Assembly (NCBI GenBank): GCA_039707465.1 | Contig: CM077644.1 | Location: 96,577,375 to 96,641,374 of the forward strand | DNA: 64,000 nucleotides | Direction: 5' to 3' | Source of the DNA: Rhabdophis nuchalis | Taxonomy: Eukaryota > Chordata > Lepidosauria > Squamata > Natricidae | Part shown: piece after piece, positions 1 to 64,000 of the stretch | Layout: every line of letters starts with the position of its first letter | How positions within the stretch are numbered: position 1 is the stretch's first letter | The notes under the pieces: model-generated | Seen by the model: only the letters and a program-made list of their open reading frames with translations | Told to the model about the DNA's origin: nothing | The model's database searches: none | Position numbers and translations under genes: made by a program

Positions 1-515
1 ATTCAGGCAAATACTGGGTAAGCTGTATGGTATATATGCCTGCTGGCTCACTCTACTCTCAGATAATATATTATACAGGGACAATAGCCCAACAGCACCT
101 GGTGCAACAAAGAAAGTTTTTGATTTTCTGTTTGTGAAGGAGGAGAGAGGACCTACTTGTTATAACAAGTGACAGTGACTTTTAGAATAAACTGAGCCCC
201 TTATAAATTCCTATTTGAAAGTGGGGTGAAGTCCTGGTTGGCTGGTATTTTCACATCCCAGATATTGATTGTAACCAAACAATTGCAGGGCTCTAAATTT
301 AGAACAGTTTGCTTGTCCTGATCTTAATTTTGAGCATCTGTGAATGTAGGTCTTCACTGGCTATGATTCCTCAAACAAATAGAGACTAACTATTGTCTAT
401 CCAAGTTACCGGATTTTTCAATGACTGTAAAAATGGACTGCTGGAATAGGGATAAATGCCACTTTTTCAGATCGGAACATTTTGAAAACCTTTTTTTTTC
501 TTTTTGAGGGATATC
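1..515. other. Intron, nothing recognised
   Basis: AT-rich non-coding sequence upstream of the first placed exon. No exon or repeat recognised. Confidence 0.4.
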
Positions 516-580
516 TAACAGACTATTTGGTAGATGTATTTGATTTAAGCAATCAAATACATCTACCAAATAGTGTGTTA
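516..580. repeat. Near-perfect hairpin
   Basis: Arms 516-545 and 551-580 pair over 30 bp with one mismatch (24 bp perfect, 522-545 with 551-574) around a 5-nt loop. Intronic. Confidence 0.9.
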
Positions 581-881
581 GTGTGTCATAAATTGGGCAG
601 GCTAGTGTTAAAAATTACTACTCATCTTCTGGATGTGTGATAATGGAAACACTGTTCTAAAATTAATATCTGCCTTTAGGGAAAATATACTTATTTGTTT
701 ACATTTAGCAATGACACATTTTGTGGATAAATAGTAAAGAATTCAGAGGTTTGTCAGCGCCACAGAATCCTACAACCCTTAGGTATCCTAACTGATAGGG
801 CTGGGAAGAATTGATTAAACTCTATAAAATAGTTGCAGTTGTACAACGAATATTATGTAAAATTGTTGCTTTCTTCTACAG

Positions 882-920
882 GGTTCAAATCCTCAAAGCG
901 ACATCCGTATTACAATTCAG
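882..920 (+). CDS. E1: internal exon, 13 codons
   Basis: Acceptor ttcttctacag, donor gtaact. Encodes [13 protein letters not shown] in phase 0. It is the first exon I can place and lacks a start codon, so it is internal. It is not repeat-like, so support is the splice sites, the length of 39 and the shared CAG ending. Confidence 0.6.
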
Positions 921-3900
921 GTAACTATTATTTGTTTTCATTCAATCCTTCAGTTGATAAAATAATAAAAATATATCATGACCTTCTCTTCCCCACAAAT
1001 ATTATACATCAAGTACATTCACATTCTAAATCATAATGTCACCTGGCTTGGGCTTCCAGAATACGTATATGGTTCACGCCAGCAGAACTTGTTTAATAAA
1101 TCATTAAAACAAATTATAGTTTAGAGCAATGCATTAATTCAATCACAGTGTTCAGGATCCTAAACCTGATGCTGAACAAATGATGGGCAATCTTATTGAT
1201 TACTTTATGATCTATAGGCCATTCTAACTTCATGGAAATATTCACAAGCTTTAATCCAGATTAAAGATTAAGATTTGGATCTGCCTAGTGTGCAAAGCTG
1301 TGTTGACTATTTTAAAGAAGAGCAGCTGCAGTTAATTGACCTGGAACATTTTTAATTAAAAATGTTGAGAGTAGGATGAGAAACAATCCTAAAATAATTG
1401 CTGGCCAGTTCCCGGATGTTAAACACAGATAAGAAATGAAAATTAGATTCTGTTAAGTGCTTAATTTTCTTAATTGAACACAAGAGAAATTGCAATACCT
1501 AGAGTTCTTGGCCAACCTGGTCATTGGAAATGGTATTTGGTTGCAATCCTAATACATCAGGCTCATGCCAGGTTAGGAGAGCTGGCACGGAGCATCTGTA
1601 GTTCCTTTAGTACTGCATTTGGACCACATTTTAATATCTTAAAAAAGCATTACTCTTCTTGATACACATTCATTTCCCTCAGAAAATATTTTAGTACCCT
1701 CTCTGTATTATCTGAATTGGTTTTTTTTTAAAATTTCACTATAAAAACCTGATTATAGAACCAGTTTGGTCCAGTGGTTAAGGCATCAGGCTAGAAACAG
1801 GAAACTGTGAGATCTACCGTAGTTCTAGTCCCAATTTAGGCAGCTGGGTGGCTTGGATCACTCATTCTCTCTCAGCCTACACCATCAGATCCAGGCAACA
1901 GGCTAGTCAGTCAATTACAACCAATGTATCAATATTCAGCCGGTCTTTTTTTTTTTTTTTTTACTTTTTTTGACTCTGCACTTGTGAGAAAAATATTAAG
2001 AAAAAAACCTACGGTATAAAGATCTTGCTTCACTATTCAGCTTCTTAATTACACTTAACATCTGTAGACCCAATTAATGTTTATGTTCAAGAGATGAGGT
2101 TTGTTTAACAGGAAAAGCAATCATAATTATATACTGTACAGGATGTTCTTCCAACATATTCTTTTAATGTATTATTTGTAACCTAATACATACACGTTAC
2201 GACCACGATTGAGCCCAAAATTTATGTTGCTAAGTGAAACATTTGTTAAGTAAGTTTTGCCCTATTTTACAAATTTTCTTGCCATTTCTTCTTAAGTGAA
2301 TCATTGCATTTGGTAAGTTAGTAACATGGTTGCTATGTGAATCTGGCTTCTTCGTGGACTTTACTAGTCAGAAGGTTGCAAAAGCGGATCACATGACCCC
2401 AGGACACTGCACAGGTCATAAATATGAATCAGTTACCAAGCATCTAAATTCCGATCATGCAGCCATAGGGATGCTGCAATGTTCATAAGTGTGGAAAAAA
2501 GTCACTTCTCAGTGGCATTGTAACTTTGAACAATCACTAAATGAACTGTTGGGAGTTGAGGACTACCTATACATGAAATGCTTCTGGTTTTTAAAATGGC
2601 TTCTGTTATGTTTCCCTAGAGTGGACAACCTATGAAAGTTTGTGATAAGGTAAGCACTCTTTTGCTATCAACATCACTGAATCAATGTAGTTTGATAAGT
2701 ATCCCTCTAATTTTGAAGGATGAGTTGACAAATTAGAGGAGGATAAATCTGTCCACTGCTAGGCTGGACAGCTAAATCTAGAGTCAAAGGTCTAACTAGC
2801 TATTACTAAATAACCAGTGCAATGTAATAGTTAAAGTGTTGGTCTAAACCAGGTCCAAGTCTACTCGCACCAAAACTTTGATCCAGGCTTAATTTTCCAA
2901 CCTTAGCTTAGTTAGATGGTTTATCTGGACTTAGATGTGGTGAATATGACAACAAATGGCAACGTGCAGCTAAGCTCTGCTTTGAATAAGAAGAGAATAA
3001 CTCTTTAGAGACTGTGGTTAGATCCACAAGCAGGAGGCATCTACTATCATTAATATGCGAGTGAGAAAGACAAGCAGCTGCTTTTCCTTGTTCTAAAATA
3101 GTGGTAGTCAACCTGATCCCTACTGCCCACTAGTGGGTGTTCCAGCTTTCATGGTGGGCAATAAGGGTTTTGTCCAATACTGAAGCACTTTCCTTTTTTA
3201 AATTTAATTGACTTCCCTACTTTATAAATCACCATTACTGTGGAACTGGTGGGCGGTTAGAAAATTTTACTACTAACAGAGATACAAAAGTGGGCAGTAG
3301 GTATAAAAAGGTTGACTACCCGGTTCTAGAAGATAAAGAAAGAAGGATTAGAGGCAAAGCTGTCAAGCGTCCTTGCCGAATCATAGCTTGCAGTGAAGAT
3401 GGTAACACTGCAGTGAAGATGGTAACACCAGCAAGTCATATGGAGTTTATTGAACACTAGCATCCTGCAATCTGCCAAAGGATACTAAATCAAGGATGAC
3501 TGGTGGTCTCATTAAAAGCCAAGCTAGTAGGGAAGAAATGAAGATGTGTTTAACAGCAACTATTGGATAGGACATTCAAAAATTAACTTGTCAACAGAAC
3601 ATCTGTGTAACAAACTAGAAATGTTGGACTTCTGCAGCTGTAAAATACTACCGAGATAATTCCACAAAAATATGACATATTAAGACATACATATACTTTG
3701 GGGGCACGATGGCTCAGGGGTTAAAGACACTGAGTTTGTTGGCTGGAAAGTGGTCAGCCTAGGTTCAAGACATGAGCGCCACACAATAAGGTGAGCTCCC
3801 ATTCCTGCCCCAGCTCCTTTCCACCTAGCAATTTGATAGCATTCAAATGTGAGTAGATTAATAATATCACTTTGGTACAAAGGTAATAGCATTCTGTGCA

Positions 3901-6900
3901 CTTCTAGCATATAGCCATGCGGCCACGTGACTAAGAAACTGTCTTAAGACTATGCTGGCTCCCTTGGACGAGAAACGTAGATGAGTACTACACCCTAGAA
4001 TCAAACACGACTGGTCAGGGACAACTTTACATATACTTTACGTATGCTTTAGAAGTACTATTTGACTTCTAATCATTCCATCATTTCATTCCCAAATAAC
4101 TGTTTCTTTCTTTCTTTTTTTATAAACAGACATCTTCTTCCTACAACAGCCACGCCTGTAAATTGGTAAATATATTCTCAAAATGGAAATTGTTTTTACT
4201 CCTTTGGGGTCATTTGGTGTCTGATATACACTATAAAATGTGTACCTTTTGGGCACCTTTTTTTTTAAAGTGTTGTTTTAATATACAAAAAGGCATGGAA
4301 AGAGAAAAACGCAGAAAGAGAAACAGTAAATTCAGCCTTATTTTTAACATATCACAAAACGTTGACCATGGAAAATCAGTCGCATCATTATGTTGATTTC
4401 GAGTTGGCTTTAAATGGTCAATGTTTTAACCATGGAGAAGAATGTAAATGCAACAATGCAAAACAATGCACATAAGATTGAAAATCTTTCTAGTAGTGAA
4501 GAATTGTTGTTTTGGTTCCTGTCAATATTCAGTACATCCATAATAATTTTCATGTCAATGTTCCAAGCTTTGGATCTATTATTCCAAAATATATTTCCAC
4601 TTTCATAACAGACTATACAGTCATCTTCATCTCAGAGTGGTGGTTCTTCTGTCTCTCAGGTAAACTTTCTTTTGTCATACATGAGTCCTGTTGACTTCAC
4701 TTGGATTTTTTTGGGGAGGGGGAGGAACGCTATTTCTGATGATAAATATCAATGTGAGAAATCTGGAGGATTTATTTATATAGGTATGGCAGCAGCCTCC
4801 AACCTTTTGGGCACTGTGGAGAAGTAGGGATGCGGTGGCTCAGTGGCTAAGACGCTGAGCTTGTTGATCAGAAAGTTCAGCGGTTTGAATCCCTAGTGTT
4901 GCGTAACAAAGTGAGTCCCAGCTTCTGCCAGTTCGAAAGCATGTAAAAAATGGAAGTAGAAAAATAGGGACTACCTTTGGTGGAAAGGTAACGGTGTTCC
5001 CTGTGTCTTCAGTGTTTAGTCATGCCAGCCACATGACCATGGAGATGTCTTTGGATAGCGCTGGCTCTTCGGCTTTGGAACGGAGATGAGCACCGCCCCC
5101 TAGAGTCAAGAACAACTAGCACATATGTGCAAGGGGAACCTTTACCTCTGTGGAAAAATATTTTTCTGTGGACCGCAGGGGCATCCCACAGATGGGGTTT
5201 TGCTTGTTTGCACCAACTGGTTGCTGGCATGTCTTGTACTGGTGCGGTCCATGGACCGGGGTTTAGGGACCCTTGGCATATGGCATGTCATACACAGAGT
5301 ATGAAAATATATATTTTGATCTTACTAATCTATTACCTAGATTAGTAAAACACAATCAAATATAAATGTTAAAAAGATCTACATTCAAATATCAAGCCAT
5401 CTAACCATTGAAGCACAACATTGTTTATATTGATAAAATCAGATGCTGGACCAGTATATGCCCTCAGCTTAAAGCCAGCCACAATGTGATCTACAGTTTG
5501 AGTATTATTCCTCACTATATACTTCTGAAAATCTCTGAAACTTTTAAAGTCTGGTGGGAGGAACCTGTGGTACAGTTACTTCCGATAAACATTTACTCCC
5601 TGTTCTGGGAGGGCGAAGATAAATGTGGAAAGGAATTCTTGATGAAAGCATCCCATGCATTATTTCTTCATAGAAGCAAACTTCTCCACCATCTACATAT
5701 AACGTCCTTCTTGAACAACAATTTTGATATTTCCTATTTGCTTAATTTTTTTTTTTTACTTTTAGCCATTGGAAAGCTAATTTTCTCCTCCTCTGTCTTT
5801 GTATTGGATTTGTAGATGTTAGGATTATTTTAAGAAATATGTTCCATTTCATACAAAAATGATGTCTTTAGTAGTACTATTATTATTATTTTCATTAGGG
5901 TGAAACGATTATAGTCAGTGAAGGTAGACCTTCTTCTGGCAGTAGTGGAACCTCGATTATAGTTGATGGCGGGAGACCCTCTACTGGATCATCATCTACA
6001 TTTGGCAACAGTGGATCTGTTGTATCAACTGGCCGTAATCCTTGTGGTCAGGTTAGTATCCTTCCTCACAAATGCAACCTGCCAAAGTGTTTCTTATGTT
6101 CTCCTTGTGAAGAGAGGACTTTCCACCCTACCCTACTTTATACAAAATACAATTTTAATGTAATAGCTGCAGTTCAGTTTGACATTGGGAAAGCTTCAGG
6201 AGTGGGTTCCTGCCAGTTCTACCCTCTTCTATAGAAGAGGTTCCACAAATCTACAGTGCCATTTAGAACCTGTTCCAGCTCCCTCCCCCCACCCATCCAC
6301 ACATCATAAAGATGAAGAGCGAGAGGAGGAATTCTGGGAGTTGAAGTGCACAAGGTTTTTTTTTTCTAAAGGGTTAGGGGTGCAAAGGTCTTGTAACTTG
6401 ACAGCTTTAAGACTTGAGTGCTTCAAATGCCAGAGTTCCTGAGCCAACATGACTGGAGGAGGAATTCTGGGAGTTGAAGTCCACAAGATTTAGATTTATT
6501 GACTTTACATGCCGCCCTTCTCCCAAAGGACTCAGGGCGGCGTTCAACATAAGAGACATATAGTACAAAAGTTAAAAAAGTATTAAATAAGAAATCCAAT
6601 AAGCAATAAATTAATAGACATTATAAAATAAATTAAAATTGGAATTAAAATTAATACGTTATTTTGTTCAGGCCAGGCCGCCTTGCTGGAAGCTTTTTAG
6701 GGTGCGCCAGAAGGAAGGGAGGTCAGGAATTATGCGAAGCTCCGGGGGTAGCTCATTCCAAAGGGAAGGCACTCCTACAGAGAAGGCTTTCTCCCTGGGG
6801 ATCGCCAGCCGACACTGTCTGGCTGACGGCACCCTTAGGAGGCCAACTCTGTGGGATTGTACTGGACAATGGGAGGCTACTGGTGGCAGTAGGTAGTATC

Positions 6901-9900
6901 GCAAGTACCCTGGGCCTAAGCCATGGAGCGCTTTGAGGTCATAATTAGTACCTTGAATTGCACCCAGTGAACAACTGGCAACCAGTGAAGGCTGCCAAAA
7001 AGGGGTGTAATATGGGAGCACCTAGGTACCCCCATGATAACCCACGCAGCCACATTCTGGACCAGTTGAAGCCTCCGGGTGCTCTTCAAGGGCACCCCTA
7101 TGTAGAGAGCATTACAGTAGTCCAGGCGAGAAAGGACGAGGGCATGAGTGACTGTGCACAGGGCATCCTGATCCAGAAAGGGGCACAACTGACGTGCCAG
7201 ACGAACCTGATAAAAGGTCCCCCTGGTCACGGCTGTCAGATGTTCTTCTAAGCTAATCCACATATCCAGGAGGACTCCCAGATTGCAGGCCCTTTCTGGA
7301 TTTCTCCCCCTATCACCAAAGTTGAAACCAGGTGGACAAATCGGGATGACGGGAACCACAGCCACTCAGTCTTGGAGTCTTAAAGCTGTTAAGTTTGAAC
7401 ACCCCTGGGTTTTTTTTCCCTAAAGGGTTAGGAGTGCAAGGGTCTTGTAACTTGACAGCTTTAAGACTTGCGTGCTTCAAATGCCAGAGTTTCTGAGTCA
7501 ACATTTTGGTTGCTAAGCAAGTGTTGTTAAGTGAGTTTCACCACATTTTACAAGTTGGCTATGCCTACCCAGTCACATGCCTGGCAAGCCTCTCCCACTC
7601 AGTCACATGGCTTGCAAGCCACCCCCACCCAGTCACATGGCTGGCAAGCCACTCCCACCCGGTCACATGGCTGGCAAGCCACTCCCACAAAGCAGGCCAC
7701 ACCTACAGAAGGGGTTCTAAAAAATTGTGAAACCCACCACTGGAAAGCTTGCATATAATCTTTAAAAGAGTAAATCTATTATCTTGTCCTACATATCCAA
7801 CATGGCTGCAAGGAGGTCAGCAAAAGTATACATGTTTTCTTTGAATTATGTTTGACTAATTAAAAAATGGATTATTTTAATATATAATTAGCTTACAGTA
7901 TTGTTAGGTTTGAATGATATCACAAGCAACAATTAATTAAAAAAGAGAAGGCCCCCCTGCCCCGCCACATTAGAAGAAGAAAAGAGAATGTGAAAACTTG
8001 CTGTCCATTCTGATTATTGTAGTGTATGGAAATTCATCATATTCAAACAGAAACTTGTATAATCAATTTTGAGTCATGAATCCATCTGTTGGCTATTTCT
8101 GATTATTACTGCAATGTCTTTTCTTCATTTGAGGCATTTTTTTTCTCAACTTAAGCTGTAATGTGCAAATACTAATATTTAAATTAATTGATAGCCAATT
8201 AACAAGCTGTTTATTTAATTTTTTCCTCCACAGGGAAATGCCCCTAGCAAGAATCCTTGTAAACCGGTAAGATTTATTTATCATTGAGCGGAAATTGTGG
8301 TTCTTCAAATACTTGTTGCATATTTTGATGTCAGAAAGGTACCTAGTGCCCATTCCTGCCCCAAACTCATTGAAGATATGCTTCTAATTTCCTTAATTGC
8401 CAAATTCTTTTGCCTTGAGAAACCAGTGGCAAGCTGAACATGGATTTAGCAGCTGTTGATTTTTGAACTACTGGATTTTCTTCCCTATAATTATCATTGT
8501 GACATCTAGTGCTTAAACATCCAAAAAGCAATGCCAGTCCATTACTGAATAGGAGGTGGCATTGCTAACGTGTGCTTGAGAAATTGCTTTAGATGAAATA
8601 TTCCCAACCTTTTAACTGATTAACAAGACTGTGCCATTCCTTTTTTTTTTTGGCAAGGAAAAATGTTAAACAGAAAATAAGGGTACTATTTTCCTTTGAA
8701 CTTAAAACAACTCTGTATTGGCCACATTACAGGCTTGTGTAAAATTCTATGCTCTAACATTTGAGAACTGTGTTGATTGGGTTTTTTATTATTATGTGAA
8801 ATTATATAACAAAATATATTAAGTAAAATAAAAGGGCTCTGGCTGGATGTGTTCCCTTATTTGCCCTTACTCCCTCCAAAACTATTTCTTCTTTGATTCT
8901 TGTTAGATTTCCCCCTAAAATTGTTCTTTCCTATGTATTGTCAAGGACGGTTAAATGGATTTAAAAACTTGTAAAGAGTCTCCTACTTTCAAAACACTTC
9001 AGTTGCTTTCAGAGCATTGGCTTTTAATATAGTGAAAAGGTGTACTGTTCCCACTGAGTAGAAAATTAGAAATGTAAGAAAAAAGGCAAAGAGAAACTCA
9101 GTAAAAAACATGGGGAAATTCCAACAGAAAACAGCAACATCTGATATGTAAAGCTTTATGAATAAAACAAGAATGATTGCATAATTTAAAAAAAGAACTT
9201 CAGCAGAAACACGCTTTGAACCTTTTCCACAGTAAATAAGTTTCAAAACCTTTGGATGCTCTGAAGAAGATATAAATCATTATTATTATTATTATTATTT
9301 ATTGAACTTCTAGACCGCCCCCTCTCCCCGAAGGGACTCGGGGCGGTGTACAGGTACAAATTAAAACCATATAATCAACATACATATAACTAAAATCGAA
9401 TTGAATAAACCCCTGTACAAATTTATAAAAATTAAAAACTTAACTTTAAAACCAAATCACAAAATTTAAAAATACAAACTGAGGTGGGAAAGCTGGAGTT
9501 AGGCCAGGCCGGCTAGATGAAACAAGTGGGTTTTGAGTTTCTGGCGGAAGGAGCGGAGATCCATGGTCGTTCTAATGTCAGGGGGAAGGTCATTCCAGAG
9601 GGTCGGGCCCGCCACATCTACATGCATACATTTTCATTGTAATAGTGCCCCAGTCAGCCATCTGTGGACAGATAAACTTACAGTATATAGTTAATATATG
9701 TTCAATAAATAACCTAAGACTAGGAAAAAAACAAAGATATCCTTTGGGGCCATAAGAAAAATCACAAAATCCTAATAAAGGATTGATGTAATATAAATTT
9801 TGGAATAAAGTTTCTCTATGCTCCAAATATTTTTCCGCCAAGCTAGCATTTTAGGTTGTTATGTTGCATAGTCATTTTTGCACAGGACAGATCTGGACAA

Positions 9901-10621
9901 AACGGCAATCTTGGTTTATCATTTACACAAAAACATCCATTGGAAATGTCCTGTCTGCAGGACAATTCCAAATTCCAAACTTGTTTAAATGTGCCTCACT
10001 CTGGCGCACAGCTTCATGTTCACACAATATGGCAGGCGATGCTTGCAAAGTGAGTCTGGAAATTATTGGTCAAACATTAGCAGCTAATGTACCATCAGTC
10101 TAGCTTTTTAAAATGTAGTCATGAAAGAGGAAGAGACATTTATTTAATGCAGGTTGCTTATATGAGAAAGCATATTTTTACAATATGAAGAAATAAATGC
10201 TTTAAAGTTAAGAGTGTGAAAATTATTTGGAGGGATAACTTATCAAATTAGATAACAATCATGCTCTGCTTGACTATTATAATATAACTGTCTTGTTTAA
10301 GTGGAAGAAAATAAACTTTCTCTGCTATTTTGAATATTTTGGACAAAGAATCCAAAAAAACAGCCCATCTAAAGTTGGCTGAACTTAATTCTGTTTTAAG
10401 ACCTCCTGCCAAAACCATAGGCACATCTTCATTAAAAAGACATATTGTACAATCATTGGTACTCATATAAGTTCCATATTTATGTTTCCCCTCGTCGTTT
10501 CTCCCATAGGCTGGATCATCATCTCAACAAGGCTTTGGAAGTAGCCAGGTAAGGACAGAACATATTGTCTTGTTTTATTTGTACTAACAATTTTGTGTAT
10601 TTTTGAAGTGCCAATTTACAA

Positions 10622-10717
<96 letters not shown>

Positions 10718-11221
10718 CTTTTCTTTGCAGAGTGGTTCATCCAATCAAGGTTATGGTTCCCAGGTAAAATCAATCTTTCAGTGAATCTGTTTCAGAAAAT
10801 ACAAATACTGCTGCTTGGTTTGTTGTACTTTTTGAATAATAACAATTAGAACAACTGTGGCAAACAAAAGCAAAGATGATAATAACAATAACAATAATAA
10901 TAACAATAACAACAACAACAATAATAATAATAAAAAGAGTGGAAACAGTTATCAAAAATGAGAAGGTGAAGATCTTGTGGCACTTTCGAATACAGATTGT
11001 CATTTGGAGCACAACACACCAGATATCACGGTTGTAGAGGGCCGAAGTGTACAGTTTATAGATATCACTGTTCCTGGAGATACCAGTCGAAGAAAAAGAA
11101 CTAGAAAAAATAATGAAATATCGCGACCTGGCCATCGAAACTATACAGCTATGGATGAAGCATGTCACAGTGATACCCATTGTCATCAGGGCACCTGGCA
11201 CCATGTCCAAGAATTTTATTA

Positions 11222-11303
<82 letters not shown>

Positions 11304-14300
11304 TTTTTTATCTACATCCCGCTCTCTCTCCCCGAAGGGACTCGAGGCGGGGCACAGGGAAATTAAAAACAAATCACAACAAACAAAATACAAAGCTAAA
11401 ATCAAATTAAACTTACCCTGCGCTAAAACTTCTATAAAAATATAACTATCCCTAAAAAAAACCTTAACAATTAAAATTTAAGTTAAAATTACCCTAGGCC
11501 AGCCAAATGGAAAAAGTGAGTTTTTAATAGCTGTCGGAAGGAGCGAAGGTCCGTAGTTGTTCTGATTTCGGGGGGAAGGTCGTCCCAGAGGGTCGGGCCC
11601 GCCACGGAGAAGGCCCTTCCCCTGGGCGTCGCCCGCTGGCACAGCCCAGTGGACGGCACCCGGAGAAGTCCCTCTCTGTGGGAGCGAATCAGCCGAAGCA
11701 ATGTATGGGGTAGAATACGATCCCGCAGATAGCTAGGCCTCGATACTCATTCTATCCATGGCTGGCATGTTCTAGACTGCTCATAGTTAAACAATTTCTG
11801 TGTGAAAGTAGCTATTTAGGTGGGATAAGGGCAATTGTCCTTTTAATCATTTTCCTTTGAGGAACCTCAAATCATAGCCAATATTGCCCTCGACTGTTAA
11901 TTAGTTCTATGCACAAATGACAGAGTTCTTTACATAGACAGCACACGTGGCATATGTGGGTATTGAAGTCATTTTTTATTCAAGAAAATATTAACTACAC
12001 ATATTAACTTCATACATTTTCTGTCCAGGGGGTATCAAGTGGATCTTATGGCAGCAGCAGTGGTGGCCAATATGGACAGGTAAAAATCTTGTTTGGTGTA
12101 GATACAATACAATACAATACAATAGCAGAGTTGGAAGGGACCTTATAGGTCTTCTAGTCCAACCCCCTGATATTATATATAATTGTACATTTCTGAAGGA
12201 GGGAAAGTGTTGTGGCCCAGCCGGCTCAGGATGAGCTGCTGATGGATTCCTCTAGTGAGGAGTCCTATGAGTCTGCTCTAGAGGAGGAGGCCGAGAGTGA
12301 GAGAGCAGAGAGGCCGGCTAGGCATCAGGAGGCACCTGGGGCTTGGTGTAGTGGGGAGGAGGAAGCCCAGTTTGTCCCTGATGTCAGGCTAAGAAGGATT
12401 GAGAGGAGGCAACGGCAATTAGCAGAACGACGCAGTCGGAGATATCAGTAGCAGCTGCCCAATTGACTGCCCCTCCCCCCAAGAGGCTTTAAAAGAAATC
12501 CTCTGTACATCGAAAGGTTTGCAGAAAACAACGCAAAGTGTCGGAGAGTTTGGGTCTGTTATCTTAAGTCAGTCGAGTCCAGGTTAGTCCAGGCAAGCTG
12601 CCAAGTAACTGTCATAACAGTCATTTGTCTGGTATGAGTCAGAACAGGAAAGCATGCACTGTTTGATGTTCTGAACAACGTTAGAAATTTGTATGGATCT
12701 TGCTGATATATGTAGGGAGTGAATACTTTTTTACCAGTTGTATGACTTAACAAAGGAGAATTATATAGAAATTAGGAAAGAGAAGTAGTTATAAAGTACT
12801 ATAGAAGTAAGACAAAAAGAGGGTATGGCAGCTTTGTTCAATTATATTTAAGATCATTCTTGGATAATTTTTGATTATTTTCTGCACAGAGTGGTCAGAG
12901 TGGATCCTATGGCAGCAGCAGCCAATATGGACAGGTAAACATTTGTTTGGTATAAAAATATATGTAATGTATTAGAACAATATATGTATATATTAGAACA
13001 ATTAAGCAATAGAATGACTTGTCTCCAGAAGTTATGGGTGGTCTACACTGAAGGTTTTAAAGAAGAGATTGGAGGGCCATTTGTCTGAAATGGCATAGGG
13101 CAGGGATGGTGAACCTTTTTTTGGCTCCTGTGCCAAAAGTAATGGGAGTGCAGGGGGGTTGTGCGTGGGCATGTCACACCCATAATGCTATGCACATGAC
13201 ACATACCCCCGTGCATGCCTGTGTGCGCAACCAGCACCCCTCCCCCTGCTTTTGGCAATTTTTGTGTCCTCCCCAGGCTCCAGAGACTTTCTAGGAGCCT
13301 GGGGAGGGTGAAAACAGCCCCCCCCCCCGGATGCGTGGGAAGCTGCTTTTGCCCTCCCCAGGCTTCAGGAAAGCCTTCAGAGCCTGGGAAGGGTCGTGAG
13401 TGCATGCACAGGGGGGTCACCTGCACAGGTGGGCAGGGAGGATTGAGTGGGCATGCGCGTGCAATAGCACACATGCACACAATTTTGGCACGGCATAAGA
13501 AAAAGGTTAGCCATCACTGCACTAGAGCAATGAAAAAAGATCAAGATGAGAGTTTGAAGACAAGCTCCTTTTTATAATCAAAGGTAAGAAGCCTCCAACT
13601 GCACAGTGATGACTACCATTTGACTTTGTTGACCCGGCCTTCCCTGGGCATCACGGATTCTAGGTCTTTGTAGCGCACATACAGGAAGACGGTCAATACA
13701 CTCCCACAGACAAATGAGGGCATGCTGAAGCTCTTATTTCTGTACGGCACAGAAGACAATGCCATAAGGATCAGCCCCACAGTTTCAATAGGTCTTAATC
13801 TTGTCACTGCCAATCCTCACATAACCGTGTTGATTTCTATGACCATCCTCTCAAAACCTGTTTCAGGAAAAGATGCAGTCCAAATATAACTGCCAGCAAT
13901 CCAGATTAGAGTGGGAAAGATTCCTTGGCAGGATTCCCAAGTGAGGGACCAGACCTTGCCAGAAGGAAAGCCAAAGGCATACATAGTGGCAGAGGCTACC
14001 TTCAAAAGTTGCTTCCTTGGGAAACAGAAGACACAAATTAGATCTCTAGCAGGAAGAAGGGGTTTTATTTAGTGTGTGTGTGTGTGTGTGTGCATGTGTG
14101 TGAACCCCTTTTTACAACCCTGTAATCCCTTAGTTTATATATGTAGTCATACTTGATATTCAAAATGCTAAAATGGCTTGGGGTTTACATTGTCATATTT
14201 AAGTGGTTTGTTTGTTATAACATAAATAAAAATGCAGAACTAGCATTTTGAAGTGAAATATATTAATGGTAATTTTTAATGTATATTTCTGTGCAGAGTG

Positions 14301-17300
14301 GATCCTATGGGAGCAGCAATCAATATGGACAGGTAAAACTGTTTTATTGTATGATACTGTGAAAAATCTGCTCTAGCAGTAGATCAAAATGAGCCTTTTG
14401 GTTTATTGCTGCTTCTATTTATTTTATTTATTTATTTTATTAAATTTATATCCCACCCTTCTCCTACAAAAGGACCCAGGGCGGCGCACAGGAAGATTAA
14501 AAATCAATACATATACACAAATACATCTTTGCTAAAAACCCTTATTAAACTTACGTTACCCTGTGCTAAATATAATATAATAAAATATAATAAAATGGGC
14601 ATTTCTGTTTATTGTAATTTCAGAATATAAAAAGCATCTTTGTGAAGTTATATTAATGGTGGGGGGGGGCGTTTTACACTGGAGGTGTCTGGTAAAGTAA
14701 GAGAGAAGATCCCACCTCTTGGGTATCAAACTTGATTGTGTCATGTGACATCACGTGACCTATCATAACATTTTTTTTTTGCCTTTGCAGAGCTAGGGTG
14801 GGCATGGCCTGTGCGTAACGCGGGCCGTCAGTTTCACACCCCTGTCCCACCTCTATACTGCAAGTGAACTGGGCTCCTAGCTTTATCGAACTCTTGTTAA
14901 TTTTAATTTTTTTCATATTTGTGTGTTTATTGCATTGTAAGCTCCCCAAAATCTCTCTGGACAGTGATATGGGAGTCATATAAATTTAATTAATTAATTA
15001 TTAATAAATAAATGTTTTATAATGTATTTTCTGTACAGGCTGGACAGAGCGGATCCTATGGGAGCAGCAGCCAATATGGACAGGTAAAACTGTGCTGCCT
15101 ACCATATAATGTCAGGCTCCAAAAACCAAAGAAAGCTATGCAGAGAAATGTCTAAGCCAGGGGGTCTGCAAAGTTGGCTCTTTGAAGACCGTTGGACTTC
15201 AACTCCCAGAATTCCCCAGCCAGCATAGCTGGGAGTTGAAGTCCAACGGTCTTCAAAGAGCCAACTTTGCAGACCCCTGCAGTTTCCTTCATTGTTCGCC
15301 TACAGACAGAATCTTGCCAGACTAAAGCAGACTACTTGCATCATTAAAAATTGACACTGTCAGAGAACTTCTAGGGAGGAGCTCTCTTGACCCTTTTCCT
15401 CCCAAGCAAACTACCTCAATTCTCTTTCTCACCTGGAATACCACTCCTCCCTTCTGGGAATCTGAACTAATTCCACCATATAATGTGTGTAGAAAATGGC
15501 CTATATAATAATAGATAAAAATGAGCGTTTTTCAGCTTCTGAATGTGAGCAGCACTCTTCTGCAGTTATATTAATTGTTTTTATAATATATTTGCTATGC
15601 AGACTGGACAGAGCGGATCCTATGGGAGCAGCAGCAATTATGGACAGGTAAAATTGTGTTACCATATCATGTGTGTAGAAAATATGCTACAGTAATCAAT
15701 AATAGCAAAAAAAAAAAAAGACATTTGTATTTCTATGTATTTCAGCTTTTGTGTATAAAAAAACAGCCTTCCTTAAATGTATTGTTTTATAATTTTTTCT
15801 TCTGTATTTTTTTGACAGAGTGGATCCTATGGGGGCAGCAGTCAATATGGACAGGTAAATTTTTTTTGTTATATGATACGTGTAGAAAATGTGCTATAAT
15901 AATAGATCAAAATGAGCGTTTTGCTTTATTGCTGCTTTTAAATATAATAAAATGGGCTTTTCTGTTTCAGAATATAAAAATCAGATTTGTGTAGTTATAA
16001 AAGGGGTGGGAGGTACACTGGAGGTGGCTGGTAAAAGTAAGAGAAGACCCTGCCTCTATATCGCAAGTATACTGGATTTCTAGCTTTATCTAAGTCTTGT
16101 TAATTTTAATGTTTTTATATTTGTGTGTTTATTGCATTGTAAGCCACCCAAAGTCTCTTTGGACCATGTGATGGGAGTCATATAAGTGAAATAAATAAAT
16201 AGATAAATAAATAAATATTTTATAATGTATTCTTTTGTTCAGGCTGGGCAGAGTGGATCCTATGGGGGCAGCAGTCAATATGGACAGGTAAAAATTTTTG
16301 TTATATGATACGTGTAGAAAATGTGCTATAATAATAGATCAAAATGAGCGTTTTGCTTTATTGCTGCTTTTAAATATAATAAAATGGGCTTTTCTGTTTC
16401 AGAATATAAAAATCAGATTTGTGTAGTTATAAAAGGGGCGGGAGGTACAATGGAGGTGGCTGGTAAAAGTAAGAGAAAATCCTGCCTCTATGTCGCAAGT
16501 ATACTGGATTTCTAGCTTTATCTAAGTCTTGTTAATTTTAATGTTTTTATATTTGTGTGTTTATTGCATTGTAAGCTGCCCAAAGTCTCTTTGGACTATG
16601 TGATGGGAGTCATATAAGTGAAATAAATAAATAGATAAATAAATAAATATTTTATAATGTATTCTTTTGTTCAGGCTGGGCAGAGTGGATCCTATGGGAG
16701 CAGCAATCAATATGGACAGGTAAAACTTGTGTTACATGATACATGTAGAAAATGTGCTATAATAATAGATTAAAATGAGTGTTTTGGTTTATTGCTGGTT
16801 TTAAATATAATAAAATGTAATAAAATGGGATTTTCTGTTACAGAATATAAAAATCAGATTTGTGGGAGTCATATAAGTGAAATGAATGAATGAATGAATG
16901 AATGAATGAATGAATGAATGAATGAATGAATGAATGAATGAATGAATGTTTTATAATGTATTCTTTTGTTCAGGCTGGGCAGAGTGGATCCTATGGGAGC
17001 AGCAGCCAATATGGACAGGTAAAACTGTGTTACTGTATGATGTGTGTAAAAGGAATGTGCTATAGCAATAGATAACACAAAGAAAGATGAGCATTTCCAT
17101 TTACTTTCAGTTGTTTTGTGCAAATGTATTAATATTTTACATGCATTTTTTGTACCGGGTGGAGCAGCTCTCAGTAGGGAAAGGTAAACTATTGAGCAAT
17201 GTATAAATAATGTATTTTGTGGGCAGATGTAAACTATTTCTTAAAAATTAGTGTTAATGTTTATTTCTGCTCTGAATGCAAAAAAAATAGATCCATCAAT

Positions 17301-17386
17301 CCATCCATCCATCCACCCACTCATCTGTCCATCCATGCATCCATGAATCCATCCATCCATCCATCCATCCATCCATCCATCCATCC

Positions 17387-17418
<32 letters not shown>

Positions 17419-20400
17419 ATCATCCTCCTGGACAACCTAAAAACTTTTCTAAAACTGTCCCAGAGTAACTGTTTTCTTTTATTCTTGTCAAAATGGGTGA
17501 TCTTGAGTAAGACATGCTTGCATATTTTTTAATTCCATGCTCCTCAGACTATGATATTTAAGTGGCTCTCTCACGATAAGAAATAATTGGATCCATTTCT
17601 TATTTCCTTGGCAGGGTTCCCAAACTAGTGGAGGCTCCAATATTAAGGGTTGTGGTGAAGTAAGTACATAATAGTTCATATAAAATAAGTTAGTATTTTA
17701 TTTTGAAATGGTAACCTTTCACTTATTTCTCAAATAACACAAAGTTGTAATACCACTCAACCATATCACTTAGAAATCCTTATTATATTTAAGTATCACA
17801 ATGAGCGACACAATGGCCTGGAGGTGAAGACACTCCCCTCCCACTCAGGAAATTGAGAGCTCAATCCTAGATTTTTCTCTATCAGGGCGCAAAGAGAAAT
17901 ATCAGCTGCGAATGCCACATAGGAGTCAGGAAGGGCATCCGGCTAGTAAACACTGAGCTTTATTCAATCACCTAGATTCCATCTCAATAAAAGGGATTAA
18001 AGGTCCTAAGAGGTTCTCTTATGTTCTATATGACTTCAAGGATAATAATCCTAATGACAGAAGTTACACCTAATGTCAATCCACTTACTATGGTTGTAGA
18101 GCAGTCCATTATTCCTTAGATTTGATCTCTGTAGCTTTCATTTATTCCTCCAACAGTTCAAAGCTCAGCTAACATAAGAAAGCCCTGCAGTGGGGTAAAA
18201 AAAAGATTTCTGTTTCATTATGAGTTTGTCTTCATTTCTATGCATTTGGGGGAAATCCTTTCTGAAGAAAAAGAAACAATTACAACAGAGCAAAATATTT
18301 ATCTTTCCTTGTGTTGTTGTTTTTAATTAGTGTCCTTTCTGTGGGTTTTCAATTTTCTTTGAAGAAGGATTTTTTTCAAACTTGAAAAGAAAATATTGGC
18401 TGTCTTGGATTTTTTTCTGCAACAGTTTTTACGCTTATTTCGAGCCCATGCTTCTTTTAATCTATGAATGGCACTACTGTTCAGCCTTTTCTGAAGAATG
18501 AGTAGCAAGATTTTTAGATGGAATCAATTATAAACCTTTCAAATTAGGGCTGCAAAACTTTGTATACAGTGTAGTGTTTCCTGTACCTCTTTGCTGCCAT
18601 CTAGTGGCTGTGTGGATTTCCTAGTACAGTATTCTTATTTAAATTGCAATATTTAAATAAGTAGATTATTGGTTTGCTTTTTGAAATTCCAGAAACTGTA
18701 ATACAAGATATTGCGAATTCACTATGCTGTAGTTCTGCCTGTTCTGATAGAGTAAGCATTGTTTAAAAGTAACTTGTACCAAAAAAATTTCATAGCCTTT
18801 CAGATAAAATTGGCCAAGCGGGAAAAGTTAGTTTGGATGTTTTGATGTGCAAGCTGCATATGTGCAGGCATAATTAAGAACACAAAAGATTGTTGTTTTC
18901 ATTTCATTTCATGTTTATAATATTTTTACTTTAACAGAACCCAAGAAACTGTAGACGCAAAAGGGCTGCATCAGCTTCAGTAAGTACCCTAACTTAGGGG
19001 GTCTCCAACCTTTGCAACTTTAAGTCTGAAGGACTTCAGTTCCCAGAATTCTCCAGCCAGCTTTGCTGGGATCTGAAGTCCTTCAGACTTAAAGTTGCAA
19101 AGGTTGGAGACCCCTGCGACTAACTAACCAAATGGAGATTTTCTTCAAATCAGATAAAAGTGGGAAGGTTTCATGCATCAACCTAACCTGTTTTATGACT
19201 TGTGTTTTCTCTCCCACAGAATATACTTAAGATATTGATCAATAAGATTCGGGGGAAAAGGGTATGTGCTTTTTCTCATCACTATAAGTTCTGATTCAGT
19301 CTGCTTTGTGAATGTGAGGGGTGTTTTGTTTGTTTTTTTACTTCAAGCTCTTTGCATTCAGTTATAAAGATCTCTTTGTCAACCCTTAAGAGAAAAAGGC
19401 ATTATTTCTGACAATAAGCAAGCACATTTATTTGCTTATCCAAATTCTGGTTGTTTCTATCTAATTGATTTGTGTCTGGGTTCAGAAAACAAAGTAGCAT
19501 CAGATCTGGTATGTAACTGCAGTGGGAAACCACTGAGGGATGCTGGAATTACAGGCTAAACTGGAAAGTTTAAAAAAATCATTCAGAAAAGATAATCACT
19601 GATTACATTGTGAATACTACAAAGTAATGTGTATCTAGAAGAGGAACTTTAACCTGCTGGCTGATTTCCATGCTGGGGCCAAAGTTATATTGGCACATGT
19701 TTTATCTTCCAAAGAAGGCTCAATAAATAGTGTCACACCACTGTGCAGTGCATTTTCACAATCTGTTGCTATCACAATAACGGGTGCTTGAGCTCCCAAG
19801 GATTATCTCTTGGTGTAATAGTCATTACTTACTGGTTAGATTTTTATAGTTTCCCAAGGCATTAAATGAAAGGAAGTCTAAAGTATACTTTTGCTTTTCA
19901 ACAAGTTCACACTCTTACCAGAGCAACCAGAAATGAAAAAGCACTGACCAAATTATTTTCTTAGGTTTGATTTGAACTTCAAATTCCTTTCCACCATCAC
20001 AGAACTGCCCAAAATTCAGTACATACTACAACTGTTTTCTATATGGGGAAACTATGCATGCCCCACGGTAATAACAGAATGAAAGATCTACATTTTAACT
20101 TTTTGTCAAAAAAAGAACCCCAAAACACCAAATTATGACTTTTCCAACAAAAACAACCACTCCTGTATATTCAGGATTTTCAAAATGTTCTAACCTCAAA
20201 AGACTTGATTATGTCTGTCACTTAAACTTGGGGCTGCTTGAAATAGAAGTTTTCTGCTAGTATATATTATTATATAAAAGTAAAAAGTTGAGCCTTAAGT
20301 TACTAGCGTATTCTACTGCACCAAAAGAATTCAGAAATCAATGCCTTTCTTTTCCTTTTCCCTCTGCCATGCACTTTTTTCTCTTCCTTTTTTCCCTCCT

Positions 20401-23400
20401 TATTTTTCCATTACCTTCATTTTTCTTTGTACGTTTTGTATGCCTTGTTTATAACATGAACTTTCAGGTTTATGAAATATGATATTAAAGGTAAGAGTGG
20501 GCATTATAAATCTCACATAGTGTGTTTTAAGGGATATATAAAGTGACATGAAGCAACGAATAGATTATGAATACACTATAAAGGAGCTGCGGTGGCGCAG
20601 TGGTTGGAATGCAGTACTTGCAGGTTAATTCTGCTGACTGCCAGGAGTTCAATCCTCACTGGCTCAAGGTTGACTCAACCTTCCATGCTTCTGAGGTTGG
20701 TAAAATGATCCAGATTATGATCTAATCTAAATTAGATTATTAACCACTTAGAGAAGGTTGTAAAGCACCATGAAGCAGTATATGCCTAAGTGCTAGTGCT
20801 ATAAATGGCATCAGAAGGCTCTTTCAGGCAGCCCAGCTCACATTCATGTTGTCTACCGATTATTTGGCTGGCAAGAAAGTATGTGCCAACATAAAACGTA
20901 TCGCCCTTACTATTGATCCCTGTTCTGCTGCAGCAAAGGGCCAGCATTGTCCTCACAGCTATTTCTAAGCATGACTCTAATATGCTTCAGAAAAAAAGAT
21001 AAACCTGAATTTTAAAAAAATAGCCCAGCTGCCAGATTGCAGTTATGGAAGTGGGATACCAAGCAAAGAGGGAACTTACCTAAAGCTTCTGATCAATGCA
21101 ATCCCTCCACTACATTATGACCTGTCACTGAAAGAGCAGGAGGAAGCAGATAATAATTAGAATAAGCGAGTTCCATCTTATACAAGCCCTGCAAAGTCGT
21201 ATCTAAGGAACCCAGGGTTCTGACCTAGACTTCCCGATGAAGCATAAATCACACTTAGTCCCTCTCTTATTGAAACAGCTGTGACTTATGGTCATTCACA
21301 GCCTGTAATGATTCACAAACAGTCTGTGAAGAGTGTGACAGAAGTCTACCACAGTCTTTCAGGGTAATGCTGAAAAGCACCCACCTTTATCTCCCTTGAA
21401 ACGCTGCCAGAGACCTAATTGCCAATTAGGTTTGCAAGGCCAAATGAAGCACAGAGTCAAACAGAGCTTCAGAGTTTAAACTGACCAGAGTGAACAAAAT
21501 TGCTTTCTGCACAGGTTCACATCCGTTTGCTTCTTTTTTATGTCTTATGGGAAGAGCCAATCATCTCTTCAAGCCTTACTTCCGAGTTGCTCCTTTTGTC
21601 TTAACTGTTCTGGCCTCCTGGCAGCTCTGTGCATATGCACACTGAGAACAGGTTCGCACTGTTCTTCTGCCTCGCTGATGTCAGGCTCCGGAGGCAGCAC
21701 ATAACTACCAGATGACCCTGGACCTCTCTCTGCCTCCGACACAGAGCCCACATCCGAGCCTTCCCCAGACTCCAGGACTGGTCCATATTCCTCCCCAACC
21801 TCCTCACTCTCCAACTCCATTGCCAGCTCCGCAGGTCACCAGCAGACCACAACACTCAGGAAGATGCAAAAGAGGCCAACAACACTTGGATAGTGGTGGT
21901 GGTGGGAAGTCAAGAAGCCCTAATTATGGGTGATGGCCTATATTTCTCACATAATTTGTAATAACATAACAAAACATTTTTAACTGCTATCTTTATTTCA
22001 GAATGAACCCCTTAATTCAGAACAAAGATATACCTATGACCAGGTAAGAATTTCAGTTTCATTCTGTTTAAAGTCCATGTTGGTAAATAATTGCTAGACT
22101 TGGGATATTTAAGAACCTAATCAGATTGCCATGTTAAAGTGCTATTCATCAGTTCTTTTTTTTTTATTGAAAAAGTTTTACAAAAACAATTTCCCCCTTC
22201 CCCCCCCTCCCCATACATATAATATAAATCAAATACAAGTGCTCTTGTATACAAGTGCCCCCCCTCTTCCCAACCCTCATAATATGAATTTCTCACAAAA
22301 TATAACATTATCCAATTGTCCCCATCCCTTCCCTGACCACCCTATCCCTCCCATCAGTTCTTGAGTCAACAGAAAAATGTGACTCTGATTGCCTTAATAA
22401 CAACACCAGCAATTGCTAAGGAAATGACTGATGGGTTTCCACAATTTCTTTCTTGTATCTGCAAAGCCTAGCCTTCTGCTTGCTTAGGAGAAGGATCAGA
22501 AACCCTTCCACTAATGTGGGCGAGGTTGAGTGAGGACAAGTGCTTGAAATGCCATGTTTAGGTACTATGCTACTCCTTGTCTGGGTAGGCCAAGTCTGGG
22601 AAAATTAGAAGAAAGGAGCCTGAGACCAGCTAGTCCCTTATCAAAACCCTATTTAAGGAATGTTCCACATCCAAGGCTGAGAAATGCACATAAGGATGGG
22701 AAAAAGGCTTAGTGTTTAAATATAATGGTTTGACATCAATATGGCTTGCTTCCTAGGTCCTGCAGTAGCTGAACTTCTTTGTTGTCTGACCACCTTTGAA
22801 TCTACAATTAAAGCAACTTATTTATCTGATCTTGTCCTTGATTCCCTGCTGCTAGCTCCAGAGAGCAGATTTAAATTCCTAGAAAGAGATTTATTTCTGT
22901 GCACAAGGTGAAGCTCTGACAGCAAAACAAGCTATTCCTATTCCCAATCCAATGGAAGAAGAGAATTCTTTTAAGACTAAAACCATGGCTATCAACCTTC
23001 TTGCAAATCGACTGATGGTTAAATTGATTGCCGACCCTTTATTCCAATATCAGAATTATGGGTTGACTCAAATTGAACAAGCAGAACCATTGCTAGTGGG
23101 CTCTGTCGTGTGCCTCTATTCAAGATCCAGCAATTGTAAAAACAAGTAAAAAACCTGACAACAACAGGAATCTTGACAAATATTCTGCCTTTTTTATTCA
23201 GTGTGATTTACAGTAATCCCTCGTTATTCGCGGCTAATCGGGACCGCACCCATCCGCGAAAACCGCAAATCCGCGAAGTGGGATTCGCTAGGAAACTTGA
23301 ATTGGTGGACATGTTTAAAGCAACCACTAGGGGGCGCTTGCCTCCTACCAATGCAAAAAAAATTTTTGTATTTTTTACAAATCCGCGAAGGACTGAAGCC

Positions 23401-26400
23401 GCGGAAAACGAAGCCGTGAATAACGAGAGATTACTGTATACACCTCTCTAAGACCTAAGGATTTATTTACAAATTGCTCTCAGGATTTATAATTGGCAGG
23501 TGAATCAAAATGGGTGACCCCTCTTCTCCAACCATTCCATGTGAAAGTGTGTTGCTGATCTCCAGTAAGCAGCTCAGGTTGCCAGTTGGAATAAAAAGCT
23601 TAAATGGCTAATTGGAAGCAGTACTATCAGGTAAAAGAGAGGATTACAAAGACTTTGTCTATATTAATTCAACTATGCTTGGGTATTGATGGGAGGCCTG
23701 AGGAACTATGGCAGAGAATGGATGGGTCACCACTATTATCTTTTGTTCTATCCTTCTCTGTCAACTAATTGGACACTATGGATGTTGAACTCCTTGAGTT
23801 GGGTTGTACAGTACTCACATTGCTTGAGAAAAGAAGCATTCATGCATATAAACTCTATGCTTATACTGTGGGGAATCTGACCACTTTACATGGCAATATC
23901 CATTTCAGATCCTCAGCCCTCTCTTCCAAAACATCAATAACACCCTGAGCTCTGTTAATTATTAGAGATCATAACCCAATTCCTCTCATCTCTAAACTTT
24001 TACAACAGCTGAAGAATACTTTTTCTTTTGCCAAATTGGATTTCACATCTTCTTCCCTCGTTTCTGGTGGTCTCCATTTACAATAGACATGAAAGTGACA
24101 TTTTTATCATGGTACCAAGCTTCATACTACCTAGCCAATTACTGCACTCTCCGAATTACTGCAAGGATTAACAAACACAGTTTGTTTGGACTTTATTACT
24201 CACTACCACATGTTGTTTGTTTGGATGCCATTCTGGTACTACTGGACCTTTTCTCTAAAATGGCTCTTTTCATCTCTTTTTGTGGCCTTCCATACATTCC
24301 AGAGAATGCCTATCTGTTTATTCACTGTGGGGTTTTTTTCCCCAGAACTACAGATTGACTGATCATTTTATTTTGGACAGAGACCGCTCAATTCAGAGAA
24401 CATTTTTTTTGGCACTATATCAGCAACTGAATTAATGTTCCACCTGTCTTCTGTTCATCATCTACAATCTGACAGAGGAATGGAAAGAACAAATATCACA
24501 CACAACAATACTTTCTTTGCTACATAAATGACCAACTCAAAACCTGGCCTGAGGTTTAGTTGTGGTTCAATTAATTCCTGCCTCTACTCAAATGTCTCAA
24601 TTTTAGGCTGTTTATGATACTGCTTGCACCTGCTGCTTGATACTTCTTGACGTCTACTCATTCCATTTTTACCATAAACTGCAAGATATGCTGTGACTCT
24701 TCAAGGATCAATTTCCTGCACATGCCCTGCTACCCCTCACCAAAAGGAAGACCATTCTATTGCTGTTGGATAAACCACCTGGCTTTCTACTAGGTTCTAG
24801 TCTTCAATTCAACTGTCTAAGAAGCTGTATGCCAAGTTTATCAGGCTGTTTGCACTACTTACATAGATCAGTCCCATTATCTTTTGTGTGCAGCTTCCAT
24901 CTACACTAAAAATACACCTGGTCTTTTGGCATTCTTTCCTGGGTCAAAAATGCCCCTTTTGCTCTTTGTGCACTTCATTTCCATGGGGGAGGGGGAGTTC
25001 TGGATGAGGGAGAAATGATGACAAAGATACTGAGAACTTCTCCAGGAAGTACCCCAGGCAAGAGGAAGGGCATATGAATTTAATAAACAAACAAATAATA
25101 ATAGAAGCCCCCTTAAGGTGGGGAATTTTTGTCTGCTCCTCATGATAAATAGATGGAAACAGAGAGAGGAAACATTAGCCCACGCAGCACAAGAGGAAGA
25201 GAGAAATAGCTAGCAATGTCTAGATCCCAGGGAGAAAAGAAAAGGGAAAACAGAGTATTAGTATAAGGACTGAAGTTGACAGGGCCAGAAGCAATGTGCA
25301 GGTGTTTTACACATCTGAGACTGAGAAATGAATAGCAGGAAATCCACATATGTTATTTAAGCACTGTCTTTGTTACAAATATAATTTGATTTTTAGACCT
25401 GCTGTAATTGATCTTTGTTGTTAAAGCTATTCTGGTGTCTTTCAATAAAAGCAATTTATCTATTCATACTTGTTCTTGATTATTTGTTACTAACTCCTGA
25501 ATACAGGTTTGAGTTCTTGGGAAATTTATTTCTGGATTATGGTGAAGCTCTGGCAGAGCTTTGATCTTGCTTAGGGATGCAAGGGAATGGAAGCAGGCAA
25601 CAAGACAGCAACTCCTTGTAGAGAGGAGCATCCAGAAATAGCCTGTGAATGGCCATTAAAGAGGAATATAGCAGGGAAGGGGAAATGGTGCTGACCAACC
25701 AAAGTAAACAGTGGAAAGTACGGTTATGTGAAACCCCTTGTTGGAAAAGCTGTGGAAAACTATTGTGCCCTGTGCCGGCAAACCAGCAAAAAACTGTTAG
25801 AAAAACTTAGTTCTGTTTCCTAGATTAAATCCATCTTCTATGGAGCAGAAGACCTTTAAACAGAGGTCTTTCAAAAGAGCACTAACCCAATGATTGAAAC
25901 CAAGTCTATCACTCTTACAAAACAGCATTAAATAAATATAAAGAGCTGACATTAGATCTGAGAAGCCCTTCAGAAAGCACTGGTCAGCGTTTGAGCCTTT
26001 GCTTCTGCCAGACGTCTGGGCTTTCCTACAATCTGGCCAAAATGGCAATAAAGTGGTTCCCAACAGACAGAATAACCTAGAGTGGCCAACATAGTTGTCC
26101 CTGAATTATACCAGCAACTTACAACCTCAGTGAATCATGCTAGATTGAACCCATGGCCAAAATTGTTTTGGGAGAAGAGGTAAATTTTATTTCAAAACTG
26201 GTTCAGCTAAAGATGATGCTTAGCTGCCTTTGCTGTATGCTGGGGTTAAGATGAAGATAAGGTTGTAAGGATGTGGAATAAAAAAATGGGGCATGTTTAT
26301 ACAGTGGTTAGAGAGGATGGAGGACGAGTCGTCTGGGTCTCTAACCTGCTGTTGTAGTGAAGATCCTCTGAAATGTGGGATGGCAAACTGGAACACTGTT

Positions 26401-29400
26401 TATTCCATTAAGATGGTACCTATTTACCTGTGGCTAAAACTGCTTAATAGAACAGATTGCCATGGAGTGTAAAATGTCCTTGGAAAGGAAGAAAGCAAGG
26501 AAGGGAAGGGAAGGGAAGGGAAGGGAGGAAGGAAGGAATACAAATGAAGCAGAAGAAACTCCAACAACTGTTGTTTGCCAGGCCCAACTGCTGAACATAC
26601 CTTGTTGTTCCTTCTTTGCCCTTGGACAGAGAAATGTTGTGGGAGAGAAAGTATAGATTAGATAAAAGCAGCAACAACCACACTTTCCGATCCCCCCAAA
26701 AACTGAAATAGAACAGACATACCCTGGAAGCCAAAAAAGGAGTTTTGTATGAACCAATAGAGATTGGTTGTTCCCTCTTCCCTACAATTCTGATATTATG
26801 GTATTATCTGGCCATCAACACACTTCCTATCAGGTCAAAGAAAGGGAAAGGATCAGACTCTCATATAAATGTATATCATATACTCTTTTTTTTAATAGAA
26901 GGTGTCCTCTTTCTGAGAGGTAGAGAGTATGATTATTTTCTTTCAGATGTCCTGATTTGTCCTGAAGTAATTTATATTGACCTTTTACAGGATGGAACCC
27001 TTTCGGATGATAGAAACAATCATCCACAGGTAAGGATGTCCTTTTCATTACTTTTGACAGGATGATGATCCCTTACAAATTCTGTATCGGTGGTAATTCC
27101 TAACCATTTGATAAAAGTCTTTTGAAGTTAGATAAAACCAGGTTACAATCTGAAGTTTTTGAAGTTGTAACAGGGTTTGTCCTTTTCAATTTGGTAATAT
27201 ATTTTGATATATCCAGGATTCACACATATATTGTTAGTTTAGGCATTAAAGATTAAATACAGATATTCTGAAAATGAGATTTTGGGGAAAAAATACAATT
27301 TGGGTTTTAAATCTTCTGGAATCCATGGATAAATATAGATGTAGCATCCAAAAAGCAGTAAAAAGGGATCTGGAAGTGCCCTTGTTGATTGTATTCAATG
27401 CACATAAATATATGCTTCTCTACGCCTGAATTCATAAAAGAAATATTTTAGATTTTTAAAGTTGCAGCTTTATTTTTAAGAAGCTCTTCACAATCTTATA
27501 TAATCCTACACTAAGAAGGTGATTTATTATCTCCATATAGGATGGATTATTTATCCCAAATGTATATGATCAGGTTAATATATTTCTGGATTTTTATCAT
27601 TAAATTATGCAGCTAGTCCTTTCATTTAGTGACTGTTCAAAGTTAAAACAGCGCTGAAAAAAGTGATTTAAAACTGGTCCTCTCACTTATGACAGGTGCT
27701 GCATCAGGTGATCACCATTTGCAGCCTGGCTTCCAACAAGCAAAGTCAGTGGGGAACCTAGATTTGCTGAGTGACTTCATGATTCACTTAACAAATAATG
27801 CAGTGATTTGCTTAACAATCATAGCAAAAAAAAGTTTGTGAAATAGGACGTAATTTACTCAACCACCTTGCTTAGCAATGGAAATTCTGGTCCCAATTGT
27901 GTCCTAAATCAAGGACTATCTGTATAACTCAAGAATGAACAGGAATTTTTACGCTTCAGTTTCTATTCCTTCTTTCAAAAGATCAGTCTATTTATTCAAT
28001 TGTCTTTGGGCTCACTCTGGGTCCTTCAGGGCAATCTTTTATTGTAGTTTTTCAAATCTCATTCGTAGACTTTTATTAGTGTTAGCAACTCTGGGTTCAG
28101 AACCAGTGTTACAACTCTGGTCCCATAACCAGTGTTAGGGGTAACAAACACCCCCATTTGAAAATAGATGCGGAATAGTGTAATACAACGGACAGTAAAG
28201 AGATATGTTGCTTTAACCACACACAAACTCTAAAACAGTGATAGTAAGAAAATAATAGGCTTTACTTTGTAGCAACTAAAATACTTCTTCCGACCAAAAC
28301 ACAGTTATCTTACAGTGCTGCAAAACAAATACTTCATCTTTCTTCAGCTTCAACGGCAAACAGTAAACACAGGAATCAAAGGGAATCGAAAAGGGAATGG
28401 ACTGTGTTTCTGAGCTTCCTTATATGGTAGAGCTGAGAAGCACAGCCAATCAGTATTCAACATAGTTCTTAAAGTTACATATACTCTTTAAGAATACTGG
28501 TTTATATATATTGTCAACTCAACATAAGGATAAATATCCTAACAATTAGGATCCTGGACAGTTCTGTCTTTCCTGTGTAATTCTGCCATGTTTTCCCAAC
28601 ATTTCTTCATGGTTTTTAAGTAGGAAAAAATCACCACACTGTTGCATAAATAAATAAAGAATATCTCCAGAATGTCTTTTATCTGATATCACCAAGAATG
28701 AACATCTCTTAAGCGTTTAATGCAGAGAATTTCTGTCTCAAATACTTGATAATGTACATTTGGCACTGGAAAAGGTTTAATCATGAGGCTACCGTTGATT
28801 TTGATGCTACCCTTCAATTTAGCGGAACTGGGTGCAACAGATTTTGGCTACCATTGTATTTACCTTGTTTTATGTCATTTGTATACAATACACAATACAA
28901 TACAATACAATACAATACAATACAATACAATACAATACAATACAATACAATACAATACAATAGCAGAGTTGGAAGGGACCTTGTAGGTCTTCTAGTCCAA
29001 CCCCCTGCGTGGGCAGGAACTTTATACCATTTCAGACAAATGGCTATCTAACATCTTCTTAAAGACTTCTAGGGTTGGGGCATTCACAACTTCTGGAGGC
29101 AAGCTGTTCCAGAGGTTAATTGTTCTGTCAGGAAATTTCTCCTTAGTTCTAAGTTGCTTCTCTCCTTGATTAGTTTCTACCCATTGCTTCTTGTCCTGCC
29201 CCCAGGTGCCTTGGAGAATAGTTTGACTCCCTCTTCTTTGTGGCACCCTCTGAGATATCGGAACACTGCTATCATGTCTCCCCTGGTCCTTCTCTTCATC
29301 AAACTAGACATACCCAGTTCCTGCAACCGTTCTTCATATGTTTTAGCCTCCAGTCCCCTAATCATCTTAGTTGCTCTTCTCTGCACTCTTTCCAGAGTCT

Positions 29401-30806
29401 CCACGTCTTTTCTACATTGTGGCGACCAAAATGTCCTTACCCAAATGACAAGATTGATACAAGTAATATCATTTGGACTGGGTACATAATAATGTTACTG
29501 CAAATGACATTCTTTCCAATTTAATAGACAATCAGAAATAATGGACACCCACTCCCTGCAATTAGTCCCTGAGAGAAGATTTCATTGTATGTGGAAATGC
29601 AAGCGTTTTATTTGAATGTATTGACAAAAGAATCAAGCTTTTACAACTGTGCAGTGCTAATTCCTCACTAAAATTCTGATTAGTCCCATCAATTTCTTCC
29701 TCTCTCTTTTTTTTTAAGTGAAATCTGAAGTGAAAATATTTGAAAATAGTGAAAAAGTGAAATATTTTGAAAGCAGTTTTATCTGCAGTTGTCATTATTT
29801 GGTGCCTCACCTTTGAGAGAAATAATATTTTTGCCAGCTCTTGAATTATTTCCTCATGGGCCATCTAATCTTTTGAGGAAATTTTTATTAATAAACAATA
29901 CGTTTATCAATAAATAAAAGGTAGAAAAACATTTTTGTTTATAGGGCCTGCATTTTTTTTAATACTAGCGTCTAGATTTTGTAAGGCTTGGAGTGATTTT
30001 CAGAGAGCACAGATCTCTGATTTGCTCATTTCTAAGGGTGGCTCAGTAGCTCAGAGGATGTGGTGGCTCAGTGGCTAAAATGCTGAGCTTGTTGATCAGA
30101 AGGTTGGCAGTTCAGCAGTTCGAATCCCTAGCACCATGTAACAGAGTGAGCTCCTGTTATTTGTCCCAGCTTCTGCCAACCTAGCAGTTCGAAAGCACCT
30201 AAAAATGCAAGTAGAAAAATAGGGGCTACCTTTGGTGGGAAGGTAACAGCGTTCCATATGCCTTCGCTGTTTAGTCATGCTAGTCACATGACCACAGAGA
30301 CGTCTTCGGACAGCGCTGGCTCTTTGGCTTTGAAATGGAGATAAGCACCAACCCCTAGAGTCGGGAACGACTAGTTCATATGTGCAAGGAAACCTTTACT
30401 TTTACCTTTACCTAAGGGTGGAATTGGATATTAAAAGCAAAAAAAGTACATTGAATAAAGAAGAGGTGAAAAGCGTCTTTTCTAACTCTTATTTTAATAA
30501 AACCAGGAAAGTCTGCAATACTGAAAATGTATTCCTGAATGTTGACAATAGGATCTTAGAAAAAGATTCTGAAGGCCATAAAAATTAGATTGCAGATCCT
30601 TTGTATAAAACGTAATTGCTGAAACAGCCTGCCAATTGAAGACAATTTTAGGTCTGTTGTAGTTATAATTAGAGGTTTCCTCCTATAGAAGGAGTAGTTT
30701 CTTATGTTTTTCATAGTTTCTCATTCAATCAAGCTAGTACTAGAGAAAAACAGTTGATGGATTATTGTCATGTGGTAATCAGGTCCTATTTCCCTGCCCC
30801 CCCCCC

Positions 30807-30890
<84 letters not shown>

Positions 30891-31503
30891 CCTACCTACC
30901 TACCTACCTACCTACCTACCTACCTACCTACCTACCTATCTATCTATCTATCTATCTCTAATAGTAATCCTAATATTATCTTCTATTTCCTATTAAATCC
31001 CTTCAGGATGAAATAACTTGTTCAACCTGGTTTAATTCCAGTCCCTAAATTGGCACTAGATTAGATTAACAGAAAATAACATTTAAGAACAGACGTTTTA
31101 TAATAAAACATTACCCAGTGTTTGATTTCTTACAGCAAAGGTGAAACTAATTGTTTGCATTTTTACAGAGTCGATGTATATGTCCTAATACACAGGTAAT
31201 CTATTTATTTTTCATGCTGCTCCTTCCTGTCTCAATAGCATTGTCGCAATTCATAACAAAATATCTTGTGCCATGTGCTTGCTTTTGCTTACCACATGTC
31301 AAGTGTTTGCTTTATTGTTTTTTAACGAGATCCCTTTGCAAGCCAATGTACATGCAAGCAAGTAAACAACTTTTGAACAGATAATCCACTAAATAAGAGA
31401 CCTATAAAAATCAACTTTGCTGTTTAGAAGATGACTTGGGAGTGATCACGGAACCTTTCACAAGCTACAGTTTTATACTAATTTTGTTTGCAAGAGACAC
31501 TCA

Positions 31504-31541
<38 letters not shown>

Positions 31542-34500
31542 GTTCTTACTATTCTCAGAGTTTTTTGTTACCCAATTGTAACATAATTTCTCATCTGAAC
31601 AATGTGTCTGACAAGAGGCAACTAGCAGGAGCAGAAACTACTGTATTTTTCAGAGTATGAGACGCACCGGAGTATAAGACGCACCAAGGTTTTGAAGAGG
31701 CAAATTACCAAAAAAAGTAGGTAGGTAGGTAGATAGAGGGAGAGAGAGGAAGACAAAGAAAGAGAAATACAGTAGGTAGGTAGGTAGAGAGAGAGAGTAG
31801 GTAGGTAGGTAGATAAAGGGATAGAAAGAGAGAGAAATAGAGAGAAATACAGTAGGTAGGTAGGGAGGGAGAGAGAGAGTGTGTGTAGGTTGATAGGTAG
31901 AAGGATAGAGAGAGAAATAGAAATAGAGAGAGAGACATACAGTAGGTAGGTAGGGAGAGAGAGAGTGTGGGTAGGTAAGTAGAAGGATAGAGAGAAATAG
32001 AGAGAGAGAGAAATATAGTAGGTAGGTAGGGAGAGAGAGAGTGTGGGTAGGTAAGTAGAAGGATAGAGAGAAATAGAGAGAGAGAGAGAAATATAGTAGG
32101 TAGGTAGGGAGAGAGAGAGTATGTGTAGGTAGGTAGGTAGAAGGATAGAGAGAGAGAAATAGAGAAATACAGTAGGTAGGTAGAGAGAGAGTGAGTGAGT
32201 GAGTGTAGGTAGGTAGGTTGATGTTTCCAGGTGTATTTATCCATGTCCTGGAGAAGGAAATCGCTGGCAAACCTTAAAACTTTGTTTCTCCTGGCACAGA
32301 AACAGTTAAAGAGCTTTCCAAAAGAGCTTCCAAAAGTGTTCTAACTCAGGGGTTCCCAAACGTGGCAACTTTAAGACTTGTGGACTTCAATTCCCAAAAT
32401 TCTCCAGCCACCTATGTCCACAAGCTATGCTGGCTGGAGAATTCTGGGAGTTGAAGTCCAAAGTCTTAAAGTTGCCAAGTAACTAAACAGCCTTCCGAAA
32501 GGAAAAAAAAGAGGTTTCTTTGCACTTTGCATACCTCCCCCAAACTGCTCTTTCTCCGCGAAAACATTGCCATTTTTCTTCAAATAAAAAGTATGACTAG
32601 ACTTGGGGGTCTTGCAGAGTGCTCCTGGGGGGGGGGGGGTGAAAAATGAGCAAAAAACCGCCTCATTTATCGCAAAAACGGGCCATTTTTGTGTCAAATA
32701 AATTGAATGCATAGCCCTATGGAGACTTATAGAGTGCTGCTGGGGGGGGCAAAAACGCCCCGATTTAGGCTGATTTCTGCTCTCTCAAGCCCCCAGGAGC
32801 TCTCTGGAAGCCTCCATAAGCCTAGGCACAGCCATTTTGGTGCAGGGGATGTGGTTTCAGGAGGCAAAAAATGCTGTATTTGATGTATAAGACGCACCCA
32901 AATTTTCAGCCTCTTTTTAGAGGAAAAAAGGGGCGTCTTATACTCCGAAAAATACGGTAAACAGTTACCGAAATCCATCTCGAATCTTGGAAATGACTCT
33001 GTCCTACCCAAGTTACTTTAAGAATAGTCCAACGTGATGTGGCATTTTCACATCCAAAGTGATATTTACAAAAGTAAAGTTGCATTTTCTCATAGTTTAT
33101 CATGAGAAAAAAAGTAATGGATGTATTTTTTAAAAGCAGCTTTTGAAACATATTAAAAGAAAACGGTTTTTAAAGCATAAAATTTTCTAAGAAAGATTAA
33201 AGTAAAGAGCAAAGGAAGCCAAATATACTGTATAGAAATTTTCAAGTCATACAGATTGCAAGATGGATAATATATAAAACAAACAAACAAACAAACAAAC
33301 AAACAAATTCCATTTTTACGATCCTGTAGTCCCTATTTGGGGTACAGTCAGGGTGACTGGATGGAGCTGAGCATTTACTTTGGCCGGAGGCCCTTCCTAA
33401 TACCTATGCAGAGTTCATAGCAGATGTATTTTCTTTGTGTCCTTGGAGAGAAACATCTGCCGCTACTTAGGATTGAAGTCTCAACCTTCCGAATGGGAGG
33501 CAAGCGTCTTCACCACCGCACTGCTCTAAATCAGGGGTCTCCAACCTTTGCAACTTTAAGTCTGAAGGACTTCAGCTCCCAGAATTCTCCAGCCAGCAAA
33601 GCTTTGCTGGCTGGAGCAGCTTTGCTGGCTGGAGAATTCTGGGAGCTGAAGTCCTTCAGACTTAAAGTTGCAAAGGTTGGAGACCCCTGCTCTAAATAAA
33701 CAAATACTTCTTTGGATTTGCTTGCAATTTTCGTGGGGCAGAGTATTAAGAAATCAAATCACCTTTACATTGGGGAGAATCTACACCTAATTGCTGGCAG
33801 ATAAAAAATCTCCATAGATTAGTAGCACCTTAATAATCTTGAAAAAACTAAACAGGATTGGACTTTGACACTACTAGGATGGGAGAAAGAAATTCCCATG
33901 GTTGAGAACTAGGCTAGGAAGATTGTTTTTTTTTTAAATAAAGCACTTTTGGATGGTTGTCAAAGAAAAACATAACTATCCACATGTAGTCCATCTTGAC
34001 TTTTACCTAGGTTGAGGGGGGCCTTGTGCAAAAAAAGAAAGAGAAACTTGATGTTCCTTCTGAATGAAAGGAGATTGAACTACTTGCATAAGATTTTTTA
34101 AAAGTCCCCCCCACCCCATGGGAGAATAATTGGCAAATAATGGCTGTTGCATGAGCAACATTATGTAAACAATATGTTTCAGTTCATTCTCACACTAATT
34201 AAATCCTAGAGGTCTAAATTCTGCTTGCTAACTGTGCAGTTAGCTGTGCAGACATATCACTACTAGAGTTGGATAAAACTAATCTGATAATAATGCTGTA
34301 TAGCAAATTCTTTATTAAATTTATTTATTAAAGTGTTATGCTTCCCATCTCACCCAAAGCGAAATCTAGGTGGCTTACAGACCTTGATTAAAATACATTA
34401 TAAAACAATTTTTAGATTTTAAATTATATATCCAATAACTAACTAGGAGATCTGTTAAATTTTTATGCAGGTTTGTAGTGATGTCAGGGTGACTTTTTAT

Positions 34501-37500
34501 CGTGAATATATCTGAATTAGTCAAATATATTTTCCAGATGTGCAGAGGTTAATGTACTAGATCAGGGGTCTCCAACCTTTGCAACTTTAAGTCTGAAGGA
34601 CTTCAACTCCCAGACTTCTCCAGCCAGCAAAGCTGGCTGGAGAAGTCTGAGAGCTGAAGTCCTTCAGACTTAAAGTTGCAAAGGTTGGAGACCCCTGTAC
34701 TAGATAATTCCTATTCCTCCCCCCTTTTTTTCTTTTACACCAAAGTAGCACTCTTTTGGCAATAAAAGAAAGGAAAGGAGACAGATGATGAATTAAGGAG
34801 CGATTAATCACAGAACTCTCTAGCTCTACTGAACAGGAAGTAATGAAACTAGACTTTTCTTTGCTAAATAAAAACTACCAGTATTAATGACACCCTATTG
34901 AAGGCAGTAGTTATGCCTTTTATTCAGTGCTGTGGGAAACCTTTGTTTGTTTGAAGCTACTATTGCTTTAACATCTATGCAGCAGGAGAATTCAAGTTTG
35001 TGTGCAAACAGGACTAGTATATATAAAGTATATGTATATAGAATGTTTTGAGACTTGAAGAAGCAAATAAACTCTACTAAGAGAGTAAGCATATATTATA
35101 TATTAATGTTCTATAGATTGTATAGAAAGAACTCCATAATCACCTCTGTTCCTAGGTTTTAAAAAAAACCATAGTGAAAATAGTTTAAAATAGGCATTCT
35201 TATGGAACAATTGTTAAAGATATCTAAAATGTTTTAAGGTGGCGTATTATTTTGACAACTTTTTGAAGGAATCATTATTTTCTTCAGAATGAACAAGTTG
35301 GATCAGATGGAGGCAGCATCCAATCCGAACAGGTAAAACATAACACATAGGTAGTCCTCGACTTATGACCATAATTGATCTCAGAATTATGGTAGTAAGT
35401 CATTGCAATTGTTAAGTGGGTCACCAAGTGACTGGACCTGATAATTTCAAATGGTCATTAAATGAGGCTGGTTCTAAATTGAGGACTACCTGTAGTGGCA
35501 TTCCCTATGCGTATCATAGCAGTACAGTATAGGTTTAATGCTAGTGACAATGGTGATGAATGCTATCTGTTCAACCGTGCCAATTCTATCAATCATCTCT
35601 CTCCACATTTTCTGATCTTGTACAGTGTCTTTTGCTTGATTTATGCTCTGATTGGTATTGGCTTTGATGGTGTTTAGCAAGTGTGGGTTTTTTGGAGGCC
35701 TCATTTCCTTTTACCATTGACCCTTCCAAGCATAACTTCCACCGTCTTTCCTTTTTTTAAGTCCCCGTGAATGCCCCTGGTTGTGCTTATTCGCTCTTTA
35801 TTCAAAAGAGAAAGTAGAGTAGTTTGCAGTTGATACATTACAGCAAGTAAAGATCATTTTCTCTCCATGTTTGTTTCTATGGCAGCAGAAATTAATATGG
35901 ATAGCTATGAACTATTTCATAATACTGATTTCCCCAACTAACCTTTGGATGTATTGGTAGTGGAAGAGAGAAGGGGGGAGGGGAGGACTAATTAAAAAAT
36001 TGTCAAATCCCAAGTTGGAAGAGGCTCAGGGTAGCCACACCCTAGAATCCCTCCAGATATAGGTATCAATTAGGGTGAAGAGTTATAGCTTTAATTTGCC
36101 AAGATTCTGTCCATTAGGTGTAAGCAAATAAAGAATTGGACTCAACTGGATTTTGATCTCTTGTCTTTGGGCCTGACCTGACAATATGTGATATATACCA
36201 TGATAATATAGAGATGTTAAAATAATACTAAAATAATATCACTTCTTTTGTAGCCTCCAACATTTTCTTTCTGTAGTCTATTACAATAGGGCTCAAGGTA
36301 CTTGCCAGTTTTAAACTTATATGCTTTGTTATATTGCTAGAAGATCAGTTTCTGAAGTGTAGCAATGTTGGCAACCTCTAGTCTAGGTGGCAGCAAAAAT
36401 ATATAGAAACTCTGCTTCCATCTAGTGGACCTATGGGTTTATTTAGCCATGGTAGAGTAGCCTAATAAAGGCAAAATTTATAACCTGCAGGTCTAATTTC
36501 CATCATTTTCAATATAAATGATAACGTTTTCTTAAAAACCTATATCTTTCTATCTCTCAATACATCCTACAGATATTATTTTTATTGATAGTTTAAATAA
36601 AAATACAAAACTCCATTCTAAGCTTCTTTCTGGTCTAAGAAAGATGTCATGAGAAATCTATAAAAGTCTGTTAGACAAATATGCATATTTCAGCAATGAG
36701 ATATTTTAAAATAATAACTGGGTTTTCTTCCATAGGGTGGATATGGTGGATCACATGATGGCAGCCAATACGGACAGGTAAAATATAAAATATTATAAAA
36801 GTAATAATATGTTTGTTCAGTCATGGCCACAGGATTCTACTACTTTGTAGTATTGTGCTTAAAAGCTTTATCCCTTTGGGAAATAGATAGAGGTTTGTTA
36901 CAAATGTTTTTTCAGAAACCAAAGTAAGTTTGAAACATCTGACCAAAAGTATTAAAATAGACAGCGAGAAATTTGGCCTCTTCTGAACATCAACAGTCAT
37001 AACCACTGAGAGGAATGGAAATGTCAAAATAACACTTGATGGTAACAAGATCAAATGTGCATAAGAATTTACTTTCCTAGAATCACAGATTGGTCAGTGC
37101 TGTCCAGAAATAAAGTGTTGAATTACATTGGGTCTCAAAGCAATGATGAGCATGAATAGGATATGGAAAAGAAAGGATACCAATCTGGCAAATAAATGTA
37201 AATAAGTTCACACTATTATGTTTCCCATAGCTAGCTACTTAACAGTTGCAAGAGTTGGACTGTGAAACAAACTAGACTGGAGGAAAAATGATCTCTCTCT
37301 TTCTCTCAAACTTACCTCATAGGACTGTTGTGGTGAAAATAGGAGGTAGGAGTATTAGGTATATTCACTACCTTAAGCTATTAATAAAAATACTTTTTTT
37401 AAAAGGGTAGGATATAAATAAATAAATGACAGAAGGATACTGGCGTGTAGAAAACCAAACATATCACAGGAAGTCAAAATCATAAACAGATTAGGAGTAG

Positions 37501-38350
37501 ATGATAAAAGGAAATGAGACTTCAAAAATCACTTTCAAAATGGACTACTTGTAGCCAGACACCATCAAAGCTGAGACGAACCAGAGCATAAAACCAGTGA
37601 AAGAAGAATTAGCAGGGGTTCCCAAATTTGGCAACTTGAAGACTTGTGGACTTCAACTCCCAGAATTCTCCAGCCACCCAGAGAGAATTTTGGGAGTTGA
37701 AGTCCACAAGTCTTCAAGTTGCCAAGTTTGGGAACCCCTGAATTACAACAATGGAAAATGTGGAGAAATAGAATTGCCAAGGATCAGGTGCAACTGAACG
37801 GGCATCATCATCTTCTTCATTATCATCATAATCACAAGTAGAGTAGATAGGAACATTTAAAACCTTACGTTAAAAACTCTTTTAAAACTGCTTAAACATA
37901 TCAAACATAATATATAATTTAAAAAAATAAGCTCAATCCTTATTTCTGAGCTTAAGAATAAAGAATGCCTTAATGCAGATATATTTAAGGAAGTAATTTT
38001 AACCATAATGATTTATTATTGTTTTCTGTTCAGAGTGGACAATATGGGAGCAGCAACCAGTTTGGACAGGTAAAACTCATTCTGCTTATTTCTGCACTGA
38101 AATATATTATATCTGCTTCAAAAGAGGAGGACTGTGTATTTACACACATAATAACTGGTGTACTAGCAATAGAGTTGCTTATACACACTGTTCTGCAGAC
38201 ATGGAATTCTCAACTGTCATTTGTCGGCCATTTTATTTACCTAGAGAGATTTATGTTATAGTTATCACTGCTGTCTATATTCCACCTGATGCAAATGTTA
38301 GCACAACGCTCAAATCAATTTCATTGTAATTTTATTACAATGACAATAAA

Positions 38351-38384
<34 letters not shown>

Positions 38385-41300
38385 TTATTAAAAGATTTAC
38401 GCACAAGTATATATCTATCTATTGTATAATTAAAATATATTAAGAAATCTTGACATACATATAAATAGCAATAGTAATTAGACTTATATACCGCTTCAAA
38501 GAGCTTTACAGCTCTTTCTAAGTGGGTTACAGAATCAGCTTATTTCCCCCAACAATCTGGGTCCTCATTTTATAGGATAGAAGGCTGAGTTAACCTTGAG
38601 CCAGTGAAGACCAAACTCCAGGATGTGGACAGAGTTAGCCTGAAATACGGCATTCTAACCACTGTGCCACCAATAGTTAATATTGATTTTTAAAATAGAT
38701 ATTGTGGTAATTATCCAAGTGGACAGGTGTATGATGTTAAAAATATACCATATATACTTCTGGATAAGTACATCCACAGATAAATCCACCCTTGATTTTT
38801 AATATACCAGGTACTTTCAAAAAAGGATTGCAGTACAGGCAGTCTTCGACTTACAACCAATTGTTGACTGTTACAACATCACTGAAAAGTGACTTATGAC
38901 TGTTTTAAATGTACAACGGTCGCAGCATCCCCATGGCCAAATGGTCAGAATTCGGACCTTTGGTAACTGTCATGTATTTATGATGGTTGCAGTATCCTGG
39001 GGTCATGTGATCAAAATTCAGATGTTTGGCAACTGAACTGACTCACATTTATGACCGTTGCAGTGTCCCGGTGTCAAGTGATCTCCCTTTTGCCACTTTG
39101 TGACAAGCAAAGTCAATGGGGAAGCCAGATTCACTTCACAAACATGTTACTAATTGCAGTGATTCACCACTGTGGCAAGAAAGGTCATAAAATGAGGCAA
39201 AGCTCACTTGGCAACAAAAATGTTGAGCTCTACTCTGGTTATAAGTCAAGAACTACCTGTAGATACTCATAAATAAGCTCCTCAGTGAATAAGATAAACC
39301 CAGTTTAAACTCAGTATTTTTACATCTAAAATTCTTAGTTTATCCATGAATATATATATATATATATAGTATGCATTAATGCACATGGAGATATAAACAT
39401 TAATAACTGGGTAGGTTTATTTTCAGAAATATAGAGAACAGTTTTCTGCTTTCCTCATTAATGAGAAAACTTTTTTTTTGTAAAGAATGGAGTGTTTAAA
39501 AATAACAATAGCCAAGTGGAGCCAAGCACTAACTGTAGCTGTAAAAATTACCATGGTTAAGCAGTATGCAGGTAATCCTCACTAAATTACTGGTTGCTTA
39601 GTGATCATTCAAAATTATGATGGATCCCCAAAAAGGCACTTATGACAAGAGGTGGCCTGCTGCCGGTTCGGACCGGTTCGCCTTTATTTGAGTTGTAGAA
39701 AATTAAATGAAATATTATTTCTGCTTCCAAATGCAGCAAATATTGTTGTAAGTTATCAAAATTATTATTTCTAATTAATTCTAATTTCTTTACAGGGAGG
39801 ATCATATGGTGGCAGTAGCAGCCAGGTAAAAATGGCTGTATAATGTAGTGCATGTTTATAATATTTGCTACGCATATTTATCATATACTTCTAGAAATGA
39901 AATAAAATGAATAAGTTCTTAACTTCGTTCTGCTCCTGAATATTCTACATAATATTTTCTGTAGATAATTGTAGCAAATATTGTGTAGTAAATTCAGGAG
40001 CAGAACTAAGCTATTTATACCTTTTATTTCATTTTTACAAATGAAATTATAAATAACCATAGCAATTATATAATATTTAATTAACTAACTAATAGATAAC
40101 TATTTATCACATGGAAAAGAAAATAATCATTTTTGGCGTATTTCTACTACAGAATATAGGAATGAGCTATATGCTTAATTATGATAATTATTTTGTAATC
40201 AATAATATGTTTATAAAAAAGATCAGAAGATACTGCTAGGAGCAACCAATACGACAGCTACAAACTATTGTATAATATAATATTTACTGGTTATCCATAG
40301 TGCAGTTATCATATATACACAAAATAAAATATGTTTTTCAACATATTTCAGATCCTCAACATTGTGCTATAGGTAGTCTTCAAGATATGACTCTAATGAA
40401 CTCTGCCTGTTAGGATCGTAAAACGAATTGGATTCATTTTTATGACATTTTTTACTACATTCATTAAGTGAATCAATTGGGTCATTAAAGAATGAAGCTT
40501 GACCTTGCTGTTTGCTTTGGTTCATTAAATGATCGCTGCCATCATTCAATGAACCAAGAGGCTTCAGAATCTGCAGGACTCCCAGCTGGGGCCTCTGAGG
40601 GAACATCAGCTGTTCTGGCAAGATGGGAAGCTTAATGACTCCAGGCAACGCCTGAACTGAAATTGAGGTGGGAGGATGAATTTGCAGGGCTCCATGGGAA
40701 GCCTCTAGAGCAGTGGTTCTCAACCTGTGGGTCGGGACCCCTTAGGGGGTCGAACGACTCTTTCACAGGGGTCGCCTAAGACCATTGGAAAACACATATT
40801 TTCGATGGTCTTAGGAACCGAGATACCAATTTTATGGTTGGGGGTCACCACATCATGAGAAACTGTATTAAAGGGTCGTGGCATTGGGAAGGTTGAGAAC
40901 CACTGCTCTAGAGCAGGGGTCCCCAACCTTTTTGGCACCAGGGACCGGTTTCATGTTAAAAAAATTCCGCGGACCGGTGGCCATGGCTTGGCCGGCGTAG
41001 ACGGGGAGCGGGGGCAAGGGGGAACAGGCGCCGCATGCATGCGTGGGGTGTGTGTGAGTCGGCTCACTCACCCCTCTCAGGCCAACGCGCGCTCTGCCCA
41101 GGGGTCTGCCCCCTCCTCCCTCCTCCTCCTCTCCGGCTCTTTCTAAGAGTTGCGCCGCTCACTGCGGCCCAGTTCCTATCAAGCCATGGACCAGCACCGG
41201 TCCGCGGCCCAGGGGTTGGGGACCCCTGCTCTAGAGCATGAGTGTCAAACTTGCCACGTCACGTTGTTGTCATGTGATGTTTTGTGATGTTTTCCCCTTT

Positions 41301-42976
41301 TGCGGAGCTGAGGTGGGCATGGCCTGCATGTGACGCATCCGGCCCACAGGCCACCAGTTTGACACGCCTGCTCTAGAGGGAACCACTGTCAGACACTCAC
41401 CACCTATTCTACTAACAATCTACAGCAGTACTCACTAATTCCCTTATGCAAAAGCAAACAAACATAGTACAGCAGAATACAAAGGGTCTTCTGCAAACAA
41501 TCCCCAAATACCTGCAAACTGCAAACAACAGTGCAGATAGTCCTTGACTTACAAAAGTTCATTTAGTGACCATTCAAAGTTACAACATCACTGAAAAAAG
41601 TGACTTAGGTTATGACAATTTTTCACACTTACAACCGTTACAGTATCCCCATGGTCTTGTGATCAAAATTCAGATGTTTGGCAACTGACTCACATTTATG
41701 ACCATTGCAGTGTACTGGGGTCAAGTGACACCCCCCCCTTTTGCCACTTTGTGACAAGCAAAGTCAATGGGGAAGCCAGATTTACATCCAAACGTATCAC
41801 TAACTTAATAACTGCAGTGATTCACTTAACAATTGAGGCAAGAAAGGTCATAAAATGGAGCAAAGTTCACTAAACAAATATCTCACTTAAAAACAGAAAT
41901 GTTGGGCTCAACTGTGGTCATAAATTAAACACTACCTGTATAGTAGAATGCAAAGGAATTTTACAGTACTAAATCTGCTTTCTGAGACACAGGCTAGTAG
42001 TTCTGCAAGCAATTCCAAGGCAATGCTAAAAAAATACCTTCTAAATACTAAAAAAATATGCGTATAATACTTACAAACAAGCACAATAGTCTGCAAAGTA
42101 CTTACAAACAAGTACAGTATTATAATGAAAAAGAAAATGGTAAAGTACTTAAAAGGAAACTGCAAAACTCCAGGCCTCAATGCAACAGGAACAAAAAACA
42201 ACAGGAGCAGCGAGAGATTCACTCCTCATTTGACAGCAACGGGGGCGGGGGGGAGAAGCACATCGGATGCAAAGTCCTCAATCTGGGTTGGTCAAATGAC
42301 CAGGGGGAAAGAAATGCACCAACCATATGGGCTTTGGAAATTACCTGTGCTGGGGACAAAGGGCAGTCATGGCCACTTAGTTATGGCCACTGCTTCAAGG
42401 TAGTCACTGCTTCAGGAGTGATTGAATCCAGGTCTTATTGGCCACAATTTTGAACCCCTATTGAAACTACACTTTTGGGGTGCATTCATAACAGTCATTA
42501 AACAGACATTTGTACAAAGGTGGGTTGCTCTTGGTTCGGCCCAAATCGGGCAAACTGGTAGTGGTGGCGGTGGGAGGCTCTGCCCACCTGCCTGGATGCT
42601 TCTGTGCATGCGCAGAAGCGTCACACACGTGTGACACACGTCACACACGTGTGCACACACGTGTGCAGGCGCATGCATGCACAAGCAAACCAGTAGTTTA
42701 AAAAACCCACCACTGATTTGTACCTGTATTTTGTCATTTATTTACAAGGAGAATCATAAGGTGGTCGTGACAGCGGCCGTCAATGTAGCATCCATATAAA
42801 AACTCTGGTAGTTTATGTATACTACAACATTTTTGATATATTTACCATATATAAAATAAAATGGAAGGACGTGGCTCATTTTTGCTCCTGAATATAGGCA
42901 GCAGTTTTGTGCTTTGTTAAGGTGATGTTATAATTAATAAACATTTTTTTAAAGGGAGGGTCACATGGCGGAGGCG

Positions 42977-43007
<31 letters not shown>

Positions 43008-44385
43008 CAGCAGCAGCTCTTATGGGAGCCAGGTAAAAACAATTTTATAACTTTATTCATGTATAGCTATAGATACCTCCTACAATGTCTTTACACACAC
43101 ACACACACACACACACGAAGTCCTCGCTTACCAATCACAATTGGTACTGGCAACCCTGTTGCACAGCACCACAGACACTATCATGTGATGATATATCGCG
43201 AAATATCATGATAGACTAATCACCTGCTTCCATTATTGCATGAATCACAAGGTGGCTAAGTGAGATATCACATGATTGTGAGTTGCAATTTCACTTCTAC
43301 GTTCTCCATTGCTTCTACTTGTTGGAACCTAGTTGTGAAGCTCGGAAATGGCAATCACCTGACCACAGGACAGTTGTAAATGTGCATGGGCTGCAAAGTG
43401 CCTGAATGGCAATTCTATTGTAATAACATAAAATCAGATGTTTTTGTTCACCCTATCTTTCCTCCTAAAGATAGAAGGTAACTTTGCATTTTATTAACGT
43501 AGTTATTTTGTAATTTTGTACAGTATTTAGTATTTAGTACAGTATTTCCTTACAGGGCAGACCACATAATGTCGACCAATATAGCAGCCAGGTAAAAATT
43601 ATATTATAATTTGGACATATTTTAATATTTGCCATGGTTATTTATATTGCACATCCTGTATATTTTAGAATATATTTGTATTCCAAGCATAATATATATC
43701 CAAATACATTTTGGAACGTAAATGAAGATTTTAGACCTCTGAATACATAGAGTAGTTTTGGGTTTCAAAATAATTGAATTATTTTATAATAAGCATCTTC
43801 TTACAGGGAGGATCATATAGCAATAGCAGCAGCAGCAGCAGCAGCAGCCATTATGGCAGCCAGGTAACAAAGTACTTTATACTGTAATATTTTAATAATG
43901 ATACAGGATATTTGTGATATTTTTATTGATCTATACATAGAGATAAGCATATAAAATATTTGTCAAGGATATGTACAATATACATACATACATACACATA
44001 TACACACATACATACATACATACTATAAAAACAAATTTGTCTTACTTCTGCTTCTGAGGCCTACTAGGCCCAAAATGGGGCGTGAGGGGAGGACCCCCCC
44101 CCCAGCCCATTTTTGCTCCCAGGGAGGTGGGGGAAACCAAGTGCTGCCTGTCACGCCCTCTGGCCACGCCCACCATGGCCATGACCATCCAGCCGGTCAC
44201 TAGGGCACAGAACTGGTTGTTAAATTATTTAAATCCCACCACTGACTTAGGGTAAATAAAATAAAATACATTTCGCTTACGCTATTTCTACTCCTGAATG
44301 TAAAAAAGCAGTGTTGTGTTTTATTAAAGGGATAATTTTATCATTAGTAAGCATTTTCTTACAGGGAGGATCACATAGCAGCAGT

Positions 44386-44418
<33 letters not shown>

Positions 44419-47400
44419 AGCCATTATGAAAATCAGGTAAAAATTACCTGATTTTAACATTAACATTGTGTGTGTATAATTATCTAAATCGGGGGTTCCC
44501 AAACTTGGCAACTTTAAGACTTGTGGACTTCAACTCCCAGAATTCTCCAGCCAGCATAGAATTCTGGGAGTTGAAGTCCACAAGTCTTAAAGTTGCCAAG
44601 TTTGGGAACCCCTGATCTAAATATAGATATATAAGGTATATATCTTTTTTTTTTAATTTTTTTATCTAAAGATACAGACAAAACACATGTATCTAAAATG
44701 TTTGCCATGGACATTATTTCTGTTCCTGAATACAGTATAATCAGCAGCTTTGTGCTTTATTCAGGTAATTATTTTACAATTAAGAAATAATGGCAGCAAC
44801 AGCCAATACAGTTAGCGCTTAACATACAACAGTTCATTTAGTGATTGTTCAAAGTTACAATGGCACTGAAAAAGTGACTTATGACTGTTTTCCATACTTA
44901 TAACCGTTGCAGCATCCCCATGTTCATGTGTTCAACATTCAGATGCTTGACAAGTAGTTCATATATATGGCTGTTGCTGTGTCTCAAGGTTGTGTGATCC
45001 CCTTTTGCAACCTCCTCACAAGCGAGTTTCTTTCCGCCAGAAACTCAAGACCTATTTTTTCCAACAGGCCGGCCTGGCCTAACTCTACCTAGCCTTTAGC
45101 CTGAAATTAAATTGTTTTAATTGGTTTTTAAGGGAAATAGTTTTAATTTATTGTAAATTTTAGCACAGGGTTAATAATTTAATTTGATTTTAAATTTTGT
45201 ACACTGTCATGTTTATATATGTTTTTTAATTTCCTGTGCACCGCCCCGAGTCCCTTTTGGGAAAGGGAGCGGTATATAAGTTTAATAAATGAATGAAATG
45301 AATGAATGAAATGAAGTCAATGGGAAAACCAGATTCACTTAACAACTTGGTTATTACTTATCAATTGCAGTAATTCACTTAACAGCTGTAGCAAGTAAGG
45401 TCATAAAATGGGGCAAAATTTACTTAACAAATGTCTCACTTATCAACAGATATTTTGGGCTCAATTATGGTTGTAGGTCAAGGACTACCTGTACAAAAGT
45501 TAGGTAAAAACTGTTTTTTGCAGTGTTTCTATCTGCACCCTTGTCTACAATGTGTATGTAATATTTGCCAGTGGCTCTCTGGGATTATAAGTTAGGACAC
45601 TGAAAATAAAATAACTTAACAAAGTTCATCTTATGTCTATTCCTGAGTAAAGAAAGTATCGTTGTGCTTTATTAAGGTAAATATTTTATAATTAATCGGT
45701 ATATTCTACACAGGGAATATCATATGGTGGCAATAGCAACCAATATGGAGGCCAGGTAATTTATCATTATTTATAGTAGATACGTAACATTTAATAGAGA
45801 TATTACATGTATATATACATAGGGAAGAAAATGTTAAAAAGTGCTCTACTTAGTTTTGCTCCTAGAAACAAAATACAAATTACACTGAAACCTGAATTGG
45901 GGAAAGATAAAGAGTAAAAGTTCATTAATTAAAATAGATTCTAAATTTGTGATATCAAAGTATATGAGAAATGGCTATCCCATTTGATATCTGGCCTTGT
46001 TTTGTTGGCCTTGTTGGTTCATTGTTGAAGTAGAACTGCTTTTTAAAGGCATATTGATATGTCCCAATTATTATCCACTTTGATATTCCTCTTTTTGAAA
46101 GATTAAACTTAATGAATTACTGATGGAGCAAATTGCTTTCTTGTTGACACCTCTGTGCTTTCCTTCTCTGGATGTGTTCCTGCAGGAGCTAGTCAACCAT
46201 TTCTCTGGGATACTTGGATGACAAAATGGCCCTTTTAATTCTATAAGTATGTGAAAGAAAATGGAAGGGAGATTAACTATGGCAATTCACACTGGTAAAA
46301 GCCTTGTCTAGCCTGATATCTAAAATCCACAGTTTTGCTTCTTTTGTTTGCCACTTTTATTAGACACAACAGGAGGGGATATTTTCAACTCATATCCTTG
46401 TAGATCTTTCTTTGGGGGGGGGGGTGAAGCACATGATCACATGGTCTGACCTCTCTCCCAGCATGCATGCATTACCCTCCAATAGGGATAAGTTGGCTGT
46501 GCTTGTGACTTCTTGTCATCACTATGATCTTCCTCATTCAAAATTTGCTTATTAAAAGTAAGAAGGAAAGGTACAACTAGCTAAAAAGAACAGGGATTCA
46601 CCCATGCTGTTGTGCCCATCATTTTTTTACTATTTGACATCCCTTTAGGGCAGGGGTGTCCAAACTTGGGAACTTTAAGACTTGTGGACTTCAACTTCCA
46701 GAATTCCCCAGCCAGCTATGCTGGCTGGGGAATTCTGGGAGTTGAAGTCCACAAGTCTTAAAGTTCCCAAGTTTGGACACCCCTGCTTTAAGGGCATCCC
46801 AGTTGTCATCAAAACCTTTCTTAATAAAGAATGTTTATTTTGTTTGCCTCTTCCTCATCCTGGCAAACATAGCCCTTTCACCCAACAGTTCAAGATGTCT
46901 GTTTCCACGCTAATGTATTAAACAATCAATTTCCTCAATGAGCTATAATTTGTAATAACTGTTTTTTTAATAACTTTTTTTTTAAAACAGGGTGAATCTG
47001 ACAATAGCGGCAGCCAATATGGAAAGGTAAAATTCCTGGAATAGTTTTACCTTTAAAGGGAAGCATCATTTGGAATGCTGAACTCTCTATCAACAGCATG
47101 CTTGCAGTCAAAACTCAGATGTCACTCTTTCCTTTCGCTTTTCTCCCTTAGTCCTTGAAATTTATTGCAACAATAAATATAAGTTCAAACTGGAGTACAA
47201 AAGTCTGCTACTGATCTTGAAAATCTGTACTTCCTTTGATTATTCAGTTCCAATTACGTAACAGTCAGTCTGTCACTTTATCTCCGTCATTGGCCAGCAA
47301 AACAGACCTTTGAAAAAAAAGGCTCACATTTTACTTGCTGAAAATCAATGCAGGATATACACCACATAAATTAGCTACAATAAAACCAGCTACATAGCAA

Positions 47401-50400
47401 AAGTTTAAATGCTCTTGCTAATGCTAATGTTAATATTATATCTAGAGACAAATAAACATTTACTAAACATTGTTGATCATACAAATTAACAACAATTTGG
47501 ATATGATTAAAATTAGATACCATTTCCTGAAATCTGGTCAAGGTAACCTGCATATTAAACAACACTAAAAATAAGAGACAATTGTGAAATGCTGAGAAAT
47601 ATTTGGTTCTTGTGGATCTTCTTGGCATGTTTTTTTGCTCAATCCCTGCCCCATGCCTCAGTTTACCACTTCCCAATTTCAAGTTTCCAGAGTAGGACAC
47701 AGCCTGTTGCCAAGACTTTGAAGATATGAATTTATCCCGTCAGGACTACTGAAAACGTCCCCTTCTATCTAAAACAATGCTTCTCAAACTTTGGAGAGTT
47801 ACGATCTGTGGACTTCCACTCCCGAAAGTCTGAAGAATAGTGGGAATTGAAGTCCACACATCTTAAAAGTTCCAAGGTTGGGAAACACTGGTCTAGAAAA
47901 ACAAGAGAAGTCACTCCTTCACATGTCTGATAGCCAGGTCAGGATAGAGGCATTTTTTAAAATCTCCAACTAAGAGTCATATAATGAAGTATCAGAAAGA
48001 TATTGGATTCCTCATATTTTACAGAACTACTCCTCTTCTGAAGCCAATCAGCCAGGAGGTCAGGTAAGATATTCTCTCTTGATTAGATTATAATGTAACT
48101 TTCTTGTTATTTTTAAAAGCAAAATCATAACATAATAATATTGCTTGATAAAAAAGCATCTGCAAGAGAAATAATTTCTTTTCCTTTGTAGAGCGCAACT
48201 TCTTCAGGAGGCATCCAAACTGATGGACAAGTAAGAAAATAATGTATAGGCAGTCCCTTGACCCTTCATCCCCATCATTGTGTTTGCTTTCATGGAACCC
48301 ACCACTAACCATATGTAGAGAGTGATGAAATTGTTGTCCAACAAACAACAGTGAAAAATTTCTGCAAAACCATTTGCAATGTTGCTGTTGTTTTAATCTG
48401 AAGACCTATAGCAATCTTATCGAATTGGGTGCCCTCCAGATGGGTTCTGGAGACAATAATTCAGACAATAATTCCCAGTGGAATCTGCAAGGGGAAGTCA
48501 AACAGATCAAAATGGTGGTTATAGGAACATGATCCATGGCCTATCCTTTTTTGCATTTGTGTCAGCATTGAACACATATGCATATGGACAGGGCTTTGAT
48601 TGGAGCCCCATGACAACCTCCTTGCCTGTCTTAATATCTAAATTCCAAAGATGCAGCTAACAATTCCCCAAATTCCCAGCCTTTGGAATCTTGGAATTGA
48701 ATTCATGACATACAGTATATCAAGGGCAGTAACTCAATGACTGATGGGGCAGCCCAGTGATTTGGAAGAGAAATGAGCAGCTTAGAGTTAATTTTTGGTG
48801 AGTGCTACATTGTATTGCAGCAGACTCAAACAATAGTTTTCTTCTCAATTAAATATATTGTATAAGTGTGATAATGTAGGCTGTGTATATTAGTTTTTCT
48901 GAGACTTGCAAGTTAAGACAGTATATATTTTGAAGCTGATTAAAAATGGAGCCCTGTAACACAAACCTATTAATCTATTTTTTCTTTAAGACAGAGCCAA
49001 AATGATGATAGAGTAGCAGTTTCCCTGAGCTTCTTATGATACTTTATTTGGTTTATCAATTTTTATAAGTAGCGTAGCTATCCAGTACTTAATTCTATAT
49101 ATTCAGGCTCAAGCTATTTTTCCTCAACATTGGTAATACTAATTGATAGTAAATTGATAATTAGCAATAATAATTTGGTAATATACAATGGATACTTAGT
49201 ACCAGGTGGTGCTATACACCTGGACCATATCAGTTGAGCATGTTGCAATTGCATATACATATAAAAAAGAATTAAACATTGAGTTTTAAAAATGTGAACC
49301 TAAAACCTTAGCAAAGTTAACAAAACAATCTCTAGGAAAAATAAGAACTATGTTTTTAGGTATTGTGCCAGGACTATATTTCATCATTCTTAATCCGTAA
49401 AGAAGCATTGATTGATTTTCAACCAAACAAATTATTGATTAAAAGTGATATTCAGAATATCTTTTATTAAAGAATTACTGAATTTCTGTTCTGTTTTCTT
49501 AACAGATTAGATGTTATTGTACAGATGGGCTTTTGGTAAGCACTTATTCTGCACTAATTTATGTTTTGATTGCGCTGAAGCACAAATGGGTTTCTTTGAA
49601 TTTAGTTTAGCATCATAATTTAGCATCCAGATGTTACAGGTCCTAAAGCAGAATTTTGTTTTAATGCAAGGTTGCCCAAAGTGATCAATATCAGGAGTCG
49701 ATTAGACAATTCAAGAGACCAAAAAATCTCTGGTGGTCTATAGATTGTTGATAAAAGATAGAAGGTCAATTTGGATCAATTAATATTTTGGGGTCTGTGG
49801 AGCTCCATGCAAATCTTTAATTCTGAAGATGAAGTAGCTAGTAGTTACTCAGAGTTTGATAGAGCCATCAGCAAGAGAAGTCCAGAGTTGTTTCTATTAT
49901 TATGACTTGTTGCATTGGCCTTTTTATCCACTTATCAACTTCTTCCGGGATAGACACACATTGTTGTTTGATGGCGTTACAGTAACATTGCAAGATGCAA
50001 GCTGTTTCAAGTAAAATTGCTTTTGGCAATTGACTGATGATTTTATCAGTTCTGGTAGTGTTCAAGTGGTGCTCCAGATGTTTTGGGATTGCACACAAGA
50101 TGCTTATTACTATTGGAACTATCTTTGCTTTCTTTTGGCACAGTAATTTATAAACTAGAGATGTCTCTATTCAAATATATAAGGTGTTCATCCAGATTTA
50201 TTAATAAATGCAACTTTCCTAGGGATTTTTCTTTTTGATCAATTTAAAAAATAGATGTGAATTTTTCTTTAATAGGATTCCTCTGATCGTGGACAAAGCA
50301 GCCAATATGGTGATGGGCAAGTAAGGAATATTTTTCTATAAAAATGATGAATTGACATGAATTGACTTGCCAATAAGAATGAGCATGGAAAAAAAACCTG

Positions 50401-53400
50401 ACTTCTATTGTTACAGGGTTCCCAATCAGCTAGTGACCAATATGGTAATGGTAAAGGGGACACCAGCCAATATGTTGAACATGGTGGCAGTAGCCAATAT
50501 GATGGACAAGGAAGCCAGCATGGTGGCCATAGCCAATATAGTGGTGGACAAGGAAGCTCATATAGTAGCAGCAGTCAATATGGTGGTGGACAAGGAAGCC
50601 AATATGGTGGCGGACAAGGAAGCTCATATGGTGGCAGTAACCAGTATGGTGAACAAGGAAGCCAGTATGCAGCTGAACAAGGAGCAGCAGCATATAGCAG
50701 CATCAGCCAATATGATGGACAAGGACGCCAGCATGATGGTGGACATGTAAGTCTATATGGTGGTGGAGAAGGAAGTCAATATGGTAGCGGACAAGAAAGC
50801 TCATATGGTGGCAGTAAACAACAAGGAAGCCAATATGGTGGTGGACAAGGAATATAGCAGCATCAGCCAATATGATGGACAAGGAAGTCCATACAGGAGT
50901 GGACAAGGAAGCCAGCATGATGGGTGGATAAGGAAGTATATATGGTGGTGGAGAAGGAAGTCAGTATTCCTTCTCCACCACCATATATGGCGCGAGCATT
51001 CAATATGGTAATGGACAAGGAAGCAAATATAGTGGACAAGAATATTTTTAGGAGGATTTTACATTTTACGGCAATGTCAGCCTTTGATCATAGAATAAAA
51101 TTAAGAAAGATAATAAATATATGTAAGTCCTGCAAAGAGAGACTGAATTGAGAATGCTTAGATTTGGAGGGGGGGGAGAAGGTTGAGGAATGCAATGAGA
51201 GGACCCTTCAAATACTTGACAAAGCTGTGTACCTGGTTTCATTGTTCTGAGTGCAGAATAATGGATTTCAGTTACAGAACCAAGATTTCATTAAAAATGT
51301 TCCTAACAGTAAGAGTAATACAGTAATAGAACACATTAATTGATAACGTTTCAGAAAGGTGTGGTGGTTTGTTCTTCACTGGATGTGTTTAAGCAACACA
51401 ACATAAGAGATTCACTAAGAATGGAGCCAACATCAGTGAACGTTAGCATGGTGTAATCACTAAGAACTAGAGCCAGGAAGACCCAAATTCAAGTCTACCC
51501 TAAGCTATGGAAATTCATTAGGCAACTTTCTGCCAATCATTACACTTTTAGGCAAACCTCTGAAATTTGTTGCTGTGGGAAATAATGGAAGTGCGATATT
51601 GACAGGTTTAAGGCGATTTAAAGGAGCAATATGAATTTGATAAATAAATAATGGCAATGATTCTTTTTTTTTTATAACAGCCATTGTTTTAATAATGCAT
51701 TTCCTACTTAGAGGGTATCACTGCCAAAACAGTGAAGTCTTATTTTAAATGACTATTCGGGAAGAAGCAGTATTCATTATATAGAAATGTGCATGAAATA
51801 AGAAAGACTACTTTCTGGCAATTGCCTGGCATGATGTTTTATGATGAGCAGAAGTGCTTTATAGACTGTATAAATCACCCTTTCTGAGCCATCATAATTT
51901 TAATGACAGGTCATAAATTGAGGACTATCTATAGCAGGGGTGTCAAACACGATTTCATTGAGGGCCACATGAGGCTTGTGTTTGACCTTGGGGGGCAGGG
52001 TGGTTGTAGCCAAGGTGGTCGTGGCCAGTTCAATGTTATTTTTGTGTCGGTGCTTGTGGTGGCCTGAGTGCTCTGCCAGAGATAACGGGCTCCTGAGCTC
52101 CGTTTTTGGCTGCAATGGCCTCCTGCAACCCAGCAAAAATGGAGCTCAGGAGGGATGCACGCAGCCCTCCCTAGCTCCGTTTTCACCGGCAGAGGCATTG
52201 TGGGGCAATCCTTTGCTGTTTCCATGGCAGCCCCACAGGCCAGATCTAAGCACCCCGCAGGCCACATCCGGTACCCAGGCCTTGAGTTTGACAACCCTGA
52301 TCTATAGATAGGGTGACATTTTTTCCTTGCTATGGAATACTATATTATGGCTGCAAGGAGAGAGAAAACCTATAGTGAAGAATAGATGGGCTCATAAGAT
52401 TAACTCTCTTCTCCAGCGTTCTAGTCTCAGTTCAAATTAATCGCTTTTAGAAAAAAGTAAACAACAGCAAGAGCTTCTTTTCGATGACATGTCTAGCGGG
52501 GCCTCAATTTCTCTTTACATAGAAATAGATCACAATCTTTTCCAGTCAGGTAATAAGTCAGATGGAAGTACTCAACATAAAGGTAGGCAGGTAATTTTTC
52601 TCTCAAGCATTAGCACATATTTATAGAAATGTTGGAACTTGTGTTGAAATTATTTTCTTTTTCTAATGGCCTTTTTTGCCTGCACAGGGTTCCCGGCTTG
52701 GAAGTACTCAGTTTGCTGGTAATGGAAGAGGGAAGCAACTGAGTGAACAAGTAAGGACTTCTCAAATAGATGTATTTGGTCTGCACTAGTTAATTGATCA
52801 TTTCCTCTATTTAGAAATTGGTATAGCCTGTAATATCCTTAGAGTTAAGAAAGAAAATAGAGTGTTCTGATACTTTTGTATTTGTTATATCTTAGGGAGA
52901 ATGTAGGCACTGATCTTGAGTATATTCAAGTTTACAGTCCTGTTTTTGATATTACATTCAATTGAACTTTGAGAAATCCAATATAGTTTTGTACTGTAAT
53001 AATGTGTGTTGATCACATACATTCAAAATGACTATGCAGTATCTTTCCCCCAAGTGTTTTTTAATATAAAGATTGGGTTGCTTATTTCTATAGAGTTTCT
53101 TTTATTCAGAATGCAAATGATAACTCAGCTTTCTCAATGATTAATTTTTGCATTGGCTTAGACATTAATAGTATAAAAAGAACCTATGAAAATGTATATG
53201 AGCCAGCAGACCCAATTCAAACTGAAAGTATCATAACTTCTAAATATTGCTATGTATCATTACCACCATAGAGCTCTTGAATTGAATTATTTGTTGTAAA
53301 GTTAATACATAATCTTTGGCTAAGGTACTTTGCCAATTACAAGTTCTACTGAATTCAGTAGGATTTCTTTCCCAGTTAAGTATACTTAGGATTGCTGATT

Positions 53401-56400
53401 AGAGGAGCTGGTTCTATTGGGCTCGGGGTCTACTGCTCAGTATACTATAATAGATTGTGGTACAAATCTTCGTTCCTTGTGTCTTAATAAATGGCATTGG
53501 CATAAAGTAACTAGATGTCCTGTCATTAATATAGAAATGTTGGCACATTCTTTTTCCAAAGAAAGTAAGTCGCATTTTAGAATTCTGAGAATGAATATAG
53601 AAATACTGATGTACAGGAGTTCTGGTCTTTGTTAACTAATGCAAGGTCTCCCTACAACAAGGTCCTCAAAGCTGTGTAAGGCCTTGCCATGAGTGCACCA
53701 ACACTGAGCTGCTGACATAATCAATTAGTATCTGTTTTATCCACAGGGTTTTCAGAGCCATCAGTCTCATAACTCTGTAAGTATTGTACTCCCAAAGGGT
53801 TTCCTATTTACTAAGGCCCTGTATTCAGTGAAGGAATTATCTGCCACAGCTGCTGCTGCATTGAAGAACATCAGCAGTGATTTTCAAAAGGAGGGAGGGA
53901 GGAAGAGAAGAAGGAACTGGGGGGAGGCACAGAGACCAGACATGGGAGTCCTGAAGAGTTCATACCAGAGGTGAAATCAATTTACCTTTGCTACCAGTTT
54001 GCAAATGTGAGTGCCCACACTCGCATGCATGATTTGCTTGCACACGCCACCACCACACATGCACAGGACCTTCCATGCATGCGCAGAGCATCAAAAACGG
54101 ACGTGATGACGTCCAGGCGGGTGGGCAGAGCCTGCTACCGAGCCGCCCGCAAAAGTAGAACAACGAGGGGGGGGGGAAATCTCCTGTGTCACGTGATTTA
54201 GATTAGCTAGAAAGCAGGAAATCCTGCTTTCTAGCTAATATAAATCGCGTGTTACAGCTGATTGTCAAAAATAACGATTCACTCAAACTGGTAGCATTTT
54301 TTTCCTACCGGTTGGAGTAAACCGGTCAAAACTGGTAGCATTTCATCCCTGGTTCATACTCTTAAAACCTGAATCACTACTACTACTATTACCGCTTCTT
54401 TCTTTCCCTGCTCTGCCACAGCCCATGTGACCTTTGTAATTGAGCACTAATTAGGTATTGCTTCCTAATTACAGAAGTGACCGAGTCCCTAAATCAACTC
54501 TCTTTCATTTGGCCTCCTGTAGACTCTGCTTCCATCTGCTCTCAGCACCTGAGATATTGATATCTCAGGTGCTGAGGTATCTCAGGTGGGGATATTGATC
54601 TCATGTAAAGTCATATAAAATCATCTGGGAGATCAATAATTCCTGATTACATCGATCAATCCTCATAAATAATAGCCAGATAAGTTTTTGTTTTGATCTC
54701 ATGTAAAGTCTTCTGGGAGGTCTATAATCCCTGATTACATCAATCATTCCCCATCAATAAGTGTTCCTTCCAGGAGCCAAAAAAATAATAGCCATGGAGG
54801 CACAGAGCCCTGTGACTGGAATAAAAGGGGAATCCTGCAGTGGGCAAAGTGGAACCCAGCAGGTTGCTTAACTTCTCAAGCTTCCTCCTCATTTGACACA
54901 GAATACCTTCTGTTTTTCCAAATTGGCGTACCAAGCATACCTGGTAAAATGCCCCCCTGGCCACGGCTGCCACATGGTCCTCCATGGACAGCCGGGAATC
55001 CAGGAGGACACCCAAATTGCACGCCCTCTCCACGGGGGCCAATATTTCGCCCCCAATGGCCAGTGTTGGACTGGCTGAACCGGGGTGCCGGAAACCACAG
55101 CCACTTGGTCTTGGCAGGGTTGAGCTTGAGTTTGTTACTACCCATCCAGACCCGTACGGCCTCCAAACCCCGGGACATCACCTCAACGGCATCGTTGGGG
55201 TAATTTGGGGTAGATATGTACAGCTGGGTGTCATCAGCGTACAGATGGTATTCTACCCCAAAACCACGGATGATCTCGCCCAGCGGCTTCATATAGGTGT
55301 TGAACAGGAGGGGCGAGAGGATCGACCCCTGAGGAACCCCGCATATCAGGGGTCTCAGGGCCGACTTCTGCCCTCCTGCCAACACACATTGCGACCGACC
55401 AGAGAGGTAGGATGAGAACCACCGTAACACAGTGCCTCTCACCCCCAACCCCCCCAGTTGGTGCAATAGGATACCATGGTCGATGGTATCAAAAGCCGCT
55501 GAGAGGTCTAATAGGACCAGGATAGAGGAACATCCTCTATCCCGTACCCTCTAGAGATCATCCACCAATGCAACCAATGCCATCTCAGTGCTGTGACCGG
55601 GACGGAAGCTGGACTGGCGCGGGTCTAGATAATCAATTTCCTCCAGGTGCCGAGGAAACTGTTGTGCCACCAAACTCTCCACAACCTTCGCTAGAAAGTA
55701 AAAGTTGGAGACCGGACGGTAATTATCCAATAATGCTGGGTCCAGGGAAGGCTTCTTGAGAAGGGGTCTCACCACCGCCTCTTTCAAGGCGGTAGGCAGA
55801 TACCCCTCACTCAAGGAAGCGTTCACAATATCCTGGAGCCAGCCTTGTGTAACCTCCCAGGATGCCAGTACAAGCCAGGAGGGACACGGGTCTAATAAAC
55901 ATGTGGTGGCCTTGAGTCTCCTCGATAACCTGTCCATATCCTCGGTAGTAACAAAGTCAAACTCCTCCCAAGATGTCAACTCAAGACCCGCATCGGACAA
56001 TCTGACTGGACTAGTTTCAGTGGAGGGCAACTTGCTCCGGATCCGAGCGATTTTATCCTGCAGGTATACACCAAATTCCTCTGCTCTATCCGGCAGCGGG
56101 GCTTCCCGCGCCCTCTGTTGAAGGAGGGAGCGGGTTACCCCAAACAGGGTGGCAGGGCGGTTCTCTGCGGATGCTATAAGAGTGGCACAATACTCACGTT
56201 TGGCCACTCTAATCGCCACCAAGTAAGTCCTAATATAGGCTCTTACTAGTGTTCGGTCGGATTCGGACCGAGAGGATCTCCACCTACTCTCTAGACGTCT
56301 CTTGCGGCGTTTCATCTCCCTCAGCTCCTCGGAAAACCAAGGGGCCTGGGAGATTCGGCGCCGTGTGAGAGGCCACAAGGCCATGCAGCCACTAGGTCCT

Positions 56401-57015
56401 CAGTCGAGTCGCGGGGGCAGGGACACAGGTACTGGCCCAAGCTCCCTTTGGAACCTTTCCGGGTCCATCAGGCGCCTGGGGCGGAACCATCTTGAGCTCT
56501 CAGGTTCCGCCTCCCTGCGGTGGGGTGTGACGATTGGAAAGTCCAGCCGGAGGAGAGCATGATCTGTCCATGACAAGGGTGTGATGACTATGTAGATGTA
56601 GATGTTGCCTTTTCGTTAATCAAAGATGCCAATTTAACCATCTGTGGAAATTCCATCATCTTCACCAACTTCCCATTTTAAGCATAATCTTGCTGCAATT
56701 GTCCTATACAAAAACAAAATTCCATGCCTTTTCCCCCCAGCTATTTTATCTGTTAGTCCCAAAAGAAAAGTCTTTAGCCTAGAGATTTTTCTTTGAGAGT
56801 TGGGTTCAAGCTGTGGATATGAGAATATGAGAAATAACAAGTTTCATAAAAAGTAGTAAACTGTTGTCCTTTGTTTCAGTCCTAAAATGTGATTTCCCTT
56901 TCCCCCCCCTCTATAGAGTGCTGTTGGGAAGCAGCCTGCCTCAGGTCTGGTGCTTTTCAGCATTCTGAGCACCTTTGCTGTCTCTTCTTCAACTGTATCT
57001 AAATGGATTATATGA
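882..57015 (+). CDS. Multi-exon gene for a Gly/Ser/Gln/Tyr-rich repeat protein (overall span, 43 exons E1-E43)
   Basis: Overall entry; exons follow separately. Each exon sits between a polypyrimidine-AG acceptor and a GTAA/GTAAG-type donor. All 42 internal exons are multiples of 3 and all introns are phase 0. Joined, they give 755 codons without a stop, ending in TGA. The 5' end (start codon, signal peptide) is missing, so the gene starts upstream. Ten Cys occur, in E2, E3, E5, E6, E18, E19, E24 (two) and E37 (two). Most exons end in Gln (CAG before the donor). The repeat module is [11 protein letters not shown]. Phase-0 mini-exons are known from SCPP and fibrillar collagen genes, but there is no Gly-X-Y periodicity. 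Composition resembles secreted epidermal or extracellular-matrix low-complexity proteins. I infer an extracellular structural role; there is no catalytic domain. Function and name are unknown. Some exons may be missed or alternatively spliced. Confidence 0.85.
1756..1966 (+). repeat. tRNA-derived SINE
   Basis: Pol III A-box-like TGGTCCAGTGG and B-box-like AGTTCTAGTCC about 60 bp apart, the squamate-type body ending in Ctctctctcagcc, and a T-rich stretch at the end. Confidence 0.7.
2195..2575 (-). mobile_element. TIR element, family A (full-length)
   Basis: Body with gagcccaaaatttatgttgctaag, atcacatgacc and cactaaatgaactgt motifs, ending in gaggactacctata. Copies in this window share termini of the type AGGTAGTCCTCGACTTA and its inverse. 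A non-autonomous DNA element by structure. Confidence 0.7.
2620..2649 (+). CDS. E2: Cys-bearing mini-exon
   Basis: Acceptor gtttccctag, donor gtaagc. Encodes [10 protein letters not shown]. The SGQ start recurs in E10 and E27. Confidence 0.6.
3700..4033 (+). repeat. tRNA-derived SINE, degenerate copy
   Basis: Same family as 4826-5147 and 30048-30412: gatggctcaggggttaa near the 5' end and tagaatcaaacacgactgg near the 3' end. Confidence 0.6.
4130..4165 (+). CDS. E3: Cys-bearing mini-exon
   Basis: Long T/C tract then acag, donor gtaaat. Encodes [12 protein letters not shown], with one Cys in the same near-terminal position as in E2. Confidence 0.6.
4612..4659 (+). CDS. E4: Ser/Gln-rich exon
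   Basis: Acceptor tttcataacag, donor gtaaac. Encodes [16 protein letters not shown]. Confidence 0.7.
4790..5275 (+). mobile_element. hAT-type MITE interrupted by a SINE
   Basis: The left part reads cctccaaccttttgggcac and the right part reads ggtccatggaccgggg...gggaccctt. Both match the ends of the intact element at 40914-41228. The SINE at 4826-5147 sits between them. Confidence 0.65.
4826..5147 (+). repeat. tRNA-derived SINE (snake-type), nested
   Basis: A box tggctcagtgg, B box ggtttgaatcc, body ending agcacatatgtgcaagggg. Inserted in a hAT-type MITE. Confidence 0.75.
5276..5898. other. Intron, nothing recognised
   Basis: AT-rich sequence before E5. A 135-codon frame at 5408-5815 has no domain, repeat likeness or splice support. 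Confidence 0.4.
5899..6051 (+). CDS. E5: 51-codon exon with an internal duplication
   Basis: Acceptor ttcattag, donor gttagt. Starts [16 protein letters not shown] and repeats the module about 18 residues later as [15 protein letters not shown]; ends STGRNPCGQ. The consensus (T/S)IIV(S/D)(E/G)GRPS(S/T)GSS shows an internal duplication. The ending NPCGQ resembles NPCKP of E6. Confidence 0.8.
6366..6450 (+). repeat. Direct-repeat copy 1 flanking an L2 fragment
   Basis: About 85 bp (ctaaagggttagg ... gagccaacat) recurs at 7429-7504 with few differences. Confidence 0.8.
6487..7372 (-). mobile_element. L2-type LINE, 3' end
   Basis: Minus-strand frames at 7365-6916 and 7021-6668 encode the C-terminal part of an L2-like ORF2 (motifs [32 protein letters not shown]). 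The 3' UTR reads ccctgagtcctttgg in sense. It is frameshifted. Confidence 0.82.
7429..7504 (+). repeat. Direct-repeat copy 2 flanking an L2 fragment
   Basis: Partner of 6366-6450. Confidence 0.8.
7505..7745 (+). repeat. TIR element fragment and minisatellite
   Basis: A family A fragment (ttgctaagcaagtgttgttaag) runs into about four tandem 28-bp units of cccagtcacatggctggcaa type, then ends acccaccactgg like other snake MITE ends. Confidence 0.7.
7746..8233. other. Intron, nothing recognised
   Basis: AT-rich non-coding sequence before E6. The 8353-8093 minus frame is a chance frame. Confidence 0.4.
8234..8266 (+). CDS. E6: Cys-bearing mini-exon
   Basis: Acceptor cctccacag, donor gtaaga. Encodes [14 protein letters not shown] matches the end of E5. 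Confidence 0.75.
8267..9262. other. Intron, nothing recognised
   Basis: AT-rich, no clear repeat or exon. Confidence 0.4.
9263..9612 (-). mobile_element. L2-type LINE 3' end
   Basis: In sense: ORF2 end ([13 protein letters not shown]), then cgccccgagtcccttcgggg and a (AAT/ATT)n tail. Confidence 0.8.
9613..10509. other. Intron, nothing recognised
   Basis: No exon or clear repeat. A weak frame at 9856-10103 has no support. Confidence 0.35.
10510..10548 (+). CDS. E7: Gly/Ser/Gln mini-exon
   Basis: Acceptor tcccatag, donor gtaagg. Encodes [13 protein letters not shown]. Confidence 0.8.
10622..10717. repeat. (AAT)n microsatellite, about 32 units
   Basis: Uninterrupted AAT run ending 13 nt before the E8 acceptor. 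It makes artificial poly-Ile/poly-Leu frames. Confidence 0.97.
10731..10763 (+). CDS. E8: Gly/Ser/Tyr mini-exon beside a long AAT microsatellite
   Basis: Acceptor cttttctttgcag begins directly after about 96 bp of (AAT)n; donor gtaaaa. Encodes [11 protein letters not shown]. The E7-E8 intron is only 182 bp, half of it microsatellite. Confidence 0.85.
10865..11222 (+). mobile_element. LINE 3' end relic (RT C-terminus)
   Basis: The frame at 10977-11222 contains [15 protein letters not shown]. In an adjacent frame the end reads [18 protein letters not shown] and stops. This resembles the extreme C-terminus of non-LTR ORF2 proteins. The AAT tail follows. Confidence 0.65.
11222..11303. repeat. 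(AAT)n microsatellite shared by two LINE tails
   Basis: About 27 AAT units between a plus-strand LINE end and a minus-strand L2 end. Confidence 0.95.
11304..11760 (-). mobile_element. L2-type LINE 3' end
   Basis: Minus frame 11701-11489 encodes an L2 ORF2 end ([20 protein letters not shown]). The 3' UTR carries ccccgcctcgagtcccttc in sense. Confidence 0.82.
12029..12079 (+). CDS. E9: block A exon
   Basis: Acceptor ttttctgtccag, donor gtaaaa. Encodes [17 protein letters not shown], the first full QYGQ module. Confidence 0.88.
12093..12180 (-). mobile_element. CR1-type LINE 3' end
   Basis: (ATACA)n then agcagagttggaagggacc, identical in design to 28888-29000. Confidence 0.75.
12207..12620 (+). 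mobile_element. Putative LTR or retroelement fragment
   Basis: Starts TGTTGTGGCCC and has a TTTAAAAG box and a Glu/Ser-rich frame (12212-12451) like that of the minus-strand copy at 21590-21860. The ends are not firmly placed. Confidence 0.45.
12890..12934 (+). CDS. E10: block A exon
   Basis: Acceptor tttctgcacag, donor gtaaac. Encodes [15 protein letters not shown]. Confidence 0.9.
13102..13525. mobile_element. hAT-type MITE
   Basis: Ends cagggatggtgaacc and ggttagccatcactg are inverted repeats. The interior is GC-rich with palindromic stretches. Confidence 0.65.
13610..14020 (-). pseudogene. Intronless relic of a multi-pass membrane protein gene
   Basis: Two minus-strand reading frames, 14005-13817 and 13813-13613, read as one protein fragment interrupted by an in-frame TGA. 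The first contains [20 protein letters not shown]; the second contains [15 protein letters not shown] and ends at a stop after EGRVNKVKW. There are hydrophobic segments with Trp/Phe and a basic tail, and no introns. It has no transposon motif that I know. I infer a processed pseudogene but cannot name the parent. It lies in the E10-E11 intron, antisense to the host gene. Confidence 0.55.
14072..14092. repeat. (GT)n microsatellite
   Basis: About 10 GT units. Confidence 0.9.
14297..14332 (+). CDS. E11: block A exon, short form
   Basis: Acceptor ttctgtgcag, donor gtaaaa. Encodes [12 protein letters not shown]. It lacks the leading xGQ triplet of the 45-bp forms, as does E14. Confidence 0.9.
14405..14560 (-). 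mobile_element. L2-type LINE 3' fragment
   Basis: TTTAT-rich tail then atcccacccttctcc and ggacccagggcggcgcac. Confidence 0.7.
14718..14844. mobile_element. hAT-type MITE with 8-bp TSD
   Basis: Flanked by TCCCACCT at 14710-14717 and 14845-14852. The interior matches the element at 41237-41370 (gggtatcaaac ... gtttcacacccctg). Paralogous introns lack it. Confidence 0.82.
14853..15012 (+). mobile_element. LINE 3' tail in the duplicated intron unit
   Basis: tttattgcattgtaagc...gtcatataaa then TTAA/TAAA repeats. Also at 16060-16215 and 16492-16648, because the intron was duplicated. Confidence 0.6.
15039..15083 (+). CDS. E12: block A exon
   Basis: Acceptor ttttctgtacag, donor gtaaaa. Encodes [15 protein letters not shown]. 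Confidence 0.92.
15158..15279. mobile_element. Foldback element
   Basis: Near-perfect palindrome of about 122 bp. Ends cagggggtctgcaaag and ctttgcagacccctg; core cttcaactcccagaattc and its inverse. Confidence 0.88.
15603..15647 (+). CDS. E13: block A exon
   Basis: Acceptor tttgctatgcag, donor gtaaaa. Encodes [15 protein letters not shown]. Confidence 0.9.
15819..15854 (+). CDS. E14: block A exon, short form
   Basis: Acceptor tttttttgacag, donor gtaaat. Encodes [12 protein letters not shown]. Its downstream intron is almost identical to that of E15. Confidence 0.92.
15855..16674 (+). repeat. Two 432-bp tandem exon-intron units
   Basis: The introns after E14 and E15 are almost identical over their full length (atgatacgtgtagaaaatg ... 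ttttgttcag), giving a 432-bp period between E15 and E16. Confidence 0.93.
16243..16287 (+). CDS. E15: block A exon in the young tandem array
   Basis: Acceptor tcttttgttcag, donor gtaaaa. Encodes [15 protein letters not shown]. It lies 432 bp upstream of E16, with near-identical introns. Confidence 0.93.
16675..16719 (+). CDS. E16: block A exon in the young tandem array
   Basis: Acceptor tcttttgttcag, donor gtaaaa. Encodes [15 protein letters not shown]. Confidence 0.93.
16882..16948. repeat. (TGAA)n microsatellite
   Basis: Expanded from the aaataaat tail in the other intron copies. Confidence 0.92.
16974..17018 (+). CDS. E17: last block A exon
   Basis: Acceptor tcttttgttcag, donor gtaaaa. 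Encodes the same 15 residues as E12 ([15 protein letters not shown]). The intron before it is a shortened copy in which a GAAT microsatellite has expanded. Confidence 0.93.
17158..17183 (+). pseudogene. Dead exon copy after E17
   Basis: The upstream intron sequence matches the introns before E13-E17, but the acceptor AG reads accggg. A 26-nt stretch GGTGGAGCAGC... precedes an intact gtaaac donor. The length is not a multiple of 3. Confidence 0.5.
17285..17412. repeat. (ATCC)n/(TCTA)n microsatellite
   Basis: Interrupted ATCC units change into TCTA units. Confidence 0.9.
17615..17659 (+). CDS. E18: Cys-bearing exon
   Basis: Acceptor atttccttggcag, donor gtaagt. Encodes [15 protein letters not shown] and leaves the QYGQ repeat. 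Confidence 0.8.
17800..18010 (+). repeat. SINE-like repeat
   Basis: gacacaatggcctggaggtgaagaca 5' region and aggaagggcatccggc core. The inverse of the same family lies at 33349-33530. Confidence 0.55.
18011..18937. other. Intron, nothing recognised
   Basis: No exon or clear repeat before E19. The minus frame 18508-18323 is unsupported. Confidence 0.35.
18938..18979 (+). CDS. E19: Cys/Arg-rich exon with a furin-type site
   Basis: Acceptor tttttactttaacag, donor gtaagt. Encodes [18 protein letters not shown] fits the proprotein-convertase consensus R-X-K/R-R. A foldback element lies about 17 bp past the donor. Confidence 0.78.
18996..19116. mobile_element. Foldback element near the E19 donor
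   Basis: Arms ggtctccaacctttgcaac and its inverse, core gacttcagttcccagaatt. It begins about 17 bp after E19. Confidence 0.88.
19220..19261 (+). CDS. E20: cationic amphipathic exon ending in a second dibasic site
   Basis: Acceptor ttctctcccacag, donor gtatgt. Encodes [14 protein letters not shown], with hydrophobic residues spaced 3-4 apart and five basic residues. It ends in RGKR, another convertase-like site. No other exon has this composition. Confidence 0.78.
19262..20580. other. Intron, nothing recognised
   Basis: No supported exon. A spliceable but frame-breaking 23-nt candidate is recorded under rejected items. Confidence 0.35.
20581..20815 (+). repeat. Sauria-type SINE
   Basis: Diagnostic start gagctgcggtggcgcagtgg, then tgctgactgccag, aggttgactcaaccttccat and a tail with cctaagtgctagtgctat. 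Confidence 0.9.
20816..21589. other. Intron, nothing recognised
   Basis: No exon or named repeat seen. Confidence 0.3.
21590..21862 (-). mobile_element. Putative LTR fragment
   Basis: In sense it starts TGTTGTGGTCTGC and carries a Glu/Ser-rich frame (21820-21569), as does 12207-12620. Confidence 0.45.
22002..22043 (+). CDS. E21: acidic/Tyr linker exon
   Basis: Acceptor ctatctttatttcag, donor gtaaga. Encodes [14 protein letters not shown]. Confidence 0.75.
22145..22350 (-). repeat. LINE 3'-UTR-like fragment
   Basis: T-rich start, then attgaaaaagttttac and C/T-rich text; in sense it ends in an A-run. Family not resolved. Confidence 0.4.
22640..25600 (+). mobile_element. Decayed Ty3/gypsy-type retroelement
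   Basis: Two related segments (22804-22922 and 25441-25557: caattaaagcaacttat, then gtgaagctctggcag) look like LTR ends about 2.6 kb apart. Between them, fragments resemble gypsy pol: near 23960-24060 an RT-like stretch ([14 protein letters not shown]), and near 24210-24300 an integrase-like stretch ([15 protein letters not shown]). Many stops and frameshifts; not functional. Confidence 0.6.
23211..23436. mobile_element. Mariner/Tigger-like MITE
   Basis: Inverted ends cagtaatccctcgttattcg and ataacgagagattactg, flanked by TA at 23209-23210 and 23437-23438. Nested in the gypsy relic. Confidence 0.8.
25601..26990. other. Intron, little recognised
   Basis: Contains an AAGGG-type purine run (26496-26540). 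No supported exon. Confidence 0.35.
26991..27029 (+). CDS. E22: acidic linker exon
   Basis: Acceptor gaccttttacag, donor gtaagg. Encodes [13 protein letters not shown]. It follows a 4.9-kb intron holding a decayed gypsy element. Confidence 0.72.
27541..27573 (+). CDS. E23: linker exon
   Basis: Acceptor atctccatatag, donor gttaat (weaker). Encodes [11 protein letters not shown]; the DG start matches E22. Confidence 0.65.
27622..27924 (+). mobile_element. TIR element, family A (degenerate)
   Basis: agtgactgttcaaagttaaaac, gattcacttaacaa, and the end aatcaaggactatctgta. Confidence 0.7.
28131..28546 (+). mobile_element. Possible solo LTR
   Basis: Starts TGTTAGGGG and ends CCTAACA, as LTRs do. 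No clear target duplication was found. Confidence 0.3.
28888..29460 (-). mobile_element. CR1-type LINE 3' end with (ATACA)n tail
   Basis: The minus strand encodes a CR1 ORF2 end in two frames: [27 protein letters not shown], then [13 protein letters not shown]. The 3' tail is about 16 ATACA units. Confidence 0.88.
29461..30047. other. Intron, nothing recognised
   Basis: No exon or repeat recognised. Confidence 0.35.
30048..30412 (+). repeat. tRNA-derived SINE (snake-type)
   Basis: gtggctcagtggctaaaatgc, ggcagttcagcagttcgaat, and the end gtcgggaacgactagttcat; nearly full length. Confidence 0.85.
30807..30957. repeat. (CTAT)n-(CCTA)n compound microsatellite
   Basis: About 150 bp: CTAT units, then CCTA units, then CTAT. 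Confidence 0.97.
31169..31195 (+). CDS. E24: 9-codon exon with a CxC motif
   Basis: Acceptor gcatttttacag, donor gtaatc. Encodes SRCICPNTQ. It is the shortest exon placed and is echoed by E37 (RCYC). Confidence 0.65.
31508..31540. repeat. (TA)n microsatellite
   Basis: About 16 TA units. Confidence 0.95.
31641..32958. mobile_element. Long TIR element with GGTA/GAGA-rich interior
   Basis: Left end tactgtatttttcagagtat, right end inverse of taccgtatttttcggagtat. Both ends carry the agtataagacgcacc motif. The interior has purine-rich repeats (31716-32220) and a nested foldback. Confidence 0.75.
32346..32480. mobile_element. Foldback element, right end truncated
   Basis: caggggttcccaaacg start and gacttcaattcccaaaattc core with its inverse. 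Nested in the 31641-32958 element. Confidence 0.8.
33278..33306. repeat. (AAAC)n microsatellite
   Basis: About seven AAAC units. Confidence 0.9.
33349..33531 (-). repeat. SINE-like repeat
   Basis: In sense: gtgcggtggtgaagacgctt, then cattcggaaggttgaga. Same family as 17800-18010. It abuts a foldback element. Confidence 0.55.
33532..33689. mobile_element. Foldback element with exact 8-bp TSD
   Basis: Flanked by CTCTAAAT at 33524-33531 and 33690-33697. Arms caggggtctccaacctttgc and inverse; the centre is expanded by an extra tgctggctggag unit. Confidence 0.93.
34308..34440 (-). mobile_element. LINE 3' tail
   Basis: tttattaaatttatttatta then cttcccatctcacccaaagc, typical of antisense LINE ends. 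Confidence 0.5.
34563..34697. mobile_element. Foldback element with exact 8-bp TSD
   Basis: Flanked by TACTAGAT at 34555-34562 and 34698-34705. Confidence 0.93.
35288..35332 (+). CDS. E25: linker exon returning to Gly/Ser
   Basis: Acceptor attattttcttcag, donor gtaaaa. Encodes [15 protein letters not shown]. Confidence 0.8.
35349..35495. mobile_element. TIR element, family A, short form
   Basis: Starts ataggtagtcctcgacttat and ends gaggactacctgtag, only about 147 bp. Confidence 0.85.
35878..35904 (+). pseudogene. Dead exon copy between E25 and E26
   Basis: TATGGCAGCAG-AAT-AATATGGATAG resembles the block A module, but GGACAG has become GGATAG (an in-frame TAG) and the donor gt has become ct. 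Confidence 0.6.
35906..36735. other. Intron, nothing recognised
   Basis: No exon or clear repeat before E26. Confidence 0.35.
36736..36777 (+). CDS. E26: first block B exon
   Basis: Acceptor ttttcttccatag, donor gtaaaa. Encodes [14 protein letters not shown]. Confidence 0.88.
37613..37740. mobile_element. Foldback element
   Basis: caggggttcccaaatttggc start and inverse end; core cttcaactcccagaattctc. Confidence 0.88.
38034..38069 (+). CDS. E27: block B exon
   Basis: Acceptor gttttctgttcag, donor gtaaaa. Encodes [12 protein letters not shown], with Tyr to Phe in the final module. Confidence 0.88.
38354..38388. repeat. (ATT)n microsatellite
   Basis: About 11 units. Confidence 0.9.
38464..38675 (-). 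repeat. Sauria-type SINE
   Basis: Inverse of the family: agcaatagtaattagactta tail, caatctgggtcctcatttta body, and end ctaaccactgtgccacc. Confidence 0.88.
38836..39263. mobile_element. TIR element, family A (full-length)
   Basis: caggcagtcttcgacttac start, gtcatgtgatcaaaattcag interior, agtcaagaactacctgtag end. Confidence 0.85.
39568..39680. mobile_element. TIR element fragments
   Basis: A family A fragment (caggtaatcctcactaaat) and a ccggttcggaccggttcg MITE fragment. Confidence 0.55.
39796..39825 (+). CDS. E28: block B exon
   Basis: Acceptor atttctttacag, donor gtaaaa. Encodes [10 protein letters not shown]. Confidence 0.88.
39890..40040. repeat. Local inverted duplication
   Basis: The left arm with gttctgctcctgaat is repeated inverted as attcaggagcagaac. 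Partial identity extends about 70 bp each way. Confidence 0.75.
40221..40257 (+). pseudogene. Dead exon copy after E28
   Basis: GGAGCAACCAATACGACAG followed by ctacaaac aligns to GGAGCAGCAATCAATATGGACAG plus gtaaaac. The donor gt is ct, the upstream codons are decayed, and there is no good acceptor. Confidence 0.6.
40711..40905. mobile_element. hAT-type MITE 1 of a stack of three
   Basis: Ends cagtggttctcaacc and ggttgagaaccactg. Flanked by CTCTAGAG at 40703-40710 and 40906-40913. Confidence 0.95.
40914..41228. mobile_element. hAT-type MITE 2 of a stack of three
   Basis: Ends caggggtccccaacc and ggttggggacccctg. Flanked by CTCTAGAG at 40906-40913 and 41229-41236. Confidence 0.95.
41237..41370. 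mobile_element. hAT-type MITE 3 of a stack of three
   Basis: Ends catgagtgtcaaac and gtttgacacgcctg. Flanked by CTCTAGAG at 41229-41236 and 41371-41378. Confidence 0.93.
41531..41942. mobile_element. TIR element, family A (full-length)
   Basis: gcagatagtccttgacttac start and aaattaaacactacctgta end; gatcaaaattcagatgtttg interior. Confidence 0.85.
42500..42717. mobile_element. MITE-like GC-rich repeat
   Basis: ggtgggttgctcttggttcg start, cacacgtgtg palindromes inside, end aaacccaccactgattt. Confidence 0.55.
42748..42783 (+). pseudogene. Dead exon copy before E29
   Basis: tttacaa then GGAGAATCATAAGGTGG aligns to tttacag GGAGGATCATATGGTGG of E28. The acceptor G is lost, TAT has become TAA and the donor is absent. 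Confidence 0.7.
42955..43032 (+). CDS. E29: poly-Ser exon
   Basis: Acceptor catttttttaaag, donor gtaaaa. Encodes GGSHGGGG, then 14 Ser, then YGSQ. The run is an AGC/AGT microsatellite in frame. Confidence 0.88.
43091..43116. repeat. (CA)n microsatellite
   Basis: About 13 CA units running into a family A fragment (43115-43400). Confidence 0.9.
43117..43400. mobile_element. TIR element, family A (degenerate)
   Basis: gaagtcctcgcttaccaatc start; interior gtgaatcac-like and gatcac-like motifs weakly kept. Confidence 0.5.
43556..43591 (+). CDS. E30: block B exon, diverged
   Basis: Acceptor tatttccttacag, donor gtaaaa. Encodes [12 protein letters not shown]. Confidence 0.82.
43807..43863 (+). 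CDS. E31: poly-Ser exon
   Basis: Acceptor catcttcttacag, donor gtaaca. Encodes GGSYSN, eight Ser, then HYGSQ. Confidence 0.88.
43979..44025. repeat. (TACA)n microsatellite
   Basis: Interrupted TACA units. Confidence 0.85.
44060..44250. mobile_element. MITE-like fragment
   Basis: GC-rich body with gccacgcccaccatggcc and end aaatcccaccactgac, as in other MITE ends here. Confidence 0.5.
44365..44436 (+). CDS. E32: poly-Ser/Asn exon
   Basis: Acceptor cattttcttacag, donor gtaaaa. 24 codons: GGSH, nine Ser, then N-SSS-N-S and HYENQ. NSS is a possible N-glycosylation sequon. Confidence 0.87.
44490..44614. mobile_element. Foldback element with exact 8-bp TSD
   Basis: Flanked by ATCTAAAT at 44482-44489 and 44615-44622. 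Arms gggttcccaaacttggcaac and inverse. Confidence 0.93.
44791..44810 (+). pseudogene. Dead exon copy broken by a TIR element insertion
   Basis: The intron before it matches the one before E33. GGCAGCAACAGCCAATAC survives, the acceptor and 5' half are gone, and a TIR element carrying an L2 fragment begins at once (about 44808-45495). A gtaaaaac donor-like remnant follows at about 45513. Confidence 0.55.
44808..45495. mobile_element. TIR element, family A, carrying a nested L2 3' end
   Basis: The left part (cagttagcgcttaacatac) and right part (ggtcaaggactacctgtac) belong to one element; the L2 end at about 45020-45310 interrupts it. Confidence 0.8.
45020..45310 (+). mobile_element. L2-type LINE 3' end, nested
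   Basis: ttccgccagaaactcaagac (ORF2 end), caccgccccgagtccctttt, and a tail with (AATG)n. Confidence 0.82.
45714..45755 (+). CDS. E33: block B exon
   Basis: Acceptor tattctacacag, donor gtaatt. Encodes [14 protein letters not shown]. Confidence 0.86.
45760..46645. other. Intron, nothing recognised
   Basis: No exon or clear repeat; a short G-run at 46415-46425. Confidence 0.35.
46651..46785. mobile_element. Foldback element with near-exact TSD
   Basis: Flanked by CTTTAGGG (46643-46650) and CTTTAAGGG (46786-46794). Arms caggggtgtccaaacttgg and inverse. Confidence 0.9.
46991..47026 (+). CDS. E34: block B exon
   Basis: Acceptor tttttttaaaacag, donor gtaaaa. Encodes [12 protein letters not shown] and ends in Lys, not Gln. 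Confidence 0.83.
47027..47770. other. Intron, nothing recognised
   Basis: No exon or clear repeat. Confidence 0.35.
47771..47897. mobile_element. Foldback element, degenerate
   Basis: cttctcaaactttgg and ccaaggttgggaaacactgg ends with an inverted core. Confidence 0.6.
48025..48063 (+). CDS. E35: Ser/Gly/Gln exon
   Basis: Acceptor catattttacag, donor gtaaga. Encodes [16 protein letters not shown] is a possible sequon. Confidence 0.82.
48192..48230 (+). CDS. E36: Ser/Gly/Gln exon
   Basis: Acceptor tttcctttgtag, donor gtaaga. Encodes [13 protein letters not shown] and follows E35 after a 128-bp intron. Confidence 0.82.
48231..49505. other. Intron, nothing recognised
   Basis: AT-rich, no supported exon between E36 and E37. 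Confidence 0.35.
49506..49535 (+). CDS. E37: second CxC mini-exon
   Basis: Acceptor ctgttttcttaacag, donor gtaagc. Encodes [14 protein letters not shown] parallels RCIC of E24. Confidence 0.72.
49536..50275. other. Intron, nothing recognised
   Basis: The minus frame 50098-49868 has no domain that I can name. Confidence 0.3.
50276..50320 (+). CDS. E38: Gln/Tyr/Gly exon
   Basis: Acceptor ttctttaatag, donor gtaagg. Encodes [15 protein letters not shown]. Confidence 0.85.
50417..50746 (+). CDS. E39: long 110-codon QYGG repeat exon
   Basis: Acceptor tctattgttacag; donor gtaagt at 50747, a full consensus. Encodes tandem variants of QYGGGQGS and GSSYGGS, from [12 protein letters not shown] to RQHDGGH. 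The frame stays open past the donor to a TAG at 50855-50857, so an unspliced form would end about 37 residues later. I chose the donor because E40-E43 continue the phase-0 pattern and the repeat past the TAG is frameshifted. This is the largest exon and the core of the C-terminal third. Confidence 0.85.
50747..51052 (+). pseudogene. Decayed 3' extension of the E39 repeat
   Basis: QYGG-type DNA repeats continue past the E39 donor but with frameshifts and stops. Relative to 50670-50720, 8 bp (gcagcagc) are missing after GGA at about 50849, which creates TAG at 50855-50857. It could be retained as an alternative 3' end. Confidence 0.75.
50938..50988. repeat. Perfect 22-bp hairpin in the decayed repeat
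   Basis: Arms 50938-50959 and 50967-50988 are perfect inverse copies around a 7-nt spacer. Confidence 0.95.
51060..51926. other. Intron, little recognised
   Basis: A LINE-tail-like aataaataa at 51640-51655; no exon seen. Confidence 0.35.
51935..52299. mobile_element. hAT-type MITE with exact 8-bp TSD
   Basis: Flanked by ATCTATAG at 51927-51934 and 52300-52307. Ends caggggtgtcaaac and gtttgacaaccctg. Confidence 0.93.
52546..52590 (+). CDS. E40: Ser/Lys/Gly exon
   Basis: Acceptor atcttttccag, donor gtaatt. Encodes [15 protein letters not shown]. An internal gtaggc could be an earlier donor but would break the frame. It lies 97 bp before E41. Confidence 0.62.
52688..52750 (+). CDS. E41: Gly/Gln exon, 21 codons
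   Basis: Acceptor ttttgcctgcacag, donor gtaagg. Starts [13 protein letters not shown] and ends GKQLSEQ. Confidence 0.82.
52751..53746. other. Intron, nothing recognised
   Basis: No supported exon between E41 and E42. Confidence 0.35.
53747..53776 (+). CDS. E42: His/Gln/Ser mini-exon
   Basis: Acceptor ttttatccacag, donor gtaagt. Encodes [10 protein letters not shown]. Confidence 0.75.
53966..54351. mobile_element. MITE with exact 8-bp TSD
   Basis: Flanked by GTTCATAC at 53958-53965 and 54352-54359. Ends cagaggtgaaatc and gcatttcatccctg; contains a tagctagaaagcagga hairpin. Confidence 0.92.
54870..56590 (-). mobile_element. L2-type LINE with reverse transcriptase domain
   Basis: The minus strand encodes an ORF2 core in two frames. 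56384-55551 has [25 protein letters not shown] and [11 protein letters not shown]. 55466-54876 has [13 protein letters not shown], the catalytic YADDTQLY and NPAKTKWLW. The YADD box and layout fit the L2/CR1 group. It is cut at both ends and frameshifted near 55550, so it is not active as it stands. Antisense to the host gene in its last intron. Confidence 0.9.
56917..57015 (+). CDS. E43: terminal coding exon with hydrophobic C-terminus
   Basis: Very strong C/T tract and ctatag acceptor. Phase 0 gives 32 residues from [10 protein letters not shown] to SKWII, then TGA. The stretch [12 protein letters not shown] is hydrophobic and unlike the rest of the protein. It could be a GPI-attachment signal or simply a divergent tail. 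The 3.1-kb intron before it holds a minus-strand L2 LINE. Confidence 0.7.
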   Translation, partial: SAVGKQPASGLVLFSILSTFAVSSSTVSKWII

Positions 57016-57585
57016 ACTTTTGAAATTTTGTCAAGGAGGTCACACGTTGGGGTCAGGGTTTTTTTTTAGATTGATAAGTCATATATTGCTGCAGTCCTTG
57101 ACCTTTACATACACAAGTACCATCAACAATATGCCTTGTTGCAAATTACTGCTTTATCTCCTTTTTATATATAGGCACTCCTCATTTAGTGACCATAATT
57201 AGGACTGGCAACATAGTCATTAAGTAAAGCAGTTCCTAAGTGAAACCATAACTCTGCTATAATCTTACTTCAGCTTTCCTTTGCTTTACAAAGGTGCCAT
57301 AACTGTGAATGGTTGCTAAATGAGGCAGTTGCTAAAAGTGGATTATCTGTATATTATGCTTTTATTTTTTGTTTTTTAATGTACTATATTGCATTTCATT
57401 GCAAAAATGACATTTTGGTTATGAAATTAATTAATGGATCAACTGACTTTTATCAACAACATTTTATTATGACAGTCTTAGACCAACGACTAGAACAAGC
57501 AAAAGAACTCAGTATATACCAGTATACACTTAAAACGTCTAGTATAAAATAATAAATAACAACTAAAATCTATAATAAAATCTAG
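57016..57585 (+). other. Probable 3' UTR with poly(A) signals
   Basis: AATAAA occurs at 57551-57556 and 57574-57579, about 540-560 bp past the stop. A short TIR element (57172-57350) lies inside. No transcript evidence is available. Confidence 0.4.
57172..57350. mobile_element. TIR element, family A, short form
   Basis: ataggcactcctcatttagtg start and gctaaaagtggattatctgta end. Confidence 0.65.
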
Positions 57586-59827
57586 TGCCAATTATACATG
57601 CTCTAACTATACGATAGTTGCAATCCCTAAACTGTGTAACCTGTTGTAGGCTCAAAGCTAAAAGGGAAGTTACTAAGCAGTGTTAAGGGTTTGCCACAAT
57701 TGTTATATAACATTGCTATAGTAGAGAAGACACGTTTACCATGAATCCCCAGTGCTCCTGCGCAGAATCTGGCCGCCTACGCTGTAGTTATGGACTGTTC
57801 ATCCTTAAGCAGCCACGAGATAGGTAGTGTCGGATCAAAGCCTGCAGTTTACTTAAGACTGTTGATATATTTGGAAATAACATAATATACTGAAAATTAT
57901 ATAGACTGAGATAGTTCATTAGTCCCTACCATTGACCCAAATTTTGGCAATACTGTACATTTTAGTTATTGTATCATTGATTAAGGTACACCCTTGCAGC
58001 ATTATCTAGAAGTTTCTTCATCATAAAAAGAAAGAGAATTATGGGAAAATCTGTAATAATTTTAAAGGAATACTGTAAAAATCAACTATTTTCTACTCTT
58101 AATAAATATGTGAACCTAAATAGCAGGAATCTTCTGCAACTGTTTTCTTTGCTTCAATCATGTTAATCAATATAAATTCAAGGCAACAATAACATCTATG
58201 TACTATTAAAACTCTCATATTTGTAACTTTTAACTGGACAAAATACTGCACCATTTTAGGGCAAAACATTTTGAACCTCGAATAGTACCCCAAATAGACT
58301 TACTTGCCAAATGCATCCAAAATCTGGAACTCACGACTCCTATGGAAATGAAATTTGGCAAAAGTTATAAAACATTTTATGACATAAAATTATCATACAT
58401 TTTATGATACAAATTTTCATAAAATATTCCCATGGTGAGCTCCTAATGGTTGACTGTGCTATGCAGATACAACTCTGAATTAGCTCCTTGAATTTTTAAA
58501 AAACTTTTCTAGTGAAGGCAATATGAAGTAATGCCATTATTGAAGGCATGGAGGAATTTGGTGAAGCAATATCTGTGAAATGATAACCCAATGGGCCACG
58601 GGATGATTAGTTATAATATGGTCCACATAGAGGGGTTGCAAAAAAAATCAAGATGCCTAGTGCAACCGTACAATTGTGATGGTTGTTAAAACAGATTATG
58701 GTATCAATTTTATGAATCATAACCATCATGTTGGTTCCTCCCTCCCCCCCCCCCCCCCGGCTATTTATTTCGATCTTTCTTGCCCAATCAACTCTTTGGA
58801 AGCAAATACAAATAATAAAGAATCGCATTTGTTTTGTTGCAACAACATGGAAGAACTCTTTGAGCAAGGTAAAAGTGAGTGCTTAATGTAATATTCACCC
58901 TACTTCAAGAGGCTGTTCGGGTTCTCGTAATTCTAAAGATCTTGGGTTCAGATAATTTGGAAAAAAATGCTTTTAATCTATTATCTATTTAATCTATTAT
59001 CTCATGCTCCTTGGGGTTATCCGACAACATTTGCTAAATTTGCCATTTGCTTATCTTCTGATGGCCCAGAACCAAACTTCTCTGTAGATAACTCCAGTCC
59101 TGTAAGATCCCCTCCCTGCTAAACTGGCAGGTCTAAGGTTTTTGCTGGCATTTCAAAGCCCGTACAAACATGATTTTTTGGTAAAATTAGTTATTTTAAT
59201 CATTTTAAATATCTCAGCCTTTGATGTTTGTATTCTTTTGTAAGCTGCCAAGAGATCTTGATAGTCAATAATAGGAAGAGTTTAATAAATAAATAAATGA
59301 AACCAAGATACATTCTTTAAGAGACCTTCAAGTAAGGAAACAAAAAGTCCAATTCTAAAAAAACATTTCTTTAAAAAAAATATTTTTTAGAAAAGTAATA
59401 CCACTCCACTATCCTCTACTTTTTGTTATCAGAATTATTGAGCTGGAAGACGTAAGAATAACAATATGTATTAACAGCAGTTTAAGAACAATATGTAGCC
59501 TGCTTGCATAGGCTTTATAAGAGTATATTTCCAATGAGAAATAATGTACAGATGCCAAATGCAATGATGATAATCTAAATTAAATAACTTGTGTTGCCTT
59601 TTACATAAATATAGTTTTCTGCAGTAGCTCAGCATGCTTGTATTTGCATAAGGCTATTTTTATAGGGAAAGCATATTTTATAGGGATGATAATTTGTGAA
59701 TGATCTAAGTATGGTTAGATGAGAAGGGGTGGGATGGGATGCAATCCCTCTTGTTTTCAAGCAGATTTGTCATGCAATTTCTGTTTAGATAGTCATTATT
59801 AAACTTCTGCTAACCATCTTAAAACTG
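57586..59827. other. Intergenic, little recognised
   Basis: A C-run at 58740-58758 and a LINE-tail-like fragment at about 59130-59300 (ttgtaagctgcc then aataaataaa). No gene seen. Confidence 0.35.
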
Positions 59828-59869
59828 GTCTAACAGTCAATGCTTAAAACTAAGCATTGACTGTTAGAC
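59828..59869. repeat. Perfect 19-bp hairpin
   Basis: Arms 59828-59846 and 59851-59869 are exact inverse copies with a 4-nt loop. Confidence 0.95.
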
Positions 59870-60740
59870 TACAGAACCATAACAGAGTGTTTTATAGGGC
59901 CAGTGTTACTCACACCACACAAACCCTGAGTGGAAACAGTAAATTGCTAAACATATAAAAAGGAATTGTCAGGGCATTTTAAAAGTATAATTTCAAAGGT
60001 TCAGTCCACAAAAACAACACAAAAGCTCAGTGTATGTTTAGCATTCAAATCCTAAATGTACTTAGAAACAATTGGCATGCAGGAATGTCCTCCTCCTCCT
60101 CCTCCTTTTCTTCATCCTACCTTTATAACATGCTAATGCTTTTGCCTCCTATTTATATATGTGCATCAAAGGGTCAAAGATTGTGCAAAGCAAGTTTGCA
60201 TATATAAAAACTGCCATTGCATGATTGTGAATATATTCTGGGCATTTGAAATAATAAAGCATATTGTCAATAGTACTCGTGTGGATCTGTTTTACTTAAA
60301 AAACAAGAAGTCTGAAAACAGGTTTGTTCAACATAGTCTCATATGGCCAAACTAGCTTTTCTTGTTCACCACTCCAAATAATTGCATAAGACATAGGGTG
60401 GGTCATTTTTCTCTTTTTCCTGGATTGCAGTGTTTTTAAATGCAACCTATTATCTCTTTCTACAACGAAGGTGGCATCTTAAATTATTTTCTTGTAGAAA
60501 ACATTTAAACTGCCATGCTACCAAGGGAGACCCACAATAAACCACAGAATTTACACATCATACAGAATTTCATATCAATATCTATTCTGAAATTTCTCTT
60601 AGCTAATTAGATGTAAATGTTTCAAAAGGTGTTTTGGGGTTCATAATTTAATGTACAGTATTGCCCCATACCTTCACAAGTCATCAGAGTAACATGAGTA
60701 AATGATACTTGTATAAAATATAATGCCAAGAAAATCAGAT
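59870..60740. other. Intergenic, nothing recognised
   Basis: No gene or clear repeat; a short CTC-run at 60090-60110. Confidence 0.35.
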
Positions 60741-61590
60741 AAGTCTTATCATTGGAAAGGACCATTCAGACTACCGAATCCAGCTTCTTAACCAGTGCAA
60801 ATGAAAGCATCCCAGAGAAATGGCTATTTAGTCCAATTCATCAAAGGGAAATTCATTGTGTGTCTGGGTAATTGATTTCTCTGGCAAACACTTGTCAGAA
60901 GGGCTTTTCCCCTAACTTGAAACACCATTTGTCTTCCTGTAACTTGCATTCATATTTCTTCAAAATGAGAACAGGAGTTGATTTTCTTTACATGATATTC
61001 TTTCCGGTATTTGAAGAGGGCTGTCATATTCCCCACATCCATCTACTCTCAAAGCTAAATATACCCAGCTCCTTCAATATATAGGTCTTAAATCCATGAA
61101 ACTAAGAAATTGAGTTTCTTAGAGAAAAAAGAAACTATGGAACATATCATTGCCCTTCCAATCTGCTTCTTGCAATCCTTTTAAAGATGTAGTACTCAGA
61201 AATTGATTCATTCCTTGGGGTTGGGAGTATGGAAAGTGATTGTTCTTTGATAGAAAGATCAATTCCCATGACTTGGAAATTATACTTTTATCGATGCAGT
61301 TTAAATTGCTTTCCATTTTCTACAGTCAGAGCACATGATGCCTCATATTCACCTCTTATTCCAATATATTTTTCACATTACATGGGCACTCTAAGTATCC
61401 TACATTCCAAAAACTTTGGATCTGTTGCGTGCTTCCAAAGTGAAGAACTTTGTATTTCTGTTAAATAAAACTCATTCCATTACTTTTAGGACCATGTTCT
61501 ACAACCCATCAAGAGTGTTTTGAAATGCATTTGTTTTCTAGGACATTAGCTATTTTCCAATTCTGTGTCATCCATAAACCAGATAACTAT
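60741..61590 (-). mobile_element. Ancient CR1/L3-type LINE relic
   Basis: ggaaaggaccattcagacta, gagggctgtcatattcccca and actctaagtatcctac fall in the order of CR1 3' sequence, highly diverged. Confidence 0.55.
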
Positions 61591-62440
61591 TCCCTCCCCT
61601 TTCTCTGGGAAGTGAAATGAGGGAATGAAATCACCAACCACTCCGTGATAAGAAATGGATCTCTTTGATGCCATAAGAACTGGCAAGAAAAAAACCAAAC
61701 CTTTTCTCTTCCTACTTCTCCTGCCATCCAAGGCTTGACAAAAGAAATGACATTTGGTACAATGGCAGGCTTGACACTTCTGTTAAAAAGCAAATTGCCC
61801 TGATTTTCAGAGGACAGGGGTTGCTAAAGGAAGGGCATGCTTACAGCATCCTAAGCAGCAGCAAAAACCCTGCACCTCAGTGTACCTCAGTATGATTTAC
61901 AGCAGATATACTATTTGATGGAATTTACAGAAACAAAAAAACTGACCATTTGAAGTGGAGTAAGAAATGACACGCAGAGCTTCCTTTATAGGTCAAGGAA
62001 AGATTGAAAGACCTGAAAGATGACACCAATGACTAATTCAGATTACAACAATTGCAGCTTTAGAAAATTATTTCCGGATAATCCCTATAGGATTGTGCCA
62101 CTAACTGCAATCCAACTGAACATGTACAGTAAGAAAAAACAGCATGTTAAGTTGACAAACTACTAATATCGTCTTAGTAGTAATAAACAACTATGTGAGA
62201 GCAGATAGTTTTAGATAGAAGAGATTTGCCATTCACAAATTATCACTCTAAATCTCCGGAGGGAGGGGGGGGTGTCTCCCAAGTTTTCCCTAAGGCATCA
62301 AAAACAAAAGCAGGACATAAGGAAGACTTCTTTCTTTATATGAATTCATTCACCTTTCTGTGAAAAGCTGTAAAATGCACATATAAGTTAACAATGGCCC
62401 TGCAACAGGAACAGGTTTAAGAAACAGTTAGTGGGCATCT
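61591..62440. other. Intergenic, nothing recognised
   Basis: No gene or repeat recognised. Confidence 0.35.
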
Positions 62441-62445
62441 TAAGG

Positions 62446-62446
62446 G

Positions 62447-62477
<31 letters not shown>

Positions 62478-62490
62478 GGAGAGAGGGAGT
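62446..62490. repeat. (GT)n(GA)n microsatellite
   Basis: gtgtgtgtgtgtg then gagagagagagag. Confidence 0.9.
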
Positions 62491-62589
62491 GTGTAGGGGC
62501 TCCCACAAAGGAATGTATTTTAACAATTGGCAAGTGGAGACAGAGAAAAAGAGAAGTGGAGGAGAGAGAGAGATTGCATCAATCGTTGA

Positions 62590-63450
62590 GCCAATCTTTT
62601 CGGATGTTGCCGTTCTCCTTTTCTGCCAGCCCCGCCGGTCTCTACTCTTCCAGGACGCTCCCTGCGCTGCCTCTCCCGCTACGGAGCGTCTTTCCCAGCG
62701 CCTCCTAGGAGACTGGCAACGCGGGGGTGAAAAAGCCGCGGGCCTGGGAACCGAGCGGGCGGAGCCGCGGCTGCAGCCGGAGTAGTGACGGGGCGGCACC
62801 GGGGAAAAAGAAGCACCCGGAAGGGAAGCGTGCCAGGCTCCCAGCGCGGCAGGTGAGAGTCGGGAGAAGAGACCCGGGAGGGCTAAAGCGGAAACAGGGG
62901 GATTGCTAAGCAAGGAGGGCAGGTCCGCAAGCTGGGAACTATACAAGGCGCGAGCGGACAGGAAGGAGGCGGCTGGGAGGATCTGGTCGGATGGATGCAG
63001 CTTAGGTTGAAGCAAGGCAGAACCTGAAGGCGGGTAGCGAGGGATGGGAGGCAGGGTAACCCTCCCCACGGCGGGCAAAAGTGGAGAGATGGCAGGGTAG
63101 GATTGCACTAGCACTCGCACTCGCCTCGCCAGCGCCTTAAAGCTGCTGCTTCGTACCGAGGCTGATAAACATCTGCAGCTAAAACCTCCTTCGGAGAACG
63201 CGTCCCTGAGGATGTGCGGAGTGCCATTCCTTCAAAGTTAAGGCAGCTGGGTCGCCTTTCCCTTTGGGACTGGGATGGGGTTCACTGATTTGTGGAGAGC
63301 TCTGCTCCCTTCTCGGACACGCTCTTGGTAGCCAAGGCTTGCTGTCGATGGATTCTGCGGTCGAGTAAATGAATGAAAGCGTCTGTTCCCGGAGCTTGCA
63401 CAGAGTGCTTATTGCCTCGTCTTGCTAAGCGGGTGGTGCGTAATCCTTGA
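62590..63450. promoter_or_regulatory. CpG-rich promoter-like segment
   Basis: This is the only CpG-dense stretch in the window, with clusters such as cgggcggagccgcggctgc at 62754-62780. No TATA box stands out. It suggests a CpG-island promoter of a gene running out of the window. Confidence 0.7.
62700..62852 (+). other. Candidate first exon of a downstream gene
   Basis: GC-rich sequence ending in gcgcggcag before the donor gtgagagt at 62853. Probably 5' UTR; the 5' boundary is unknown. An alternative first exon could end at 63649 (gaaag before gtgagttg), with an ATG at 63630 giving MRDYSE before the intron. Confidence 0.45.
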
Positions 63451-63659
63451 GGCGTGAAGCTTCACAAAGCTTGCAGCTTAGTTTTTTTATATTAAAAAAA
63501 ATCTCTTAACTATAGCAATTAAACGCGAAAACTTGCAGAACGAGGAAAACAACATATGTTAATGGCAGGAAGTGACTCAGGCAGGAGCGAAGGGATTAAG
63601 GAACAATAGCTTTGGGGACAAGAAGCAGGATGCGCGACTATTCCGAAAGGTGAGTTGCA

Positions 63660-64000
63660 GTGCAGTGGACATGGTAAAAAATCAATGTAGATAAATATAT
63701 GAGGCAGTATAGATCAATGATACCCAAAACAAGGACTATCTGACCAAATGTATGCATGTGTCCACTCCAGCCATACAGATTTCACTCATTTGCTTGCTTG
63801 CATACAAACAAATGTTGCTTGAATGTAAGCAAGTTTTTATAGTATGGACTACTACTTTGGAATACAATGGGAATACAATGTATTGACAAAGGAACAGAAA
63901 AATGAAAAGGTAGGTTAACCTTATTATTAAATAAAAAAATCCGGTGACTTTCCTGTATAAATGAATGTTGATCATTCATTATAGTACATTCAAAGCACAA
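63660..64000. other. Probable intron of the downstream gene
   Basis: AT-rich sequence after the second donor; nothing recognised. Confidence 0.3.

Follow-up and report, generated by a model that had tools for sequence, protein, structure and literature searches.

A predicted squamate reeler-domain gene with many phase-0 mini-exons in Rhabdophis nuchalis

The window analysed here is a 64,000-nucleotide stretch of the Rhabdophis nuchalis genome (C2:96577375-96641374 of the 1.92-Gb assembly), and 100 kb on each side of it were also examined. Upstream coordinates are negative numbers counted from window base 1, with position 0 included. On the + strand, between 882 and 57015, we placed 42 internal exons, all of them multiples of three and in phase 0, plus a terminal exon (Table 1). 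This is the exon design that the original prediction had described. The joined length matches it as well, since the 43 exons give 755 residues and a stop, i.e. 756 codons. The exons measure 27-330 nt, with 40 of the 43 within 27-78 nt, and the introns between them 96-4947 nt (median 1235).

Acceptors and donors were scored with vertebrate splice consensus matrices. Open acceptor-donor pairs of 21-100 nt with a length divisible by three numbered 36 on the + strand and one on the - strand, compared with a mean of 2.35 in 20 shuffles under a first-order Markov model. Stricter splice sites left 28 such pairs on the + strand, none on the - strand and an average of 0.7 in the shuffles. The relaxed scan produced 55 open rows divisible by three; of these, 38 served as exons, and the other 17 were left out because they overlapped as alternatives, looked like repeats or deviated in composition. 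The terminal exon and four internal ones (15603, 18938, 27541 and 42955) were located by eye before being scored. Acceptor scores were weak at 42955 (-0.6), 52546 (0.7) and 15603 (0.9), as was the donor score at 27541 (0.3).

Table 1. Exons and candidate exons of the gene within the window (window coordinates). 'Scan' stands for the splice-site scan, Pantherophis for model P0034 and Anolis for the A. carolinensis models; ratios are identical residues.
Feature	Position	Strand	Basis and matches
exon 16 of 58, 13 codons	882..920	+	scan; Pantherophis 12/13
exon, 10 codons	2620..2649	+	scan; Pantherophis 10/10
exon, 12 codons	4130..4165	+	scan; Pantherophis 11/12, Anolis 10/12
exon, 16 codons	4612..4659	+	scan; Pantherophis 16/16
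exon, 51 codons, ends NPCGQ	5899..6051	+	scan; Pantherophis 46/51, Anolis 32/51; matched in genome back-search
exon, 11 codons	8234..8266	+	scan; Pantherophis 9/11
exon, 13 codons	10510..10548	+	scan; Pantherophis 13/13
exon, 11 codons	10731..10763	+	scan; Pantherophis 10/11
repeat exon, 17 codons	12029..12079	+	scan
repeat exon, 15 codons	12890..12934	+	scan
repeat exon, 12 codons	14297..14332	+	scan
repeat exon, 15 codons	15039..15083	+	scan
repeat exon, 15 codons	15603..15647	+	by eye, weak acceptor 0.9
repeat exon, 12 codons, inside 432-bp exon+intron tandem repeat	15819..15854	+	scan
repeat exon, 15 codons, inside 432-bp exon+intron tandem repeat	16243..16287	+	scan
repeat exon, 15 codons	16675..16719	+	scan
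repeat exon, 15 codons	16974..17018	+	scan
exon, 15 codons	17615..17659	+	scan; Pantherophis 15/15
exon, 14 codons, furin-type site RRKR	18938..18979	+	by eye; Pantherophis 14/14; Anolis NCRGKR at same place
exon, 14 codons, short basic segment, second furin-type site RGKR at end	19220..19261	+	scan; Pantherophis 13/14; Anolis KIREKR
exon, 14 codons	22002..22043	+	scan; Pantherophis 12/14
exon, 13 codons	26991..27029	+	scan; Pantherophis 11/12 aligned of 13
possible exon, 11 codons	27541..27573	+	by eye, weak donor; unmatched in three relatives
exon SRCICPNTQ	31169..31195	+	scan; Pantherophis 7/9
exon, 15 codons	35288..35332	+	scan; Pantherophis 13/15
exon, 14 codons	36736..36777	+	scan; Pantherophis 12/14
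exon, 12 codons	38034..38069	+	scan; Pantherophis 11/12
exon, 10 codons	39796..39825	+	scan; Pantherophis 10/10
exon GGSHGGGG(S)n YGSQ, Ser-codon expansion	42955..43032	+	by eye, weak acceptor; unmatched in three relatives
exon, 12 codons	43556..43591	+	scan; unmatched in three relatives
exon GGSYSN(S)nHYGSQ	43807..43863	+	scan; Pantherophis 17/17 aligned of 19
exon GGSH(S)n...SHYENQ	44365..44436	+	scan; Pantherophis 16/19 aligned of 24
exon, 14 codons	45714..45755	+	scan; unmatched in three relatives
exon, 12 codons	46991..47026	+	scan; Anolis P0036 8/12
exon, 13 codons	48025..48063	+	scan; Anolis P0036 7/13, below 60% matching rule
exon, 13 codons	48192..48230	+	scan; Anolis P0036 8/13
exon, 10 codons	49506..49535	+	scan; Pantherophis 8/10
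exon, 15 codons	50276..50320	+	scan; Pantherophis 13/15
large repeat exon, 110 codons, donor CAT/gtaagt	50417..50746	+	scan; Pantherophis 90/108; matched in genome back-search
possible alternative 3' end	50417..51117	+	read-through of large exon to TAG 50855-50857; AATAAA at 51094, 51112
possible exon, 15 codons	52546..52590	+	scan, weak acceptor; unmatched in three relatives
exon, 21 codons	52688..52750	+	scan; Pantherophis 17/21
exon, 10 codons	53747..53776	+	scan; Pantherophis 9/10
terminal coding exon, 32 residues + stop, hydrophobic tail	56917..57015	+	by eye; Pantherophis 26/32, Anolis P0037 17/28 aligned; matched in genome back-search

The 5' start of the gene lies 18.1 kb to the left of the window. 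Alignment of relatives' proteins to the DNA located a reeler head of four exons there (-18099 to -14038), and the joined exons matched Pfam Reeler (PF02014) with 85 bits and an E value of 8.7e-24 over profile positions 1-131 (curated cut-off 21). The single head exons were absent from a genome-wide exon-by-exon Reeler scan, in which the first exon of the neighbouring paralogue was present. Between the head and the window we placed 11 mini-exons (-13180 to -1011). One of these, the 18-nt exon RETYSS (-4527 to -4510), was kept in the model because Pantherophis P0034 and Anolis carry this exon too. The whole model comprises 58 exons, which join without an internal stop, and encodes 1,071 aa over 75,115 bases (about 75.1 kb). 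Its post-reeler part consists of 53 phase-0 mini-exons (11 upstream and 42 in the window) and the terminal exon. Exons of 51 nt or less make up 47 of the 58, and 55 of the 57 introns are in phase 0, both exceptions lying within the reeler head. On this reading, a squamate gene with a reeler domain and a micro-exon-gene build has three quarters of its length, the 3' part, in the window; we hold this to be probable as part of the whole explanation given below, secretion, anchoring, cleavage and cassette splicing included. A single 130-kb gene with the reeler exons at -73 kb as its 5' end was considered and dropped when the relatives revealed the second head at -18 kb. A piece with RKRR at -22650 was tried as the counterpart of the furin-site exon and had no real match in 39 relative proteins.

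The reeler exons at -73 kb belong to a tandem paralogue (-73004 to about -59350; C2:96504370-96518024) with its own reeler head (Pfam Reeler E 4.8e-30). It is a shorter reeler gene with similar mini-exons, and its Pantherophis counterpart is 'ferric-chelate reductase 1-like isoform X2' of 298 aa. The two genes share an exon type (DGVASVYNKYGCRD versus GGTASVYNKYGCGD). The start of the paralogue's fifth exon is provisional because no AG precedes it, and its last exon was searched for at the locus and not found. One locus of the window gene itself was found in the genome, beside this paralogue. Two more Reeler matches lie 4.4 Mb away (C2:92199091-92204885), at a distinct locus that looks like the true FRRS1 gene. 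Downstream of the window gene, exons at 130-139 kb presumably belong to MFSD14A, as judged from their sequence; Pfam matched this candidate weakly to MFS, below the cut-off. Beyond it, outside the window and on the - strand, lies SASS6 (150852-151166; PDB sequence match E 1e-27). A CpG island at 62401-63400 of the window probably serves as promoter for MFSD14A, which would be the next gene. The long intron before the last exon contains a repeat element, with 54921-55964 being 85% identical over 1,049 bases to -35928..-34880 in the opposite orientation.

We searched for relatives of the gene among predicted proteins, under length limits that put far shorter or longer proteins outside the counts. 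With residues 1-420 of the window gene as query, scoring was confined to the 7,987 candidates that had the most words in common, and five proteins emerged. The first was Pantherophis guttatus 'hornerin-like' (P0034; 1,048 aa, 82% identity). The others were an 'uncharacterized' protein of Euleptes, a 'dentin sialophosphoprotein-like' protein of Hemicordylus, and 'hornerin isoform X27' (P0036) and 'pro-resilin isoform X16' (P0037) of Anolis carolinensis. Anolis residues 1-270 as query found 5 of 1,019 candidates and added an Anolis sagrei model, while the paralogue head found 33 proteins among 145 candidates, snakes first. In a tree of 18 reeler heads, midpoint-rooted for drawing only, the window gene grouped with Pantherophis, Anolis carolinensis and the second Euleptes head (100/99). 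The Hemicordylus model fell with the short squamate genes in a separate group (98/95), and the birds were nearer to the short genes.

The reeler head and the repeat exons might also be two neighbouring transcripts, one from a short upstream reeler gene and one from a repeat gene of its own in the window. In several snakes the upstream paralogue does appear as a short model, of about 300 aa, and the Euleptes model fuses two reeler heads, i.e. the gene and its neighbour. However, a reeler head of its own belongs to the window gene, and it is this very head that P0034 joins to the exons, which makes two transcripts very improbable. The original prediction's picture of a giant squamate gene with symmetric phase-0 mini-exons for a G/S/Q/Y protein stands. 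The gene is already on record, in models from Pantherophis and Anolis and in the fused Euleptes model.

The exon peptides were then compared with the relatives by global alignment, an exon counting as matched at 60% identity or more. P0034 matched 43 of the 54 post-reeler exons in order, compared with a mean of 12.45 and a maximum of 16 when the exon order was shuffled (20 shuffles). Each Anolis model matched 24 of the 54 (9.3 and 9.55 with shuffled order), and 48 were matched by at least one of the three relatives, P0034 and the two Anolis models. The six exons without a counterpart in these three start at 27541, 42955, 43556, 45714, 48025 and 52546. With the low-complexity filter on, P0034 still aligned to many exons of the locus, in order. 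A genome back-search with P0034, in which 44 of 391 candidates were scored, gave eight matches at E <=0.01, seven of them in the window gene and one in the paralogue. The two Anolis models, both of them predictions, differ from each other by large blocks of repeat modules (100 aa and 212 aa), by a single insertion of 6 aa and at the 3' end; different assemblies or annotations may be their source. For the Pantherophis stretch GGSYSQ... no corresponding exon was found at the locus of the window gene. In an intron, window positions 43332-43419 match a 37-residue stretch of the Pantherophis model, with a stop and a frame change, and this seems to be a repeat that became part of an exon in Pantherophis, or else an annotation error.

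In the databases searched, the gene is represented only by predicted models, under names that appear misleading. Hornerin and pro-resilin look wrong as names since Pfam finds only Reeler, as it did in all the models submitted (P0001, P0009, P0024, P0034 and P0036-P0039); P0034 scored 84.8 bits. A literature search, largely outside subscription journals, returned no paper on this gene among the matches listed.

Next, we looked at the features of the protein. Its start, MGRFHFFALLLSGVLISGVLS, is signal-like when read by eye. AlphaFold2 on the relative P0034 (17 sequences) gave a model that is poor overall (mean pLDDT 40, pTM 0.36, 888 of 1,048 residues below 50). Its reeler region is folded, with most ten-residue blocks at 60-90, and a helix is predicted at 1026-1039. 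When the P0034 model was submitted to Foldseek, all six matches at E <=0.001 were F-spondin reeler domains, the best being 2zot (E 5.8e-05, probability 1.00, TM 0.54 by target, rmsd 6.1). Searched by sequence against the PDB, P0034 had nine weak matches in the repeat region, by name eight collagen or collagen-type chains and one transporter. The tail exon is alike in P0034 and Anolis X16 (P0037), and Anolis X27 ends without a hydrophobic tail. Judged by eye, the hydrophobic tail is perhaps a GPI signal or a membrane tail; a lysine near the tail end, which is unusual for a GPI signal, is present in the predicted tail. Since the exon at 50417 can be read through to the stop at 50855 and X27 is tail-less, tail-less forms are plausible. 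The extracellular location that had been suggested from the window alone agrees with the signal-like start, the reeler domain and the hydrophobic tail.

Between the two repeat regions, the protein carries the furin-type sites RRKR and RGKR in both snakes and RGKR and REKR in Anolis. The segment between the sites is basic in both snakes, while its sequence is not conserved to Anolis. Its hydrophobic moment is ordinary in the snake (0.105 of shuffles reach the value) and high in Anolis (0.006 of shuffles). This segment bears on the idea of a host-defence reeler protein, like those of insects and shrimp, in which the head or the furin-bounded segment would act on microbes and the repeats would be the tether. 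Reeler proteins are named in antibacterial immunity in a shrimp study (PMC12113285), and two short-gene relatives (P0006, P0011) are called 'putative defense protein'. The basic charge of the segment, its position between two cleavage motifs and the Anolis moment would also suit such a role. Nevertheless, these 'defense' names are automatic, and the divergence of the segment in Anolis and its ordinary moment in the snake argue against this function, which we consider unlikely.

The cores of the nine repeat exons are 84% alike and the adjoining downstream introns 36%, in an ungapped comparison in which indels exaggerate the gap. The pN/pS of the repeat exons is 0.46, from pairs that are not independent. 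A 432-bp unit of exon and intron is repeated in tandem at 15816-16817, with the duplicate pair identical at 407 of 430 aligned bases, and we read this as repeat exons that arose recently. Four stretches that lack usable splice sites match the repeat exon weakly, at 17152-17189, 35877-35901, 42741-42789 and 44790-44809 (E 0.07-1.6), and are possible dead exons. In a decaying gene the frame would be open by chance. The Ser-codon expansions and these few weak matches would be compatible with decay, but the 58 exons form one uninterrupted frame and track a relative of 1,048 aa over its length, so that decay is barely credible.

The last residue is Gln in 38 of the 53 mini-exons, with CAG as the codon in 35 of those, and the first residue is Gly or Ser in 33 of the 53. 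Since phase-0 introns together with the consensus AG/G...CAG/gt favour Gly and Gln at the seams, part of the Gly/Gln richness may stem from the exon edges. CAG is the donor consensus itself, and the composition of the protein may partly be an imprint of splicing. Six splicing motifs were counted beside the mini-exons. RBFOX was not enriched, and pyrimidine motifs were not clearly enriched. Only GTATTT stood out, with a raw count of 14 just downstream of mini-exons versus 5.4 expected (introns from -13145 to 57015), and this excess may stem from tandem intron copies.

These observations can also be read as an ordinary matrix or mucus-like protein that is constitutively spliced; its mini-exons would be no more than what tandem exon duplication left behind, and almost every one would always be included. 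The 432-bp tandem repeat shows that exon duplication took place, the Pantherophis entry is a single model with most exons, and RBFOX-type motifs lack enrichment. On the other side stand the isoform numbers X27 and X16 in Anolis and the block differences between these predicted models. We regard constitutive splicing as a serious possibility, but on balance we lean away from it.

We favour a modular protein of the cell surface or matrix that is secreted and perhaps anchored by its tail. The reeler domain would be its folded head, and the disordered G/S/Q/Y modules would form a body that is flexible and might be cross-linkable. The protein would be held at the cell surface by a tail, either of GPI type or a membrane tail, or released when splicing or polyadenylation leaves out the last exon. 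Since nearly all exons are phase-0 cassettes, splicing could lengthen, shorten or re-compose the body with the frame intact. If furin-type cleavage occurred at RRKR and RGKR, it would split the protein into two parts and release some 19 residues between them. The features fit a modular protein whose length could be set by exon choice, and the gene could make many protein length variants. Taken as a whole, a secreted reeler protein that is anchored or released, cassette-spliced and furin-cleaved seems to us the best explanation, with a probability of roughly 0.7 as judged from sequence.

A bolder proposal, which we make tentatively and with more doubt than belief, is that of a vertebrate micro-exon gene, a combinatorial splicing system that squamates would have made out of a reeler gene. 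By means of more than 50 interchangeable phase-0 cassettes it would adjust how long, how charged and how anchored an epithelial surface polymer is, and a furin-bounded peptide would be released. The exon edges (AG/G and CAG/gt) would spell much of the Gly and Gln, and the exons would be born by tandem duplication of exon and intron. In a published survey (PMC4317164), 94% of mammalian coding exons are longer than 51 nt; in this one gene, 47 of 58 are at or below that length. Should the cassettes really be skipped, schistosome micro-exon genes would have a vertebrate counterpart here, which would offer a natural test-bed for how dozens of tiny exons are spliced. Furthermore, a squamate gene family is masked by automatic names (hornerin, pro-resilin, dentin sialophosphoprotein, ferric-chelate reductase), and this could mislead transcriptome studies.

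By their reeler head and the order of their exon peptides, P0034, X27 and X16 represent the same gene as the one in the window, and P0034 and P0037 share its tail too. They differ from it in module number and at the 3' end, and six exons of the Rhabdophis gene are unmatched. The snake 'ferric-chelate reductase 1-like' models and the avian 'FRRS1 reductase, partial' and 'putative defense protein 3' also have a reeler followed by S/G/Q segments, as here. However, these models are short (134-416 aa, from a search whose length limits excluded long ones, and 653 aa for P0039) and form a separate clade. FRRS1 (ferric-chelate reductase 1) has an N-terminal reeler, a DOMON and a cytochrome b561 domain. 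The reeler domain is what it has in common with the family of the window gene; Pfam found no DOMON or cytochrome b561 in P0034, P0036 and P0037, and an identity as ferric-chelate reductase was rejected. Hornerin and other S100 fused-type proteins have an N-terminal S100 domain and G/S/Q-rich repeats. Such repeats are present here too, but spread over tens of exons, and this identity was also rejected, with no S100 found by Pfam in the same three models or in the gene's own first 183 residues. Pro-resilin has a chitin-binding R&R domain, which Pfam likewise did not find in P0034, P0036 and P0037, and this identity was rejected too. Dermokine had been the first idea and was abandoned after the reeler head was found. 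SCPP, elastin, sciellin and semenogelin were also considered.

The micro-exon genes (MEGs) of schistosomes are described (PMC10526429) as having a signal peptide, short exons that are mostly multiples of three, introns of up to about 5 kb and splicing diversity. According to the same source, their exons are mostly 15 bp long and the longest protein has 189 residues (PMC10526429). Unlike them, the window gene encodes a reeler domain, its exons are larger and its product is 1,071 aa long. What the two appear to share, as an analogy of architecture rather than by descent, is the same build of short, symmetric phase-0 exons behind a signal-like start.
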